Assembly: GCA_017610205.1 (NCBI GenBank)
Contig: JAFCCL010000009.1
Span: 1-64,000, forward strand
DNA length: 64,000 nucleotides
Reading direction: 5' to 3'
Origin: Candidatus Iainarchaeum sp.
GTDB lineage: Archaea; Iainarchaeota; Iainarchaeia; Iainarchaeales; GCA-2688035
Every line of letters begins with the position of its first letter. Within the stretch, counting starts at the first letter, position 1. The notes below the pieces were generated by a model that worked only from the letters and a program-made list of their open reading frames with translations, searched no databases and had not been told where the DNA came from. The position numbers and the translations under genes are program-made. Shown here in pieces: positions 1-64,000 of this stretch.

Positions 1-65
1 ACGCCTTTTGTATACATAACGATGTATATGCTATTTTTCTATATAACCACCCCACATATCTTCAG

Positions 66-533
66 ATGACCAAAGAGCGTAAATTTGGTGATTTTGAAAG
101 GATATTCAAAAAACACAAAAAGCACAGGCTGCATTGGAATACCTTATAACTTACGGTTGGGCTCTTGTTGCAATTGCCACCATTGTAGGAGTTCTTGTTT
201 TTGTAGCAGGCGGAGGAGTAAACACAAACACAACCAACACCACCAACAATAGAATGCCCAACCCAACCAATAAACCAAAACTACCAATTCAACTGGAACA
301 AACAAAACTACAAATATGCCTACATGCAACTAAGCCACACACCAGAATTCACACCAGGAACCTACACATATCTCCTGCCAACAACAAACCCAACACCTGC
401 AAACACCCACTACAACACACTAACACAATACACAAACCTGTCCGCAAACAACAAAATATACACAAGAATACTCGCACTCACAAAAACATACCAAAAAGAA
501 TACAGTAACATCTGTCAGTTTGAAATAAAATAA
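66..533 (+). pseudogene. Type IV pilin-like protein, frameshifted
   Basis: The ATG at 66 opens a basic leader (MTKERKFGDFERIFKK...). The classic archaeal class III signal AQAALEYLITYGWALVAIA follows in another frame from about 119. One extra A in the A-run at 117-121 would join the two. Downstream of about 222 the plausible pilin body (aromatic, Thr/Asn-rich, ending SNICQFEIK at the TAA 531-533) is back in the frame of the ATG, so a second shift lies near 222-250. The product would be cleaved by a prepilin peptidase between A and Q and assembled into a pilus or similar filament. The second half is strongly A/C-biased with almost no G, unlike the neighbours. It could be a real pseudogene, a sequencing-error pair or recoding; identity as a class III signal protein is firm. 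Confidence 0.7.
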
Positions 534-623
534 AAAAACAAACAAAACTCTTTTCTCAAAAAAAAGAACATAATAAAATAGCTGCAACAAATTTAAATCG
601 TAAAACAGAAATTTGTTGAGGAG

Positions 624-1577
624 CTACCAAGGTATTTTGTTTTGTTCCTTTAATGCTTTGTTTATTTCTTGGTTCATTTTAATTATTGCTTTTTCGCTTG
701 CCTGCTCAAACTCGGTTTCAGAGCATTGAAATTCTGGCTTTTTGTACGCAAATATTATTCCTCTTGACGAGTTTACTATTGCTCCCAAGCCATCGTCGTT
801 GAAACAGTTTAATGTGTCTTTGGCTGAGCCTCCTTGGGCACCATAGCCTGGAACCAAGAAAAATGATTTTTGCATTAGTGTTCTTAGAACTTTTGCCTGT
901 TCTGGATATGTTGCACCTACAACTGCGCCAACTGAGCTGTATCCATTACTTCCAATTTGTTCTTGTCCCCATTGGTTTACAAAAGAAGCCATCAGCTCAA
1001 AAACGGTTCTGCCATCGGCTAGTTTAACGTCTTGTAGGTCACCGGATGACTTGTTTGAGGTTTTAACCAGGACAAACATTCCTTTGCCAAATTCTTGGCA
1101 GGCGTTCACAAAAGGAGATACGCCATCTGTTCCAAGGTAGGCATTTACGGTAATTGCGTCAACATCAAACGAGTTCTCTTTTTTGGAGAAAACTTCAACG
1201 TTTCCAAGGTGTCCGTTTGAATAGGCTTTGGCTGTTGAGCCAATGTCGTTTCTTTTTGCATCCTCTATTACTAAAAGCCCTTTCTTTTTTCCGTATGCAA
1301 CTGTTTTTTTAAAAGCAGTTATTCCTTCAGGGCCATATGCTTCGTAAAAAGCCATTTGTGGTTTTATTACGGCTACGTGTGGAAAAACCTTGTCGATTAT
1401 TCTTTTATTGAACTCAAAAAACGAATAGCCAATTGCTTGAAATGTTTCGCCAAACTTGTCTTTTGCTTCTTTTGTAATGTGTTCTGGTATGCTTTCTATT
1501 CTCGGATCCAAACCAACAACCGCAACACTTTTTTTTCTGTTAATTTCACCTATTAACCTGTCTGCAAAATTTTTCAT
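624..1577 (-). CDS. pyrF: Orotidine 5'-phosphate decarboxylase (long subfamily 2 type)
   Basis: This enzyme makes UMP by decarboxylating OMP, the last step of de novo pyrimidine synthesis. The 317-aa length and the start MKNFADRLIGEINRKKS fit the longer PyrF subfamily rather than the usual archaeal protein of about 220 aa. The catalytic motif is visible as VIEDAKRNDIG (Asp-x-Lys-x-x-Asp), and the phosphate-binding loop as VPGYGAQGG. Its start codon overlaps the stop of the upstream HAD phosphatase by 4 bp (ATGA type), so the two are translationally coupled in one minus-strand operon. The subfamily is best known from bacteria, so lateral origin is possible. Confidence 0.93.
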   Translation of the reverse strand: MKNFADRLIGEINRKKSVAVVGLDPRIESIPEHITKEAKDKFGETFQAIGYSFFEFNKRIIDKVFPHVAVIKPQMAFYEAYGPEGITAFKKTVAYGKKKGLLVIEDAKRNDIGSTAKAYSNGHLGNVEVFSKKENSFDVDAITVNAYLGTDGVSPFVNACQEFGKGMFVLVKTSNKSSGDLQDVKLADGRTVFELMASFVNQWGQEQIGSNGYSSVGAVVGATYPEQAKVLRTLMQKSFFLVPGYGAQGGSAKDTLNCFNDDGLGAIVNSSRGIIFAYKKPEFQCSETEFEQASEKAIIKMNQEINKALKEQNKIPW

Positions 1578-2218
1578 TCAACCACCTCTTTTATTTTTCT
1601 AAGTTCTGCAAAATCAGTTATTTCAAAGTCTGCTTCAAGAACCTCTTTTTTTGGTGTATAATTTACTGCAATTGTTTTTATGCAAGCATTCTTTCCTGCA
1701 GCAATATCAAATTTGCTGTCACCAACCATTACAGTATTTTCTTTTTCTTCATTGAGTTTTGATATTGTTAGATTTATTCCTTCAGGATTTGGCTTGCCGT
1801 TTGAAACTTTGTCACCGCCTACAACAAAATCAAACAAGTCGTTTATTCCAAGGGCTTTTAGCAGCAGTAAAACAATTGAGGTCTTTTTTGTTGTAACCAC
1901 GGCCATTTTTATGCCTTTGGATTTAAGAAATGAAAGTGTTTCTTTCACATGCGGAAAAAGAATTGTTTTCTTGACACAAATTTCACAATACTGTTTCCTA
2001 TATATGCCACTGGCTTTTTTTACAAGACCTTTTTTGCTTTCAGGCAAAACTGTTTCAAACTGTTTTTCGAGAGGCATTCCTATAAGGGTTTTAAAAAAAA
2101 TTCTTGTTATTTTGCCACAGTCAAGTTCGCCAAGAACATAGTTTATTGTTTCAAAAATTCCTTGATTACTGTCAGCTATAGTTCCGTCAAAATCAAAAAT
2201 AAGCAGTTTTACATCCAT
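1574..2218 (-). CDS. HAD-superfamily phosphatase (phosphoglycolate phosphatase-like)
   Basis: This 214-aa haloacid dehalogenase-type hydrolase has motif I LIFDFDGTIADS at the N-terminus (nucleophile DxD), motif II around AVVTTKKTS, and motifs III/IV in GKPNPEG and MVGDSKFDIAAG. The helical cap between motifs I and II is that of Gph-like subfamily I enzymes, which dephosphorylate small phosphomonoesters. It is the first gene of a two-gene operon with pyrF, so a nucleotide-related substrate is possible, but the sequence does not decide this. A TATA-like box lies about 20 nt before the ATG, suggesting a leaderless transcript. Confidence 0.88.
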   Translation of the reverse strand: MDVKLLIFDFDGTIADSNQGIFETINYVLGELDCGKITRIFFKTLIGMPLEKQFETVLPESKKGLVKKASGIYRKQYCEICVKKTILFPHVKETLSFLKSKGIKMAVVTTKKTSIVLLLLKALGINDLFDFVVGGDKVSNGKPNPEGINLTISKLNEEKENTVMVGDSKFDIAAGKNACIKTIAVNYTPKKEVLEADFEITDFAELRKIKEVVE

Positions 2219-2234
2219 GCTATTTGCATCCTTT

Positions 2235-2241
2235 TTTATAG
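2235..2241 (-). promoter_or_regulatory. TATA-like box for the HAD-pyrF operon
   Basis: On the minus strand the sequence reads TATAAAAAAGG, about 20 nt upstream of the ATG at 2218. The distance fits an archaeal promoter giving a leaderless or nearly leaderless mRNA. Confidence 0.45.
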
Positions 2242-2422
2242 ATTTCTAGGGAAAGTAATTTCTTAATTTATTTTGTACTTTCTCTGCAGTAATTTTTTTA
2301 AGGTTCTTATTTTATTTTAAGCGGTAGAATTTTTCTTTCTTTTTTTGTTTTTCATTTTTGTTATACAATTACATTGTTTTGAGGCTCTATAGCAATTGAA
2401 TCCTTTTTTTGCAAATTCCTTT

Positions 2423-3664
2423 TTAGTAATTTAAAGGAAATTTGCTGCACAGTTCTTTTACCTGTTCTTTTGTTTTTTCTTTTAATTGCTTGTTTTCTGG
2501 GTCTTTTAGGATTTTTACCATCCAGTCTCCTACTTGTTTCATTTGCTCTTCTTTCATTCCCCTTGTTGTCAAAGCAGGGGTTCCGATTCTTATTCCAGAG
2601 GGGTCAAATGGCGACCTTGTTTCAAACGGAATGGTGTTTCTGTTTGTGTAAATTTCTGCTTCTGCCATGGCATCAGAGCCAATTCTTCCAGTTATGCCCA
2701 ATGAGGTTGCATCCATTAGTATTAGGTGGTTGTCTGTTCCACCGGAAACCAGCCTGATTCCTGCTTCCAAAAATGTTTCGGCAAGGGCTTTTGCATTTTT
2801 GACTATTTGTTTTTGGTATTCTTTGAATTCCGGCTTCATTGCCTCTTTGAAGCAGATTGCTTTTGCTGCAATAACATGTTCCATTGGCCCTCCCTGCTGG
2901 CCTGGGAAGACGCCTTTGTCAATTGCTTTTGCAATTTCTTCTTTGCACAAAATAAGAGCGCTTCTTGGTCCTCTTAGGGTTTTGTGCGTGGTGGTTGTTA
3001 TTACGTCGGTGTAAGGGGAACAGTTTGGGTGCACTCCTGCAAGAATTAGGCCAACTATGTGGGCTACGTCTGCCATGCTGTATGCTCCAACGTCTTTTGC
3101 AATTTCAGCAAATTCTTTAAAGTCTATTTCTCGAGGGTAGGCAGTTGCGCCTGAAACAATTAGCTTTGGTTTTTCTTTTTCAGCTATTTTTCTGACCTTG
3201 TCCATGTCAATTGTTTCGGTTTCCTTTTCCACGCCGTATGCTGCAAAGTCGTAGAGTGTTCCTGAAAAGTTTACAGGGTTGCCGTGTGTTAAATGCCCTC
3301 CGTGGGAAAGGTTTAGTCCAAGGACTTTGTCACCTGGCTTTAGCAAGGCAAAGTATACTTCTGCGTTTGCCTGGCTTCCGCTGTGAGGCTGAACGTTTGC
3401 ATGAGGCATGTTGAATAGCTTTTTTGCCCTTTCAATTGCCAGTGTTTCTATCTGGTCAACAAACTGGTTTCCTGTATAGTATCTTTTTCCAGGGTAGCCT
3501 TCACTGTATTTGTTGGATAAAGGCGTTGCCATTGCCTCCAAAACTGCTTTGCTTGCATGATTTTCACTTGCAATCATTACAAGGCCGTTCTTTTGCCTGT
3601 TTGTTTCTTTTTCAATCAGTGAGAAGACTTCAGGGTCTTCTTTTTTTACATCTTCCAAATACAA
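2423..3664 (-). CDS. glyA: Serine hydroxymethyltransferase
   Basis: This PLP enzyme interconverts serine and glycine with tetrahydrofolate (or tetrahydromethanopterin in some archaea). At 413 aa it is a typical length. The PLP-lysine motif [14 protein letters not shown] is present, as are [14 protein letters not shown] and the N-terminal [20 protein letters not shown] typical of the family. The start is a TTG directly after an in-frame stop and preceded by a G-rich Shine-Dalgarno-like GGGGGTGG. It appears to be monocistronic, facing away from the giant-protein operon. Confidence 0.95.
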
Positions 3665-3693
3665 TTATTCCACCCCCAACAGAATGATAATAA

Positions 3694-3785
3694 TTTGAAA
3701 GCAAATTAATTAAAAGTGCAACTGTTCAAATTCAATTGTTTGAAATTAATTAAAGTACAATTGTTTCAAATTCAATTGTTTGAAA
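3694..3785. repeat. Tandem 40-bp palindromic repeat upstream of the giant-protein genes
   Basis: A 21-bp segment beginning TTCAAATTCAATTG and ending TTTGAAA occurs identically at 3725-3745 and 3765-3785. Each copy is itself an imperfect inverted repeat (TTCAAA...TTTGAA). The sequence between the copies (ATTAATTAAAGTACAATTG) is partly repeated at 3705-3724. The repeat lies between divergent glyA and giant protein 1, so it may be an operator or a chromatin-protein site. Confidence 0.7.
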
Positions 3786-3864
3786 GGGGAAAGCACAACC
3801 TATTTAAATAAGAAAACACTTTAGTCCTATAATTAAATGTGATGGGAATACGGTCGTATTTTTG

Positions 3865-3872
3865 TTATATAG
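3865..3872 (+). promoter_or_regulatory. TATA-like box before giant protein 1
   Basis: TTATATAG lies about 60 nt before the ATG at 3932. A second candidate, TTTAAATA, lies at 3803-3810, next to the tandem repeats. Either would give a 5' untranslated leader. Confidence 0.35.
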
Positions 3873-3931
3873 ATAGATTAATAAATAAAGAAATGAGAAA
3901 TAGTAACAGTGCTTAGGCAAGTGAATTGTTT

Positions 3932-6900
3932 ATGGCTTTGGGTGACTTTTACAAGGGAATTGAAGACAAGTACTATAATTTTGTTGACTGGCTTGACGGC
4001 AAGGGCTTAAACTTTTATCCGGTAATTGACAAAATTGAAGAGCACAATATTCCGTCGTTTCCAATTGCTGTTTTGGCACTTGTTCTAATAATTGCAGGAA
4101 TTGCAATTGGCATTAGCATGCTTGTAATTCCGCAAACAGGAATTACTTTTGCTGTTTTGGACGAAGACGGAATTGCTGTTGAAGGTGCACAAATTCTTGT
4201 TACAACAAATTCAGGCATAGAGCTTGGTGGCGTTACAGGAGTTGATGGAAGGGTAACAATTGTTATTCCGGCAGGAAGTGCTGAGGCTGAAATTTCAAAA
4301 GAAGGTTATGCAAACGAAATTGTTTCACTTGAAGTTTTGGGCATGACAGAGGAAGAGGTCTTGCTTAAAAGCGAAACCACGGTTTTGTCAAAAACAATTC
4401 AGCTTATGAAAAGCGGCACAAGCCAGCTTTTGGATGAGGACATTTCAGTAAGGTTTACTTGTTCTGACCCAGAGGCATCAGGCTTTGATGAAATAAAGGT
4501 TTCAAGCGGGGGCACAATTGCTCTTGATGTTCCAGGCAATTGCGGTTCACTTATTGCAACTCCTTTAACAGGTTACAGTGCACCAAACGGAGTAATTAGT
4601 TTGCAGGAAACTGCACCACAGCTTTTCTTACAGGCAGTTGAATCAAATACCGGAACAGTAAATGTTTTTGTTGAAACAGAGGAAGGAGAAGCACTTGCAG
4701 GAATTACGGTTATTGTTTACAGCCAGGACGGAATACAAAAAGGAACAAGTTATACAAGCGCTGCAGGAACTGCGGTCTTTGAAAGTATTCCAACAGGTTC
4801 GTATTATGTTATTGTACATGATTCACAGGGACATTATGCAGGATATGACAGCAGCACAGAGGGAGTTTTAGGAATAAAGGAACTTGTAAAGGATGGCAGC
4901 GTTTCTTTTAATGCAGAGCTTTCAGAGGCAACTGTTGGAACAATAAAGGCAATTGTAAAGGACAGTTCAACAAGCCTTCCAATTGAAAACGCTGCTGTTT
5001 ATCTTAAGAAGAACAATGCAACTGTTGACACAGCGTACACTGATTCAGAGGGAGTTGTTGAATTTAATGTTGGAGAAAATGTTGAATACTGTTTGGAGGT
5101 TGATTCAGGCGTTTACCTTATTGCAATTGTGAATAATGTTAGGGCAAGCCAGTCTTTTAATGAAATTTATCTTGAGGCAGCAACAGCTGGCAATACACAG
5201 GTTTTAAAGGTTGAAGTTGTTGACAACAGGCAGAAGCCAATTGATGGCGTTAGGCTTGTTTTGAAAAAGGCTGATGGGACAATTTATGCAAACAATGTTG
5301 TTACAGGAGCTGATGGAGTTGGCGAATTTACAAACCTTCCTTTGGAAACATACTATGTTTATGTTGTAAAAAAAGGTTTTGAGGGCAGGGACAGTGACCC
5401 AATAACACTTAGGTCAAGGCAGGAAAACAAAATAACGGTTGTTCTGCCAATTGGCTTTGGAAATTTAGAGGTATTGGTTTTGAATGACGAGTTGCAGCCA
5501 GTGCAGGGAGCGGTTATTGAGGCAATCAATGTTGTTGACGAAGAAAAGGAACAGGAAGCAATTACTGACCTTGATGGAAAGGCAATTTTTAATTTCAGGG
5601 CTGATAAAAAGGTTTTCTTTAAGGTTGATGCAGAAGAGTTTTTGCCATATTATAGCATTGCAGTAATGCCTGATGCAGACAGCACTGTGACAACAGAGAT
5701 ATTGCTTGCAAAAGACCCAGGGCAGGTAGAGGTAAAGCTTGTTGGAATGTATCTTGACGGAGAGGTTGCTCCAAAAGAGCTTGCTCCTGGACAAAAGTAT
5801 ACTGCAAGGCTTTTACTGCTTTTGCCAAAAAACAGCTATTTTGATGAAGCAGGATTGCATTTAAGAGTTGGAAATGCCAATGAAGGCAAGACAAATATTA
5901 TGGAGGAGGACAGTGTTTACATCAGGAATGTTATTGCGTCAACTGCAGGCATTTTGAGAGGAACAAGCTTTACTCCTCCAAGCGGTTATGCCATTGATTC
6001 AACACACCTTACAACAGGGGATAGCAAGTGGGCAAGCCTTGGTTGGAGTAATGCAGGGCAGGGAGCTTATGCTGTTGAAGCAGAAATTCAGGTAAAGGAT
6101 TCTGCACAACTTGGACAATTGTTGTATATTAATTACAGGGGATTTGGAAAGAAAGACACTTATACAAGATTCCCTGCAGACTCTGCACTTGGAGGAGCTG
6201 AGTCAACGGCTTCAAAGCAGGCGCTTTATGCAAATACAGAGCAGGAGGTTTATACTGCTGGCCCAAGCAGCCTTTGCGGAACCAGCTTTTGCAAGACTTT
6301 TGGAGTTGAGGACATTGTGCGCAATTTGAAGGTAGATGTGATTGACCAGTACAATGGAACTATTGGAACTGTTTACAGGCTGCATTTTACAATTACAAGC
6401 ATTGCAGAACAGGCGTTTACAAACAGCACTATTGAATTCGGAAGCCAGGGAGACGGCTTGAGGTTTGAAGATTATGCAATAACTGATGCCACAGGAAAAA
6501 GAAGCGAGGGCAGTGTTGAAGGATACTTGCTTTCAAAGGAAATTGGAACCATGAGCAAGGGAAGCAGTGTATTTGGGTTTGTTGATTTTAGAACGGAGAA
6601 AGAAGGAAGCAATCCGTTTACAATTGTAATAAAGTCAAACAGCCAGCCTGTTTTAAGCGAGGGAATTGACATAAGTGTTGAGGCAGCAGAGCAATTGCAG
6701 CTTGACGTTTTGCCAAAGGAAATAATTCCAATGATTGACAATCAGATTCTTGTAAGGGTAAGCGACGAAAGCGATGAGCCTGTAAGCAATGCAATTGTTA
6801 CTGCAACAATTGATGACGCAATAGTTGTTTCAACCGAAAGCAATGGCTTAGGAGTGATTGAGTTTAAGCTTGAGATGCCTGTTTCAGGAAGCGTGCTTGT

Positions 6901-9900
6901 GATTACTGCTGAAAAGACAGGGTATAAGGGAGCAGAGCTTGAGGAAAAAATTGACTCAAGCATTTTGACTGTTACACCGCCTGAAATAAATGAAAAGCTT
7001 GATGTTTTGCTGACAGAGGTTGAAAAGCAGATTTGGTTCAACAACCAGACTGTAACAGATTTGGTGATTTCAAAGCTAACGTTCAGCAGCGACTTTGAAG
7101 GCCTTGTTTCTTTTGAGTGGGATGAGGATTATATTGGTGAAGGAATTAATGCTGATACAGACATGAATGTGTTCCTGTTGATTGGATTAACAGAACAGGG
7201 AACTCTTGTGGAAACACCTGTAAAGTTGGAGGGTTCTTTGTCAATTTATTTGCTTAGTGCAGAATTGCAGGAAACCTTTGTGGAAAATTTGCCCATAGAA
7301 ATAAGAATAGGGCTTGGAGGAGAAGCAGACAGTGACGATTGCATTGAAATTGTTCCGGTAAAGTGGGATATTACAACATCTGCAGACGGAGCAATAACTG
7401 AAGAATTTTCAATAAAGAACAATTGTACTGTTGAAAATCAGGAAATTGCCCTTTCAAAACTTGAAGCCAAAGTAATTAATGGAAGCAGCGATTCACTTGG
7501 CCAGTTCAAAATAAGCAGTGATGATTTGGAAATTTCTTCAATAGTAATTGGAGAAGAATACACTTCACTTGCAGACCTGTTGCCGGTTGGGTTTGAAGGA
7601 GAACTTCAGATAGAATTTGTTCCAACTTCAACAATTGAATCAGGAACAGCAAAGCCAAAAATTGAATTCAAGGCAGTGCATCCAATAGTTGAAGGCGAGG
7701 AAAAAATTTCAGTAAAGCTTCCTGTTGAAATAAGTGTAAGCAATCTTGAAAAATGCATTGAGGTTATTGCAGACGAACCAATTGAGGTTGAAACAACTCC
7801 AATGAACACCGGATTTGGACAGTATGGAAATTATGGCGGAAGCTATAATCCAGGTTATCAGGGCGGTTACGGTGGCTACGGAGGATACAGCAGCATTCCA
7901 GGAGTTGGTGGAGGATATAGCAATTCTGGTTACGGGGGAATGACAGGCGGTTACGGAGGAAGCAGTTATGGCAGAAGCAGTGGTTATTATGGCGGAAGTG
8001 CATATCCTTACTCTAATTTTAGTTCACCTTATTACACAAACTATTATGATACTGACCATGATAATTCCTGGAAATACGGCCTTGGAGAAAACAGTTTTAT
8101 TGTCAAAAACAATTGTTCAGAGGCAGTTGAAATAGACATTGATGTTCCTGCACAAATCAGGGTAGACGAAGAAAATTTTGAGATTTTGCCAAATTCAGAT
8201 ACTAGAGTAAGGGTTGAATCAGGATACAGAATGGGCAAATATGAAGTTGATATTATGGCAAAAAGAAAAGGAAGCCTTGATAAGGCTTTGAAAATTGAGT
8301 CACTTGACGTTATTGTAAGAAGAGCAGGAGAAATGGACGAGGAATGCCTTCAGCTTAGCACAAACAAAATAAAGCTCAACAATTTTATAGGCAAGCCAGT
8401 AAAAACAGAAATATACAATTACTGTTATGATGTAGGAGTAAGGCTTCCAAGCGGCGGCAATATAATAGACTTTACCTGCAAGGTTGCAGGACAGCCGCAG
8501 AACACTTACAGGTTTGAAGGAAAAGAGGAAACAACTGCTTACTTCCAATACCAACAGTATGGCTACAATGACCCTTTTGCACAGCCAAGCTCTTACATAA
8601 ATCAGCCTCCTGGAAACTATGGGGGGGAAACTTTCCTTCCAACAGGGCCTTATGGCCCAAGCTATGGAAATGCCATTAGTTCAAGCCAGGGATACAATTA
8701 CCCTTATGGAAGCAGCCCTTACGGCAGCAACAACTGGGCTCAAAACCAGGTTGGAGGCTACACAGGCAGGTGTGAATTGATTGACTCTGTTTACGTTACA
8801 GATGAACACACAAGCGGAATGGACGATGGAAAAACAATCCAGACAGTAGAATTTGAAATAAAGCCTGCGTTAAATTATAGAAAAATGTTATGCGAATTCC
8901 AGGGCCAGATGCCGTTTCAAAGCATTTTTGGACTAAGAGTAATGCTAAGCCAGGCTTATTACAGGGTTTATGTTGATGCCTCAGCAAATGTCAAATACTA
9001 CAATCCGTTTGGAAGTGCAACAAACAAGTATTTCCACGTGACTTTGGAGGATATGTGGGGAATTGGCGACACACTTGACGAATGCATGCGCAATGCAGGC
9101 ATTGCAGGAATATCTGCCCAAAGGCTTCAAAAATGCAGGGAAGCAGGAAGCACTGCACCAATAATCTCGGTTGTGAATACCGCTGGTCTTGATTTTTCAA
9201 GAAAAGGATACCAAAAAGGCTTTGTTCCACAGGGCTTGTTTAATGCAAATGATGTTTATGAATATACTGCAGACCCTGATGTTTTGAATATTCCACCTGC
9301 TTCAGGAAAGGCAAGCATTGTTGAAATAATTCCGCGCGAAATAGTGCACGAAAGCGGTGTAAGAATTTCGTTTGAGACAGTTAAAACAGAGTGTCCTGCA
9401 CCATACCCTGGGGGAAATTGGACAATTAAAATGAACATTGACAGGTCAGGCATGGATGAAAGCATTGGCTGTGCAATAATTAACAACCAAATTGCCATAA
9501 AGGTTTCAAGGCCAATGTTTTGGGAAAGCCCAAAAGAAACAATTTTACCGGTAAGAGTTAACGTGCTTAACAGAAATGAAAGCATAGACAGTGTAGACCC
9601 AACCACCTGCAGCACGCCGGGTTCGATTACACCAACAAGTGTAAGGTGTGCAGCAGGCGGAGTATCAGGAAAAGGAACTAATGAAAAGTATGGCTTTGAC
9701 AGGCTTCCGTTTGACTGGATCTGGAACGGAATTGACATACAGCAATGTGATGAAAAAACAAACGGCGGAAAGGAAAGCTTTTGTGACGGAGTACAGTTCT
9801 CAATTGAATTGAACAAAAAGGCAGAAAAAGTAAAAGAGTTTGTCACAGAAAACAAGGCAATTATTGACGATTACGCAGAATTCACAGGCGTTGCAAAGGA

Positions 9901-11806
9901 GTCAAAAAATCTTTACAGGCTTGTAAAAAAGCAGATAAAGGTAAAAAGCCAGCCAATCGGAGTTGCAGATGACAAGGCAGTTGAAACAATATTCTACTTA
10001 AAGGCAGACAATGAAATTCTTGAAACTGAAAACAAGAAAAGCATAACAGACAAGCTCAAGAACCTTAAGAGCATGACCAAAGACGTAACTGAAAATAACA
10101 TGTATTCCATTGCAACACAAACTGTTAAGACACTAAATGCCATTTCATCGGAAGACAGGAAAAGGACTGTTGCAGTTGTAAGCAAAAGCTTTGCAGAAGA
10201 TTCAGAAAATGAGGATGTTGCTGAATTTGTTGGAGTAAGCAAGCCCGCAACCGGAGAAGGAGCAGTGTTTGACAAATATGTTTTTACACTTGACGAATAC
10301 AAAGCGTTTAATGAAAAGCTGGTTGACGCGCTTGGAACTCAGGGCAAATGCTCTAAGTACAATGAAGATGGAGTGTTAGAGGAAATTGATGTTACAGACG
10401 ACGATGACAAAAAGCTTGCTGTTATGTGTGAAATTACAGGCGGTGAACAGTCAGGTGGCGGGGCAAAAGAGGAATTTGTAAGCAACATTTTCCTTCAAAA
10501 CCTGTCCAATGCAATTAAGGCAGGTGGATTTATTGTAGGAGCAGTTTCAGAAGAAGGAAATGAAAATGACGGCGTTAAATATATAGTTAGCAATGCAAAA
10601 GATGCAAGCGGCTTGAAAAAGGTTGGGGGCAACAGTGACTTTAAAGCCTTTTACAATAAGGATGTTGACTTTGTTTCATTCCTTATAAAAGACGGTTACA
10701 ACAGCAGTTTGAGAACAGACTTTACTGCATTTTATACAAACGAGTCATTTGGAGAAACATCTGTGTCAAAGGCAACTTTGGAGGAAACAAAATACGGAAC
10801 AGGAAACTGGAAATTTGGAAACATAGGGCAGGAAAGTAAGGAATCATATTCTTTGGGAACATCAGGCCAGTACAGGATTTTGCTTGGTTTAAACTTTGCT
10901 GATGAGGACAACCTTGAATGGAATATTGGTTTTGAAAGAGAAAAAGTTCTTAAAGAAATTAAACCAGAATTTGAAAACAATTACATGTTAAGCATGCCGT
11001 TTGACGGAGAAATAGGGCTTGCTGCAGGCAGCGGAAGGGACGGATACGGTGTTCTTTTAACAGGCAACAAAAGCATACTGCTTGAGTATGATAATGATAA
11101 CACAGCAAAAAAAGCAACAGAGATTACAAAGCCAGCAACGGAAAACACAGGCAGTGCATTTGAACAATACAGTTTGCAAACTTCCAACGCACTTTCAGTA
11201 ACAAATACAGGGGTTGTGTTTAAGGTTATTGGAAGCACAATAACAAGCAATCCTTCAAAGCCTGCAAGAGTAAATCTGGAGCTTAACAAAAGAAGCGGTG
11301 CAGGAAACGAAGGACTGGTATACAATTTGGTTGAAGGCGGTTTTGGTACAGGATTAATTGGAGACCTTAACCCATGGTTTGTATGGCAGGAAGGCGAAAA
11401 AACCTTTTCAGACCAGGTTCTTTCAAGACCAATTTCACAAACACTTTGCCGCGAAATTGGCACAGCCGGCTACCACGGGTTTGTACAGGAAATCGGAACA
11501 AAAACAAATTTTAAAGGCCTTGTAATTCTTCCGTTTGAAAAAGAATATGTACTGCAACTTATCTGCAATCAGGGAAGCATTGGAAGTGCAACTGCACTAA
11601 ATACTATTTCTGCAAATGCAGGGTGGAGAGCAGGCACAAGCAACCAGCTTACCCTTAACACAAACACCGACACTTACAGCAGCAGCCTTGAGTACTTTGT
11701 TGAAAGCATTGACAATGGAAAGATGTGTTTTACACCAGGGCAGAATGGAATTACCCTGAATTGGAACAAGGAATACCTGCTTTCAAATGTTGGCACAAAC
11801 CAGTGA
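3932..11806 (+). CDS. Giant membrane-anchored envelope protein 1 (2,624 aa)
   Basis: I chose the ATG at 3932 because MALGDFYKGIEDKYY then aligns with the starts of the two paralogues downstream. A cytoplasmic tag of about 42 residues is followed by one membrane segment (43-65). Next come at least five carboxypeptidase-regulatory/Ig-like repeats (about 70-580; pattern G..V.DxxGxAxF...Y.V.V...G), a domain shared with the paralogues (about 600-780; KWASLGWSNAG, YRGFG), and a further Ig-like repeat near 930-1015. Two Gly/Tyr-rich low-complexity stretches (about 1291-1384 and 1539-1611) are unique to this copy. The C-terminal third again matches the paralogues (DGVQFSIELNKKAEKVKEF, MPFDGEIG...GRDGYGV, final CFTP...NWNKE). 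It probably projects from the cell surface. Its function is unknown: adhesion, cell-cell contact or part of a secretion-like machine are all inference. Confidence 0.85.
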   Translation: MALGDFYKGIEDKYYNFVDWLDGKGLNFYPVIDKIEEHNIPSFPIAVLALVLIIAGIAIGISMLVIPQTGITFAVLDEDGIAVEGAQILVTTNSGIELGGVTGVDGRVTIVIPAGSAEAEISKEGYANEIVSLEVLGMTEEEVLLKSETTVLSKTIQLMKSGTSQLLDEDISVRFTCSDPEASGFDEIKVSSGGTIALDVPGNCGSLIATPLTGYSAPNGVISLQETAPQLFLQAVESNTGTVNVFVETEEGEALAGITVIVYSQDGIQKGTSYTSAAGTAVFESIPTGSYYVIVHDSQGHYAGYDSSTEGVLGIKELVKDGSVSFNAELSEATVGTIKAIVKDSSTSLPIENAAVYLKKNNATVDTAYTDSEGVVEFNVGENVEYCLEVDSGVYLIAIVNNVRASQSFNEIYLEAATAGNTQVLKVEVVDNRQKPIDGVRLVLKKADGTIYANNVVTGADGVGEFTNLPLETYYVYVVKKGFEGRDSDPITLRSRQENKITVVLPIGFGNLEVLVLNDELQPVQGAVIEAINVVDEEKEQEAITDLDGKAIFNFRADKKVFFKVDAEEFLPYYSIAVMPDADSTVTTEILLAKDPGQVEVKLVGMYLDGEVAPKELAPGQKYTARLLLLLPKNSYFDEAGLHLRVGNANEGKTNIMEEDSVYIRNVIASTAGILRGTSFTPPSGYAIDSTHLTTGDSKWASLGWSNAGQGAYAVEAEIQVKDSAQLGQLLYINYRGFGKKDTYTRFPADSALGGAESTASKQALYANTEQEVYTAGPSSLCGTSFCKTFGVEDIVRNLKVDVIDQYNGTIGTVYRLHFTITSIAEQAFTNSTIEFGSQGDGLRFEDYAITDATGKRSEGSVEGYLLSKEIGTMSKGSSVFGFVDFRTEKEGSNPFTIVIKSNSQPVLSEGIDISVEAAEQLQLDVLPKEIIPMIDNQILVRVSDESDEPVSNAIVTATIDDAIVVSTESNGLGVIEFKLEMPVSGSVLVITAEKTGYKGAELEEKIDSSILTVTPPEINEKLDVLLTEVEKQIWFNNQTVTDLVISKLTFSSDFEGLVSFEWDEDYIGEGINADTDMNVFLLIGLTEQGTLVETPVKLEGSLSIYLLSAELQETFVENLPIEIRIGLGGEADSDDCIEIVPVKWDITTSADGAITEEFSIKNNCTVENQEIALSKLEAKVINGSSDSLGQFKISSDDLEISSIVIGEEYTSLADLLPVGFEGELQIEFVPTSTIESGTAKPKIEFKAVHPIVEGEEKISVKLPVEISVSNLEKCIEVIADEPIEVETTPMNTGFGQYGNYGGSYNPGYQGGYGGYGGYSSIPGVGGGYSNSGYGGMTGGYGGSSYGRSSGYYGGSAYPYSNFSSPYYTNYYDTDHDNSWKYGLGENSFIVKNNCSEAVEIDIDVPAQIRVDEENFEILPNSDTRVRVESGYRMGKYEVDIMAKRKGSLDKALKIESLDVIVRRAGEMDEECLQLSTNKIKLNNFIGKPVKTEIYNYCYDVGVRLPSGGNIIDFTCKVAGQPQNTYRFEGKEETTAYFQYQQYGYNDPFAQPSSYINQPPGNYGGETFLPTGPYGPSYGNAISSSQGYNYPYGSSPYGSNNWAQNQVGGYTGRCELIDSVYVTDEHTSGMDDGKTIQTVEFEIKPALNYRKMLCEFQGQMPFQSIFGLRVMLSQAYYRVYVDASANVKYYNPFGSATNKYFHVTLEDMWGIGDTLDECMRNAGIAGISAQRLQKCREAGSTAPIISVVNTAGLDFSRKGYQKGFVPQGLFNANDVYEYTADPDVLNIPPASGKASIVEIIPREIVHESGVRISFETVKTECPAPYPGGNWTIKMNIDRSGMDESIGCAIINNQIAIKVSRPMFWESPKETILPVRVNVLNRNESIDSVDPTTCSTPGSITPTSVRCAAGGVSGKGTNEKYGFDRLPFDWIWNGIDIQQCDEKTNGGKESFCDGVQFSIELNKKAEKVKEFVTENKAIIDDYAEFTGVAKESKNLYRLVKKQIKVKSQPIGVADDKAVETIFYLKADNEILETENKKSITDKLKNLKSMTKDVTENNMYSIATQTVKTLNAISSEDRKRTVAVVSKSFAEDSENEDVAEFVGVSKPATGEGAVFDKYVFTLDEYKAFNEKLVDALGTQGKCSKYNEDGVLEEIDVTDDDDKKLAVMCEITGGEQSGGGAKEEFVSNIFLQNLSNAIKAGGFIVGAVSEEGNENDGVKYIVSNAKDASGLKKVGGNSDFKAFYNKDVDFVSFLIKDGYNSSLRTDFTAFYTNESFGETSVSKATLEETKYGTGNWKFGNIGQESKESYSLGTSGQYRILLGLNFADEDNLEWNIGFEREKVLKEIKPEFENNYMLSMPFDGEIGLAAGSGRDGYGVLLTGNKSILLEYDNDNTAKKATEITKPATENTGSAFEQYSLQTSNALSVTNTGVVFKVIGSTITSNPSKPARVNLELNKRSGAGNEGLVYNLVEGGFGTGLIGDLNPWFVWQEGEKTFSDQVLSRPISQTLCREIGTAGYHGFVQEIGTKTNFKGLVILPFEKEYVLQLICNQGSIGSATALNTISANAGWRAGTSNQLTLNTNTDTYSSSLEYFVESIDNGKMCFTPGQNGITLNWNKEYLLSNVGTNQ

Positions 11807-11880
11807 AAAAAAAATTCACTAAAACTTTTTTAAACAGTAAAAGGTGGCTAAATAGTAGCATATTTAGCAAAGCAAAGTAA

Positions 11881-11890
11881 TTTATATATA
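11881..11890 (+). promoter_or_regulatory. TATA-like box before giant protein 2
   Basis: TTTATATATA lies in the 212-bp gap between giant genes 1 and 2, about 130 nt before the ATG. It suggests that gene 2 may have its own promoter. Confidence 0.35.
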
Positions 11891-11946
11891 GAAAAGAAAT
11901 ATTCTAATAGCCTAAAAAAGTTTAAAGGCTTAAGCAGCAAACAGCA

Positions 11947-12055
11947 GGGGAAAAGCAAAACAGGCATTGAAAAAATTAGCAAAAGTTTGAAGGATTAAAT
12001 ATCAAGGGGAAAAGCAAAATGGGCATTGAAAAAATTAGCAAAAATTTGAAGGATT
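11947..12055 (+). repeat. Duplicated ribosome-binding and start region of giant gene 2
   Basis: A 50-bp segment starting GGGGAAAAGCAAAA and ending TTTGAAGGATT occurs at 11947-11996 and again at 12006-12055, 59 bp apart, with about three mismatches. The second copy holds the Shine-Dalgarno-like GGGGA and the ATG of giant gene 2. In the first copy the ATG is replaced by ACA, and its frame ends at once. Confidence 0.8.
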
Positions 12056-15000
12056 TCTATTTTGGCATAGAAGACAAATGGTATGGCTTAATTGACAAAA
12101 TCGATACAAAGATTCCTGTCCACGGGCTTGTTGACAGAATTGACAATGTTGTTCCAAGCTTTGCACTTTTTCTTGTAATAATTGCCCTAATTGTTCTTGC
12201 AATTGCCCTGCCTTTTTTAACTGCACCCACAGTGTTGTTTTCATTCAAGGTTACTGATGTAGATGATTCACCAATTGAAAATGCAAGCGTGCAGGTGTTT
12301 TTAGATGGTGCTGAAATTTTCGCAGGAACAACAAATGAAAACGGTGAAAGTGCAAATGCAAGAATTGAACCTGGTGAAACAATAAATGTTTCTGTTTCAA
12401 AAGACGGCTTTGTTGAATTTGAGGAAGAAATTGAGGCAAATGAATCAACATACCTTTACAGCATTATACTAAGGACACTTGAGGCAAACACTTATAATAT
12501 TTTATTAAAAGACGGATTTGGCCAGCCAATAAGAGAAGAACTTAGTCTTTCATTTACCTGCAGAAATACCAACGCAAGCCCGCCTGCAAGTATTATAACT
12601 TCAACAGGAACTGCAACAGTTGTAGAGCCAGCAAACTGCAACGGACTAATTGTAAGCGTTCAGGGGGAAGGATTTGATTTCAAAAGCTCGATTGAATTAG
12701 TGCAAACCGAACAGACAATTTACCTAATGGAAACTGTTGAAGAGCTGGCAAATGTAACCATTGAATTATACTACAACAATTCATTAATCAGCGAAAATGT
12801 TACTGTTTACCTTTATAAAGACAACGGAACTGTTTCAGGCATTGGGCCTGTTGAAACAGAAATAAGCCAAAATGGAATTGCGTTTTTTGAAAGACCTGCT
12901 GGAGAGTATTTTGCAAAAACATCGGGTTATGGAAGCTTTGCTGTAGCCGAATCTTCTGTTTTTACAGTGGTTGAAAATGAACTTACAACAATAAGAATTG
13001 ATTTGGAAGAAAGTGTTGTAGGCAGCATTAAAGTATTAATTGTTGACGGAGTAACAGGCGGCGAAGTTGAAGGTGCAAGAGTTGCCTTAATGCGCCAAGG
13101 AGAAGAAATTGACACAAAAACCTCAAGCGATTCACCGCTTGAATTTCCTGTTGCACAGGATACAACTTATACTGTTATTGTTGACCACAAAGCATATTGC
13201 TTAAAGTCAGTGCACAATATAACAATCAGCGAATCAGTGCAGGAAATAGAACTTACTCCGGTAAATGAGGAATGCGGAGGAACTTTGGAAACCAGAGTGC
13301 TTGACCAGTCAGGAAATCCGGTAATAAATGCAACAGTTGGCCTCTATAATTCAGACGGGTTTAGTGTCGGATTTGGAACCAGAATAACAGATATTAATGG
13401 AGTGGTTGAATTTTCAAGGGTTCCAAGCGGAGACTATAAAGCATTTGCATTTAAGGAAAACAGCAGTGGGTGGAGCGACTCAGAGCACTTTGTGCAAAGG
13501 GCTGCTGAAAGCACTGTTCTTACAGTAGTGCTTATTGCAGGGGATGGAACAATAAGAGTAAAGGTTTCTGACAAGGAAGGAATGCCAGTGCAGTTTGCAC
13601 AGGTTGCATTTGTTGACGCATTGACCAACATTCCAATCGGTGGAGGTTCAATGCCTGTTCAGGATGTTAATGGAACTGTAGAGCTTACCACAAGAGCTGA
13701 TAAAAAGATTTATATTATTGCAAGCAAGGACGGTTTTGCAAATTTTACTTCAACAATTGTTCCGGTTGTTGCAGACAGTGTCCAGTTTATTGATGCAATT
13801 CTTGAAAAAGAAATTTTGCAGGGAGAGGTTGAAATTGAATTTAAGGGAATGTACAGGGACAATAAGCGTGCAAAAAATATCGGACCAGGAGAAGATTATG
13901 AAGCCTTGTTTGAGTTAAGAATTCCAGCCAACAAAAATTATGATTCAATCGGAATGCATGTAAGAACAGGCGACAAGGAAACAATGGAGCTTGACAAAAT
14001 TGTATTAAAAAGCATTAATGCTTCGGGAAATGTTGAAATAATAAAGGCAACTTCCTACGGAAAAAATAATGGTTATGCAATTGATTCAGAGCATATTTCA
14101 AGCGGGAATGCAAAATGGGCAAATCTCAAATGGAGTGCGCCATCAACAGGAATTGTTCAGGTAAAAGCAGGCATTAGAGTAAAGGAAACTGCAAATTTGG
14201 GAGACCAGTTAAACCTTTTCTACAGGGCATTTGGAGAAGAAAATGGAAATTATAAACGCGACCCTGTTGACCTTGAATTGGGAGAAGCAGAATCAGTAGC
14301 AGGAAAAGCAGGGCTTTATGCATCAGCAAAGCAGGAAATTTTCCAGCTTGATATTGAAACAATCTGCGACGAAAGCTTTTGCTTTAGCGCAAGCATTTTA
14401 GATGAAGAAGATGGATTGGCATACAATGCCAATGAAAGCTTTTCAGGAAAAGTATTCAGACCATACAAATTTACGTTTTCAGTATTAAACAATTCAGAGT
14501 TTGAAGAAAATTCTTACATGGATTCGGAAATAAAGATTTCAAACGAGGACAATGCACTTTTGCTTCAGGAGTACACAATTTACGGGGCGCAAAATCAGAA
14601 AACTCAGGCAGTTGTTCAGGGAAAAACTACAGAGTGGATTGAAACAGGAGACTTTTTGCCAAACAACAGCATTTCAGGAACAATTGATTTTACTCCGCAA
14701 AAAAGCGAAATTGGCCTTCTAACAATAGAGGCAAGGAGCGGGCAAAGAATAAGGTTTACTAAAACAATTGCTGTGAGCATTGCTTCAGACAATGAAATGA
14801 ATGTTGTTGTTGTGCCTGAAATACTTCCAAGCGGAATTGAAAACACAATTACCATTACTGTAAAAGACAGTGTAACAGGAGCTGAAATTAACGGAGCGCT
14901 GGCAAAGGCAAAGGACAGGTTTGGAACAGTTGTTGATGAAAAAACCACAAACAGCAGGGGTGTTGCAATACTTAGCCTGCCTTCACTGCAGCCGGGAGAA

Positions 15001-18000
15001 AAAATAAGTCTTATTGTCGGAAAGCCTGATTATGCAAGCTTTGAAAAAATGCTTGACGTAAATCCGGATGTAGTAAAGGTTGCTCCTTCAACAATAGGGG
15101 TTGCATTGAATGCAAAAACAATTACTGAAACTCAGGACGATTTTACCCTTGAAAATATTACTTCCTTTGGCCTTGCAATAAAGGAAATGAGACTCAATGG
15201 CCAGCTTTATGGTTTAATTGATGAAGAAAGGGTAAAAAACTGGCTTTTTACTTATGATGGAGAAACAATTGGCCCAGGAAATGTTAAGGAACTTCAGCTT
15301 GCAACATTCCTATCAGAAAAAGGAAAAAAGCTTGAGAAAGCAAAGCAATTGCAGGCAGAGCTTGAAATTACTACAGAAGCACTTGGAAATGAATGGACAA
15401 TAATTGTTCCTGTAAAAATAAGCATTGGACTTGGAGGAGAAGTAGATGACCCTAATTGTTTTGTAATTACAAAAAAGGAGTGGAAGGCAAGTACTGAAGG
15501 AAATCCAATAGAAATAGAATTTGAAGTGCAAAACAACTGCAGTATTGGAGGCGCTGCTGTTTCATTGAGAAATATTTCAGCCCGGGCTAATTGGGAATCA
15601 AACCAAACAGGAACGTTTTCAATCAGGACTCCGGACAATTCAATGGAGTTAAGGTCAGGATATAGCAAAACGTTTTCAGGATTGCTTGGACCAGAGGAAA
15701 AGATTCCTTTGGTGTTAGAATTTTCACCAAACGGAGGAGTAAACGGCAAAGGAATTGCAGCAATTATATTTAAGGCAGAAAATCCAACAGAGCACGGTGC
15801 ACAAGAGCTTTCAAACGAGCTTATGGCAGAAATTGTTGTTGTAAATTTGATTGACTGCATTTCGTTTGACAAAGAAATTCTCAGAATAAAACCAGAGGAA
15901 ACCGATTCCTTTTCTGTTGAAACAAATGGCTGTGGAGTATTAAACGACATAAGGCTTGAATCAGAAATTGCTGTAAGCAATGAAAACTTTACTTTGGGAG
16001 AAACAGACTCAAGGGAAATTGAGGTTCTTGCCGAGAAAAACATTCCGGGACAGTATCCAATAAAGGTTTATGCAAAAGACTCAGACCAGGTTAGGGAAAA
16101 GCTAATCAAAACAATCAGGGTAAGAATTCTTGCATCAGGCTGCATTGAACTTTCAAGGTATGAATTTGACGTATTTGACAATCCAAACGACCAATATGAC
16201 GGATATGACACAGTGGAAGTAATAAACCACTGTTATAACAAGCCTGTTACTGCAAAGGTAAAGTTTGACGAAAAGGATTTAATGGGTGCCATAGAAGATG
16301 GTTTAATTTATGGCCTGATTACAGGAGTAATCGGAGGTTTTATGTCATCTGACGACGTAAGCCCTGTGACAGGAAAACCAATTACACAAAAAACAATTGA
16401 AACTGTAGGGGAAGCTGTTAAAACAGGAACTCCGCAAAGTGTAGGCATTAGCAGCATACAGATGGCACAACAGGCTGCAAGAACTTATGGCAGTCCAACT
16501 TCTTCAAACATTAGAGAGGAATATTTTATTCTTTATTATCCTGACAAGACAGTTACCGGAGAAAAAAGCGCTAGTGGACACTGGACAATAAATGCTACCT
16601 CAAACCGGTCGCAACTACCGACAGGTGAACTGCCAGCACCTAGGCCAGCTCCTGCACCTACTGGAACTTTTGCATTAGGTTCAGGCCCAACAGGCTTCAC
16701 TCCACTTTTTGGCGGTGGAGAAGGCTTTCTTGGAGGTATTGGGAAAAGTGTTTTGGGACCGCCTTCTTTCCTTGGATGGGGAACGCAGGGTCTTGTTATA
16801 GGAAGTGCGATTGCTTATATGAATCAGGATAAAGGCGAATTTGATTTTACAACAATTCAGGATGATTTGGTTTACAAGCAAACTAATCTTTTAATGCCAG
16901 GCGCTACACTTGAAGAGGATAGTTTGGTGGAAGTTCCTTCAGAGGACATAATTGTAAGAGACCTTGATGAAACAAGCACTGAGCCAAGGCATGATAATCC
17001 GCAGTTAAGCACGGAAAAAAGAATGCTTGGATTCCTGAATGTTGGAGGAGTGGTGCAGGAAGACCCAGCAACACCGTTGTACAGAATTCTTAAAATTGAA
17101 GGGGAAAGGCTTGGTTATGAAACAGAGTACGAGCTTGACGAAGAGGAGTATCCTGAACTTGAAGTAACTGAGAGAAATAAGCATGTTGAAAGGTTTAGAC
17201 TGCAGTTTAATTCATTTGACCCAATGGAAGAAAAGCAGGATTTAAAGCCTATTGCAAACTGCCAGTTGGGAAATGTTTCAGGTGTAACAGGACCTGATGC
17301 TGTTCCAAAAGTTAAATTTGACTGGAGCTGGGCTGCAATAAGTGAAGACAACTGTGATGAAGGAAATGAGGATTATATTTATTGTGATGCAACCCAGTTT
17401 AGCATTGAAATTTTGAAAAAAGTGCAGGAATTAAGGGAATTTGTTGAATTCAACAGGCCGTTTGATTGCCCTACCAGTGCAAGTGCTGTTGCAATAACGG
17501 AACAGGAGCTTATTGAAACAGGAGGCGATGTTGGAATTACAAGGATTCAGGCAAACAGAGTTGGGACAAGCGATGTAAACATTGTTGTAATGTCTGAAAG
17601 CAATAATGGCAAGATAATGGATGCAGAATTAATGGTTTATTTAAAGCAGGGAGGCAGCCTTGTAAAAAGCTGTACAAGGCAGTTCAGTATAGTAAGCAAA
17701 ACAATTGAATCATGCAATCTTGAAGGAGTTGCAGCTGGAGAATACACAATTGAAGCAGAGCTTGTTCCGGCACTTTGTGAGGACTGTGAAAACAATAATG
17801 CCGGAAATGATTTAATTGAAGCAGATTTTTTCCTTGGAGAAACAGGTGTTGCAGAATGTGAACCATATAATACAAAGAGGCTTGTAAACTTCCTTATTGC
17901 AGGAAATTATTCAGCAAGCCAGATTGAGGAAATTCAGAAGCTAATAAATTTTAATGCTAACCTTATTGAAGATGCTTACACAAATGATTTCAGGGCAGAT

Positions 18001-19173
18001 TTTGACGAATTCTGCAAAACCAAAAGCTTCTTTGACTGTCCTGAGTATTATACAGGCGAAGAAGGTTTGCAGCGCTTCTTTTCAGATTCTGAAAGGTTTG
18101 AATTTGACTATTCAATGGCACCACATGCAGCATTGGATGCAGGAAAGTATGCTGTAACAATAAATATAGAGTATGACAATGACAACTGGCAGCTCTTTGT
18201 TAACGGGCAGCCTGATGCAAAGATTGTAATTGAATTGACTGAGTTAAGCACTCCTGAACCAAACAGCCCGTTCTATTATCTGCCGTTTGACGGACTGGTG
18301 GGAATTGATTCAGAAAACGGAAGGCAGGGATATGGAGTAAATTTTAGGCAAACTTCAGAGGAAACAATAAAGATAAACAATTCTGCTTACCAGCCTGTTT
18401 TCACTACAAATATCGCAAACACTACGCCAATATTTAATGGATGGATTGATGCAGGATTTAGCAACAGCTTTGATATATTAAACATAGAAAACAGGGGAAT
18501 TCTTTTGGATGTTCAGGCAAAATCAGAGGCAACCTCAATTGTGCTTTCACCAAGCTATGCTACTCCAGTAATGATGGAGGTGGATTACAGTACAGGAAAT
18601 GATGCTTATGGATTTTACTCAATTGAAATTGACAACAGTCCACATACTGCTTCAACAAGAATGATTCCTTGGTCAGGTGTTGGAACAATATGCCGTGATT
18701 TTGAGGACAATCCGGTTACAGAAGCTTGGCAGGAAACATGGGATATTCATGGTGGAATTTCAGGCAATATTGAATGTGCAATTGGCACAGATATAACAGA
18801 TTATGGGGTTGAATGGTGCAATCCAATTAGGGTTGGAAAGACTTTCCTTCAAAGTGTTGTGTTTACGCCACAGGACAAAACCAGCCTTATGAAAAGGACA
18901 ATTTATTCAGATGGCATGACTTTGTACAATTCAGGCGAAAGCGGAAACCAGATTTCACTAAATGGTGTTCCTGGAATGGAAAACAACAGCTTTGGAACAA
19001 ACACAATTGACAGTTTGCAGGATATTTTTGACCTTGTTGAGGAAAATAAGGTTTGCCTTGTTGGACAGGGAAGCAGGATAAGCAATAAGTTTTTCTGGAA
19101 TCCGAAAGAGGTCCTTGAAGAAATTTCAACGCAGAGGGATATGGCGGATACGGAATGTATTACCTTAAATTAA
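12019..19173 (+). CDS. Giant membrane-anchored envelope protein 2 (2,384 aa)
   Basis: This is a paralogue of giants 1 and 3. The N-terminal tag contains DFYFGIEDKWYGLIDKID, IPVHGLVDRID and VPSFALF, followed by a membrane helix at about 48-68. Ig-like/carboxypeptidase-regulatory repeats run to about 620, then the shared domain (KWANLKWSAPSTG, FYRAFGEENG, AESVAGKAGLYA), and a repeat at about 930-1010. The variable central position (about 1423-1600) here holds a Gly-rich hydrophobic segment (IEDGLIYGLITGVIGGF; later FLGGIGKSVLGPP and LVIGSAIAYM). The C-terminal part has YCDATQFSIEILKKVQEL, FYYLPFDGLVGIDSENG and the terminal IFDLVEENKVCLVG...WNPKE. Many Cys residues suggest disulfides outside the cell. 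It is probably co-transcribed with giant 3, 48 bp downstream. Confidence 0.85.
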   Translation: MGIEKISKNLKDFYFGIEDKWYGLIDKIDTKIPVHGLVDRIDNVVPSFALFLVIIALIVLAIALPFLTAPTVLFSFKVTDVDDSPIENASVQVFLDGAEIFAGTTNENGESANARIEPGETINVSVSKDGFVEFEEEIEANESTYLYSIILRTLEANTYNILLKDGFGQPIREELSLSFTCRNTNASPPASIITSTGTATVVEPANCNGLIVSVQGEGFDFKSSIELVQTEQTIYLMETVEELANVTIELYYNNSLISENVTVYLYKDNGTVSGIGPVETEISQNGIAFFERPAGEYFAKTSGYGSFAVAESSVFTVVENELTTIRIDLEESVVGSIKVLIVDGVTGGEVEGARVALMRQGEEIDTKTSSDSPLEFPVAQDTTYTVIVDHKAYCLKSVHNITISESVQEIELTPVNEECGGTLETRVLDQSGNPVINATVGLYNSDGFSVGFGTRITDINGVVEFSRVPSGDYKAFAFKENSSGWSDSEHFVQRAAESTVLTVVLIAGDGTIRVKVSDKEGMPVQFAQVAFVDALTNIPIGGGSMPVQDVNGTVELTTRADKKIYIIASKDGFANFTSTIVPVVADSVQFIDAILEKEILQGEVEIEFKGMYRDNKRAKNIGPGEDYEALFELRIPANKNYDSIGMHVRTGDKETMELDKIVLKSINASGNVEIIKATSYGKNNGYAIDSEHISSGNAKWANLKWSAPSTGIVQVKAGIRVKETANLGDQLNLFYRAFGEENGNYKRDPVDLELGEAESVAGKAGLYASAKQEIFQLDIETICDESFCFSASILDEEDGLAYNANESFSGKVFRPYKFTFSVLNNSEFEENSYMDSEIKISNEDNALLLQEYTIYGAQNQKTQAVVQGKTTEWIETGDFLPNNSISGTIDFTPQKSEIGLLTIEARSGQRIRFTKTIAVSIASDNEMNVVVVPEILPSGIENTITITVKDSVTGAEINGALAKAKDRFGTVVDEKTTNSRGVAILSLPSLQPGEKISLIVGKPDYASFEKMLDVNPDVVKVAPSTIGVALNAKTITETQDDFTLENITSFGLAIKEMRLNGQLYGLIDEERVKNWLFTYDGETIGPGNVKELQLATFLSEKGKKLEKAKQLQAELEITTEALGNEWTIIVPVKISIGLGGEVDDPNCFVITKKEWKASTEGNPIEIEFEVQNNCSIGGAAVSLRNISARANWESNQTGTFSIRTPDNSMELRSGYSKTFSGLLGPEEKIPLVLEFSPNGGVNGKGIAAIIFKAENPTEHGAQELSNELMAEIVVVNLIDCISFDKEILRIKPEETDSFSVETNGCGVLNDIRLESEIAVSNENFTLGETDSREIEVLAEKNIPGQYPIKVYAKDSDQVREKLIKTIRVRILASGCIELSRYEFDVFDNPNDQYDGYDTVEVINHCYNKPVTAKVKFDEKDLMGAIEDGLIYGLITGVIGGFMSSDDVSPVTGKPITQKTIETVGEAVKTGTPQSVGISSIQMAQQAARTYGSPTSSNIREEYFILYYPDKTVTGEKSASGHWTINATSNRSQLPTGELPAPRPAPAPTGTFALGSGPTGFTPLFGGGEGFLGGIGKSVLGPPSFLGWGTQGLVIGSAIAYMNQDKGEFDFTTIQDDLVYKQTNLLMPGATLEEDSLVEVPSEDIIVRDLDETSTEPRHDNPQLSTEKRMLGFLNVGGVVQEDPATPLYRILKIEGERLGYETEYELDEEEYPELEVTERNKHVERFRLQFNSFDPMEEKQDLKPIANCQLGNVSGVTGPDAVPKVKFDWSWAAISEDNCDEGNEDYIYCDATQFSIEILKKVQELREFVEFNRPFDCPTSASAVAITEQELIETGGDVGITRIQANRVGTSDVNIVVMSESNNGKIMDAELMVYLKQGGSLVKSCTRQFSIVSKTIESCNLEGVAAGEYTIEAELVPALCEDCENNNAGNDLIEADFFLGETGVAECEPYNTKRLVNFLIAGNYSASQIEEIQKLINFNANLIEDAYTNDFRADFDEFCKTKSFFDCPEYYTGEEGLQRFFSDSERFEFDYSMAPHAALDAGKYAVTINIEYDNDNWQLFVNGQPDAKIVIELTELSTPEPNSPFYYLPFDGLVGIDSENGRQGYGVNFRQTSEETIKINNSAYQPVFTTNIANTTPIFNGWIDAGFSNSFDILNIENRGILLDVQAKSEATSIVLSPSYATPVMMEVDYSTGNDAYGFYSIEIDNSPHTASTRMIPWSGVGTICRDFEDNPVTEAWQETWDIHGGISGNIECAIGTDITDYGVEWCNPIRVGKTFLQSVVFTPQDKTSLMKRTIYSDGMTLYNSGESGNQISLNGVPGMENNSFGTNTIDSLQDIFDLVEENKVCLVGQGSRISNKFFWNPKEVLEEISTQRDMADTECITLN

Positions 19174-19177
19174 ATAA

Positions 19178-19238
19178 TTTTTTTACAAGTGATTTGAAAG
19201 AATTATTAATTTTTTTTTACAATGGGTTTGAAAGAATT
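19178..19238 (+). repeat. Short duplication spanning the start of giant gene 3
   Basis: A 27-bp segment beginning TTTTTTTACAA and ending TTTGAAAGAATT occurs at 19178-19204 and 19212-19238 with about three mismatches. The second copy contains the ATG of giant gene 3. The arrangement repeats what is seen before giant gene 2. Confidence 0.65.
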
Positions 19239-22200
19239 TTACTTAAAAGCAGAGGACAAGTGGTATGATGTTCTCGACAGGATAGATGCACACATACCTG
19301 TTTACAAAATTGTTGACAAAATAGATACAGCAGTACCAAGCTTTGCACTTTTTGTCGGAGTTGTTGTATTGCTTGCAGTTGCATTTGTTGTGCTTAATCT
19401 GAATTTTGCAGGAGGAGTAAGCCTTACTGTAACAATAGAGGATGCTGGCGGAAATTTGCTTGAAGGGGTTTCATTTGATTACACTGTTGGCAACAGCATT
19501 AATTCCGCAGTTACCAATAAGGATGGAAAGGCAGTTATTTTTGTTCCTGCAAATTCAACAGTTGAAATAATGGTTCCTGTGGCAAATGTTGACGGAGTTG
19601 TGTTTGAAGAGGCAAAGAAAACTATTTTTGTTGAAGATTTTGAAATATCTGAAAGTATTGTGTTAATGGAGGAAAGCCCTGCTTTTGTTGAAAGGACAAT
19701 TCTTTTCCAAAATGGTGCAGGTGAAAGGATTACCGGAAGGGCAATAAGGGTAAGGCTTAGCTGTGAAAACCCTTTGGTTTCCCCAAGCCCTCTTGAGGTA
19801 TCAGACCTTGACTTTGATGGAAGCATTACTGTAAAGGAGCCAAGGGATTGTGGAATATTCCAGGCAACTGTTTTGGAGCCTGAAGAATTCAGTCAAAAAA
19901 GATATATTTTAAATCAGGGAACGCAAACTCTGAGGCTTGAGGCATTGCCTGTTGCAAAAGGAACAGCCAGAATAAAAATAAAGGACTCTGGCGGAAATCT
20001 TGTGCTTTCAAACAATTTTAATGTAAAGCTTTTGGATTCAGATGGGCTTAAGGCAGCTGAAAAATATTCACAAAATTATGGAGAAGTTATTTTTTCAAAT
20101 ATTACGGCAGGAATTTATAGCGTTGTTGTAGAGGATGTTTCAGGAGATTATGGAATTGCAAACCAGTCAGGAATTAGTGTAAGCGTTGATGAAATCACAT
20201 CTGTTAATGTTACTGTAGGCAAAAGCATAAAGGTTACTCTTAATGTTTCGGTTGTTGAAAAGGAAACAGGAAATGAAATTACAGGCGTGACTTTGAAAGT
20301 AATTGATTTGGATGGCAAAACAATTGCGGAAAAAAGCACTGGTGAAGAAAACACCACTGTATTCAGGCTTACTGAAGACACAGGCCATCAGTTGTTTGCA
20401 GTGCACAATGATTACCTTTATGAAATTGTTAATTTGCCAAGTGCAGGAACATTGGATATTGAAGTTGAAATGGAAAAGATTACGGCTTCAAACAGCGGAA
20501 GGGTGGAAGTTAAAGTTGTTGACGAGGACAATTTTCCTGTAAAAAATGCAAGGGTTAAGCTTCGTTTTTTGGATACTGGAATGCTTGTTCCAATTGAGCC
20601 TGAAATGACTGACAGCAATGGTTTTGCAGGTTTTGCAGGAGTAAAGTCAGGGAGTTATTATGCTTATGTTGAAAAATATCCTGCTTCAGGCGACAACCAA
20701 AGTCAGGGAATGGAAATTGACATAAGGACTGTTACAAAATTCACAGTGGTAATGATTATTGGTGACAGTGTTGTACAGGTAAATGCATTTGATGAAGACT
20801 TATTGCCTGTTGCAGAGGCCGAAGCCGAATTTTTTGCCCTTTCAGGAGAAAGTTTGGGAAAGATTCCTTTAACTGACGGCACAGGGCAGTTTGACCTTAA
20901 GGCAGACAAAATGGTTTTTGTGGTTGTAACCCATTCCGATTTTATGGCTATTCAGGCAATGCCAAAACAGCTTTGGCCAAATGAAATTATACATTTTGAT
21001 GCTTTAATGGAACCAAAGCTTATTCTTGGAGAGCCAGAGCTTGAATTTGCCGGAATTTTTGACGAAACAGGAATTCAGGTTCAGGAAATGAATGCAGGAA
21101 AACGGTATATTGCAAAATTCAAGCTAAGCATTCCGGAAAGCGGGGATTATGGCAATGGAGGCATTCATTTTAGGGTAGGTGACGAGCGATTTTTGATAAA
21201 TGACCCCCTTGTAATAAAGGAAGCTGTTGCAGGCGGTATTGAAGAGCAGTTAAAGGGAACATCCTATAGCCCCCCAGCAGGCTATGATGAAGACCTGCAA
21301 AATGTTACTGTAGGGGATGCAAAATGGGCTAATATATTCTGGAACCAGCTTGAGCCAATGAATTATTATGTTGGCTTTGAAGTAAGGGTAAAAAGCCAGA
21401 TTACGCCTTATACAAGGCTTCCAATGCATTACAGGGCATGGGCTGTTAATGGAAGCAGGCAGTATATTAGAACCCCTGAGGATTCAGAGCTTGGGTTTTC
21501 TGAAAGCGTGTCAGGAAAGCAAAGCCTTTATGCAAAGACAAGGGATATTGCATTTTTGGAGGGACAGGCAGCAGAATGCCAGGAAGACTTTTGCTACAGT
21601 GGGGAAAGCATTCTTGATGAGGACCTTGGATTGTATATTTATAAACCATATGAGATGAGGGCAGGCAGTCCGCACAATTACACTTTCAGCATACTAAACA
21701 ACAGCGAACGCCAATACAGCAATAGCGAATTATACATAACTGTTGATGGGATTACTATTGATTCTTACGCAATACAAAATGCTTCAGCGCAGGAAATAAG
21801 CAATGTTGGAATTTCAACCAAAGAAATTGAGGCAATTAATTTAGGCACTTTTACAAAGGGCAAAAGTGTTTCAGGAAATGTTCATTTTACGCCAAACACA
21901 ATCGGGCTTGGAGAAATTGAGGTAAAGGTTATTGCCGACGGACGGGTTGTATTTCAAAAAAGCATTTTTGCCTCAATCCTTTCGGAAAACGAGATGGTTA
22001 TTGCAGCAAGCCCTGCGCATATTCCGTCATATGTTGCAACAGCGCTTGAAATTTCAATTTATGACCCGGTATATGAGTATGATATTGACGAGGCATTTGT
22101 AAGGGTTAATGTGAAAAATCCTGACAAGACAGAATTGTTTTACACTGCAACAACAAACGGTTTTGGAAAAGCAATAATTGATTTGCCTGCACTTGACCCA

Positions 22201-25200
22201 AGAACTGTTATAATTATTGAGGCTGAAAAGCCGGATTATTTTGCAAACCCTTTGGAGCTTGTTGTGGACTCAAATATACTTCGCTTTGAGCCCCCAAAAG
22301 TAGAGACCTTAATGGAAACAAGGGGGGCACGGGAACAGCTTTTTAATGAAAGGATTGAAAACACAACCGGCCTTGAAGTTGAAATCAAAAATGTTTCGCT
22401 TACAGGAAGGTTTAATGGGTTGCTTGACAGGCAAACAATGGAAAATTACTCAAAGCAGTTTATTGGAACAAAAATAAAAGCAAACGATTATGAAACATTT
22501 CAATTCTTTAAAACAAGGCTTTCAGAAAACATTGAATCAATTGCCCTTGGAAATGAAACATTATACGGCGAATATATTGTTACCTCGTACAATGAAGAAA
22601 CAGGAATTGAGTGGGATACAATTATTCCGTTGGAAGTTGCAATAAAAATAAGCAACTTGCCAGACAATGCACCCTGCATTGTAATCACAAGGCAGGAATG
22701 GTTAGGTTCAACACAGGAAAACAGGTCAACAATTGAATTCCAGGTTCAAAACAACTGCATTACTGGCGGGAGAGCGTCAGAACTTGACAGCCTTCAGGCA
22801 AAACTTTCATGGAATTCTGACATAATGGGCCAGGTTGAATTAAGCTTAACAGACCCTGAAAGCGGGCAAACCAATACCGAAACATTGAAGCCTGAAATGC
22901 GGACAAAAATCATTTCAGGGATAAGACCTGAAAGCACATTTTACGGAATGCTTACATTTACTCCAATGTCAGGATTTTTGGGAAAGGACGCAGTATTCTC
23001 AGTTGGCATTGACGGAGCAATCAAAACAAGTGCAGGGAAATCATTTGTAGGCTCAACACCAAACGAGATTTCATCAAGCATTAGAATAATTAACTTAAAT
23101 CAGTGCATACAATACCCTGGAGCAGAAGACATAATTGAAATGTCTGGAGACACAGCAAACTTTACTGTTGACACAAGCCAGTGCGGAGAGATTTCAATTG
23201 ACATAGAATTGTGCCAAAACGACACTGAATGCAGGAGCGGAACATCAGAGGGAGGCATTACAGTAACACCAACACAGTTTACTCTTAATGCAACTAATCC
23301 GGCAAAGGAAGTGCTTGTTGCAAGGCAAAGTATGGCAGGAATGTATGGAATTCATGTTTCGGCAAAAACACCTGGAAAAAGCTATAGAAAAGTTGCTTTA
23401 ATAGATGTACTTGTAAAGCCAGAGGGAGATGAGACATTTACTTTGGACAAATATGCATTTACTTTGGTGGGCACAGGAAGCCAGGACAACGCAACCCTTA
23501 CAAACAAGGATTTGGCAGAAACAATCAGTGTTGATGCAAGTGCATGTGACTGGGGAACAGCAGAAGAGAAAGGAATGTTTGATTTGGCAGGAGCAGGAAT
23601 GGGCGCGGCAGTAGGAGCAATAGTGGGAATGCAAAATGCAGCAAAGGCAACAAGTGCAGCAAGCCAGGCAATAAGTCTTGCAAGAACCGGGAATTTGACA
23701 GGCGCGGAAAGTGCGGTTAGCCACGCAAACCAGTTAACAAACGCTGCAAGCACAGCTGGAGACGCAGCACAACTTGCATCACAAACAGCCAGACAGGAAG
23801 CAATAACCACTGCAGCTGCTGCTACAAAAGCAGCTTTAACTGCAACAAATGCAATACTTCCACCTTGCGGAACAGCTGTTAAGGCAACTGTTATAGCTGC
23901 CAACAGCAAAATGGCAAGCGTTGAAACAACAGCCAATGGAACTTTTTGGGCAAAGGTTGGAAGAGCACTAAGCACTGTTGGACGAGGGGTTTCAAACATT
24001 GGCAGCGCTGTTGCAAGTGTTGGAAAGGCAAAAAATACAGCCACGCCAAGCAGTACAGGAATGGTAAGCGAGGGACCTTACAACTCGCAGGCAGACCTTG
24101 ACAACGCTATTAGTAGTACAGAATCGGCGTCTGCAGACTTGACTGAAACAGGAACAGAGTGGGGTACAAGCCTTACAGAGTCACAGGCAATGGCTGCCGA
24201 GCTTAAAGTTATTGTAGGAGAACTTGGAACAGCACAGGCTGAAATGGCTGAAGCACATACATGCTGTGGTTTTTGCAGCCCTGGACCGTGTTGCATTGCA
24301 CAAAGCACTGCAGCAGATATAGCTATAGAGGATGCTATAATTACTGTGGACAATGCAGTTGTAGCTGTAGAAGCTGCATCGGCAGAAATAACAGGCGCAC
24401 AAACTGCAGCAAATAATGCAGCTTCAGGTTTGACAACTGCAAACCAGTCTCTTGTACAGGCAAAAAGCTCAATGGGCAGTCTTGGAAATACCATGGCTAC
24501 AGCAGGAAAGGCAGCAGGGTCAGGAGGCACTAATTGGGGAACTCTTGGAACTTATGCTGCTTTGGGAGCTGTTGCAGGCGGTTTGTTGGGAGGAGTTATG
24601 GGAGAGGATCCATGCGCTCAAAGAGTTACCGGAAGCCTGATGGATTATATGATTAATTTGAAGGATGATGCACAGCCAATTTCTGTTGACAATGAACTTA
24701 TTTCAGGATGGTGGAATACTGATGACGCAAAGGTCTTTGGCAATTACAGCAGCCAGGAAGTAGGGCTTTACTTTGAGAACATGGGTTTGGAGGAAAGCAA
24801 TGCCATTTACGGTGTTGTAAGCCTTCCTGCTGAAAGGCATTATCATGCAAATCCTACAATGGCTTCAGGGTCAGGATTTGGGCCGTTTAATGTTCCAGAC
24901 CAAAGCCAGGAAAGTTATGCTCAAAAATTCCATTTGAAGTTTGTTACATCGCCGTCAACATCAAAAATTGAGCTTTTGCCACAGGAAACATACAGTTGTT
25001 TGCAGGGAAGCCTGTTTGGACAAACAGGAGCAGGAGCATTGCCTGATGTAAAACTCAACTGGAGTTGGGGTGAAACAACAGGAATTGCAATGGATGACTG
25101 TGATTACTATAATGAAAATGGAATTTACTGTGATGCAACCCAGTTTAGCATTGCATTGACAAAGAAAATGCAGAGTTTAAGGGAATTCCTTGAAGCAAAT

Positions 25201-26703
25201 CAGCAGATTTCATGCCCTGTAAATCCATCACTAACAGACATTGAAGAAATTACAGAAGAATTCCATGCAGAACTTGAAGAACTTGGAATGGACCCATTGC
25301 AGTTGTATTATCCAGGCTGCTGGATGCCTTTGTCTACAACGCTTTGGGATGGACAGCCGGTATTGCTTTACTTTGTGGAGGAGGCGGCTGAAAACAATAA
25401 TGTGAACTGGACAAGCAATGTACAGGATTTGGGAGATTTGAAGAATTTAATAAGCTTTAAAGCAAGGCTGATAAAAGACGGTTATAGTGAAGACTTCCAG
25501 AATGACTTTGCAGAATTTTACACAACACAATCATTTTACGATTCTCCAAATTACTTTGGAGAAGATGGTGCAGGAAAGTGGTCTGATTACTTTGAAGATA
25601 CTGAAAATTTAAGGTTTAAGCAGAAGTTTGTTGAAAATACTTCTTTGCCTGATGCAGGAGTTTACAATGTTCTTGTAAATGCAGGCTTTAACTCAGAAAA
25701 CTGGGAGTTCTTTGATGCAGACGGAAACCCTGATGCAGTGGTTGTTGTTGAATTCCTGTTTCTTGGTGAGCCATACCCTAACAGTGTGTTTTATTACCTT
25801 CCGTTTAATGGAAATGTTGGTGTTGATTCAGGAAATGGAAGAAATGGCTATGGTGTAGATTATGTAAACAGTGCAGAGCCAATTGCAATTGCAAGCAGTC
25901 CTGAAATGGTTTCAACAAGGGAAATTTACGGAAGCAATCCTGTTGCAGAAGCCAATATTGAGGTTGTTTCGGATTTTAAGACAATTAATTCCATTGCTTC
26001 AAAGCGTGGGTTTTTGCTTGAATTAGAGGGCTCTGATTTGGCTACTGTAAAAAACATTTCGTTCTATCCAAATTATGCCACTCCTGTAATTATGAAGATT
26101 CCGCATGAAAAAACAAATGAAAGCTTTAGTGCATTTTATGAAATAAAGGAAAGCCAGACACCTGTTGAGGCAGGTACAAGCCTTAGCTTTTGGACAGGAG
26201 CAGGGCAATGCCTTGATTTTTCAGGCCAGCCTGTTTATGAGGCATTTAGATTTAAGCCAGACAGGTCAGCAACACAAAATGACCCTCTTTCAGATTGGCT
26301 GTTTGCATATGCAACAGACTGGGACAGTGCAATTTTTGAAGGAGATGTTTACCTCAAAGCAGTGTTTTATTCACCTATTACAGGAAACTTTAACCTTAAG
26401 TCATTGCAGCCGTCTGGACTGCAGTTTATTTCACCTGATTCGCTTGAATCCAATTCCGTTGATTTGCACGGAATTGCAGGAATGCAGCATAACAGTGGTA
26501 GTGCACAGGATATTGTAAGCGAAGTTCAGGAAATTTTTGACTTGGTTGAAGGCCAGAATGTTTGCGTTACAGACACTGGTTCAAAAACCTCGTTTTGGTG
26601 GAATCCAAAGGCTTTGAATGATGCTGTTGGAAGCAAAACAAGCATTTCAAACTTTGAGTCAAATCTTGTTGAAGGAAGCACCTGTATAGGGTATGGAAGC
26701 TAA
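19222..26703 (+). CDS. Giant membrane-anchored envelope protein 3 (2,493 aa)
   Basis: The third paralogue has the tag MGLKEFYLKAEDKWYDVLDR, then IPVYKIVDKID and a membrane helix at about 41-60. Ig-like repeats and the shared domain (KWANIFWNQLEP, MHYRAWAVNG, SVSGKQSLYAKT) follow. The variable insert (about 1452-1796) is an Ala/Gly/Ser/Thr-rich helical stretch of about 340 residues with glycine-zipper-like ends (AGAGMGAAVGAIVGM and LGAVAGGLLGGVMG). It is interrupted by a Cys cluster (CCGFCSPGPCC at 1681-1691). The C-terminal region matches giant 2 closely (YCDATQFSIALTKKMQSLREF, YYLPFNGNVGVDSGNGRNGYG, IFDLVEGQNVCV...WWNPK). The function is unknown; the insert looks membrane-active or assembly-prone. 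Confidence 0.85.
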   Translation: MGLKEFYLKAEDKWYDVLDRIDAHIPVYKIVDKIDTAVPSFALFVGVVVLLAVAFVVLNLNFAGGVSLTVTIEDAGGNLLEGVSFDYTVGNSINSAVTNKDGKAVIFVPANSTVEIMVPVANVDGVVFEEAKKTIFVEDFEISESIVLMEESPAFVERTILFQNGAGERITGRAIRVRLSCENPLVSPSPLEVSDLDFDGSITVKEPRDCGIFQATVLEPEEFSQKRYILNQGTQTLRLEALPVAKGTARIKIKDSGGNLVLSNNFNVKLLDSDGLKAAEKYSQNYGEVIFSNITAGIYSVVVEDVSGDYGIANQSGISVSVDEITSVNVTVGKSIKVTLNVSVVEKETGNEITGVTLKVIDLDGKTIAEKSTGEENTTVFRLTEDTGHQLFAVHNDYLYEIVNLPSAGTLDIEVEMEKITASNSGRVEVKVVDEDNFPVKNARVKLRFLDTGMLVPIEPEMTDSNGFAGFAGVKSGSYYAYVEKYPASGDNQSQGMEIDIRTVTKFTVVMIIGDSVVQVNAFDEDLLPVAEAEAEFFALSGESLGKIPLTDGTGQFDLKADKMVFVVVTHSDFMAIQAMPKQLWPNEIIHFDALMEPKLILGEPELEFAGIFDETGIQVQEMNAGKRYIAKFKLSIPESGDYGNGGIHFRVGDERFLINDPLVIKEAVAGGIEEQLKGTSYSPPAGYDEDLQNVTVGDAKWANIFWNQLEPMNYYVGFEVRVKSQITPYTRLPMHYRAWAVNGSRQYIRTPEDSELGFSESVSGKQSLYAKTRDIAFLEGQAAECQEDFCYSGESILDEDLGLYIYKPYEMRAGSPHNYTFSILNNSERQYSNSELYITVDGITIDSYAIQNASAQEISNVGISTKEIEAINLGTFTKGKSVSGNVHFTPNTIGLGEIEVKVIADGRVVFQKSIFASILSENEMVIAASPAHIPSYVATALEISIYDPVYEYDIDEAFVRVNVKNPDKTELFYTATTNGFGKAIIDLPALDPRTVIIIEAEKPDYFANPLELVVDSNILRFEPPKVETLMETRGAREQLFNERIENTTGLEVEIKNVSLTGRFNGLLDRQTMENYSKQFIGTKIKANDYETFQFFKTRLSENIESIALGNETLYGEYIVTSYNEETGIEWDTIIPLEVAIKISNLPDNAPCIVITRQEWLGSTQENRSTIEFQVQNNCITGGRASELDSLQAKLSWNSDIMGQVELSLTDPESGQTNTETLKPEMRTKIISGIRPESTFYGMLTFTPMSGFLGKDAVFSVGIDGAIKTSAGKSFVGSTPNEISSSIRIINLNQCIQYPGAEDIIEMSGDTANFTVDTSQCGEISIDIELCQNDTECRSGTSEGGITVTPTQFTLNATNPAKEVLVARQSMAGMYGIHVSAKTPGKSYRKVALIDVLVKPEGDETFTLDKYAFTLVGTGSQDNATLTNKDLAETISVDASACDWGTAEEKGMFDLAGAGMGAAVGAIVGMQNAAKATSAASQAISLARTGNLTGAESAVSHANQLTNAASTAGDAAQLASQTARQEAITTAAAATKAALTATNAILPPCGTAVKATVIAANSKMASVETTANGTFWAKVGRALSTVGRGVSNIGSAVASVGKAKNTATPSSTGMVSEGPYNSQADLDNAISSTESASADLTETGTEWGTSLTESQAMAAELKVIVGELGTAQAEMAEAHTCCGFCSPGPCCIAQSTAADIAIEDAIITVDNAVVAVEAASAEITGAQTAANNAASGLTTANQSLVQAKSSMGSLGNTMATAGKAAGSGGTNWGTLGTYAALGAVAGGLLGGVMGEDPCAQRVTGSLMDYMINLKDDAQPISVDNELISGWWNTDDAKVFGNYSSQEVGLYFENMGLEESNAIYGVVSLPAERHYHANPTMASGSGFGPFNVPDQSQESYAQKFHLKFVTSPSTSKIELLPQETYSCLQGSLFGQTGAGALPDVKLNWSWGETTGIAMDDCDYYNENGIYCDATQFSIALTKKMQSLREFLEANQQISCPVNPSLTDIEEITEEFHAELEELGMDPLQLYYPGCWMPLSTTLWDGQPVLLYFVEEAAENNNVNWTSNVQDLGDLKNLISFKARLIKDGYSEDFQNDFAEFYTTQSFYDSPNYFGEDGAGKWSDYFEDTENLRFKQKFVENTSLPDAGVYNVLVNAGFNSENWEFFDADGNPDAVVVVEFLFLGEPYPNSVFYYLPFNGNVGVDSGNGRNGYGVDYVNSAEPIAIASSPEMVSTREIYGSNPVAEANIEVVSDFKTINSIASKRGFLLELEGSDLATVKNISFYPNYATPVIMKIPHEKTNESFSAFYEIKESQTPVEAGTSLSFWTGAGQCLDFSGQPVYEAFRFKPDRSATQNDPLSDWLFAYATDWDSAIFEGDVYLKAVFYSPITGNFNLKSLQPSGLQFISPDSLESNSVDLHGIAGMQHNSGSAQDIVSEVQEIFDLVEGQNVCVTDTGSKTSFWWNPKALNDAVGSKTSISNFESNLVEGSTCIGYGS

Positions 26704-26751
26704 GGGCAAATAATTTAAAGCAGAAAGTTCCTACTATACCTTTAGTGTCTT

Positions 26752-27168
26752 ATGGTCTTTGAAATAATGCCACTAATGTTTGCTTTGCTTTCAATAGGCG
26801 AATTTTTTTCAGACATGGTTTTTGTGCTTAAAATATTTGTGCTGTTAACCATTATTTCGTGGGTTATAATGCATTTGGGAAAAGGGCCTTTGGCAATTGT
26901 TTTAATTGTTGGAATTTCGTGGTTTGTGTTGTTTGATGCCTTTTGGTTTTTTGGAGGAACATATGTTTTGATGATGCTTTTGACTCTTGGTATTGCAGGC
27001 ATTTTCATAGATTTGTTCTTTGTATTCCCAGGGTTTGCTGCAGGAGCAGGAGGTTCAGGCGGTCTTCCTGCTGAGGCAAAGATGAGCAGCCAGGGTGGGG
27101 TAAACCAGAGAATGCAGGCTTTCAAAGCAAAACCAGGCAGAGCCAGAAAGCTTCCTCCGCCAATGTAG
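26752..27168 (+). CDS. Small membrane protein A of the giant locus (138 aa)
   Basis: I do not recognise the family. Four hydrophobic segments fill residues about 1-100 (MVFEIMPLMFALLSI, FVLKIFVLLTIISWVI, LAIVLIVGISWFVLFDAFWF, VLMMLLTLGIAGIFIDLFFVF). A Gly/Ala-rich then basic, Pro-rich tail follows (GAGGSGGLPAE ... KPGRARKLPPPM), probably cytoplasmic. It starts 48 bp after giant gene 3 and leads a run of five small membrane proteins on the same strand, so it is likely part of one operon or functional unit with the giants. Confidence 0.72.
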   Translation: MVFEIMPLMFALLSIGEFFSDMVFVLKIFVLLTIISWVIMHLGKGPLAIVLIVGISWFVLFDAFWFFGGTYVLMMLLTLGIAGIFIDLFFVFPGFAAGAGGSGGLPAEAKMSSQGGVNQRMQAFKAKPGRARKLPPPM

Positions 27169-27186
27169 AAAAAAAAATGTACAATA

Positions 27187-27558
27187 ATGGGATTGTGTGT
27201 AAAGATGTTTGGAAACAGGTTTTTGGAATTAAATCAGCAGGGAATGCTGCAGATTTTTATTTTGATTGTAATAGCTCTGGTGGTTGTTGTTACAATTCCT
27301 GTTCTGGTAATGAAAGTTTTTCCTGCAGCAGATTGGATTATGCGAATTATTCTTATTTTCTTAATTTTTACAACAGTAAGAGGCTACTTGGGGTCGGGAA
27401 TTCCAACAATTCTTGTAACAGGTGTTTTGATATATTTTCTGGTAATTAAGTGGGCATACTTTACTGCCGCCGTATATATTGCGGTTTATTTCCTGCTTGC
27501 ATTGCAGGTGTTCAGCATAATTATTTTTGGAATTGGAATGGGAATGAGAAAAGGGTAA
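27187..27558 (+). CDS. Small membrane protein B of the giant locus (123 aa)
   Basis: This hydrophobic protein has about four membrane segments after a short polar N-terminus (MGLCVKMFGNRFLELNQQG), including MLQIFILIVIALVVVVTIP, a central stretch around MRIILIFLIFTTV, and two C-terminal helices ending GIGMGMRKG. There is no recognisable motif. It lies 18 bp after protein A. The initiation codon could also be the internal ATG at residue 7. Confidence 0.68.
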   Translation: MGLCVKMFGNRFLELNQQGMLQIFILIVIALVVVVTIPVLVMKVFPAADWIMRIILIFLIFTTVRGYLGSGIPTILVTGVLIYFLVIKWAYFTAAVYIAVYFLLALQVFSIIIFGIGMGMRKG

Positions 27559-27562
27559 AGCA

Positions 27563-27670
27563 ATGGAATTAAAATGGAAAAAGTGCAACGCGCCCATTTT
27601 ACTCCACTACAAATGCAAAAAGGTAGGTTTAATAAGCAAGAAATGGCATAATTTTTATATAGGCGTTTGA
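27563..27670 (+). CDS. Possible 35-aa Cys/Lys-rich peptide
   Basis: A short ATG frame directly after protein B encodes a basic peptide (MELKWKKCNAPILLHYKCKK...) with two Cys, and its stop overlaps the start region of protein C. It fills an otherwise empty gap in a compact operon. Nothing else supports it, and it may be chance. Confidence 0.25.
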   Translation: MELKWKKCNAPILLHYKCKKVGLISKKWHNFYIGV

Positions 27671-27672
27671 AA

Positions 27673-27915
27673 ATGGCAATGGATCCCTTAATTCAAAATA
27701 TTGAAATAGTGCTTTCACTGTTCTACCTTGTGTGGATTTATGGATGGGCAAAAAAGAATCTTGGAAGCCCAAAGCTTGCAATCCTTTTTGCAGTAATTGT
27801 AGTATACCTTACATTCTTCCAGTTCCCGCAGCTTATCTGGATTCCTGTGCTGATATTCATTTTTGCAGTGTTTGGAAAAGGGTTTTTTGAAAAATTTAAC
27901 ATTTACAAAAAATAA
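27673..27915 (+). CDS. Small membrane protein C of the giant locus (80 aa)
   Basis: Three hydrophobic segments (NIEIVLSLFYLVWIYGWA, LAILFAVIVVYLTFFQF, LIWIPVLIFIFAVFG) are followed by a basic C-terminus (FFEKFNIYKK). I chose ATG 27673 over an upstream TTG at 27667. The family is not recognised. A TATA-like TTTTTATATAG lies about 15-25 nt upstream, so it may be transcribed separately from proteins A and B. Confidence 0.65.
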   Translation: MAMDPLIQNIEIVLSLFYLVWIYGWAKKNLGSPKLAILFAVIVVYLTFFQFPQLIWIPVLIFIFAVFGKGFFEKFNIYKK

Positions 27916-27930
27916 AACTAAAAAAATAAA

Positions 27931-28020
27931 AAAAAATGCAATTGAAAAAAAAATTCATTCATACAAAAAAATGCAATTTACAAAAATTGCCAATTGAAAA
28001 AAAAATGCAATTGAGAGAAT
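27931..28020. repeat. A-rich intergenic repeats containing TGCAATT
   Basis: The 147-bp gap between proteins C and D contains three copies of an A-run followed by ATGCAATT (near 27931, 27965 and 27997), interspersed with CAATTG palindromes. No gene is seen. CAATTG also recurs in the repeat upstream of giant gene 1. Confidence 0.5.
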
Positions 28021-28062
28021 TGACAATTGCAGCAATAAAAAAATAAAACAGAAGGGGAAAAA

Positions 28063-28371
28063 ATGGATACTTTTACTTTCATGATTGCCATCATTTTCAT
28101 GATGATGGCTGTTCAATTCAACCAGTATTGGCTGATTTTTGCAATTGTTGCCCTGATGGTTCTTTCAATGAGGGATTTGACTACAACAATACTTTTGATT
28201 ATTGCAACAGTCGTTCTTCTTTTTGGCAGAGAATATTTGACAGATTACTGGCCGTTTGTACTGTTTGGATTAATAATCTTAAGCCTTATAATTGGAGGAA
28301 AACAAAAGGCTGAACAGCCACCGGACATGTTTGGCGGAGACATGGGCGGAATAGGCTTTGGAGGATTTTAA
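28063..28371 (+). CDS. Small membrane protein D of the giant locus (102 aa)
   Basis: Three or four hydrophobic segments (FTFMIAIIFMMMAVQF, YWLIFAIVALMVLSM, TTILLIIATVVLLFG, WPFVLFGLIILSLIIGG) are followed by a polar, Gly-rich tail ending GGDMGGIGFGGF. A Shine-Dalgarno-like AAGGGG precedes the ATG by about 8 nt. The family is not recognised. The stop is 2 nt before the TTG of protein E, indicating co-translation. Confidence 0.7.
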   Translation: MDTFTFMIAIIFMMMAVQFNQYWLIFAIVALMVLSMRDLTTTILLIIATVVLLFGREYLTDYWPFVLFGLIILSLIIGGKQKAEQPPDMFGGDMGGIGFGGF

Positions 28372-28373
28372 AA

Positions 28374-28736
28374 TTGCTTGCAATAATTCTTGCCCTAATA
28401 GCAGCAGGGCTTTTCTTTATCCTTATTAATCAGGGCTTTTTGGCAATATTGTGCATTATTGCAGCAGTAATTATGGGAATTGCCAACTTCTTTAAAGGAA
28501 CGAAAAGTGCTGTAAAAAAAGTCGGAAAAGGCGGAACAAGAGGAATGTGGAAAGATTTTCAGGAAGCTGAAACAGGACACCCTGATAAAGCAATTTTGGA
28601 CGACGCTGTTTCAGGCACAGGGCAAATTACTGGACAGGAAATGGGGTCGCCTGACAGCCACAAGTTTAAAACAACTGGTTCAATTGAAGGCGCTGCCGTC
28701 AAAATAATTGAAACATTCAAAAAAGCATTTAAGTAA
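28374..28736 (+). CDS. Small membrane protein E of the giant locus (120 aa)
   Basis: The likely start is TTG 28374, two bases after the stop of protein D; no ATG gives the full hydrophobic N-terminus. Two hydrophobic segments (LAIILALIAAGLFFILI, FLAILCIIAAVIMGIANFF) are followed by a basic linker (KGTKSAVKKVGKGGTRG) and a soluble tail ending in an amphipathic helix (AAVKIIETFKKAFK). It is the last plus-strand gene of this unit and converges with the coiled-coil gene beyond it. The family is not recognised. Confidence 0.65.
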   Translation: MLAIILALIAAGLFFILINQGFLAILCIIAAVIMGIANFFKGTKSAVKKVGKGGTRGMWKDFQEAETGHPDKAILDDAVSGTGQITGQEMGSPDSHKFKTTGSIEGAAVKIIETFKKAFK

Positions 28737-28784
28737 GGAAAGTTTAAGCGAATAGAAACATAGTGTTCACAAAACTTTTTAGAA

Positions 28785-29273
28785 TTAGAGTTTTCCCAAA
28801 ACCTTTCTGTCGGTTTCAAGAATTTTTTCCATTATTGATTTTGTTGCACCAAGCCCTGCTTTCAATTCCCTTAGGTCTTTTTCCATTGCTGCAAGCCGTT
28901 GGTTGATTGCAATAAGGTCTGTTGAAGGTGTTCCGTTGCCCTTTTTTTGAAGGTTTTTTTCAAGACCTGAAATTTTTGCAAGCAATTCATCTGTTTTGGC
29001 AGACTGGTCTTCCAATGCAACATGGGTTGTGGTGTGCATTGCAACATGTTCTGGCTTTTCTTCCGCAGCTATTTTTCTTGCCTCCAAAGGCTTTGGTTCA
29101 GACGGCAAAGTTTGAACTTGCTCGCCTTTTGCTTCAGCAATATACTGAACTATTTCCTTGTCATTTAAGCCAATGTCTTTTAGGGTTTGCGCTACTACGT
29201 CATCATCAATGCCGCTTTGATACATTTTTTTAACAGTATCAAGCACAATTTCCTTGTCAACCACAAAAATCAC
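28785..29273 (-). CDS. Coiled-coil protein next to the giant locus (162 aa)
   Basis: This soluble protein has an N-terminal helical domain of about 50 residues (MYQSGIDDDVVAQTLKDIGLNDKEI, resembling a small helical-hairpin fold), a polar linker and a C-terminal coiled coil (LLAKISGLEKNLQ, INQRLAAMEKDLRELKAGLG). The start codon is GTG. It is transcribed toward the small membrane proteins and divergently from the HerA-like gene. Its function is unknown; an adaptor or scaffold role is inference. Confidence 0.68.
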   Translation of the reverse strand: MIFVVDKEIVLDTVKKMYQSGIDDDVVAQTLKDIGLNDKEIVQYIAEAKGEQVQTLPSEPKPLEARKIAAEEKPEHVAMHTTTHVALEDQSAKTDELLAKISGLEKNLQKKGNGTPSTDLIAINQRLAAMEKDLRELKAGLGATKSIMEKILETDRKVLGKL

Positions 29274-29359
29274 ACAAAGGGGTATTCTTTTATTTCACTT
29301 ATACTATAGTTATACTGCTTTAAATAACTTAGTTTCAAATAAAAGCATTGGTAATTCTT

Positions 29360-30862
29360 ATGAAATTTGAATTAAGAAATGGCCCTTGGAAAACTGTCTT
29401 TGAAGGAAATTTTCAAGGGCACGGAATGGAAATTTTGATAAACCCTGAACAGGTAATTCTTGTTGCAATTTATGAAAAAGAAGGACAGGAGATAACAGGA
29501 ATAGTATTGCAATCGTTTGCAGTATTCAGTGCTGTTGGCGAAGCAGAAACATTTATTGAAAGCATGCAAAAGGAAGCAATTATTCTTTCAAGGCATGATG
29601 GAAAGCACACTGTGCAGTTCCTTGCAATTGCAAGCAATCAGGTTTATGTAAAAAGTGAAGAGCAAAAGGTTTTGAAGTCAGTTGACAAATTGCTTGAAGA
29701 GGTTTCAGGTTCAGGAAACAAAATTGAATCCGTTGCAAAATCATTTGAATTACAGCTTACACCTCTTAAAAAATGCAGTTCTGCAATAAAACAATCTTTT
29801 TTCAGCCAGCCATTTATTATTCCAATGCTTGCAAAGGAAGCAAAAAGAATTGAAATAGAACAAGAGGAAGCAGAGCTTGAGTTAGGAGTCAGTGGAGCGG
29901 CAGTAATCCTTGGAATGACCAAGGCAGGCAAGCAGGTAAAAGAGCCGTTGCAAATGTTCCAAAGGACACTTGTTTCAGACGGAACCCTGCAGCAAAGGGA
30001 GGAATTTATCAGAATAGTTTCTGAAAGTTTTTTGCTTGCAAATACACCTGTTTTGATTTTTGACGAAGGAAACAGTTTTGAAGGCCTTGCACACCCTTCC
30101 AAAAATGCTTCCGAACTTCAAAGCCACGGAATCAAAATAGACCCAATGGGATTTCCAACAAAGGAATTCATAATTACAAAAAGCATTAAGATTAATGTAA
30201 ATGCCACAAGCCCAGAGGGCTTTATGCAATTATTCGGATGGAAAGACGAAGAAGCCGAAAAAATCATTTTGAATGCACTGAAAAAAAGCCAGGTTAAAGG
30301 GCTTGAACAGCTTTCAGACAATGTTGAATCGCTTGAAATCGAAAACCCTTTTCTAAAAAAAAGGATTGAGCGAGTACTAAATCTTATTGCAATAATTTAC
30401 CCCCAATTGTTTAACGGAAAAAACAATATTGAAGAAATTGTAAGAAGACCGTTCAAAAAAATTGGCAGGGCAAGCATTGTAAAAATGGGAGAAATTGACC
30501 CGAGAGCATTGACTCTTTTGCTTGAAAGCCTTTCAACAGAAATAATAAACTTTTTTAGCAAAAAAGGAGAGGCAAAAAACGCAAGGCTTTTGGTTGTAAT
30601 TCCAAGAATTGAAAGAATTTTTACAATAAAGGAAAACCTTGAATTGAAAGAATTCATTAGAATGCTTACTGAAATGAAAAGATTTGGAATAAGCTTCATA
30701 ATGGGAACAGAGAGAAGAAGCGATTTAAGCAAAGAGCTTATGCAAATATGCGAAACAAAGACAAGCATTATAAAAGAAAACGACGCAGCAATAGACTTTC
30801 CCGACAGCAAAAATTACAGAATTCTTGTAAGACCAAGCTTAAGCAGGGAAAAAATGGAATAA
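29360..30862 (+). CDS. HerA/VirB4-like ATPase homologue with degenerate nucleotide-binding motifs
   Basis: This 500-aa protein (from ATG 29360) follows the strand order of HerA/TraG/VirB4-type ATPases. It has GAAVILGMTKAGKQ at the Walker A position, TPVLIFDEGNSFEG after it, ARLLVVIPRIERIF at the Walker B position, and then ELKEFIRMLTEMKRFGISFIMGTERRSDLS, which matches the sensor/arginine region (remRkyG...QRpsDls). The Walker A Ser/Thr is Gln and the Walker B Asp-Glu is missing, so ATP hydrolysis is probably lost. About 175 N-terminal residues form a separate domain (FELRNGPWKTVFEGNF...). It lies between two coiled-coil genes beside the giant locus, suggesting a structural or regulatory part in that system. 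It could instead be a decayed plasmid-type gene, but the frame is intact. Confidence 0.7.
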   Translation: MKFELRNGPWKTVFEGNFQGHGMEILINPEQVILVAIYEKEGQEITGIVLQSFAVFSAVGEAETFIESMQKEAIILSRHDGKHTVQFLAIASNQVYVKSEEQKVLKSVDKLLEEVSGSGNKIESVAKSFELQLTPLKKCSSAIKQSFFSQPFIIPMLAKEAKRIEIEQEEAELELGVSGAAVILGMTKAGKQVKEPLQMFQRTLVSDGTLQQREEFIRIVSESFLLANTPVLIFDEGNSFEGLAHPSKNASELQSHGIKIDPMGFPTKEFIITKSIKINVNATSPEGFMQLFGWKDEEAEKIILNALKKSQVKGLEQLSDNVESLEIENPFLKKRIERVLNLIAIIYPQLFNGKNNIEEIVRRPFKKIGRASIVKMGEIDPRALTLLLESLSTEIINFFSKKGEAKNARLLVVIPRIERIFTIKENLELKEFIRMLTEMKRFGISFIMGTERRSDLSKELMQICETKTSIIKENDAAIDFPDSKNYRILVRPSLSREKME

Positions 30863-30897
30863 ACCCACCAAGAATTAAACAGCCTTCAGCTTTTTGA

Positions 30898-31374
30898 TTA
30901 AACTGCCTTAATTTTTTTTCCTTTTTTTACAGTTCTTGCCTTGACCTTTTTTCCTGCAAGCAGGTCTTTGGCCTGGTCTATTGTTACGAATTCCAGGGGA
31001 TTTATTGAGTCAACTACATAATGCATTTCCTGAACTTCTTCCTTGCTTGCAGTGTTTTCAGAAAGCTGCAGTACACTTGCTTCAAGTTCTGCAATTCTTT
31101 GAGTGCTTTCCTCAAGCCTGTCAACAAGCTCTTGAACCTGCTCGCTGTTAACTGCGCTCTGTCCGCCTATTTGGCCAGCGGCAATTTTTTCCTCAAATGC
31201 TTTGAGTTTTTTGTTTAAAACAATAAGGTTTCTGCCAAGAATTTTTTCATTTCTTACAACATACTTCATCTTTTGGGCAATTACAAGCAAACTGCTGTTT
31301 AGGGACCTTATATCCTGCTGTAATCTGCCTAAAAGGACTGATGCCTTAACTGTTTTTTTGCCATGAGAAGCCAA
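30898..31374 (-). CDS. Coiled-coil protein (158 aa)
   Basis: The protein is almost wholly helical: a central coiled coil (LNKKLKAFEEKIAA; VQELVDRLEESTQRIAELEASV) is followed by a short conserved-looking segment (SINPLEFVTIDQAKDLLAG) and a basic tail. It converges with the HerA-like gene, 35 bp apart. It has no recognised family. The end segment recalls the small C-terminal domains of coiled-coil scaffold proteins, without a confident match. Confidence 0.65.
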   Translation of the reverse strand: MASHGKKTVKASVLLGRLQQDIRSLNSSLLVIAQKMKYVVRNEKILGRNLIVLNKKLKAFEEKIAAGQIGGQSAVNSEQVQELVDRLEESTQRIAELEASVLQLSENTASKEEVQEMHYVVDSINPLEFVTIDQAKDLLAGKKVKARTVKKGKKIKAV

Positions 31375-31450
31375 TGTTGTTTCACCTGTGTAATAGAACT
31401 ACAAACTAGTATTAAATAATTGGCAATACTGTTTAAAAGGTCAGGAAAGG

Positions 31451-31458
31451 TATAAAAA
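31451..31458 (+). promoter_or_regulatory. TATA box of the 31482 gene
   Basis: TATAAAAA lies 24-31 nt before the ATG at 31482, the spacing expected for a leaderless archaeal transcript. Confidence 0.55.
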
Positions 31459-31481
31459 GTTCAGAGGAAGTAAATCTTTAC

Positions 31482-32345
31482 ATGGTAAAGCCTAGAAGGA
31501 TAACACAATGCAAGAAAGCAATTGCAGGGCAAATGATGCTGCAACACCCTAAGTTGTCACTATCAGCAATTATAGCAAATTTGAAACAAAAAAATCATAC
31601 AATGTCTCTTCCTTACCTATGCATTATTCGTAGCAAGCTAAGAAAGGAAGGCCATAACCTACCCAGAGGAGGGAAGATAAGAGAAGAATTGATGCAAAAT
31701 AAACCTGAAATAAAATTAATAAAATTAGGTTCCAAGACTGAAGCAGTAATAAAAGCTATTTATCATAATCCAAGAAAATCACCAAAAGAGATTAAGAAAA
31801 TGCTAGCAAATAAAAATATCAAGGTAGAACTTGGTATCATTTATAAAAATAGACCAAGCATGAAGCGCTGGTTTCCGGAAATTGATTTTTCTGTAAAACC
31901 AAAGCCAATTAAACTAACAAAACCACAGGAGGCAATGATTCCAGGATTTATAAGATTAGCTCGTAAAGCTATCTATTTCAAAGGCTCTAAAAAATGGACA
32001 TTGGAAACACAAAAGGAATTCAGAGAGTTTGTCCTCGCAAGAATAATACAAATGGTCAAAAAATTCAAATCAAAAAGGGCAAACGAAAAAACATTCATTA
32101 ACAAAGAAGTTGGATTCCTAAGAAAAGAATTCGTAAGGCAAAGCATTAAGAACGGAATGGGGATAACAGAACTGGAAGCAAAGCTAGTTATAAGAATTAT
32201 TAGAGAAAAAGCCAGAGGTAATAAAAACCACACAAAAATTGCCAAAAAACTAGAATGCGAAAAAGGAGAAGTAGACGAACTCTGGAGGGCATATCAGCTG
32301 TACCAGCGCATCCAGGGCAGAACAGGAAAAAAGAAAGAGCAGTGA
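31482..32345 (+). CDS. Basic protein with putative helix-turn-helix segments (287 aa)
   Basis: The family is not recognised. It is strongly basic and has several helix-turn-helix-like stretches: an N-terminal one (LSLSAIIANLKQ...LCIIRSKLRKEGHN), a middle one (KSPKEIKKMLANKNIKVELGII), and a C-terminal one resembling sigma region 4-type helices (NHTKIAKKLECEKGEVDELW). DNA binding is therefore likely but unproven. Its codons favour A/C-ending forms, unlike most neighbours, which hints at transfer. It has its own promoter and precedes polB by 55 bp. Confidence 0.6.
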   Translation: MVKPRRITQCKKAIAGQMMLQHPKLSLSAIIANLKQKNHTMSLPYLCIIRSKLRKEGHNLPRGGKIREELMQNKPEIKLIKLGSKTEAVIKAIYHNPRKSPKEIKKMLANKNIKVELGIIYKNRPSMKRWFPEIDFSVKPKPIKLTKPQEAMIPGFIRLARKAIYFKGSKKWTLETQKEFREFVLARIIQMVKKFKSKRANEKTFINKEVGFLRKEFVRQSIKNGMGITELEAKLVIRIIREKARGNKNHTKIAKKLECEKGEVDELWRAYQLYQRIQGRTGKKKEQ

Positions 32346-32400
32346 ATTCTGCATTCTAATGTATTAAAATAATTTAGTTGATTGTAATTAAATAGAGCTT

Positions 32401-34803
32401 ATGACAAAAAAAGTTAAAGGCGTTCTTTTGGACGTTGATTATGTTTCAAGGGAAGGAAAAAGCACAATAAGGCTTTTTTTAAGGGAAGAAAAGGGAATTG
32501 GAATTTACAAGGATGTAAATTTTAAACCATACTTTTTTGTAAGGGTAAACCACCTTGAAAAGGCAAAAAAGACACTTAAGGAGAATGTGTTTGGTGAAGA
32601 CACAAAAATAGCGTCAATTGAAAGAGTTGAAAAGGCAAATTTTGGCAATGTTTTAAAGCTTGTATTTGAAAACGTACAGGACCTTATTATTGCAAGGGCA
32701 AATATAACAAGCCTGCCTGATATTATTGAAAAGTCAGAGTACGACATTCCTTTTGCAAAAAGATGGCTTTTGGACCACGAGCTTGAGCCAATGAACGGCG
32801 CAATTCTTGAAGTGGAAGGAGAAAAGGTTAGGAAAGCAGAGCTTTTTGAAATTGCCGAGCCAAAGTTTGCATCAGCTGCTTTTGACCTTGAAACCTACAG
32901 CCCTGGCCGTTTTAGTGATGCAAAAAAGGACCCTATTTTAATGGCGTCTTTTGCAACGCCAAAAAAAAGCATTGTGTTAAGCTATGGCAAGGGATTTTCT
33001 TCAAAAAAGGTTGAGTGCGTTGAAAACGAAAAAGAAACTATTAAGGCATTGACTGAAAGAATGAATGGAGGAAAGCTTGATGTTGTTGCAACATACAACG
33101 GCGACATGTTTGATTTTCCCTACATTAAGGAAAGGTCTGCAAAGTTTGGGTTAAGATTTGGCGTTGGAGCAGATGGTTCAGAGCCAAAAACAAGAAGCAA
33201 GGGACGGGACAATGCAGAAAGGCTTGTTGGAACACAGCATTTGGATGTTTATCAAATGCTTCGCTTTCTTTCAAGGTTTGGTGTTGTAAACCTTATAAAG
33301 TTTGATTTGGAAAGCGTTGTTGCAAGGCTTTACAATGTTGAAAAGGAAAAAATTAAGTTTGATGAAATCAACAGGCTTTGGGATGAAAGAAAAGACGTTG
33401 ACAGGCTTGCAGAATATTGTGCAGAGGATTCAGAGTATACGCTTAAGATTGCAGAACAGTATCTGCCACTTATTGTAGAACTTTGCAGGCTTGTAAAACA
33501 AAGCCTTTTTGAAGTTGGAAGGGCAAGTGCTTCAATGCTTGTTGAATATCTTATAATGGACAAGTGCAGGAAAACAAACATGCTGATTTCAAACAAGCCG
33601 GATGATGCCGCAATCCAGCAAAGGCTAATGCATCCGGTAAAAGGAGGCTATGTTAAAGAGCCGGAATCAGGTTTGCATGAAAACCTTGCTGTTTTGGATT
33701 TCAGTTCACTTTACCCAACCATTATTATCAGCCACAATGTCAGCCCTGATACAGTTGGCTGTGAGCACAAGGAATGCAGGGAGAAAAATTCTGCTCCGAA
33801 CGCACAGTGGTTTTGTTTAAAGGAAAGAGGGCTAATTCCAAAAATTTTGAAATCTTTGTTTGAAAAAAGAATGAAGATAAAAAAAGAAGCAAAGGCCCTT
33901 GACAAAAAGGACAAGAAATTTTTATTGTTGAATGCAAGGCAGCATGCATTAAAGATTTTGCTGAATTCGTTTTATGGTTACTTGTTGTACAGCAGAAGCA
34001 GGTTTTATTCAAGGGAAGCAGGTTCTGCAATTACTGCATGGGCAAGGCAGTATGTGCAATGGGTTGGAAAAGAGGCGGAGAAAGCAGGGTTTGGAGTTGT
34101 ATATGGCGACACTGATTCAGAATTTTTGTCCATCCCAAAAGGAAAGAACAGGCAGGATGTTGAAAAATTTGTTGAAAAGATTAACAAGCAGCTTCCAGGA
34201 GTAATGAACCTTGAACTCGAAGGCTTTTTTAAACGCGGAATTTTTGTCACAAAGGAAAGCGGAGAGGGTGCAAAGAAAAAGTATGCTTTAATAGATTACA
34301 AGGGCAATTTGAAAATTGTTGGCTTTGAATATGTAAGACGCGATTGGTCTACAATTGCAAAGGAAACCCAAAGGGAAGTAATTAGATTGGTTCTTGCAGA
34401 AGGAGACCCTGAAAAGGCATTGAAGAAAATAAGGAAAACAATTAATGCTTTGAGAAACGGAAAGGTAAGCAATTCAGAGCTTGTTGTTTTTACGCAGATT
34501 AAAAGAAAGCTTGACAAATATGAAGCTATTGGGCCACATGTTGCAGCTGCAAAAAAGGCAGTTGCAAAAGGCAGGGAAATTGATGTTGGAAGTGTTATTG
34601 GATACATTATTACCAAGAGCGGAAAAAGCATTAGTGACAAGGCACAATTGCAGGAATATGTAAAAGAAGGAAATTATGACGCAGATTATTATATTGAACA
34701 CCAGGTTGTTCCAGCAGTAATAAAAATAATGAGAGAACTTGGATACAGCAAGGAAGATTTAATTCAGGGCGGAAAACAGCACAAGCTTGCCTTTTTTGGC
34801 TAG
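32401..34803 (+). CDS. polB: DNA polymerase family B
   Basis: This is the archaeal B-family replicative or repair polymerase, 800 aa. The 3'-5' exonuclease motifs are present (FDLETYSP near 160, YNGDMFDFP near 231, YCAEDSEYT near 341), so proofreading should be active. Polymerase motif A is DFSSLYPTII near 433, motif B KILLNSFYGYLLYSR near 518, and motif C YGDTDS near 567. No intein interrupts these motifs, although archaeal polB genes often carry one. It appears monocistronic with a short upstream gap. Confidence 0.97.
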   Translation: MTKKVKGVLLDVDYVSREGKSTIRLFLREEKGIGIYKDVNFKPYFFVRVNHLEKAKKTLKENVFGEDTKIASIERVEKANFGNVLKLVFENVQDLIIARANITSLPDIIEKSEYDIPFAKRWLLDHELEPMNGAILEVEGEKVRKAELFEIAEPKFASAAFDLETYSPGRFSDAKKDPILMASFATPKKSIVLSYGKGFSSKKVECVENEKETIKALTERMNGGKLDVVATYNGDMFDFPYIKERSAKFGLRFGVGADGSEPKTRSKGRDNAERLVGTQHLDVYQMLRFLSRFGVVNLIKFDLESVVARLYNVEKEKIKFDEINRLWDERKDVDRLAEYCAEDSEYTLKIAEQYLPLIVELCRLVKQSLFEVGRASASMLVEYLIMDKCRKTNMLISNKPDDAAIQQRLMHPVKGGYVKEPESGLHENLAVLDFSSLYPTIIISHNVSPDTVGCEHKECREKNSAPNAQWFCLKERGLIPKILKSLFEKRMKIKKEAKALDKKDKKFLLLNARQHALKILLNSFYGYLLYSRSRFYSREAGSAITAWARQYVQWVGKEAEKAGFGVVYGDTDSEFLSIPKGKNRQDVEKFVEKINKQLPGVMNLELEGFFKRGIFVTKESGEGAKKKYALIDYKGNLKIVGFEYVRRDWSTIAKETQREVIRLVLAEGDPEKALKKIRKTINALRNGKVSNSELVVFTQIKRKLDKYEAIGPHVAAAKKAVAKGREIDVGSVIGYIITKSGKSISDKAQLQEYVKEGNYDADYYIEHQVVPAVIKIMRELGYSKEDLIQGGKQHKLAFFG

Positions 34804-34842
34804 GGGAAAGCATTTTATTTGGAAAAGAACTAAAAGAATAGG

Positions 34843-37800
34843 ATGAAATTCGGAATTTTAATTTTGTGTTTATTTGCCTTGCTTTTGTTAAGCAATGCTA
34901 ATGCAGTATATGAGCTATGCGATTCTGTTGAAAGAGTTTCTGACCTAAACAACGTTACCTTTACATGCTATCTCACCACTTCAAAAATTGAATTTACACA
35001 GGATGACATAGACGACTTTTGGGAAGAAATACTTGCCGATGAAGATTATGTCAGTGAAAATCTGAAAATAGTTGAGTGGAAAATTGAAAGTGTTGTAGTA
35101 CAGGTTGCTGATGACATCAGATTTATTGAACCGCCTGGAATGGATATGCCGTGGGACATTATACTTACAGGAGATTCTAATACTACTCACGATTTTAATC
35201 AATCCGCTTCAACGCCTCTAAGGCCAGCAAACCAAACCGCAATCAAGAAAAGAATTGGCGGACTTCAAGAATTCTTTATTTCATTTGCACCACTTGGCGA
35301 AAGGAGAGGAGTAAGAAATATTACACTTGAAAAGCCAATAGAAGCGCTTGGTGTTTACATTTCAGGAAGTACTATAAAAAAAATGGATATAGATATTGAA
35401 GGAACACTTTCTCTTTCAGGCGGATACATTGAAAACTTGGATTTGTTAAAAGCAAAAAGCATTATCCTTTCAAACACAGCATATCTTCAAAATATTAATT
35501 CAATTAAAGCAGAAAATATTTCGCTGGAAAGCAACAGCTATATTAGAACTGTTGGAAGTTTTGATGAAACAGCAATAAAAATTGAAAACAGCGAAACAGG
35601 ACTTATTGTAAAAGGCAAAAGCTATATTGAAAACGTAAATGGATATATTGAAGTTGATTCTGACATTTATCTCGAAGAAGAATCAGGAATTAAAAACTTA
35701 TCATATACACCAAGCGAAACAATACAACTGATTCAAGCAGACAATCTTACATTAAAGGATGAAAGCTACATTCTTGGAATTGGGGGAAAGCCAGGGGAGA
35801 TAATACTTAGCGGAACACTTAGCCTTGAAAACAGCAAAATTATTGGCAGAGGCAACAACAAGCCATCAGGAGTAAAGGTAAATGGTATTTTAATGTCTGA
35901 CAATTCACTATTGCAGGGGTTTGAAGGCAATATAGAAGTTGAAGGAAAGGAAACATTTGTACTTGAAAGCGGAAGCATTATTGGAGAAGTTTTAGGAATA
36001 ATAAACAGCTGCAGCAAACTTTCAATGGATGGTAATGAAACAAAAATAAGGTTTTTGGAAAACAGTCCAAAGGAAGTTAAGGCAAATGGCATTGACCTAA
36101 ACAACGATGCAAAAATAGAATGCATTGGCGAAGCAGACTGCAATTATTTTTATATTTACCAAAGTTGTGACGTAGAACCAACAACAAATCTTGAAGTAAC
36201 AGAAAGCCAGTCAGGAAATGTCCCTTTTACTATTGGGTTTGTTGGAGAATGCAATGCAGAAGGAACACCAATAACATGCACAATTGATTTTGGAGACGGT
36301 TCAGGCTCAGAAGTGTTTGACACAAACGCAAGCCATACATATTTAACAGCAGGCTCTTTCAAAGCAGTGCTCACAGGGCAAACAACAGAAATGTCTACAA
36401 CAAGTGAAAAAACAATTGTGGTGGTTGAAGCAGGGGTAACCCCTCCAACAATTGAAGAAGTACAGGCTTCTCTTTCAGTACAAACTGTTCAAAATGGTGG
36501 CGAAGTAAATATAATACTGGAGTGCGATGACACTATTACGTCCTTTTCAATTGAAAACAATCTTGGACTTCCAGCAGTAACAACAATACCGAAACAGTGC
36601 CCGGCAACACTTGGACCTTTCAAAATACCTGAAACAACAGCCGCTGGAACTTACAGTTTTGTTGTAAAAGGAGCAACAAAAAATGGAACCGAATTTGCAC
36701 AAACACTGACAATTGCTGTTGAAACAAGGCCTCTTATTCCATGGCTTCCATTTGAGTTGGACGGCTTAATGATTTATGGAATTATTGGCATTGTTGGAAT
36801 TATTGCAGTAGTTGTAATAATAGTAATTATCAAAAAGAAAAAAGGAACCGGCAAAAAGAATGAAAAGAAAAACGAAGAAGATGAAAATAACATGGAAATA
36901 ACTGCCAAAGAACTTGGACAAAATCAGACACAAGTGCAATCAGGCAAAGAAAGACCACCATGGATGGTTAAAGAAACCGAAGACGAAGAGGAATACAAAG
37001 AAAAAACAGTGCAGGAAACAAAACCAGAACCAAAAGTGCAGAAAACAAAACCACAAGAAAAAGCAAAGCCAACAGAACAAAAACTAACAGAAATAAAACC
37101 TGCTAAACCAGTAGTTGGAAAAAAAGTTGAAATAAAACCAGTAGAAAAAAAAGGCGGGTTTTTGGGATTTTTAAAAAAGAAAAAAAAGCCTCCGGTTACA
37201 AAAGAAATTGAAGGAATTAAAGAACCAATGAAAATGCAGACAGCAACAAAACCAACAGCGGTAAAAAACCCGAAGAAAAAGCCAATAGTCGAAACTATTG
37301 CCAAACCAAAACCAATTGAAAAAATAAAACCAACGACAGAAGCAACAAAACCAATTGAAGTACCAAAACCAACCATTAAAAAAATTATTGAACCAAAACC
37401 AATTGAATCAACAAAACCAATTCAAGAAGAAACAAAACAAGTTGAATCAACAAAACCAATTCAAGAAGAAACAAAACAAGTTGAATCAACAAAACCAATT
37501 CAAGAAGAAACAAAACAAGTTGAATCAACAAAACCAAAATTTGAACAGGCGGAATCAACGCAGGTTGAATTGTCAAAACCTGCAGAAAAAAAGCCAGTGG
37601 AAGAAAAAGAAAGCCCTGGCTTTGCCAGACCAAAAATGACAAAGCCAGAGGACAAAAACCCTTCAAAAAGGTTTGAAAATTTGGTTGAACTAGTAAAAGG
37701 AACCGGCGGAAAAGTAAACGAAAAAACTGTTGAAATAAAGAAACCTGCAGTTGAAAGAAAGCCTGCAATACCTGTTTCAGAAAAACAGGCTTTGAAGCCA

Positions 37801-37977
37801 AACAAGCTAAAATCCGAAGAGAAGCATTATGCAACAGAAAAAAAGCAAGTTGGTGGAGAAATAAAAGAAACCGGAATGCAGGAAGCAGAAGACAAAAGTT
37901 GGTTTAAAAGAAAGAAAAAGGCTGTTGAAAAAAAGGAAGAAAAGCCCAAAGTACCTTCGTGGCTTAAGAAAAACTAA
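34843..37977 (+). CDS. Single-pass surface protein with PKD-like domain and long Lys/Pro-rich cytoplasmic tail (1,044 aa)
   Basis: A Sec signal peptide (MKFGILILCLFALLLLSNANA) is followed by a domain rich in short beta-repeats (about 150-430: LSLSGGYIENL, SNTAYLQNI, ESNSYIRTV, GKSYIENV), compatible with a parallel beta-helix. A PKD-like domain (CTIDFGDGSG...ASHTYLTAGSFKAVL, about 450-520) and a further Ig-like domain come next. A single membrane helix near 645-665 (MIYGIIGIVGIIAVVVIIVII) leads into a tail of about 375 residues dominated by Lys, Pro, Glu and Thr, with three exact 13-residue repeats. The tail should lie inside the cell and may link the surface to an intracellular partner. The exact function is unknown. 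Confidence 0.75.
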   Translation: MKFGILILCLFALLLLSNANAVYELCDSVERVSDLNNVTFTCYLTTSKIEFTQDDIDDFWEEILADEDYVSENLKIVEWKIESVVVQVADDIRFIEPPGMDMPWDIILTGDSNTTHDFNQSASTPLRPANQTAIKKRIGGLQEFFISFAPLGERRGVRNITLEKPIEALGVYISGSTIKKMDIDIEGTLSLSGGYIENLDLLKAKSIILSNTAYLQNINSIKAENISLESNSYIRTVGSFDETAIKIENSETGLIVKGKSYIENVNGYIEVDSDIYLEEESGIKNLSYTPSETIQLIQADNLTLKDESYILGIGGKPGEIILSGTLSLENSKIIGRGNNKPSGVKVNGILMSDNSLLQGFEGNIEVEGKETFVLESGSIIGEVLGIINSCSKLSMDGNETKIRFLENSPKEVKANGIDLNNDAKIECIGEADCNYFYIYQSCDVEPTTNLEVTESQSGNVPFTIGFVGECNAEGTPITCTIDFGDGSGSEVFDTNASHTYLTAGSFKAVLTGQTTEMSTTSEKTIVVVEAGVTPPTIEEVQASLSVQTVQNGGEVNIILECDDTITSFSIENNLGLPAVTTIPKQCPATLGPFKIPETTAAGTYSFVVKGATKNGTEFAQTLTIAVETRPLIPWLPFELDGLMIYGIIGIVGIIAVVVIIVIIKKKKGTGKKNEKKNEEDENNMEITAKELGQNQTQVQSGKERPPWMVKETEDEEEYKEKTVQETKPEPKVQKTKPQEKAKPTEQKLTEIKPAKPVVGKKVEIKPVEKKGGFLGFLKKKKKPPVTKEIEGIKEPMKMQTATKPTAVKNPKKKPIVETIAKPKPIEKIKPTTEATKPIEVPKPTIKKIIEPKPIESTKPIQEETKQVESTKPIQEETKQVESTKPIQEETKQVESTKPKFEQAESTQVELSKPAEKKPVEEKESPGFARPKMTKPEDKNPSKRFENLVELVKGTGGKVNEKTVEIKKPAVERKPAIPVSEKQALKPNKLKSEEKHYATEKKQVGGEIKETGMQEAEDKSWFKRKKKAVEKKEEKPKVPSWLKKN
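37405..37521 (+). repeat. Three perfect 39-bp tandem repeats in the surface-protein gene
   Basis: The copies 37405-37443, 37444-37482 and 37483-37521 are identical and start GAATCAACAAAACCAATTC. Each encodes the 13-residue unit ESTKPIQEETKQV. A partial fourth copy follows. Identity at third codon positions implies recent expansion. Confidence 0.95.
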
Positions 37978-38055
37978 AGGTTTGCTTTTTAAGGTGGTTT
38001 AAGGGCAAATATTTTACCTTTTTTGGAAAAAATAGGCTTTTTTGAGGTTTTTTTG

Positions 38056-38970
38056 ATGGAAAAAGAAGAAGCAGAAAAATACATTTTAGCGGGACAAATA
38101 GCAAAAAGCGTGGTTTCCAAAGCCAAAAAAGACATTAAACCAGGTCAAAAACTGCTTGAAATCGCGTTAAATATAGAAAAAAGCATTACATCTATAGCAG
38201 TGGATGGCAAAGAAAAGGCAAAACCTGCTTTTCCGGTAAATTTGAGTATTAACGAAAATGCTGCCCATTTTACTCCAGAAACAGGCTGTGAACTTGTTCT
38301 AAAGGAATCAGATGTTTTAAAGGTTGATTTAGGATGCCATATAGACGGCTTTATTTGCGACACGGCTTTTACACTAAATTTTGACAATTCTCATGCAAAA
38401 ATGATTGAGACAGCAGAACTTGCCCTGGAAGAAGGGCTAAAAATTGCTGTTGACAAAGCAGAATTGGGAAAAATTGGCACAGCAATAGAAAAGGCAATTA
38501 AAGGAAAAGGGTTTAATTCAATTCAAAACCTTTCAGGGCACGGACTTGGCCAATTTGAAACACACGCAAGCCCAAGCATTCCAAATATTGCTTCAGGAAA
38601 TTCAAAGCAATTAGAGGAAGGAAATGCCTATGCTCTGGAGCCGTTTGCAACAGACGGAGAAGGCTATGTAAGGGAAGGAATGCAAAGCGAAATTTTTGCA
38701 CTTGAAAAACCAGTTCTTGTAAGAAACCCACATGCAAGAAAAATGCTTGAAGTTATTGCCGAAGAATTCCAAACACTTCCATTTGCCTTAAGGTGGATTG
38801 AAGAAAAACTGAAAATGCCAGAATTCCAGCGCAAAGTAGCAGTAAGGGAACTGCTTAGAGCAAAGGCAATAAGATCCTTTCCAGTACTGCACGAACAACC
38901 AAGAAAAATCGTTGCACAAGCAGAAAAAAGCTTTATCCTATTTGACGGAAAGGCAACCGTACTTTGTTAA
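38056..38970 (+). CDS. map: Methionine aminopeptidase, type 2
   Basis: This enzyme removes the initiator Met from nascent proteins. I prefer ATG 38056 (MEKEEAEKYILAG, 304 aa) to an upstream TTG at 38023. The metal ligands of the pita-bread fold are visible: VDLGCHIDGFICD (two Asp), SGHGLGQFETH (His), EPFATDGEG (Glu) and QSEIFALEK (Glu). Length and motif spacing fit the archaeal/eukaryotic type 2 class with its extra helical insert. It precedes an unknown membrane protein by 61 bp. Confidence 0.95.
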   Translation: MEKEEAEKYILAGQIAKSVVSKAKKDIKPGQKLLEIALNIEKSITSIAVDGKEKAKPAFPVNLSINENAAHFTPETGCELVLKESDVLKVDLGCHIDGFICDTAFTLNFDNSHAKMIETAELALEEGLKIAVDKAELGKIGTAIEKAIKGKGFNSIQNLSGHGLGQFETHASPSIPNIASGNSKQLEEGNAYALEPFATDGEGYVREGMQSEIFALEKPVLVRNPHARKMLEVIAEEFQTLPFALRWIEEKLKMPEFQRKVAVRELLRAKAIRSFPVLHEQPRKIVAQAEKSFILFDGKATVLC

Positions 38971-39031
38971 TGCCTGCAAAAAAATAAGCAAAAGCAAGCT
39001 TTTTATACAAGAAAATTCATTAAATTGCAGA

Positions 39032-40120
39032 ATGGAACTAAACCTTGATGCAATTGAATTTGGAAAAATGCAGATTATTGCAGCAGTTTTAATATTTCTT
39101 TCAACATTGCTGGTTGCATGCATTTTTGGAATGACAGGGATTGGACTAAACGATTTGCTTACATTCAAATTTAACATAGTGCTTGAAAAAATTCTTGCAA
39201 ACTTGCCTACAATTATTTTGTTCTTTCTAGTGCTCTCATTGCCTGTTGCGCTAATAACAGTTTTTGCAAAAAGAATGGAAAAAATAAACCTTATAATTGT
39301 GGCAACGATTTCAAGCTTTCTGGCACTGATAATTGCAATGGTCCTGTTTCCAGCACTGCAAAGTTTCTGGATAGCAGGAATCTTCTACATAATTGCGGTC
39401 TTTTTGGCAATTGAAGAAGCTTTTACAAAATTCAAAGAAATAAAAAAAAGAATTATTGCAAGGGCAAGCTGGTCAACTATGGGAAAGGTTGCTTCGGTTA
39501 TTTCGATTAGCTTGGTTGTTCTGCTCCTTGCAAACATTGTTCCACAACAGGAGGAATACCTTGAAAAAGTTGATGACTTCAGCGCAGGAATTGTGGAAAC
39601 AGTAATGCCAAGCACTGGAGGAAATTCAGGAATTACCTCTGTTTTGGTTGATGCAATAGTGGATACACAGCTTGCTACTGTTAACGCCTTATTGAACAAC
39701 AGTGTTTACACAAAGCTTAGGGAAAAAACAGATCCTGATGTAATTCTTTTTGTTGCCACTGCAGACACTACAAGCGAATACTTTAAAGGCCCTGAATTCA
39801 GGAAAGAAATAGAAAAGCAAATAAACCAAACAGGAACAGGAGTAATGCAGGAAATCAGTTTGGTGAAAATAATAAGAGAGCAATTTCCAGCCATTGAAAC
39901 CATTGAAAAAACCGTTCCGCTTGGAGTTATAATGGGGCTTTTGCACGCACTGGCAATTGCAGGAATCTTTTCAATGCTGGCAATGTTTTTATGCAAGCCA
40001 ACAGCAGCAATTTACGGAATAATAGCAGAAAAAACATTGACAGCTTTACTGCCACAGGAACAGCAAAAAGCCCCACCACAGCAAACAGCCAAAGCCCCAC
40101 CACAGCAAACAGTTAAATAA
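39032..40120 (+). CDS. Multi-pass membrane protein of unknown function (362 aa)
   Basis: I chose ATG 39032 because the frame upstream overlaps map and lacks hydrophobic sequence. About six hydrophobic segments are visible: IIAAVLIFLSTLLVACIFGM, TIILFFLVLSLPVALITVF, ATISSFLALIIAMVLFP, WIAGIFYIIAVFLAI, VISISLVVLLLANIV and a C-terminal VIMGLLHALAIAGIFSMLAMF. A soluble, probably external domain of about 150 residues lies before the last one. The tail is Gln/Pro/Ala-rich with a short repeat (KAPPQQTAKAPPQQT). The family is not recognised. It ends just before tRNA-Arg. Confidence 0.65.
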   Translation: MELNLDAIEFGKMQIIAAVLIFLSTLLVACIFGMTGIGLNDLLTFKFNIVLEKILANLPTIILFFLVLSLPVALITVFAKRMEKINLIIVATISSFLALIIAMVLFPALQSFWIAGIFYIIAVFLAIEEAFTKFKEIKKRIIARASWSTMGKVASVISISLVVLLLANIVPQQEEYLEKVDDFSAGIVETVMPSTGGNSGITSVLVDAIVDTQLATVNALLNNSVYTKLREKTDPDVILFVATADTTSEYFKGPEFRKEIEKQINQTGTGVMQEISLVKIIREQFPAIETIEKTVPLGVIMGLLHALAIAGIFSMLAMFLCKPTAAIYGIIAEKTLTALLPQEQQKAPPQQTAKAPPQQTVK

Positions 40121-40153
40121 ACCGTCTAGGAAAAAATACTATATTCTTTGTTT

Positions 40154-40225
40154 GCTCCCGTCTTTCAACGGATAGGAAACTGGCTTGCGGAGCCAGCAAT
40201 CCGGGTTCAATTCCCGGCGGGGGCA
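40154..40225 (+). tRNA. tRNA-Arg (anticodon GCG)
   Basis: The acceptor GCTCCCG pairs with CGGGGGC. The D arm is TTTC/GGAA, the anticodon stem CTGGC/GCCAG with loop TTGCGGA gives anticodon GCG (reads CGC/CGT), and the T arm is CCGGG-TTCAATT-CCCGG. The 3' end serves as the attachment site of the adjacent integrated element. Confidence 0.93.
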
Positions 40226-40226
40226 T
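40213..40226 (+). repeat. attL, 14-bp direct repeat within tRNA-Arg
   Basis: CCCGGCGGGGGCAT covers the T-stem 3' strand, the acceptor 3' strand, the discriminator base and one flanking base. Integration therefore leaves the tRNA intact. Confidence 0.8.
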
Positions 40227-40292
40227 CAGCTCTCCAATTCCGTGCCCTAAGGCCCTTCTTTAAAAAGGCTTCGGTTGAGGAGAGTGAAAAGT

Positions 40293-41465
40293 ATGGAAGA
40301 AGATTTCCATAACTACAAGAAAAGGCTAGAAGCCCAAATAAGGATTCTGAACGAGTCAGATGCATCCAAAGCCAACAGGCAAAAGATTCTGGAATACTAC
40401 AACTATATGCAGGCACGCGGACTTTCCTCCGCAAGGATGTTCAGGTCAATGATAACCCTCAGACAGTTTGCCTGCAGATTCAACAAACAACTTGGCAATG
40501 TAACAGAAAAGGAAATGCAGGCCTATGTTGCATCAAGAAGAGAAGAGGGAAGAAAAACTTCAAGCATTGAAACCGATGTAAAAATACTCAAAGTCTTTTA
40601 CAAATGGATTAATGGAGGAGAATACCCTGCCTGTATCAAAAACATTGTGTACCAAAAGGACAAAGGAAAAAACCTTCCAGAGGAAATGCTGAACGAAGAA
40701 GAGGTCAAAAAGCTTGTTAAGCATGCCCCCGGCGAAAAAGCAAAAGCCCTAATCTCACTGCTAGGGGAATCTGGCGCAAGAATAGGTGAAATTGGAACAC
40801 TGTGCATGAAAAACATAGAATTTGACGAGCACGGGTGTAAAATAACATTGAACGGCAAAACTGGCATGAGAAGAATAAGAGTAGTCAAATGCGCATCCTA
40901 TCTTCTGGAATGGATCAACGTGCACCCAGACTCCAATAATCCAAATGCCCCCATTTGGATTAATATGCAAATCAAACCCTACAAAAGACTATGCTACAAA
41001 TCACTTGAAAAAATTGTCAAAAGTGCAGCATACCGTGCTGGAATAAAAAAACCAGTAAACCCACACCAATTCAGACACAGCAGGGCAACATATCTTTCCC
41101 AATTCCTCACAGAAGCTCAAATGAAAGAATACTTTGACTGGTGCCAGGACAGCAGTATGGCTGCAAGATACATTCACCTTTCAGGCAAACAAGTTGACGA
41201 CGCAATCCTCAAACTCAATGGCATAATCAAAGAAGAACCAAAAGAAGACAATTGCCCGGAAATATATAACCCAGATCAAACAGACTCAGACTTTGATGGA
41301 TTTGGAGATGTTTGCGAACCAAAAATAATTTTAGGGTATGGAGGAGACAAATTGATCGGACAAGACTACAATATCACTTACTCAATACTACCACAGCCGA
41401 CTAAAAAGTTAATTGGACAAGATTACAATATACTACTTGGGTGGAATTGGTACTACACAAACTAA
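40293..41465 (+). CDS. Tyrosine recombinase (integrase) with C-terminal thrombospondin type 3-like repeat
   Basis: The start is ATG 40293 (390 aa), with GGAGAG just upstream. An N-terminal SAM-like core-binding domain is followed by the catalytic domain: GARIGEIG (first Arg, near 161), HQFRHSRATYL (HxxR, near 256) and the Tyr nucleophile in MAARYIHLSG (near 292). The protein should end shortly after the Tyr. Instead about 70 residues follow: a textbook thrombospondin type 3 calcium-binding repeat (NCPEIYNPDQ then DSDFDGFGDVC, about 319-343), and two copies of KLIGQDYNI before an aromatic end. Such repeats are normally extracellular, so the tail was probably captured from a surface-protein gene after loss of the stop. 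The gene lies 67 bp from the tRNA it presumably targets. Confidence 0.88.
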   Translation: MEEDFHNYKKRLEAQIRILNESDASKANRQKILEYYNYMQARGLSSARMFRSMITLRQFACRFNKQLGNVTEKEMQAYVASRREEGRKTSSIETDVKILKVFYKWINGGEYPACIKNIVYQKDKGKNLPEEMLNEEEVKKLVKHAPGEKAKALISLLGESGARIGEIGTLCMKNIEFDEHGCKITLNGKTGMRRIRVVKCASYLLEWINVHPDSNNPNAPIWINMQIKPYKRLCYKSLEKIVKSAAYRAGIKKPVNPHQFRHSRATYLSQFLTEAQMKEYFDWCQDSSMAARYIHLSGKQVDDAILKLNGIIKEEPKEDNCPEIYNPDQTDSDFDGFGDVCEPKIILGYGGDKLIGQDYNITYSILPQPTKKLIGQDYNILLGWNWYYTN

Positions 41466-41514
41466 ACTAAATAAGCAGTTTTAAATAGTAGTTTAGCTCT
41501 TTTAAGTTGATTGA

Positions 41515-42000
41515 ATGAATCCTTATGTAAAAAATTTGGGGCCTGTTTTTCTGATTGCTTTGGCGCTTAATGTTGTGTTGAGTTTGAGCCATGCAATTAT
41601 TTTTCAAAATTTCTTCATGAGTGAGTTGATTTTTGCATTTTTGGTATTTTCTGCAGGATTGTTTCTTTTTATAGGAATGTCCCTTGTTTACACCAAGCTT
41701 GGTGGAAAAAAGCCAATCACGGTTTTCTCAATTATTGCAGTTATAATTGCAATAATGGCTTTAACTCTTCGAATGGATTGGCATATTGGATTACTTTTTA
41801 GCGAGCAAAGCTATCTTGTAAACACTTTTTATTTAGAACTTATTTTGCCAATTGGATTAATGATAGTTCTTAGTAAAGGCCTTAAAGAAAACAAATGGGT
41901 TGCCATTACTACAGGCCTAGGATTTGTAATTACTCTATTTTACTATTCTTTTTTCTCAATACTTTTAAAGTATGGCATTTTCATACTTGGCTCATCATAG
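41515..42000 (+). CDS. Five-helix membrane protein, copy 1 (161 aa)
   Basis: The family is not recognised. About five membrane segments are visible (VFLIALALNVVLSLSHAII, LIFAFLVFSAGLFLFIGMSL, FSIIAVIIAIMALTL, LELILPIGLMIVLS, ITTGLGFVITLFYYSFFSIL). The start MNPYVKNLGPVFLIALALN and the end resemble those of the next gene, so the two are tandem duplicates. It lies inside the integrated element and may be cargo. Confidence 0.65.
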   Translation: MNPYVKNLGPVFLIALALNVVLSLSHAIIFQNFFMSELIFAFLVFSAGLFLFIGMSLVYTKLGGKKPITVFSIIAVIIAIMALTLRMDWHIGLLFSEQSYLVNTFYLELILPIGLMIVLSKGLKENKWVAITTGLGFVITLFYYSFFSILLKYGIFILGSS

Positions 42001-42039
42001 CTGACTTTAAATATAAATTTGTTGTTTTAGGTTATTGAA

Positions 42040-42543
42040 ATGCATTCTTATCTGAAAGATTTTGGAAAAGGGTTGTTAGTTGGCTTAGGGGTTAACCTTA
42101 TTTTGACTATTTTGTTTATTAGCATTCTAAATTTTACTGGTTTTATTGAATTTAACTTTTTAACTTCTTTGTTTGCCGAGCCCCTAAGTTTTTTTGAATT
42201 TGCATTCTTGTTTTTTCTTACAGGAACTTTTCTTATAGGCGTATTATTTGTTCTTTTTGAAAAACTTAAAGTGCGGAAACTATTTTTTTGTTTTTTGGGT
42301 TTGCTTGCGGTAATAATTCTAGGCTACTATTTAATCCCCATTACTGAATCATTTTCAGGGCTTTATCTTCTTTTAATTGAGTTTTCTGTGCTTCTGCTAT
42401 TTTGCGGCCTAACATTTTTTCTTTTCAAACAAGCTAAAGGCAACAAAAAATTCGTTTTTATCACGGTTGCACTTTCTTTACTTACGCTAATTTATTATGC
42501 GTTTTTCCTGCTTATATTATCTGCAATGATTTACGGAAGATGA
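42040..42543 (+). CDS. Five-helix membrane protein, copy 2 (167 aa)
   Basis: This is a paralogue of the preceding gene, with matching ends (MHSYLKDFGKGLLVGLGVN; LTLIYYAFFLLIL) and the same five-helix pattern. The 39-bp gap contains a TATA-like TTTAAATATAAA about 30 nt before the ATG, so it may have its own promoter. Its function is unknown. Confidence 0.65.
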   Translation: MHSYLKDFGKGLLVGLGVNLILTILFISILNFTGFIEFNFLTSLFAEPLSFFEFAFLFFLTGTFLIGVLFVLFEKLKVRKLFFCFLGLLAVIILGYYLIPITESFSGLYLLLIEFSVLLLFCGLTFFLFKQAKGNKKFVFITVALSLLTLIYYAFFLLILSAMIYGR

Positions 42544-42653
42544 CACGAAATAAAAATTAATTTTTTCTATTTCTTTCCCAAACCCCTTATCTTTTTGTCC
42601 CCTTTTTGTTTAACAAACAAAGCTCCGGGCTGGCTTTCGCAGGCCGTGTCTAA

Positions 42654-43103
42654 TCATTTTATTTCGTTTGGTCCCATTCCTTCTTTTTTTGTGCTGAAAA
42701 CAAGGCTTGTGTTTGTCCGTGCAATCAATTCGTCGCTAAACATTTTCTGGTTAAATTCATCCAGCTCTTTAGTGTTATGAAATTTTGCTATTAGCACTAG
42801 ATCATAGTCGCCGCTTATTCTGTAAAGTGCTGAAACGTTTGAAGCTTTAGCCCATTTACTGGCTACTGCTTCAAGCCGACCTCGTTCAGCCCGGGCTTTT
42901 ATTACAACGGTTACATCATAGCCAAGCTGATGCAAGTCAAGAACAGGTGTCATGCCCAAAAGGACTTTTTTATGTTTTAGACGCTGCAGCCTACTATTTA
43001 CTGCCGGCGGGGTGATGTCAAGTTTTTCAGCAATCTCTTTCTGCGTTATGTCAGATTTTTTGGAAAGCATACTCAGGATTTTTTTGTCAATTTCATCAAC
43101 CAT
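42654..43103 (-). CDS. Lrp/AsnC-family transcription regulator
   Basis: This 149-aa regulator has an N-terminal helix-turn-helix (DEIDKKILSMLSKKSDITQKEIAEKLDITPPAVNSRLQRL, about 3-45) followed by an RAM/ligand-sensing domain (VTVVIKARAERG, ALYRISGDYDLVLIAKF). Proteins of this type bind DNA as dimers or octamers and respond to amino acids. It is the only minus-strand gene of the element and faces the paired membrane proteins. The frame contains no defect. Confidence 0.9.
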   Translation of the reverse strand: MVDEIDKKILSMLSKKSDITQKEIAEKLDITPPAVNSRLQRLKHKKVLLGMTPVLDLHQLGYDVTVVIKARAERGRLEAVASKWAKASNVSALYRISGDYDLVLIAKFHNTKELDEFNQKMFSDELIARTNTSLVFSTKKEGMGPNEIK

Positions 43104-43287
43104 TGTCCAATCACCTGATAAAAAATTAAATCCAAACCATAAAAACGAAGGATTTATGATTAATTATTAAGCAAAAAAGCGTTTTTAATATAAACTGATT
43201 AACCAATTTGCTTGTTAAATTAACTTTTTAACCGTTTTATTCTTTAATACTTTACTAATTTTACAAGGTTAAAAGGGGAGAAGCGAA

Positions 43288-43398
43288 ATGAATCAACCAT
43301 TTGGTTTAACTTATTTCAACCAAGTTCATATTAATCCTCAGAGGAAAATTATTTTGGGAAAAGAAGGAAGGGGACATGAAACACGCACTCGAACTTAA
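43288..43398 (+). CDS. Possible 36-aa leader ORF before the TrmB-type regulator
   Basis: ATG 43288 is preceded by a good Shine-Dalgarno-like AAGGGGAG at about 7-nt spacing. The frame (MNQPFGLTYFNQVHINPQRK...) runs past the start of the downstream regulator (43376) in another frame. It could be a leader peptide coupling translation, or chance. Confidence 0.3.
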   Translation: MNQPFGLTYFNQVHINPQRKIILGKEGRGHETRTRT

Positions 43399-43885
43399 AA
43401 AAATATTCAACGGAATAGTCCAAGGCTTTGGATTAAACCACGCACGCGTATACTACACTCTGCTATCAAGCGAAGTAAAAACCACAAAACAACTAATAGA
43501 AGAAACAAACGTAAACCAGGCAACCACCTACGCAGTCCTAAGAGAGCTGCTCAAATGGGAACTAATCAAACACAGCAACACAAACCCAACAACCTATTTT
43601 ATTGACAATCCAATGAAAACCTTCGAACAACAAGTGAAAAAGAAGGAAAAAATAATCAACACCAAAAGAAAGCAACTAGAAAACCTAATAGCCTCTGACC
43701 TAGATGAAACAGAAAAATACCTAATCAAAATAGGAAAAGGCCAGCAAACAAAGCTAGTAAATGTGCTGACAAAAAAAGAAATAACATACCGAGAAGAACT
43801 TGTGAAAATAAGGGAATCACTCGACAAGATGTTAAAAGAGGCGCCGGAAAGAGGAAAATGCCACACTTATTCATTTTATAGATGA
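43376..43885 (+). CDS. TrmB-family-like transcription regulator
   Basis: At 169 aa it has an N-terminal winged helix typical of TrmB proteins (FGLNHARVYYTLLSSEVKTTKQLIEETNVNQATTYAVLRELLKWELI, about 18-65). A long coiled coil (QQVKKKEKIINTKRKQLENL) and a short helical tail follow. The sugar-binding domain of full-length TrmB is absent, so it resembles the short chromosome- or virus-encoded regulators. The coding strand is A/C-biased with few G, unlike surrounding chromosomal genes. It may control the element's own genes. Confidence 0.75.
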   Translation: MKHALELKKIFNGIVQGFGLNHARVYYTLLSSEVKTTKQLIEETNVNQATTYAVLRELLKWELIKHSNTNPTTYFIDNPMKTFEQQVKKKEKIINTKRKQLENLIASDLDETEKYLIKIGKGQQTKLVNVLTKKEITYREELVKIRESLDKMLKEAPERGKCHTYSFYR

Positions 43886-43932
43886 TAAATTTAACATAAA
43901 AAATTTAATTACATGCCTTTTCAACACTTCTT

Positions 43933-44343
43933 ATGAGATTAGATGATTCTACCGAAATAAAAAGTGCAACGCTAATCGATTTGAATAAAGGAAAAGAGTT
44001 GAAACTTTTTGAACGAACAGGATGTAGATGTCACTTCCATAAGGAATTTACTTTCAAAAACTACTTTATCCAACTGCGACTAGACTGGAGTGATATTCGA
44101 AATAATGAACCAACCTTGGACGCGGATATTTGGATTATGAAGGATTACGAGAAAAAATTTTTGAAAAAAGGAGAATGGCATCATACTGAAAGAAAAATTG
44201 ACCCTGAAATGGGAAGAAATATATACAAATTCAGATTCAAAGATTTGGAATTAAGATTAGTATCAAGGAAAACTGTTGCAAAGACTTTCTCTGCTGACGC
44301 TATACTTATAAGGGATTCTGTGGAAGTAGAAAAAAAGAAATAA
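43933..44343 (+). CDS. Unknown element-encoded protein (136 aa)
   Basis: The family is not recognised. It is a soluble alpha/beta-looking protein with a CRCHFHKEF segment (two Cys, two His) that might bind a metal, and many Trp, Lys and Asp residues (WSDIRNNEPTLDADIWIM). It is the last gene before the attR copy, 109 bp away. Confidence 0.6.
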   Translation: MRLDDSTEIKSATLIDLNKGKELKLFERTGCRCHFHKEFTFKNYFIQLRLDWSDIRNNEPTLDADIWIMKDYEKKFLKKGEWHHTERKIDPEMGRNIYKFRFKDLELRLVSRKTVAKTFSADAILIRDSVEVEKKK

Positions 44344-44451
44344 CGAGCTAACAGATAACTTAATTAATCACCTTGCACTATACTGTTTCTGTATAAAAAG
44401 TTCAATCACACCTTTCTGAAGTGGTGAAGGGCATTGGATTTCTAGTTGTTG

Positions 44452-44465
44452 CCCGGCGGGGGCAT
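44452..44465 (+). repeat. attR, 14-bp direct repeat
   Basis: This is an exact copy of the tRNA-Arg 3' end core (CCCGGCGGGGGCAT). The base on each side differs from the tRNA copy, so the exact identity is 14 bp. It marks the far end of the integrated element. Confidence 0.8.
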
Positions 44466-44468
44466 GTG

Positions 44469-44561
44469 CCATTGAACCCAAGCAAAATGGCACCGGTTAT
44501 ATTGCAATTTTCCCAAGGCTTTTGCGCGAAGCAGAAAAGGCTTTTCAAATCCCGACAGGCA
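44469..44561 (+). repeat. 93-bp repeat, copy 1
   Basis: It is 89/93 identical to 45074-45166. It opens with a stem-loop formed by GTGCCATT (44466-44473) and AATGGCAC, has an inner GCTT/AAGC hairpin, and ends in TTCAAATCCCGACAGGCA, a degenerate tRNA-Arg 3' end. Both copies are open in one frame, but this seems incidental. The two copies flank HicBA. Confidence 0.9.
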
Positions 44562-44566
44562 ATAGG

Positions 44567-44580
44567 ATATATTTTTATAG
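44567..44580 (+). promoter_or_regulatory. TATA-like box for hicBA copy 1
   Basis: TATATTTTTATAG lies 34-47 nt before the GTG start at 44614, directly after the 93-bp repeat. Confidence 0.4.
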
Positions 44581-44613
44581 TTTTTCAGACATTAAACTTT
44601 TAGAGGCGATTTT

Positions 44614-44826
44614 GTGAAGTACAGAGTTATAGTTAAACATGATGAAGATAATGTATTTGTCGTTACAGTTCCTTCATTACCAGGATGTATTTCCCAGGGC
44701 AAGACAAGAGAAGAGGCCCTGAAAAATATTAAGGATGCAATAGACGGCTATTTGGCAAGCCTTAAAAAACACAATGAACCAATTCCACCAGCAATAGATG
44801 AAGAAGTGGTAGAAGTTTATGCCTAA
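44614..44826 (+). CDS. hicB: HicB-family antitoxin, copy 1
   Basis: This 70-aa protein has the HicB partial RNase H-like fold (MKYRVIVKHDEDNVFVVTVPSLPGCISQGKTREEALKNIKDAIDGYL). It should neutralise the HicA toxin encoded next to it, with which it overlaps by 8 bp. There is no separate DNA-binding domain, which is common in short HicB proteins. The order antitoxin-toxin is the less common one for HicAB systems but is frequent in archaea. Confidence 0.9.
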   Translation: MKYRVIVKHDEDNVFVVTVPSLPGCISQGKTREEALKNIKDAIDGYLASLKKHNEPIPPAIDEEVVEVYA

Positions 44827-45046
44827 GCTTCCGGTTGTTTCTGGCAAAAAAGTTGTAAAGGCACTTGCAAAGTTTGGATTCAAATTAGACCACCAAACAG
44901 GAAGCCATTTGATTCTAAGGCAAAGAAAATACCCTTACCGAAGAGTGAGTATTCCAAACCACAAAGTTATTGCAAAAGGCACACTAAACGAAATCATTAA
45001 AGAAACCGGATTGACAAGAGAGGCCTTCATCAAGGCACTGAAATAG
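44819..45046 (+). CDS. hicA: HicA-family mRNA interferase toxin, copy 1
   Basis: The 75-aa double-stranded RNA-binding-like fold carries the catalytic motif intact (DHQTGSHLILRQ; His in GSH). It ends with the family's IIKETGLTREAFIKAL. It would cleave mRNA in a ribosome-independent way when free of HicB. The stop lies 3 bp before a tRNA-Arg-like att relic. Confidence 0.9.
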   Translation: MPKLPVVSGKKVVKALAKFGFKLDHQTGSHLILRQRKYPYRRVSIPNHKVIAKGTLNEIIKETGLTREAFIKALK

Positions 45047-45049
45047 TTT

Positions 45050-45069
45050 TTCAATTCCCAGGTGGAACA
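45050..45069 (+). repeat. att-like relic of the tRNA-Arg 3' end
   Basis: Beginning TTCAATTCCC, it matches the tRNA-Arg 3' end (40206-40225) at about 15 of 20 positions and sits immediately after hicA. Confidence 0.55.
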
Positions 45070-45073
45070 TAAG

Positions 45074-45166
45074 CCATTGAGCCCAAGCAAAATGGCACCG
45101 GTTATATTGCAATTTTCCCAAGGCTTTTGCGCGAAGCGAAAAAGGCTTTTCAAATCCCGGCAGGCA
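45074..45166 (+). repeat. 93-bp repeat, copy 2
   Basis: This is the second copy of the repeat at 44469-44561, with four mismatches. It ends TTCAAATCCCGGCAGGCA (45149-45166), close to the tRNA-Arg 3' end apart from a 2-nt gap. Confidence 0.9.
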
Positions 45167-45196
45167 CCCTACTTTTACCAGGAAGAAACAAAAAGG

Positions 45197-45204
45197 TTTA
45201 TATG
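45197..45204 (+). promoter_or_regulatory. TATA-like box of the relBE-type operon
   Basis: TTTATATG lies 24-31 nt before the ATG at 45228, indicating a leaderless transcript. The surrounding sequence (TATACC...TTATATAG) is partly palindromic and could be the antitoxin operator. Confidence 0.5.
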
Positions 45205-45227
45205 CTATACCAACTTATATAGTTACT

Positions 45228-45446
45228 ATGGAAACAACTATTCAGGTTAGTAAGGAGCTTCGCACGGAATTGCAGAACAGAAAGTTTAGCACAAAAGAAA
45301 GCTATGAGAACGTGATTTGGGACTTGATTGAGGACACAGCAGAACTTTCAGAGGAAACAAAAAGAGACATTGCAGAAGCAAGAAAAGAATTCAAGAAAGG
45401 GAAATTTAAAAGCTTGTCCCAGGTAAAAAAAGAGCTGGGTCTGTAA
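45228..45446 (+). CDS. RelB-like antitoxin
   Basis: This 72-aa protein has an N-terminal ribbon-helix-helix-like start (METTIQVSKELRTELQNRK...ESYENVIWDLI) and a charged helical C-terminus that would wrap the toxin (DIAEARKEFKKGKFKSLSQVKKELGL). The stop and the next ATG share a base (TAATG), so translation is coupled. Identity follows from this sequence and the RelE-type partner. Confidence 0.85.
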   Translation: METTIQVSKELRTELQNRKFSTKESYENVIWDLIEDTAELSEETKRDIAEARKEFKKGKFKSLSQVKKELGL

Positions 45447-45697
45447 TGCACCAAGTTGTTATTTCCAACAAAGCAGAGTGGCAGCTGAAAAAACTCGAAA
45501 GAAGCTTGCAGGAACGAATCATATCCGCTCTTGAAAGGGCAAGGATTAGACCTGAAGCACACTTCAAAAAACTTGTTGGAGAAGACGCTTACAGCCTAAG
45601 AGTTGGACATTACAGAATAATAGCCGACATTGAAAGAAAAAAACTAATTGTTCTGGTGATAAAAATTGGACACAGAAAAAAAGTTTATAAGAAATAA
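45446..45697 (+). CDS. relE: RelE/ParE-superfamily toxin
   Basis: The 83-aa fold matches archaeal RelE (VVISNKAEWQLKKLERSLQERI...YSLRVGHYRIIADIERKKLIVLVIKIGHRKKVYKK). The conserved Arg residues of the LRVGHYRI strand and the C-terminal basic/Tyr residues (HRKKVYKK) expected for ribosome-dependent mRNA cleavage are present. It is followed within 30 bp by another tRNA-Arg-like relic. Confidence 0.92.
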   Translation: MHQVVISNKAEWQLKKLERSLQERIISALERARIRPEAHFKKLVGEDAYSLRVGHYRIIADIERKKLIVLVIKIGHRKKVYKK

Positions 45698-45723
45698 TTC
45701 AAGAAGAAAACCTGTTTTAGCTG

Positions 45724-45743
45724 TTCAATTCCAGGCAAGGGCA
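45724..45743 (+). repeat. att-like relic of the tRNA-Arg 3' end
   Basis: TTCAATTCCAGGCAAGGGCA matches tRNA-Arg 40206-40225 at 17 of 20 positions. It separates the RelBE module from the next gene. Confidence 0.65.
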
Positions 45744-45757
45744 AAAAACATTTAAAG

Positions 45758-46201
45758 ATGAAAAGAGCAATTGTTATAGAAGAGGTTTTTGAATTGATTG
45801 TAAGAACGTTAAAAAAAGCTGTTAGAGCAGTTGGACTAGTTAGACAAAGGGGCAAAAGCAAAAAGCAAGTTAAGGAAAACCATGAGGCCAAATTTTTAGC
45901 AGCTTTTAAGATAGTAGAAGACAAATGGGTGCAATTTGCAGGACATTACCCTGAAGCTGTTGGAATAATTAGAAAAGACGTTGGTCTTAATTTACAATTT
46001 ATACAAATAGGACACCAGATACACTCTGGTCCATCAATACGATTGCCTGAAGAAAAAAAGCACTTTGCAAACTTTTACGTTGCACTAAAACTTGCAAGAA
46101 CCAAGCTTGGAGAAAAAGAAATTAAGGCTCTTACATTAAGTGCAACAGAAATAAAAGCCTTGGACAAACTTATAGAAAGCTATGCACATTTAGCAAAATA
46201 A
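45758..46201 (+). CDS. Unknown protein (147 aa)
   Basis: The family is not recognised. The basic N-terminal third (RTLKKAVRAVGLVRQRGKSKKQVK) could bind nucleic acid. The rest is mixed alpha/beta with His-rich GHYPEAV and IGHQIHSGPSIRLPEEKKHF and an alpha-helical end. It is the third module in the array of cargo separated by att relics. A possible weak relic (AAATCCCGACA) follows the stop at about 46201. Confidence 0.6.
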   Translation: MKRAIVIEEVFELIVRTLKKAVRAVGLVRQRGKSKKQVKENHEAKFLAAFKIVEDKWVQFAGHYPEAVGIIRKDVGLNLQFIQIGHQIHSGPSIRLPEEKKHFANFYVALKLARTKLGEKEIKALTLSATEIKALDKLIESYAHLAK

Positions 46202-46256
46202 ATCCCGACAATAAAAAGGCAACCCTAAAATAGAAGTTTGAACTTATTCAAACCAA

Positions 46257-46547
46257 ATGATTACAAAGGAAGAAATCAGGGATGGGCTTTTGTGCGCTGA
46301 TTGGGCGCTTGTTTCTTTTTTTCTTGTAAAGATGACTCCTTTGGAATTTCTTTCAAGCAGCTTTTTGCAAAACGTTGGAGGAGTAGGACTTTTTTTGGTG
46401 TTTATAATTCTTTTTGAATCGTTTGGAAAAAACATTCTGTGGAAAATAATGGGCAAAAGACACAGGATAAAAAGACAGATTTTTGGATTGGTTGTATTTG
46501 GAATAATAATTGCAGGGTTGTTTGCAATGACCCAGCAAACAGTCTAA
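46257..46547 (+). CDS. Small membrane protein (96 aa)
   Basis: Three hydrophobic segments are visible (LCADWALVSFFLV, GGVGLFLVFIILFESFG, IFGLVVFGIIIAGLFAM), with a basic loop (GKRHRIKRQ) between the last two. The family is not recognised. It lies between the cargo array and tRNA-Leu. Confidence 0.55.
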   Translation: MITKEEIRDGLLCADWALVSFFLVKMTPLEFLSSSFLQNVGGVGLFLVFIILFESFGKNILWKIMGKRHRIKRQIFGLVVFGIIIAGLFAMTQQTV

Positions 46548-46607
46548 CTGCATTTTGGGAAATTAAGACAAGATATTAAATGATTTTGCAGGAAGAATTG
46601 TTTTGTA

Positions 46608-46691
46608 GCAGAGATAGGGAAGCGGTCAAACCTGCAGGCCTCAGACGCCTGTCGCTTAGTGCGTTCGGGGGTTCGAATCCTCCTCTCTGCA
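46608..46691 (+). tRNA. tRNA-Leu (anticodon CAG)
   Basis: The acceptor GCAGAGA pairs with TCTCTGC, and the anticodon stem CAGGC/GCCTG has loop CTCAGAC. The long variable arm expected for Leu and the T arm GGGGG-TTCGAAT-CCTCC are present. The next coding gene starts only 11 nt downstream, so the two may share a transcript. Confidence 0.93.
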
Positions 46692-46702
46692 AGGATAAAA
46701 TT

Positions 46703-47380
46703 ATGAAACTGGTACTTTTTGATGTTGACGGAATATTGCTGAAATTCGGAGCTGTTGGCCGTGACTACTGGAAAGTAATTATAAAAAAGCATTTTGGAAT
46801 TGAAACAAACAGGCACAATATTGATATGCAGGGAAAAACAGACAGGGCAATTTTGGCAGAACTCCTTGTGCTTGAAGGAATTAAAGACCCTGAAAGTGAT
46901 AAAAGATTTCTTATAGCATTGAATGATATTGGAAATGTTGTTGCTGAAATAATTAAGGACAAAAAGCTTGAAAAGATTCCAAACGTTGAAAACTTTGTAA
47001 AACAATTAATTCAAGAAAAACACATTGTAGGATTGCTTACAGGAAACACTCGCGAAAAAGCCAGGGCAAAACTTGAAAATGCAGGACTTTGGAAATATTT
47101 CAAAGCAGGGGGTTTTGGTAACAGGAGTCAAAAAAGAAGCGACCTTGTGCAAATAGCTCTTGAAGATGTAAAAGAAAAAACAGGCGTGGAATTTGAAAAA
47201 AAAGATGTTTTCTTAATTGGGGATACTATAAGAGATATTCGGTGTGCAAAAGAAACAGGGGTAAAAATTGTTGCGGTGGCAACAGGAGAGCAGACAGTTC
47301 AATATCTTGAGGAAGAAAAGCCAAATTATCTTTTTGAAAACTTTAATAACTTTGAAAAACTTATAGAAGTGTTTAAATAA
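46703..47380 (+). CDS. HAD-superfamily hydrolase
   Basis: It is 225 aa from ATG 46703; the frame further upstream crosses the tRNA and is not used. Motif I is LVLFDVDGILLKFG, motif II GLLTGNTREKA, and motifs III/IV are FLIGDTIRDIRCA with an acidic pair. The four-helix cap is that of phosphoglycolate phosphatase-like enzymes. Motif I ends with Ile-Leu rather than the usual Thr-Leu (DGT to DGI), as seen in some family members. The substrate is unknown. Confidence 0.85.
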   Translation: MKLVLFDVDGILLKFGAVGRDYWKVIIKKHFGIETNRHNIDMQGKTDRAILAELLVLEGIKDPESDKRFLIALNDIGNVVAEIIKDKKLEKIPNVENFVKQLIQEKHIVGLLTGNTREKARAKLENAGLWKYFKAGGFGNRSQKRSDLVQIALEDVKEKTGVEFEKKDVFLIGDTIRDIRCAKETGVKIVAVATGEQTVQYLEEEKPNYLFENFNNFEKLIEVFK

Positions 47381-47420
47381 ATGTTTTTGTAATCCACAAC
47401 GCTTTTTTTGATGCCAATAA

Positions 47421-47432
47421 ACTTTTATAAAG
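47421..47432 (+). promoter_or_regulatory. TATA-like box of hicBA copy 2
   Basis: CTTTTATAAAG lies 22-33 nt before GTG 47454 and 31-42 nt before ATG 47463. Confidence 0.45.
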
Positions 47433-47462
47433 ATTGAAACAAATACTTATCTGGTGAAAGAA

Positions 47463-47684
47463 ATGGAAAAGCACTTTTCAGCGGTTGTTACCAAAGGCAA
47501 AGTTGCATTTGTGGCATTGTGCCCAGAACTTGGTGTAACAAGTCAGGGAAACAGCGAAAAAACCGCTTTGGCAAATTTGAAAGAAGCAATAGAACTCTAT
47601 TTGGAAGACGAAGACGTTCAAAAAATGCTCAGGAAGAATCCAGCAAAAAAGGCAAAAATTTGTTCAATTGCTATAGGCAGCTGA
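47463..47684 (+). CDS. hicB: HicB-family antitoxin, copy 2
   Basis: The HicB-like sequence MEKHFSAVVTKGKVAFVALCPELGVTSQGNSEKTALANLKEAIELYL spans almost the whole 73 residues. I chose ATG 47463 because GGTGAAAG lies at Shine-Dalgarno distance, though GTG 47454 is possible for a leaderless message. It precedes hicA by 10 bp. Confidence 0.88.
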   Translation: MEKHFSAVVTKGKVAFVALCPELGVTSQGNSEKTALANLKEAIELYLEDEDVQKMLRKNPAKKAKICSIAIGS

Positions 47685-47694
47685 CTGATTCAAA

Positions 47695-47922
47695 ATGAAA
47701 CTTCCGGTTATTTCAGGAAAACAACTGGTAAAATTTTTGAACAAAGAAGGCTTTGAGGTTGTTAGAAGAAAAGGAAGTCAGGTAAGGCTTAAAAAGAAAA
47801 GTTTGGGAAAAATAATTGTAACAATTGTTCCAATGCATAAAAGGCTTGACCAAGGAACTTTGCTTGGAATATTGAGACAATGCAAAATATCAAAAGAAAA
47901 GATGCAGGAGAATGTGAAATGA
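47695..47922 (+). CDS. hicA: HicA-family toxin, copy 2, catalytic His replaced
   Basis: At 75 aa it keeps the family start (MKLPVISGKQLVKFLNKEGFEVV) and C-terminus (LDQGTLLGILRQCKISKEKM). At the active-site position it has KGSQVRL instead of KGSHxxx, so the His thought to drive RNA cleavage is Gln. It may be an inactive toxin kept for regulation or an early decay stage. Its stop overlaps the next start by 4 bp. Confidence 0.82.
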   Translation: MKLPVISGKQLVKFLNKEGFEVVRRKGSQVRLKKKSLGKIIVTIVPMHKRLDQGTLLGILRQCKISKEKMQENVK

Positions 47923-48473
47923 ACGCAATCATAATCCATGGAAGTTTTGGAAGCCCCGAGGAGAATTGGTTTCCATGGCTAAAGGCAGAGCTGGAAAAGG
48001 TTGGTGTTGAAGTTTTTGTACCTGCTTTTCCAACTCCGGAGGGGCAGAATTTGGAGAATTGGCTAAATGTGTTTGAAGAATTTGAAGGGCAGGTAAATGA
48101 GGAAACTGTTTTTGTTGGACACAGTTTGGGTCCTGTGTTTGTATTGAATGTTTTGGAGAAATTGGACAGCCCTGTAAAGGCTGCTTTTTTTGTAGCAGGT
48201 TTTGTTGGAAACCTTGGCAATGCTGAGTTTGATGAGATTAATGCAACGTTTGCAGATAGAATGTTTGACTGGGAGAAGATAAAGGAAAATTGTGGAAAAT
48301 TTTTTGTTTTTTACTCAGACAACGACCCCTATGTTTCAGGAGAGAAGGCTAAAGAACTTGCAAGAAATTTGGGTGTTGAAGCAGAATTGGTTCAGGGAGC
48401 AGGGCACTTTAATGAAAACTCAGGTTATACAAAGTTTGAGCTTTTGCTTGAAAGGATAAAAAGCCTGCTTTAG
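47919..48473 (+). CDS. RBBP9/YdeN-type serine hydrolase
   Basis: I chose ATG 47919, in an ATGA overlap with hicA (184 aa); the longer frame only adds hicA sequence. The alpha/beta-hydrolase features are clear: IIIHGSFGSPEENWFPW at the oxyanion region, nucleophile elbow VGHSLGP, acid in YSDNDPYV and His in GAGHFNENSG. Family members hydrolyse small esters, but the substrate is unknown. Coupling to a HicBA pair is unusual and may reflect insertion of the module upstream. Confidence 0.9.
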   Translation: MNAIIIHGSFGSPEENWFPWLKAELEKVGVEVFVPAFPTPEGQNLENWLNVFEEFEGQVNEETVFVGHSLGPVFVLNVLEKLDSPVKAAFFVAGFVGNLGNAEFDEINATFADRMFDWEKIKENCGKFFVFYSDNDPYVSGEKAKELARNLGVEAELVQGAGHFNENSGYTKFELLLERIKSLL

Positions 48474-48509
48474 AAGAATTATTAAATATTTCAACCCATT
48501 TTAATTATT

Positions 48510-49103
48510 ATGAAGGAAAGAAAAGTAACCTATTTTGAGGAGGCTGGGAAAGACAACACTGGCCAGGTAATAAATGCTGCTTTGGAAAGACTTGGAGAAA
48601 AGGATGTAAAGCATGTTGTTGTTTCAACCCACAGGGGCTTAACAGCTTTGAAGGCGGCTGAAGAATTCAAGGACTTGGATTTGAACATTGTTGCAGTTAC
48701 TGTTCCTGCCTCCACAAAGCCAGAGATTTTAAAAGAGTGGAATGAAAACCTGCCAAAAATGGAGAAGGCCGGAGTAAAGACTCATAGGGGAACTTCTTCT
48801 CTTTCAGGAACTGAAAGAGGCATTAGAGTGAGATGGGGCGGAGTTGGTCCAACAATGATTATAGCAGATACTTTGAGAACGTTTGGAGAGGGCACAAAGG
48901 TTTGTGTGGAAATTTTGCTTATGGCAACAGACGCAGGTCTTGTTCCGGCTGGAAAAAAGGCACTTGTTATTGCAGGAACTTCAAGGGGAGCAGACACCTG
49001 TCTTGTGATAAAGTCTACTTTTAGCAGCAAATTTTTTGACCTTGCAATTCAGGAAGTTGTTTGCAAGCCCTATTCAGATGGTATTGAACAGGAGGCAAGA
49101 TAA
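48510..49103 (+). CDS. Pyruvate kinase C-terminal-domain-like protein
   Basis: This 197-aa stand-alone version of the pyruvate kinase alpha/beta C-domain is seen across archaea (TGQVINAALERLGEKDVKHVVVSTHRGLTALKAAE; RVRWGGVGPTMIIADTLRTF; LVIAGTSRGADTCLVIK). It lacks the catalytic barrel, so it is not a pyruvate kinase. The conserved TSRGADT loop suggests binding of a phosphorylated small ligand. A TATA-like ATTAAATATT about 25 nt upstream suggests a leaderless transcript. Confidence 0.82.
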   Translation: MKERKVTYFEEAGKDNTGQVINAALERLGEKDVKHVVVSTHRGLTALKAAEEFKDLDLNIVAVTVPASTKPEILKEWNENLPKMEKAGVKTHRGTSSLSGTERGIRVRWGGVGPTMIIADTLRTFGEGTKVCVEILLMATDAGLVPAGKKALVIAGTSRGADTCLVIKSTFSSKFFDLAIQEVVCKPYSDGIEQEAR

Positions 49104-49156
49104 TTTCTTGTCCTAAAAAAAAACCTTTATTAACCTCTTAATGCCTATTTGTTTGC

Positions 49157-50620
49157 ATGTTTATCAGAATTGGAGTTGAAGACTTAAAAGTAGTTTTGAA
49201 GGATGTTGGCATTGTTTTGGAGTACAGTGCTCTTACTTTTATTGCACCTATAATAATGGGGTTGATTTACTGGGAGCCTTTGGAAGTTCTTGCCATTTAC
49301 CTTTTTTGTGCAATTTTTACATTCCTTGCAGGCTTTGCAATAAAAAAGGCTTTTGTTTCAAAACAGAGCACTGGATTAAAACATGCGTTTCTTACGGCTA
49401 CAGTAATATGGCTTGTTTACTGCTTTGTTGCTTCTTTGCCATTTCATTTAATTGTAAACATGTCTTTCCTTGATTCATTTTTTGAGGCAATGTCTGCTCT
49501 TACAACAACAGGTCTTACAGTAATGAAGCAGGTAATTGACAGTTCTCCAAAAAGCCTGATTTTTTGGAGAAGTATTCTTTCATGGATTGGAGGTGTTGGA
49601 ATTGTTGTTCTGGCAATGGCAGGAGTTTTGACAACTTATTCAAAGGCAAGCAAGCTTATTCATGCAGAGGGCAGGGAGGAAAGGCTTAGACCAAACCTCA
49701 AAAACAGCATTAAGCATATTTGGAACATTTACATTGGCTTGACAATTTTGGGCGTTGTACTTTTGTACTTGAGCGGAATTGGAGCCTTTGATTCATTAAA
49801 TTACAGCATGAGTGCAATTAGCACAACAGGAATGGACACTACAAGCACTGGGCTTGTTGGAATGCACAATTTTGCTTTGGACATAAGCCTTATTGTAATA
49901 ATGCTTTTGGGTGCAATTTCTTTTTCTACACACTATCTTGTGTTAAAGAAAAGAAACTGGAGAATTTTGGTTCAGGACTCTGAATTCAAGGTTTTAATGC
50001 TTCTTGCATTGGTTTCAAGCGTAATAATTTTGCCAAAAATGATTCTGTTTTATGGCAGCAACATAATTGGCGTTGAAGAGGCTTTTTTCCATGTAGTTTC
50101 CGCCCTTACATGCGGTGGTTTTGCCATTGCTTCAATAGCAGATATAAGAGCATGGGGCGATTATGTAAAACTTGTGCTTGTTGGAGTAATGTTTGTTGGA
50201 GGAAGTGCAGGAAGCACTGCAGGCGGAATAAAGATAAGCCGGTTTATAATTTTTGTCAAATCGATTTATTGGAGAATAAAGGAAACCATTTTGCCTGAGA
50301 AAAGCTTTTTTAGCAGAAAGTTTGAAGGGCAGGAACTTGCAAGAAATGAGGTAAGAGAAATTAGCCAATTTATACTGCTTTACGCTTTGCTTATTCTTGC
50401 AGGCTGCCTTGTTCTTACACTTGCAGGAAATGATTTGGGCAACAGCCTTTTTGAGGTTGTTTCAGCTCAAAGCAATGCAGGCATTTCGGCAGGAATTGCA
50501 CATGCAGGAATGCCAATTTCTGTTGAAATAATGCTTATCTTAAACATGTGGATTGGAAGGCTTGAAATAATTCCAATCCTTTCAGCAGTAGGATTCTTTT
50601 TAAGCATGCGAAAAAGGTAG
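49157..50620 (+). CDS. trkH: Trk-type potassium uptake membrane subunit
   Basis: The 487-aa channel-like transporter shows the four pore loops of the TrkH/KtrB superfamily, each with its selectivity-filter Gly: SALTTTGLTVM, SAISTTGMDTTSTG, SALTCGGFAIAS and VSAQSNAGISAG. About eight to ten membrane segments are visible. With the TrkA-type regulator at 51088 it forms a K+ (or Na+/K+) uptake system. It ends 9 bp before the EIIB-like gene, and the three genes look like one operon. Confidence 0.94.
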   Translation: MFIRIGVEDLKVVLKDVGIVLEYSALTFIAPIIMGLIYWEPLEVLAIYLFCAIFTFLAGFAIKKAFVSKQSTGLKHAFLTATVIWLVYCFVASLPFHLIVNMSFLDSFFEAMSALTTTGLTVMKQVIDSSPKSLIFWRSILSWIGGVGIVVLAMAGVLTTYSKASKLIHAEGREERLRPNLKNSIKHIWNIYIGLTILGVVLLYLSGIGAFDSLNYSMSAISTTGMDTTSTGLVGMHNFALDISLIVIMLLGAISFSTHYLVLKKRNWRILVQDSEFKVLMLLALVSSVIILPKMILFYGSNIIGVEEAFFHVVSALTCGGFAIASIADIRAWGDYVKLVLVGVMFVGGSAGSTAGGIKISRFIIFVKSIYWRIKETILPEKSFFSRKFEGQELARNEVREISQFILLYALLILAGCLVLTLAGNDLGNSLFEVVSAQSNAGISAGIAHAGMPISVEIMLILNMWIGRLEIIPILSAVGFFLSMRKR

Positions 50621-50629
50621 TGGATTAAA

Positions 50630-51058
50630 GTGTACAAGGTTAGGAAAAAGGCCGTGGAGAAAAAAACGAAGATTAAAAGAAAACAAACAGTGAGAAAGAA
50701 ACAAAAGCCAAAAGTTGTTTTTGTGTGTGTTACAGGAGGAATCTCACAAGGCTATTTTGTTAAAAAAATTAACGAGTTTTTAAAGAAAAAAGGCATCTCT
50801 AAAAAAATCAATGTTAAGTCAGCTGGATTTTCAAAAAATCGTAAAGAAATAAGTGGCGCAGATATAATTGTATCTCATCTTTTTAAAAATGCTTCAATGG
50901 AAATGACAAAAAAGATTGCTCCAACTATTAAAAATTTTGGACCAAAAGCAATAACTCAGGATATTTATTTTACAAACCGAGGCAGACGCATTGCCCTTAA
51001 ACGAACTTTTAATGCAATTTTAAAAAAAATAAGAATGGAACAAAGCTTAAAAAGGTGA
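50630..51058 (+). CDS. Basic protein with PTS EIIB-like fold (142 aa)
   Basis: It starts at GTG 50630. About 28 residues of Lys/Arg-rich tail precede a compact domain (KVVFVCVTGGISQGYFVKKINEFLKKKGI...VKSAGFSK...GADIIVSHLFK) that resembles the EIIB fold of PTS proteins: a beta strand ending in Cys, then a Gly/Ser loop and helix. Here the Cys (VCVTGG) is present, but no other PTS gene is seen. The position between trkH and trkA suggests a role in K+ transport control, which is inference. Confidence 0.55.
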   Translation: MYKVRKKAVEKKTKIKRKQTVRKKQKPKVVFVCVTGGISQGYFVKKINEFLKKKGISKKINVKSAGFSKNRKEISGADIIVSHLFKNASMEMTKKIAPTIKNFGPKAITQDIYFTNRGRRIALKRTFNAILKKIRMEQSLKR

Positions 51059-51087
51059 AAAGAGTAAAGTTTTAGGAGTGAATTGAA

Positions 51088-51741
51088 ATGTATATCGTAA
51101 TTATTGGAGCAGGAGGGCTTGGTTTTTATCTTGCCCAGCTTTTGCTTGAAGAAGAGCATGACGCTGTTGTTGTAGACAAGGATGCTGCAAGGTGTGAAAA
51201 AATCAGCCAAGAGCTCGACATTGTGGCAACGCAGGGAGACGGAACAGAAACAGCTGTTTTGGAAAAGGTTGGAGTAAAGGAAGCTGACGCTGTTGTTGCC
51301 TTAACAGGCCAGGATGAAACAAATATGGTTGTAAGCCTTTTGGCAAAAGAACTTGGGGCAAAACAGGTTGCTGCAAGAATCTCAAAAGTAGAGTATGACG
51401 AAAGTGTTTTGAAAAAGCTTGGAATTGACATTGTAATTCACCCAGAGGCCGCAGCAGCAGGATACATTGAAGAGCTTATTACAAAGCCTGGTGTTTTAGA
51501 CCTTGCATTTATTTCAAGGGGGCAAGCAGAAATAATGGAAATGCAAATAAAGGAAAAAAGCCAAATTGCCGGAAAGAAAATAAATCAGATAAATCACCCC
51601 CCAGGAAGCGCAATAGTTGCATTGTACGAGGGAAAAAATCTTATAATTCCCGGACCAGAAGACACCATAAAGGTTGGGCAAAAAATTCTAATTCTTGCAA
51701 AAAGAGATGTTGCAGAAAAGGTCAGAAAAATGATTCGTTAA
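51088..51741 (+). CDS. trkA: Trk potassium transport regulatory subunit
   Basis: The 217-aa protein has a TrkA-N (RCK) Rossmann domain (VIIGAGGLGFYLAQLL with GxGxxG; acidic VVVDKD at strand 2) and a TrkA-C domain (about 135-217). It binds NAD(H) or ATP/ADP and gates TrkH from the cytoplasm. One RCK unit per chain implies a tetrameric or octameric ring. Confidence 0.94.
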   Translation: MYIVIIGAGGLGFYLAQLLLEEEHDAVVVDKDAARCEKISQELDIVATQGDGTETAVLEKVGVKEADAVVALTGQDETNMVVSLLAKELGAKQVAARISKVEYDESVLKKLGIDIVIHPEAAAAGYIEELITKPGVLDLAFISRGQAEIMEMQIKEKSQIAGKKINQINHPPGSAIVALYEGKNLIIPGPEDTIKVGQKILILAKRDVAEKVRKMIR

Positions 51742-51743
51742 AA

Positions 51744-52262
51744 TCAGGCTGCCCTTTTTTGCCCAGGGTGTACTGGAACACCGCGAATTTTTCCACGCGC
51801 ATGCTGGGTTGCTATGGTATTTGGAAGTCCAGGTGTTCTGTTTCTGAGAACTTGAGTTCTCTCACTCGCATTCAAAGCCCTCTTTCTAATAACACTAAGC
51901 CCTGTTCCAACACTTTTTCTTTGCATAACCCTTAGATGAGATTTTGGGAAAAAAAAACCAGTAAGTAAATTAATTAAATTGGAAATTCCAGGAATGCGTA
52001 ACAATAAAGAAGTTCTTGGCTTTGCTCCTGCAGGCAATGCTCCAATTTGTGCTGCTGCCATTCCAGATCTGGCTAAAGTGTTTTGATTTCTCTGGCGAAT
52101 CTTTGGCTTTCTTGCCATTCCAACATTTCTTCTTTGCATCCCGGCATTTCTTGCCATTCCAACATTTCTTCTTTGCATCCCGGCATTTCTTACCATTCCA
52201 ACATTTCTTGCTATACTTGGCCCAATCATACCAGGTCTTTGTGTAACTTTTCTTCTAAGCAT
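51744..52262 (-). CDS. Arg-rich repeat protein (172 aa)
   Basis: The family is not recognised. The N-terminal 60 residues consist of imperfect 13-residue repeats (RNVGMARNAGMQR). The middle contains a hydrophobic stretch (LLLRIPGISNLINLLTGFFF) and the C-terminal third is again Arg-rich and hydrophobic-poor. It has a very high positive charge and almost no acidic residues. It could bind nucleic acid or membranes. It converges with trkA (2 bp apart). Coding status rests on an intact 172-codon frame and in-frame repeats. Confidence 0.55.
   Translation of the reverse strand: MLRRKVTQRPGMIGPSIARNVGMVRNAGMQRRNVGMARNAGMQRRNVGMARKPKIRQRNQNTLARSGMAAAQIGALPAGAKPRTSLLLRIPGISNLINLLTGFFFPKSHLRVMQRKSVGTGLSVIRKRALNASERTQVLRNRTPGLPNTIATQHARGKIRGVPVHPGQKRAA
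52115..52210 (-). repeat. 39-bp tandem repeat in the Arg-rich protein gene
   Basis: Copies lie at 52115-52153 and 52154-52192, with a partial copy from 52193. The plus-strand unit begins CCATTCCAACATTTCTTC. Unit length equals 13 codons, as in the surface-protein gene at 37.4 kb, though the sequences are unrelated. Confidence 0.85.
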
Positions 52263-52327
52263 TTTTTCACCTAAATAGATTGCTTTTTTGGATTATTTAA
52301 TTCTTTGTTTTGGCATTTGAAACAGGC

Positions 52328-53779
52328 TTACTTTGTTAATTTAAAGTGTTTTCTAAGAGCTTCTTTTGAAGTAAAATTATTCACGTCCTTTAGCCATGAT
52401 TTTTTTGCACAAAGATTTTTTTTAAAAAATAATTCAACAATTTTTCCAGAATCAAGTTTTTGTCCAAACACTGCCTTTTTGTTGTTTACTTTTACCTTAT
52501 GCAAGTGCAATGCCCAATTTTTTTCGGTTGCAAAAGCAAAATCAAGCACTGTGCTTTTATCAGGAAGCTCTATCAGTGTTCCATTTGTAGTAAAGACATA
52601 AATTGGATTTGTTAAAAAGTCAACTTTGAGGGCATCAATGAAATTTCTTTTACTTTTTCGATCAGCAAGCAAAGAAATAAGTATTGAAAGGTTTTGTTCA
52701 AGATATCCTGATATTTTTTTGCTAAAAAATTCCCTGTAAGCAATAATTCCCCTCCTGTTTATTGCATTCATTTTGTGGGTTGCGATTCTTACTTTTACAT
52801 TGCTTTTCCTTGGACCAAAAACAGTTGTCTGAAGAACCCTGTAAAGATTTGGTTTTGGTGCAGCAATAAAGTCTTTGACCTTGTTTGGCAAGGGTGGAAA
52901 AGTTTCGTGAACAATTCCAAGTGCAGAATAACACTCTTGTTTTTTGTCAAAAAGGATTTTGAGAAAAACAATGTCTGTCATTTCATCTATATTCTTTCCT
53001 GTTTTTTTCATTTTAGTAAAAAAATTGTAAACGCTTTTTTGTCGTTTGTAAAAAGAGGCTTTTGGAAGCTTTTTTCTTAAAATTGCAACCATCAAATTTA
53101 TTTCTTTTTCCTTTGCAGCCCTCAAAGGCGTTAGCCTTTTATTAAGCCTTTTAAAAATTCCAGGGTAGGCATGGCAAAAGGCAAGATCCCCCAATTCAAG
53201 TGAAAGTTTTACTAACCCAATTTTCTGGGCAATTGGCACATAAATTACAAGCGATTCAGTAGCAATTCTTTTTCGGTCTTTTTCAGGCAAATGCTGTAAT
53301 GTTCTCAAATTGTGAAGCTTGTCCGCAAGTTTTATTAGAATAACCCTTGGATCCTTGGTTGTTGCAAGAAGAAGGTTGTGAAGATTTTTCAAAGACTCAT
53401 GGTTTCTGCTTTCTTTTGTAAAAATGTCAAGTTTTGTTACACCCTCAACCAAGGAACAAATTTCTTTTCCAAACTCTTTTTTTAAACAAGATTTTTTTAT
53501 GTCAGTGTCTTCCAAAACATCATGCAAAAGACCTGCTGCAACAACCTTACTGCTTAATCTCATTCTTGCAAGAGTTGCAGCTGTTTCCAGCGGATGGGAA
53601 AAATACGGCTCTTTGTTTGCCCTAAGTTGGCCAAGATGGGCATCCCTTGCAAAGACAAATGCCTTTTCAAGAAGCCTTTTGTCTGCCTTGCCATAATTCT
53701 TTTTAACAAGGGAAACAAGCTTGTTTATGCTCTTTTTGGAAAACTTTGGAAAACCTACCAGACTTACAAAATGGCTCAC
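52328..53779 (-). CDS. RelA/SpoT homologue (RSH) with intact HD hydrolase and degenerate synthetase
   Basis: The 483-aa protein has the (p)ppGpp hydrolase HD domain (HLGQLRANKEPYFSHPL; GLLHDVLEDT with HD at 86-87; IKLADKLHNLRTL), then a synthetase-like region (about 225-345), then a TGS domain (PIYVFTTNGTLIELPDKSTVLDFAFA, about 395-455). The ACT domain is absent. In the synthetase, RxKSxxS is RQKSVYN, the FKDYIAxPKxNGYqSLH motif is VKDFIAAPKPNLYRVLQ, and the EvQIRT motif is VKVRIAT, so synthesis is probably lost. Hydrolysis of alarmone, or sensing, remains plausible. RSH proteins are rare in archaea, so lateral gain is likely. Confidence 0.88.
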   Translation of the reverse strand: MSHFVSLVGFPKFSKKSINKLVSLVKKNYGKADKRLLEKAFVFARDAHLGQLRANKEPYFSHPLETAATLARMRLSSKVVAAGLLHDVLEDTDIKKSCLKKEFGKEICSLVEGVTKLDIFTKESRNHESLKNLHNLLLATTKDPRVILIKLADKLHNLRTLQHLPEKDRKRIATESLVIYVPIAQKIGLVKLSLELGDLAFCHAYPGIFKRLNKRLTPLRAAKEKEINLMVAILRKKLPKASFYKRQKSVYNFFTKMKKTGKNIDEMTDIVFLKILFDKKQECYSALGIVHETFPPLPNKVKDFIAAPKPNLYRVLQTTVFGPRKSNVKVRIATHKMNAINRRGIIAYREFFSKKISGYLEQNLSILISLLADRKSKRNFIDALKVDFLTNPIYVFTTNGTLIELPDKSTVLDFAFATEKNWALHLHKVKVNNKKAVFGQKLDSGKIVELFFKKNLCAKKSWLKDVNNFTSKEALRKHFKLTK

Positions 53780-53908
53780 TCATTAATTAATTGCCACAAA
53801 AGAAGTATTTAATGGTAAGCCCAAAAAAAGGCAAAACTTAGTCAAAAAGGGTTTTCGGGAAGCTTTTTAAAGAGTTGTATACATAATATTTATTGATAAC
53901 ATGATAAG

Positions 53909-53923
53909 TGATTTACTTCATCT
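53909..53923 (+). promoter_or_regulatory. 15-bp motif, copy 1 (upstream of tRNA-His)
   Basis: GTGATTTACTTCATC. One of three near-identical copies around tRNA-His and the his operon; a candidate regulator binding site. Confidence 0.5.
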
Positions 53924-54051
53924 TGAAGAAAACTAATTCTGAAGAATCGCTTAGTTATCTGAATAATTATCAAAATTTCCCAAATTGTGTAAAAGCAAAG
54001 GAATTTAATTGTTTTAAGACAAATTCTAATCTAGACATAAAGCTGAAAAAT

Positions 54052-54124
54052 GGCTGGTATGGTGTAGTGGTTCGCATTAAGGCTTGTGGAGCCTTAGGCC
54101 CGGGTTCAATTCCCGGTACCGGCC
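54052..54124 (+). tRNA. tRNA-His (anticodon GTG)
   Basis: The acceptor GCTGGTA pairs with TACCGGC, plus an encoded G at position -1 (54052) opposite the C discriminator, as required for tRNA-His. The anticodon stem AAGGC/GCCTT has loop TTGTGGA and the T arm is CCGGG-TTCAATT-CCCGG. It lies directly upstream of the his operon that includes its own synthetase. Confidence 0.95.
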
Positions 54125-54142
54125 CTCTTTCTAGTTCTTTGA

Positions 54143-54157
54143 GTGATTTAGTTCATC
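54143..54157 (+). promoter_or_regulatory. 15-bp motif, copy 2 (between tRNA-His and hisGE)
   Basis: GTGATTTAGTTCATC; one mismatch to copy 1. It can also pair with itself (GTGAT...ATCAC). Confidence 0.5.
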
Positions 54158-54180
54158 ACTAAAAATGGAGGTTTGATATA

Positions 54181-54261
54181 ATGAATTCAAAAATAGGCGT
54201 AAGTACAAAAGGTGATTCACTTCATCTGCAGGGTTCTTTTGCCAAAGAATACTGGGCTTAG
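54181..54261 (+). CDS. 26-aa ORF with strong ribosome-binding site overlapping the hisGE start
   Basis: The strong Shine-Dalgarno GGAGGT (54167-54172) is placed 8 nt before this ATG, not before the GTG of hisGE. The frame (MNSKIGVSTKGDSLHLQ...) ends at TAG 54259-54261, overlapping hisGE in another frame. It could be an upstream ORF that couples translation, or a sign that the hisGE 5' end carries a frameshift. It holds a single His codon, so classical attenuation is unlikely. Confidence 0.4.
   Translation: MNSKIGVSTKGDSLHLQGSFAKEYWA
54212..54226 (+). promoter_or_regulatory. 15-bp motif, copy 3 (at the proposed hisGE start)
   Basis: GTGATTCACTTCATC; it overlaps the first five codons assigned to hisGE. 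Confidence 0.45.
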
Positions 54262-55099
54262 GGAAAAAGCAATTGATGCTTTGAAGTATGTAAAGCCTGG
54301 CAATTTTAAAGAAGGCATAAAGATTCTGCCATTTAGGGGAGAGGACATTCCTTGCCTCGTGGAAGAGTTTATTTCAAAGGGCAGCAATGCAATAGGATTT
54401 ACTGGAGAGGACCTGTTTGCAGAGTACTGTTTGAACAATCAAAGCAGTCTTTCAATAATTAAAAGAATTCCCTGGAAAGATGAAAGCTTTGTTTTCAAAA
54501 AGCCAGCCTTGTGCCTTCTTGGACCAAAAGAAAGGGATTTGAATTCCTACAAAGGAACTGTTGTCTGCACAGTGAACAGAAAGTACAGAGCTTTGAGTGA
54601 AAACTTTTTGGAGAAGCTAAGGCGAGATGGCTTAAAAGTAATAGTGAAAGAGGCTAGTGGAAATTTGGAGAAAACTGTTGAGCAAGGCATTGCTGATTTG
54701 TGCATTGACATTGTATGCAGTGGCAGGTCCTTGGAAGAATGTGATCTACAGATTTTGGACAAAGTTTTTGAAAGCGATATTGTTCTAATTGGAATAGTGC
54801 AAACAGAATTGTTTGAGCTAAAGGCTTTGGCTGAAATGTTAAGGAAAAGAATTGAGGGAAAAGACTGCAAAAGCTATACCTGGAAGCTCTTGCGCGACAA
54901 AAAGCTTTTGTGCAAAAAGATAAACGAAGAGGCCTTTGAGTTAATTGAAGCAGCTTTGGAAGGAAAAAAAAGTAAGGTTGTCTGGGAGGCTGCTGACCTA
55001 CTCTACTTTGTTTCAGTACTTCTAATGAAAGAGGGTGTGCCGGTAGACGCTGTGTTCAACGAATTAAGGAGGCGAAGCAATGAAAAGAAAGGAAATTGA
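54212..55099 (+). CDS. hisGE: Fused ATP phosphoribosyltransferase / phosphoribosyl-ATP pyrophosphatase
   Basis: This fusion would catalyse the first two steps of histidine synthesis. Residues about 1-212 are HisG (VLLPKNTGLREKAIDAL; GEDIPCLVEEFISKGSNAIGFTGEDL; PRPP-site region DIVCSGRSLEECDL). Residues about 222-292 are HisE, a MazG-like helical domain (KLLCKKINEEAFELIEAALEG; WEAADLLYFVSVLL). I infer the fusion from one uninterrupted frame. HisE is normally separate or fused to HisI. The start is uncertain: GTG 54212 gives the right HisG N-terminus but has a weak ribosome-binding site. The HisG ACT domain is absent, so this is the shorter form, yet no hisZ is seen. The gene overlaps hisI by 20 bp. 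Confidence 0.87.
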   Translation: MIHFICRVLLPKNTGLREKAIDALKYVKPGNFKEGIKILPFRGEDIPCLVEEFISKGSNAIGFTGEDLFAEYCLNNQSSLSIIKRIPWKDESFVFKKPALCLLGPKERDLNSYKGTVVCTVNRKYRALSENFLEKLRRDGLKVIVKEASGNLEKTVEQGIADLCIDIVCSGRSLEECDLQILDKVFESDIVLIGIVQTELFELKALAEMLRKRIEGKDCKSYTWKLLRDKKLLCKKINEEAFELIEAALEGKKSKVVWEAADLLYFVSVLLMKEGVPVDAVFNELRRRSNEKKGN

Positions 55100-55400
55100 C
55101 TGGAAGAAAAGCGGCGGAATTGTTCCAACAATAGTGCAGGAAGCTGAAGGTAAGGAAGTGCTAATGCTTGCCTATTCAACCAAGGAGTCGTTGCGCAAAG
55201 CTCTTGAAACAAATCAGGGGTGGTACTACAGCAGAAGCAGAAAAAGGCTGTGGAGGAAAGGCGAGACAAGTTGCAACACACAGGAAATAATGCAGGTCTT
55301 TGCGGACTGTGATGCTGACACATTACTTTTTGTTGTAAGACAGAAAGGCAATGCTTGTCATTTGAACAAGAAAAGTTGTTTCTACACGGAGGTGGATTAA
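55080..55400 (+). CDS. hisI: Phosphoribosyl-AMP cyclohydrolase
   Basis: The 106-aa zinc enzyme opens the adenine ring of PR-AMP (third step). The signature is present: RLWRKGETSCNTQ, FADCDADTLLFVV and QKGNACHLNKKSCF, with the metal-binding Cys/Asp residues. GETS is followed by Cys-Asn where Gly-His/Asn is usual. AGGAGG lies at the proper distance from the ATG, inside the hisGE tail. Confidence 0.95.
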   Translation: MKRKEIDWKKSGGIVPTIVQEAEGKEVLMLAYSTKESLRKALETNQGWYYSRSRKRLWRKGETSCNTQEIMQVFADCDADTLLFVVRQKGNACHLNKKSCFYTEVD

Positions 55401-56171
55401 ATGGATAAAACAAAGAAAGTGATTCCTTGCCTGGATTGCAATCTAAGCAAGGGAAAAACTGAATTAGTAAAAGGAAAGAAATTCAGAGAAGTGGAAGCAG
55501 TGGGAAGCCCTGTGGAACAGGTTAGGAAATACTGTAAACAGGGAGCAGACGAAATTGTGGTATTAGATATCAATGCAACAGTTGAAGGAAGAAATACAGG
55601 GGTTGCTGCAGTGGAAAAGATAGCTGCTGCATGCAGTGTTCCCCTGTCAGTTGGCGGTGGAATCAAAAGCCTTGCAGAAGCCAAAGAGATAATAGGGGCA
55701 GGAGCTGCAAAAGTAGGCATAAATAGCGCTGCAGTCAAAAACCCTGAATTAATACTGCAACTTTCCCAGAAACTCGGAAGAAACGCTGTTGTCTCAGCAA
55801 TTGATGCACAGAAAGTTAGAAATACGTGGAGTGTCTTCATCAACGCCGGCACAAAGGACAGTGGACTGGATGCCGTTGAATGGGCAAAAAAAGTTGAACA
55901 GCTTGGTGCAGGCAGCATTTTGCTGACATCGATTGACAGAGACGGCATGCAAACAGGATTTGATATTGCTTTGACAAAGACAGTATCAGAAGCAGTTAAA
56001 ATACCGGTGATTGCATCAGGAGGAGCAGGCAGTTTGGAAGACATGTACAGGGTTCTGGCTGAAGGGAAAGCAAGCGCTGTGCTTGGAGCAAGCGTTTTCC
56101 ACTATGGAAAGCTTACTGTTGCCCAGGTAAAACAATACTTGCAAAAAAAGGGATTGGAGGTGTTGCAATGA
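55401..56171 (+). CDS. hisF: Imidazole glycerol phosphate synthase, cyclase subunit
   Basis: This 256-aa (beta/alpha)8 barrel makes imidazole glycerol phosphate and AICAR. The catalytic Asp residues lie in KVIPCLDCN (strand 1) and SAIDAQK (strand 5), with phosphate loops SVGGGIKS and IASGGAGS. Near residue 24 it reads VKGKKFRE, matching the family's VKGxxF. It starts immediately after the hisI stop. The glutaminase partner hisH is not in the window. Confidence 0.95.
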   Translation: MDKTKKVIPCLDCNLSKGKTELVKGKKFREVEAVGSPVEQVRKYCKQGADEIVVLDINATVEGRNTGVAAVEKIAAACSVPLSVGGGIKSLAEAKEIIGAGAAKVGINSAAVKNPELILQLSQKLGRNAVVSAIDAQKVRNTWSVFINAGTKDSGLDAVEWAKKVEQLGAGSILLTSIDRDGMQTGFDIALTKTVSEAVKIPVIASGGAGSLEDMYRVLAEGKASAVLGASVFHYGKLTVAQVKQYLQKKGLEVLQ

Positions 56172-56839
56172 TTGTTCCAAGCATTGACCTGCTTGAAGGA
56201 AGAGTGGTTCAGTTGCAGCAAGGAAAAGAGGTCAAAATTTCAGTTGAGGAGAAGCCGCTTGCATTTGCAAAGCGGTTCTCTTCCTTTGTAGAAACACAGG
56301 TAATTGACCTCAATGCAGCTATTGGTACAGGCAACAATTTTGAAACTGTAAAGAAAATTTGCCAAATTGTCAATGCAAGAGTTGGAGGAGGCATTAGAAG
56401 CACTGAGAAGGCAAGGCAATTGTTTGAAGCAGGAGCAAGAAAAATAATTGTTGGAACAATGGCAAAGGAAGGATTTTTGCTTGAATTATGCAAAGAGTTT
56501 GGAAAAGAAAGAATAATTGTTGCCTTGGACAGCAAAAACGGAAAAGTAGCAGTAAAAGGATGGCAGGAAACAGCGGAGGAAACACCAGTTGAAAGAGCCA
56601 AAAGACTTGAAGGATTGTGTAGTGAATTCCTTTACACCTGCATTGAAAAAGAGGGTTTGATGAAAGGGGTCGATTGGCAAACAATTAAAAACTTAAAAAG
56701 AGTTTCTAAGAATAAACTTAGTATAGCTGGAGGAATTTCAAGCATTAAAGAAGTAAAAAAATTGGAGAAAATGGGAATAAAATCCGTTGTAGGAATGGCA
56801 ATATACACTGGAAAAATAAAATTGAGGGAATTAAAATGA
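56168..56839 (+). CDS. hisA: ProFAR isomerase
   Basis: At 223 aa it is slightly short for HisA. It is a (beta/alpha)8 barrel isomerase with catalytic Asp in VPSIDLLEG (strand 1) and VALDSKNGKVAVKGWQE (strand 5), and phosphate loops VGGGIRS and IAGGISS. It overlaps both neighbours by 4 bp. A role as a TrpF-like bifunctional PriA is not suggested by the sequence. Confidence 0.95.
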   Translation: MIVPSIDLLEGRVVQLQQGKEVKISVEEKPLAFAKRFSSFVETQVIDLNAAIGTGNNFETVKKICQIVNARVGGGIRSTEKARQLFEAGARKIIVGTMAKEGFLLELCKEFGKERIIVALDSKNGKVAVKGWQETAEETPVERAKRLEGLCSEFLYTCIEKEGLMKGVDWQTIKNLKRVSKNKLSIAGGISSIKEVKKLEKMGIKSVVGMAIYTGKIKLRELK

Positions 56840-58089
56840 ACGAAAAATTCAAAACTGTTCGAGGAATGCGGGACTTTTTGCCAGAACAGGCTGTGAAAAA
56901 GCAGTTTGTTGAAGATGTCTGCAGGCAGGTTTTTGAAAACTATGGCTTTTTACCGTTGGAAACTCCTGTTGTTGAAGAGTTCAAATTGCTTGCAAAAAAG
57001 GGCTCTGGCGGGGAAGCAATAAAGGACGAAATTTATTACTTTAAGGATAAGAGTGAACGAGAGCTTGGACTGCGTTTTGATTTGACTGTTCCGCTTGCAA
57101 GAATTGTTGCGTCAAATCCACAGTTGCCAAAGCCGTTTAAGAGATACCAGATTGCAGATGTTTACAGGTATGACAGACCTGGCGCCTCAAGGTATAGGAA
57201 ATTCACTCAGGCAGATATTGACATTGTCGGGTCAAGTTCAATGCTTGCTGATTTTGAATGCATTGCTGCGCCAATTGAAATTTTGCAAAAGCTCGGGTTA
57301 AAATTCAAGGTAAGAATTTCCAACAGAAATCTTTTGGAGGAAATTGCAGTGTGCTGCGGTGTTGAAAAGGAAAGCGTAAAGGAATGCTTTAGGTGTATTG
57401 ACAAGCTTGACAAAATAGGCAGGGAAGGGGTTGCAAAGGAATTGAAGGAAAAGGGAATTGCTTCAAAGATTCTTGACACAATTGAAAAAAACAGCATTGC
57501 AGAGGTTGTAAAAAAGGTTAAGAAAAAGGAGGGAATTTCAGAGTTGAAAGAATTAATGGCTTTGCTTAAAAAAGCAGGGCTTGACAAATTTGTTAAAATT
57601 GACCTTTCACTTGCCAGAGGGCTTGAGTATTATACTGGAAATGTTTTTGAAATTGCAATTGCAAACGGACCAAGTATTGCAGGCGGAGGTCGTTACGACA
57701 ACCTTGTTGCTTCATACGGTGGCCAGCAGACTCCGGCTGTTGGCATAAGTCTTGGAGTTGACAGAATTCTTGACATACTACAGGATAAGCTAAATCCAGA
57801 GGCAGGAACAAAGATTTTTGTTGTGCCAATTGGAAAAGAAATGCAGGTGCCTGCTTTGGAACTTGTACAAAAAATAAGAGCGCTTGGAATTAATGCTTCA
57901 ATGGATTTGAATTCAAGGGGAATTAGCAAGAATTTGGATTATGCCAACAAGGTTGGAATTCCGTTTGTTGCAATTCTTGGAGAAAAGGAGTTGAAGAAAA
58001 AGGAATTCAGTTTGAAGAATATGAAAACTGGAAAAGAACAAAAAGTAAAAATTATCGATTTAAAAAAGCTGAAAGACAAATTAAAATAG
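56836..58089 (+). CDS. hisS: Histidyl-tRNA synthetase
   Basis: The 417-aa class II synthetase has motif 1 (RGMRDFLPEQ region), motif 2 (YRYDRPGASRYRKFTQADIDIVG), the HisA motif RGLEYYTGNVFE, and motif 3 (PAVGISLGVDRI), followed by the anticodon-binding domain (about 330-417). It is a full synthetase rather than HisZ, since the catalytic motifs are complete. It overlaps hisA by 4 bp, so synthetase and biosynthesis are co-expressed, with tRNA-His just upstream. Confidence 0.96.
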   Translation: MNEKFKTVRGMRDFLPEQAVKKQFVEDVCRQVFENYGFLPLETPVVEEFKLLAKKGSGGEAIKDEIYYFKDKSERELGLRFDLTVPLARIVASNPQLPKPFKRYQIADVYRYDRPGASRYRKFTQADIDIVGSSSMLADFECIAAPIEILQKLGLKFKVRISNRNLLEEIAVCCGVEKESVKECFRCIDKLDKIGREGVAKELKEKGIASKILDTIEKNSIAEVVKKVKKKEGISELKELMALLKKAGLDKFVKIDLSLARGLEYYTGNVFEIAIANGPSIAGGGRYDNLVASYGGQQTPAVGISLGVDRILDILQDKLNPEAGTKIFVVPIGKEMQVPALELVQKIRALGINASMDLNSRGISKNLDYANKVGIPFVAILGEKELKKKEFSLKNMKTGKEQKVKIIDLKKLKDKLK

Positions 58090-58114
58090 TTTTCTTTAGC
58101 TAAATTGTTTTAAT

Positions 58115-58206
58115 GCTCCAGTAGCTCAGTTTGGTTTAGAGCGCAACATTGGTATCTTCTATGGCCAATGATGTTGAGGCCCCGAGTTCAAATCTCGGCT
58201 GGAGCT
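58115..58206 (+). tRNA. tRNA-Thr (anticodon GGT) with 16-nt intron
   Basis: The acceptor GCTCCAG pairs with CTGGAGC, discriminator T. The anticodon arm reads CAACA-TTGGTA / intron / A-TGTTG. The intron is 58155-58170. A bulge-helix-bulge is formed by TTGG pairing with CCAA, flanked by 3-nt bulges TAT and TGA. Splicing at the canonical 37/38 position gives the loop TTGGTAA, anticodon GGT. Confidence 0.92.
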
Positions 58207-58285
58207 CTCTTTTTTTAAGACTAAACCAGTGTTTTAATTCGAAAAGGAAAGGTTTTTATTCCAGAATTGCCTTATTGGTTGGACA

Positions 58286-60070
58286 ATGAACAGGTCAGTT
58301 TTGTCTTTGATAGTGGTTTCTTTAATTGCCTTAGTTATTGCTAGCGGCTGCATTTTTCCAGACGTTGGTGCAATAGACAAGGTAAAGGCACACCCTGCTG
58401 CTGCTGATTTTCTTGCAGAGCATCCTACTGCACAACTCACGGTTGTTTCATGGAGTGAAGCAGACAGCAAAGTAAATATGTTAGAGCTTGTTGAAAAATG
58501 CGGAACACAGATTCAACCAACAAATTACTACAAGATCGTGTTTTTGGAAGGCGATGCAAGGCTTGAAGGATGGGTTTATCAAAGTACAATGAATGTTGCA
58601 TGTGTTTATAGGAATGATGATCAGTGCAGTACTGATATTGATTGTGAAGACAATTCTCTTTGTACAAGGAATACTTGCGGAGGAATTCCAAAAACCTGCA
58701 GTACTGTTGAAATAAGGGAATGTATTGGCGGTGACGGATGCTGTCCAACAGGGTGTACTTTTGCGGTTGACTTTGATTGTGATTTGGATGAATGCAGCAT
58801 AAATTCTGATTGTGACGATGACAATCCGGCAACCATAGGCACTTGTGTTGGTTTGCCAAAAAGATGCCAGTATGAATACACAGATGAATGTGTTGATGGA
58901 GACGAATATTGTCCTGCCGGTTGCGAGTTTGAAAATGACAATGACTGCAGTGAAACCACATGTGAAACTGATTCTGACTGCAATGACAGAAGGAATCAAA
59001 CCCTTGATTTTTGTGTTGGTGTTCCAGGAGTATGTGTGCATCAGGAAATAACAGAGTGTGTAAGTGAAGACAACTATTGCCCGCCAGGGTGCACTTATAA
59101 GGAAGATACAGACTGTGTTGCACAGGCTGGAAATTTTGAAAGGTTTATTGTGGAATGCAATGGTTTTACGGCAAATGTTGATGCCACACTTGAAAATGAC
59201 GGAGAAGAACTTGTGGCAAGTTTTGATGGAGTAGCCAATAATTCAAATAATGCTGGATTGGTATTTGATAATTTCAAAAAATATAAATTTGATGGAATTG
59301 AAGCATATAATTCTGGAACTTCAGTAAAGGAAAGAATTGTAATTCAGGGCAAGGCTGTTTTTGACAAAGAAGCAAAGAAAAGCTATTTTTATGTAAATAG
59401 GAATGGGTTGCGTTATGAAATTGAATTTACACAGGGTCTTCCTGCAGTAAACACAATTGAGGGAAGCAAGCCATTTGTCGCAGGAAATAAAGACAAAATT
59501 CCAACAATACTTTTTGGAAAGAGTAGCCTTCTTATTGGAGCAAATCAAAATACGCAAGAGATTAAAATTCTGTCCAGTTATTATGAACTTTCTGTTAATG
59601 CAGGAGCTGTTGTGCAAAACCTTGAAGGAAAAAATGCCTCGATATACAATATGAGGGTTGCAAGATGTGACGAGGGAAGTGCTATTTTTTCACTTTATTC
59701 AGGAGGCAATCTTGTTACAAGCCAGGAAGCTAAAACAGGGGACATTCTTTTCCCTGAAAAACTTAAGAAAGTTATCAGATTGAATTATCTGAACAAAAGT
59801 AACATTACGGGAAGATGCGATTACAAGTATGCAAGAGGTGATTACGTTGAAACTTTTGTGCAGGGAGAAACATATCCTGCAGATGAAACCAGTCCATGGA
59901 AGACAATACTTGAATTTAGTGACAACAGGCTAAAAAAACTTGGGCTTAGCAATTATATTTTGCCAAATTCCAACCCATTAGAAAGCAGTGAAAATATATT
60001 GATTTTGCAGGAAGGGAAAAGCGTTGGCGTTGGGTTCTGCAAAGTTACATTTTATGGCCTTGTAAGGTAA
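58286..60070 (+). CDS. Cys-rich putative lipoprotein (594 aa)
   Basis: A lipoprotein-type signal (SLIVVSLIALVIASGCIF; lipobox ASGC) suggests lipid anchoring outside the cell. After an SH3-like N-terminal region come three repeats rich in Cys and Asp (about 110-270) with the pattern C-x-D-x-D-C...C-x-G-x-P-x-x-C...EC-x-x-x-x-x-x-CPxGC-x-x-x-x-D-C. These probably form disulfide- or calcium-stabilised modules. The C-terminal half is beta-rich without a known domain. Its function is unknown. Confidence 0.75.
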   Translation: MNRSVLSLIVVSLIALVIASGCIFPDVGAIDKVKAHPAAADFLAEHPTAQLTVVSWSEADSKVNMLELVEKCGTQIQPTNYYKIVFLEGDARLEGWVYQSTMNVACVYRNDDQCSTDIDCEDNSLCTRNTCGGIPKTCSTVEIRECIGGDGCCPTGCTFAVDFDCDLDECSINSDCDDDNPATIGTCVGLPKRCQYEYTDECVDGDEYCPAGCEFENDNDCSETTCETDSDCNDRRNQTLDFCVGVPGVCVHQEITECVSEDNYCPPGCTYKEDTDCVAQAGNFERFIVECNGFTANVDATLENDGEELVASFDGVANNSNNAGLVFDNFKKYKFDGIEAYNSGTSVKERIVIQGKAVFDKEAKKSYFYVNRNGLRYEIEFTQGLPAVNTIEGSKPFVAGNKDKIPTILFGKSSLLIGANQNTQEIKILSSYYELSVNAGAVVQNLEGKNASIYNMRVARCDEGSAIFSLYSGGNLVTSQEAKTGDILFPEKLKKVIRLNYLNKSNITGRCDYKYARGDYVETFVQGETYPADETSPWKTILEFSDNRLKKLGLSNYILPNSNPLESSENILILQEGKSVGVGFCKVTFYGLVR

Positions 60071-60135
60071 AAAAAAAGAATTTTTTGCAAAGCAAAAAAA
60101 TAAATAAACCAAACTACTAATAATAACTGGTTTTT

Positions 60136-60852
60136 ATGGTACTACACGACGAGGCTGTTGAAGCACTGGTTGCAAAATATGTTTCAAACAATATGGTGCT
60201 CTCATTTGGAACAAGCCCTGAAGGCATAAGGTTTATAAAAAAACTTGCGCTGAAAATTGAAGAAGAAGAAATTAACATAAGTGTTGTTCCAACAAACAAC
60301 AGGATTGCAGAACTTTTGACAGACCTTGACATAAAGACAACTTCAATAAACGATAAAGAAATTGACCTTGCAATTGAATTTGTTGACCTTGTTGACAAAG
60401 AATTTAATTTTGTTGAAAGAGAGTCAGGAAGCTTTGTAAGGGACAAAATGATTGCACAAAGTGCTGCAGAACTTATTGTAATAACAGAAGCAAAAAATTA
60501 CGGAAAACCATTAAAGGGATTGATTCCGTTTGAAGTCTGTCATTTTGGATGGAAAAGAACATTGCTCCAGCTTGAAAAGCTTGGCACTGCAAAAATAAGG
60601 GAAAAAAATAGAAAGCTGTTCAAAACAGAAACAGGCCATTATGTTATTGATGTAAATGTTGACGAAATATACTCATTGGAAGATTTGGAATTTCAGGCAA
60701 AGGACATTCCAGGCGTGCTTGAAACAGGTCTTTTTATAGGTTATGCCGACCGTGTTTTGCTTCACAACGGAGGACTTGACATGCTTTCAAGGCTTGACTA
60801 CAGCAAGCAAAATAGTGTTTCTGAAAAAGAAAAAGATATTATGACACTGTAA
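60136..60852 (+). CDS. rpiA: Ribose-5-phosphate isomerase A-like protein (divergent)
   Basis: The 238-aa length and order of motifs fit RpiA: an N-terminal nucleotide-like loop (MVLSFGTSPEGIRFI in place of GxGTGST), EIDLAIEFVDLVDKE (DExD region), FVRDKMIAQSAAELIVITEAKN (the K in RDKM), LIPFEVCHFG and DIPGVLETGLFIGYADRV. The usual KGGGgAlxrEK reads VERESGSFVRDK, and TDNGNxIlD reads TETGHYVID, so it is divergent but probably active. It would supply ribose-5-phosphate for PRPP, nucleotides and histidine. Confidence 0.82.
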   Translation: MVLHDEAVEALVAKYVSNNMVLSFGTSPEGIRFIKKLALKIEEEEINISVVPTNNRIAELLTDLDIKTTSINDKEIDLAIEFVDLVDKEFNFVERESGSFVRDKMIAQSAAELIVITEAKNYGKPLKGLIPFEVCHFGWKRTLLQLEKLGTAKIREKNRKLFKTETGHYVIDVNVDEIYSLEDLEFQAKDIPGVLETGLFIGYADRVLLHNGGLDMLSRLDYSKQNSVSEKEKDIMTL

Positions 60853-60905
60853 AAAAAGAAGGCAGTCACTATTTAAAGGTTAATTGAACTAAAAATTCTT
60901 ACAAC

Positions 60906-60980
60906 GCCGGAGTAGCTCAGCCTGGTTAGAGCGTTCGACTCATAATCGAAAGGCCGAGGGCTCATATCCCTCCTCCGGCA
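60906..60980 (+). tRNA. tRNA with CAT anticodon (elongator Met or Ile2), atypical T-loop
   Basis: The acceptor GCCGGAG pairs with CTCCGGC, discriminator A. The anticodon stem TTCGA/TCGAA has loop CTCATAA. G1-C72 argues against initiator tRNA. The T-loop is CTCATAT instead of TTCAAAT: both members of the conserved 54-58 pair are changed. Confidence 0.9.
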
Positions 60981-61066
60981 TAAATATAATAATTAATTAA
61001 AAACAACCGGTGCAAAATCAAGCAATTAAGTTTAAAAACAGAAAAGCCGTTAATTGATTGAGAAAA

Positions 61067-61600
61067 ATGAAAATTTTGAAATATGTTTTAAGCATTCTTT
61101 TCTGCAACGCCTATAGGCTTTTGCGTTTTATTCCAAACAATGACCCAATAATGGGCTGCATGCTTCCATTTGCAAGGCAGGACAGTTGGTGGAAAGCACC
61201 ATTGTTTGCTTTTGTGACAATGGTTTCGTTTGATTTTATCACAATGAGGGTTGGTGTTTGGACAGGGGTTACTGCAGTTACTTATGCAGGCCTTGCAATA
61301 ATGTTCCACTTTTCCTACAAAAAAATCGGAACAGTAAAACTAAGGCACTATGTTGGCTCAGGCATTGCAGGCGTATTAATATTTGACTTTGTTACAGGCG
61401 TTGTTGCAGGACCAGCAATGTTTGGAATGAACATTGCACAGGCAGCAATTGGACAAATTCCTTTTACAGTAATGCATTTGCTTACAGTAACATTCTTTGT
61501 ACTGTTGATTACACCAATACTTGACAGAGCAGTAATAAACAATCCGACTCTTGAAGACACAAACGTAATCAGCAAGCTTAAGTTTTTGGCAAGGGCTTAA
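61067..61600 (+). CDS. ECF S-component-like membrane protein (177 aa)
   Basis: I chose ATG 61067; a TTG lies 9 nt upstream. Five or six membrane segments resemble small S components of energy-coupling-factor vitamin transporters and the related DUF6580-type proteins (FVTMVSFDFITMRVGVWTG; GSGIAGVLIFDFVTGVVAG; QIPFTVMHLLTVTFFVLLITP). No ECF ATPases are nearby. Its close pairing (2 bp) with a DUF4430 protein suggests uptake of the ligand bound by that domain. Confidence 0.65.
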   Translation: MKILKYVLSILFCNAYRLLRFIPNNDPIMGCMLPFARQDSWWKAPLFAFVTMVSFDFITMRVGVWTGVTAVTYAGLAIMFHFSYKKIGTVKLRHYVGSGIAGVLIFDFVTGVVAGPAMFGMNIAQAAIGQIPFTVMHLLTVTFFVLLITPILDRAVINNPTLEDTNVISKLKFLARA

Positions 61601-61602
61601 AA

Positions 61603-62034
61603 ATGGAAACACTGCCTTCAACAAAAAAAAGACTTTTTGACCCAAAGCTTGCACTTTTGCTTTTAGGACTTCTTGTGTTATGGCTTGTTTTTATAAGCAC
61701 TATTCCTGCAGAATACAATTCACCGTATGAAAAAGTAAATGTTTCATTCAAAGCAATTGTAAACGAAGAAACAATTTTGGACACAACTGCGGAGATTGCA
61801 AAAGGAACAAATGCCTTTGAAGCCATGCAGGAAATTACAGAAATAGAATTTACTGATTATGGAGAAATGGGAGTAATGATTGATTCAATCAATAGAGTAA
61901 CACCAAAAGCAAATGAATTTTGGAAGCTTTTTGTAAACGGCGAAGAGGCAGCAGTTGGAATAAGCAGTATTACAATTGAAGAAGATACAGAAATAAAATG
62001 GAAAACCGAATCAATTGACTCATATACAGGCTAA
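61603..62034 (+). CDS. Membrane-anchored DUF4430 domain protein (143 aa)
   Basis: An N-terminal anchor (LALLLLGLLVLWLVFISTI, about 16-34) leads to a DUF4430/transcobalamin beta-domain (about 46-140): AEIAKGTNAFEAMQEI, VMIDSINRV, NEFWKLFVNGEEAAVGISSITIEEDTEIKW. In transcobalamin and intrinsic factor this fold contacts cobalamin; whether it does here is inference. It would sit at the outer face next to the S-component-like protein. Its 3' end overlaps the convergent regulator gene by 4 bp. Confidence 0.78.
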   Translation: METLPSTKKRLFDPKLALLLLGLLVLWLVFISTIPAEYNSPYEKVNVSFKAIVNEETILDTTAEIAKGTNAFEAMQEITEIEFTDYGEMGVMIDSINRVTPKANEFWKLFVNGEEAAVGISSITIEEDTEIKWKTESIDSYTG

Positions 62035-62540
62035 TTCTTAATTTTGACAACTATTTTTTTACCAACAACCGGCAAAAGGCGCTTGAACTCTACTTCCAAA
62101 GACTTGTTAACAAGAAATTGGTCAACAGGCTTTTCAGAAAGCTTGCCATCAACCTCATAAATATAATAGCCCTGTTTGCCGTCAACACTTGAAATAAAAG
62201 AACCATCAGAAGTTTTCTTAAGGTTCAAGCTAACAGCCTTCTTTAAAGCATTGGCTAAAGAAGTTCCCTTTTCAACTTCAACAATAAGCGGCTTTTCAAG
62301 CAAATCATAGGCATTCTTAATCTTGTACAAGGCGCTTTTGTTAATAGCCAGTAGATGAGTATTACCCATCTTTGTCCTTTCAACAAAACCAGCTTCCTCC
62401 AAAACCCTGACATGCTTTAAGGCAACAGGCACAGAAATATCAAGCTCTTTTGCCAAAGCAGAAATATGCATGCTTTTATAAGTCAAAATCCTAAGCATGC
62501 TTCGCCTGTTCTCATTTCCAAAAACCCTAAAAATATCCAT
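62031..62540 (-). CDS. ArsR-type regulator with C-terminal DUF4430-like domain
   Basis: Residues about 1-75 are an ArsR-like winged helix (VFGNENRRSMLRILTYKSMHISALAKELDISVPVALKHVRVLEEAGFVER). Residues about 85-167 follow the DUF4430 pattern: VEVEKGTSLANALKKAV, FISSVDGKQG, YYIYEVDGKLSEKPVDQFLVNKSLEVEF. The usual metal-binding Cys residues of ArsR proteins are absent. The natural reading is a one-component sensor that binds the same ligand as its DUF4430 neighbours and controls them. It is divergent from the secreted DUF4430 gene and convergent with the anchored one. Confidence 0.75.
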   Translation of the reverse strand: MDIFRVFGNENRRSMLRILTYKSMHISALAKELDISVPVALKHVRVLEEAGFVERTKMGNTHLLAINKSALYKIKNAYDLLEKPLIVEVEKGTSLANALKKAVSLNLKKTSDGSFISSVDGKQGYYIYEVDGKLSEKPVDQFLVNKSLEVEFKRLLPVVGKKIVVKIKN

Positions 62541-62640
62541 TAAAACCAGCTATTATCCTTTTGGCTAATAACTATTATCTCTTTAGGAAACCATTTAAAA
62601 ACCTGTTTCTTAAATTCATAAAAAACATCGGGGGCTTTTC

Positions 62641-64000
62641 TTGAAAAAAACCATTATCGCAATTCTTATACTAAGCCTTTTGGCACAATCTGCAGCAGCA
62701 AAAGATATAACAGTAATATTCAATTTTCCAGACGGAACCAGTACTGACGTGGAAGAACTTGCTTCACTTCCATACGACGCAAACTCATTCAACGCATTTG
62801 CAACAGTTGCAAACAACAACAGCCTTAACCTTGATATGGCATATTACCCAGATTTTGACAGCTGGTTCATAAACGGAATAAACGAAGTTTATGGAAACGA
62901 AGAAAATGAGTATCAGTGGTGGCATTTCTGGGTAAACAACCAGGAATCAATGATTGGAATAAGTGCTCACATTCCAGAAGACGGCGACATAATAGAACTT
63001 GGTTTTGCAGACGAACCACTTGGACTGCAGACAACTGCAATTGAAAATGCAGTAAACTGGCTTGTTGAAAACCAACAGGGAGACGGAGAAATAGGCGAGC
63101 ACAAGGTCTGGGGAAACGCTTTTGCATTAATGGCACTAAACCTATTTGAAGGAAATGGCACAGTAAAAGATTTGGCATCAGACTACCTGTTAGAAAATCA
63201 GGGTGAAGATGCAGGCTTTGGCTGGCCAGGCTGGGGATCTGACGCATTGCACACAGCCGCAGTAATTATGGCAATGATTGCAAACCAAATTGAAATTCCG
63301 GAAGTTGGCGGAGAAAGCGCCATGGACTTCATGCTATCAAGGCAAGAGTCTGATGGGGGCTTTTCCGGCTGGGGTCAAGGAGACGTTGACACAACCTCCT
63401 GGGCAATGATGGCATTGGCCGCATCAAACCATGCAATGCCATCAAACAACGGCAACAGCCCTGTTGACTACCTGTCTTCAGCTCAAAATGCAGACGGGGG
63501 CTTTGGCTACCAAGCAGGAGGGGACAGTTCAGAGGACTATACAGCAGAAGCACTTTTGGCATTGTCTGCAATGAACCAAGAAAACAGCAACGAAGCAGAA
63601 AATGCATTGGTTTGGCTAAAGGAACAGCAGGAATCAGACGGGTGCTTTTCAAATGCCTACACAACGGCTTTGGCAACAATTGCTATGGCGGAATTTGAAG
63701 AGGACACAACAGATACGACACAATGCCTTGAAGAACTCCAGCTTTTAGACAACGGCTTTGGAAGAGATGGCAAAACAAGCAATGCAGTTGACACTGCCCT
63801 GGCAGTAATCGCCCTTTCAGGAAATAAGATTCCAACAATTGTTTTGGAAGGAGAAGAAAACCCGGGAATTGTTGCTGTTGGAAGCATTGTAAAATTCACT
63901 GTTGAAATCACAAACTATGGCGAGGTTTCAGCCAAAAATGTTTCAATTGGCTTTCAAGGAATTCCATTTTTGTGGATTCAGCAGGAAACAAGTGATATAA
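62641..64000 (+). CDS. Secreted DUF4430 plus alpha/alpha-toroid protein (transcobalamin-like parts), cut by window end
   Basis: The start is TTG 62641, followed by a Sec signal (TIIAILILSLLAQSAAA). A DUF4430 domain comes first (about 22-118: YDANSFNAFATV, WWHFWVNNQESMIGISAHIPEDGDIIEL). Then come repeated prenyltransferase/squalene-cyclase-type helices with QxxDGGF motifs (LSRQESDGGFSGWGQGD, LSSAQNADGGFGYQ, LKEQQESDGCFSNA), which build an alpha6/alpha6 toroid (about 125-395). A CARDB/Ig-like domain begins near 420. Intrinsic factor and transcobalamin combine the same two folds in reverse order. The frame is open at the window edge (at least 453 aa). Confidence 0.8.
   Translation, partial: MKKTIIAILILSLLAQSAAAKDITVIFNFPDGTSTDVEELASLPYDANSFNAFATVANNNSLNLDMAYYPDFDSWFINGINEVYGNEENEYQWWHFWVNNQESMIGISAHIPEDGDIIELGFADEPLGLQTTAIENAVNWLVENQQGDGEIGEHKVWGNAFALMALNLFEGNGTVKDLASDYLLENQGEDAGFGWPGWGSDALHTAAVIMAMIANQIEIPEVGGESAMDFMLSRQESDGGFSGWGQGDVDTTSWAMMALAASNHAMPSNNGNSPVDYLSSAQNADGGFGYQAGGDSSEDYTAEALLALSAMNQENSNEAENALVWLKEQQESDGCFSNAYTTALATIAMAEFEEDTTDTTQCLEELQLLDNGFGRDGKTSNAVDTALAVIALSGNKIPTIVLEGEENPGIVAVGSIVKFTVEITNYGEVSAKNVSIGFQGIPFLWIQQETSDI

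Follow-up and report, generated by a model that had tools for sequence, protein, structure and literature searches.

Giant paralogous surface proteins encoded next to a type IV pilus-like gene cluster in Diapherotrites/Iainarchaeota

In archaeal type IV pilus systems, one locus encodes a secretion ATPase, a platform protein and class III pilins along with large surface proteins that are Cys-containing or DUF2341/PilY-like (Makarova et al. 2016, PMC4858521). The locus of Candidatus Iainarchaeum sp. studied here, on a window of 64,000 nucleotides (the whole stretch of DNA analysed) and on further contigs of the same genome, resembles them in its components, of which the platform protein and the pilins are candidates. 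It differs in its four paralogous giants (A, B, C and E), which bear a cytoplasmic tag and a membrane span at the N-terminus, and in a unique C-terminal module; DUF2341, the domain of PilY1-like tip adhesins, was absent among the Pfam matches of A, B, C and E. The SPEARE proteins of Nanohaloarchaeota are likewise DPANN surface proteins of great length that contain adhesion domains; they are furnished with protease and cytoplasmic restriction-enzyme domains and mostly a C-terminal membrane span (PMC6642349). The giants differ from them in forming a conserved multi-gene set, and Pfam matched neither a SPEARE-type protease nor a type III restriction-enzyme domain in A, B, C or E. Giant1-5 of Apilactobacillus kunkeei are also encoded by consecutive giant extracellular-protein genes, which occupy several percent of a small genome, but these bacterial proteins are built of beta-solenoid domains, are younger and recombine, whereas the giants presented here are Ig-like, archaeal, ancient and vertically inherited (PMC12863079). 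CARDB, carboxypeptidase-regulatory and Big_1 Ig-like domains, matched by the repeats of the giants and by parts of the C-terminal half of B, are generic building blocks, unlike the complete C-terminal module of C. No previous description of these proteins was found in the open-access papers searched.

Three giants are encoded one after the other on the forward strand of the window: A (3932..11806, about 2,624 aa, ATG start at position 3932), B (12019..19173, 2,384 aa) and C (19222..26703, 2,493 aa), with intergenic gaps of 212 bp (A-B) and 48 bp (B-C). A sequence-only reading had taken them for duplicated envelope proteins on a common chassis, and this chassis was recovered in all three reading frames: a cytoplasmic tag of 35-55 residues with the motif FYxxxEDKxY...VDxID, one hydrophobic stretch near residues 40-67, and repeated Ig-like domains matched by Pfam to CarboxypepD_reg/Big_1/SpaA. 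Each protein further contains a C-terminal module and a central insert, which is Gly/Tyr-rich in A, flanked by two glycine-rich helices in B, and in C Ala-rich in the middle with a Gly/Ala-rich helix at each end. The motifs KWAxxxW, YCDATQFSI, PFDGxxG...GRxGYG and WNPK were present in all three proteins, in weaker form in A (FCDGVQFSI). BLASTP aligned A and B with 28% identity over 1,333 aa (E 2e-123), A and C with 25% over 1,255 aa (E 2e-85) and B and C with 30% over 1,451 aa (E 2e-137). Paralogy is evident both in roughly 1,300 N-terminal residues and in the C-terminal module, where profile-profile comparison gave E-values of 5e-45 (A-B), 3e-43 (A-C) and 4e-123 (B-C), so that all pairs are significantly similar outside the Ig-like repeats. 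The membrane anchors are plain and lack class III pilin signals, and a C-terminal hydrophobic span, as in an archaeosortase-type sorting signal, was found in none of A, B and C. Together with the N-terminal anchor and the tandem conservation throughout the order, the paralogy strongly backs the view of duplicated envelope proteins. Codon usage of the giants leaned towards that of ribosomal genes in six of seven genomes (the reverse in G032); the bias was moderate and suggests a fair expression in these six, yet codon usage cannot separate a pilus-associated complex from an S-layer. Upstream of A, between this gene and a divergent SHMT gene, a 21-bp TTCAAATTCAATTGTTTGAAA-like repeat occurs three times (3725-3785); the copies are possibly regulatory sites. 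Immediately 5' of B, a stretch of 51 bp comprising the ribosome-binding region and the start of the gene is tandemly duplicated with 94% identity (11946-12055).

The C-terminal module covers, on the forward strand, positions 9638..11803 in A (CDGVQFS at aa 1953), 16861..19170 in B (CDATQFSI with the conserved Cys, aa 1789) and 24604..26700 in C (CDATQFSI at aa 1970). Structure models were obtained for B (aa 1375-2384; pLDDT 76.8, pTM 0.55) and for C of the complete genome GW2011_AR10 (AR10; pLDDT 81.9, pTM 0.81). Foldseek aligned the B model only in part, to Ig/CARDB domains and multidomain enzymes, and a PDB profile search with the C-terminus of B yielded a chance match (E 0.92). No PDB structure matched the AR10 C model at E 0.001, the best hit having 0.14; judged from this model, the whole module of C appears to be new. 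A relation to thioester proteins of the alpha-2-macroglobulin type was considered and rejected: CDAxQ (CDATQ) spaces Cys and Gln four residues apart instead of three as in CxEQ, and several further conserved Cys lie close by. The bMG3/MG4 Pfam matches of the giants fall on the Ig-like repeats.

Unrelated inserts at about the same relative position had been described in the three proteins, and this was true in part. The insert of B (16279..16857, forward strand, aa 1421-1613) consists of a helix (1421-1443), a disordered linker and a second helix (1584-1601) between two beta strands, and the helix pair of the C insert (23575..24603, forward strand, aa 1452-1794) is placed between the equivalent strands in the predicted models. 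The common position is thus confirmed for B and C, which share one inter-strand site, and their inserts cannot be called unrelated, as both start and end with a Gly/Ala-rich helix. The main insert of A (7790..8065, forward strand, aa 1289-1380 of the TTG-started ORF) sits one Ig-like domain upstream of this site; it is Gly/Tyr/Ser/Asn-rich and charge-poor, and was recovered in 19/19 A orthologues as a Tyr/Gly/Asn/Gln/Ser/Pro-rich segment with 0-14% charged residues. A second, Tyr/Gly/Pro/Gln-rich insert of A (8543..8764, forward strand, aa 1540-1613) lies near the B/C insertion point and has 71-85 aa in the family of the window, mostly under 25 aa elsewhere. The glycine-rich helices at both ends of the B insert are conserved and weakly hydrophobic, at a total length ranging from 106 to 1,010 residues. 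In family f17 (G033, G044) the B insert has 618-805 aa with 9-10% Cys; it is Cys-poor in the other families. In most families the C insert is a short hydrophobic hairpin, Ala/Gly-rich and 43-78 residues long; G022 lacks it, and in the family of the window it has grown to 341-404 residues. A segment of transmembrane-grade hydrophobicity was detected at this place in 12 of 16 C proteins, a few weaker ones occurring elsewhere in the ectodomains of A to C; in most families the C helices make up a hairpin of membrane-grade hydrophobicity. The window's own C falls slightly below the threshold used. In the C model the hairpin region is of low confidence, so that no geometry can be read from it, and the topology of the hairpins is a prediction. 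The proposed Cys knot of C exists as CCGFCSPGPCC, restricted to the family of the window. Since the segment of A and the hairpin of C are conserved within their orthologue groups, they are segment-specific specialisations; the idea of one diversified segment for each giant holds in part, B and C having the insertion site and the helix pair in common and the B insert varying widely in length.

Homologues occurred mostly in tandem rather than as isolated single genes, with A, B and C contiguous and identically ordered in 15 genomes from nine families. The usual upstream neighbours of A are a gene for a pilin-like protein, c1, and the fourth giant, E, in an order E-c1-A-B-C conserved across families. 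In the genome of the window, contig C12 harbours E, c1 and an archaeosortase-family gene, and a fifth paralogue, D, is also encoded off the window contig. The set is therefore not a triad, as first read, but comprises the four giants E, A, B and C plus D. The c1 protein has a pilin-like N-terminus without E5 and weakly resembles ComGF (E 0.002 to 0.07); a PDB profile search with it returned no match. Downstream of C follow, on the forward strand, genes for the small multi-spanning membrane proteins c2 (26752..27168, 138 aa, 48 bp 3' of C, in 15 genomes of the set) and c6 (27187..27558, 123 aa, 18 bp 3' of c2, in 12 genomes) and for the small membrane protein c9 (28063..28371, 102 aa, a conserved neighbour in nine genomes). 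Further on lie c3, c4, c7, PolB and an M24 peptidase; c4 (29348-30862) is HerA-like (PDB profile E 0.0025) with an apparently degenerate P-loop. In the sister-family genome G086, two tagged giants and a c1-like gene were retained, along with c3, c4, c7, PolB and M24 downstream. Exceptions were members relocated in G026 and in the genus of G012/G016, and B was split in G026 and G020. The window also encodes a 1,044-aa protein with a PKD domain, a signal-like N-terminus and an internal membrane span at about residue 644 (34843-37977); comparison with the neighbour clusters of the other loci revealed no equivalent of it. A tRNA-Arg is directly followed by a tyrosine recombinase gene (40153-41465), with a possible integrated element to about 46 kb.

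A search for secretion ATPases identified a 760-aa protein cluster adjoining the cassette as T2SSE ATPase (E 7.6e-17 in AR10). In AR10 the cluster runs from minor-pilin-like genes through two KGQ-type pilins, the putative platform, ATPase and archaeosortase to E, c1, A, c11, B and C. The pilins were recognised by the KGQAF...LLIAAIVA motif alone, with no Pfam match, and the platform candidate of 785 aa had a T2SSF match of E 2.7e-5 and 24.6 bits, just under the Pfam cut-off of 25.2; its homologue in the genome of the window had no T2SSF match. A gene of the exosortase/archaeosortase family (TIGR04178) is encoded near the giants, and a prepilin peptidase gene (peptidase A24) directly 3' of D. 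Among the matches listed for ATPase and N-terminal tag, inspection by eye revealed at least 25 genomes in which the ATPase and a tagged giant lie no more than about 20 kb apart on a single contig, G086 of the sister families included. The ATPase family was present in 87/87 genomes, though weaker matches may be other pilus ATPases, and G020 is a clear exception with an ATPase far from the giants. In the genome of the window, the candidate pilins and platform and the ATPase are on the separate 9.3-kb contig C4, the end of which would fit the start of C12. The pilus ATPase of this genome (G000:C4, L190:4227-8048) carries an intein (PF14890, E 4.5e-24, LAGLIDADG). The ATPase match is split near the same site in G016, G026, G039, G038, G041 and G052, suggesting inteins there too.

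The homologues came from genomes labelled Candidatus Diapherotrites/Iainarchaeum, AR10 among them; a few bins labelled Chloroflexi, Thaumarchaeota, Falkowbacteria or Micrarchaeota were taken for mislabelled. The C-terminal module was present in 72/75 genomes of the order of the window and in 0/12 genomes of sister families of the same class. The N-terminal tag is more widespread (81/87 genomes, 11/12 of the sister families, in giant ORFs where checked) and marks exactly five proteins in the genome of the window: A, B, C, D and E. Tagged giants without the B/C-type module in the sister families point to a stepwise build-up. Phylogenetic analysis of 74 proteins resolved a single clade for each of A, B, C and E, as it did with the N-terminal chassis alone, with the placement of D and of the sister-family giants unsure owing to long branches. 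The single clades of A, B and C and the same gene order in 15 genomes indicate that the duplications predate the order; A, B and C are members of an ancient group that comprises at least four giants. Extra dispersed copies, namely a duplicated C and D, were present in several genomes. A phage or viral origin was rejected, as tblastn found no match in phage records and none was confirmed in IMG/VR.

With moderate confidence we propose that Diapherotrites/Iainarchaeota possess a dedicated type IV pilus-like apparatus, the extracellular and membrane-anchored part of which is formed by A, B, C and E and is likely adhesive. Each giant would be held by its one N-terminal membrane span, with the conserved cytoplasmic tag facing a partner common to all of them (the small membrane proteins c2/c6 and the pilus platform are candidates) and the Ig-like chassis reaching outward. 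The C-terminal modules of A, B and C would pack against one another, while the Tyr/Gly-rich segment of A and the helix pairs of B and C may contact other surfaces or membranes, from which adhesion or the holding of a partner surface follows as the likeliest role. Adhesion is also suggested by analogy with the large proteins of archaeal pilus loci (PMC4858521). Co-assembly of the giants, which we infer from the gene order over nine families, the congruent clades and the shared pilus-type locus, would go beyond the 1:1:1 unit proposed before, as E, the pilin-like protein and the pilus-like motor also belong to it; the conserved synteny is compatible with co-regulation as well. A rich metabolism and a possibly free-living mode of life have been described for these archaea (PMC8561730), thus a host is not assured.

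The giants might instead constitute the principal coat of the cell, in the form of a surface scaffold or S-layer of several subunits, anchored by N-terminal membrane spans, with which the pilus system is merely co-localised. The near-universal C-terminal module, the raised codon adaptation in 6/7 genomes, the multi-Ig-domain architecture and the vertical inheritance throughout the order are in line with this reading. We nevertheless regard it as unlikely: the codon bias is only moderate, B/C-type modules are missing from the sister families, and the linkage to pilus ATPase and putative platform and pilins is consistent in at least 25 genomes, including a sister family. This linkage, the anchors and the conservation favour a pilus-associated surface complex. 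A kept order E-c1-A-B-C and single clades without turnover argue for a fixed set and make it improbable that the giants are independent adhesins of differing specificity, held together only by tandem duplication and shared expression, in spite of the differing inserts of the paralogues and the dispersed extra copies of C and D. A contact-dependent channel or membrane-docking complex, in which the hairpins of B and C enter the membrane of a partner cell and A adheres, could make use of the hydrophobic helical hairpin at one C site in most families, the Gly-zipper helix pair of B and the widely varying linker lengths. It is given little credence, however, as the B helices are weakly hydrophobic, the Cys-rich B linkers of family f17 suggest an oxidising, outside location, and no effector or channel gene was found. 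That the pilus-associated complex represents an undescribed machine, a pilus-like motor with a fixed hetero-complex of four giants, two of them with extracellular, membrane-insertable helix pairs, ancestral to the entire order, is a tentative and rather doubtful extension.

For Diapherotrites, a near-universal syntenic set of four giants tied to one pilus ATPase offers a specific target for studying how these archaea meet surfaces or cells. The N-terminal tag serves as a diagnostic marker for such proteins, and the apparently new C-terminal module is a subject for structural work.
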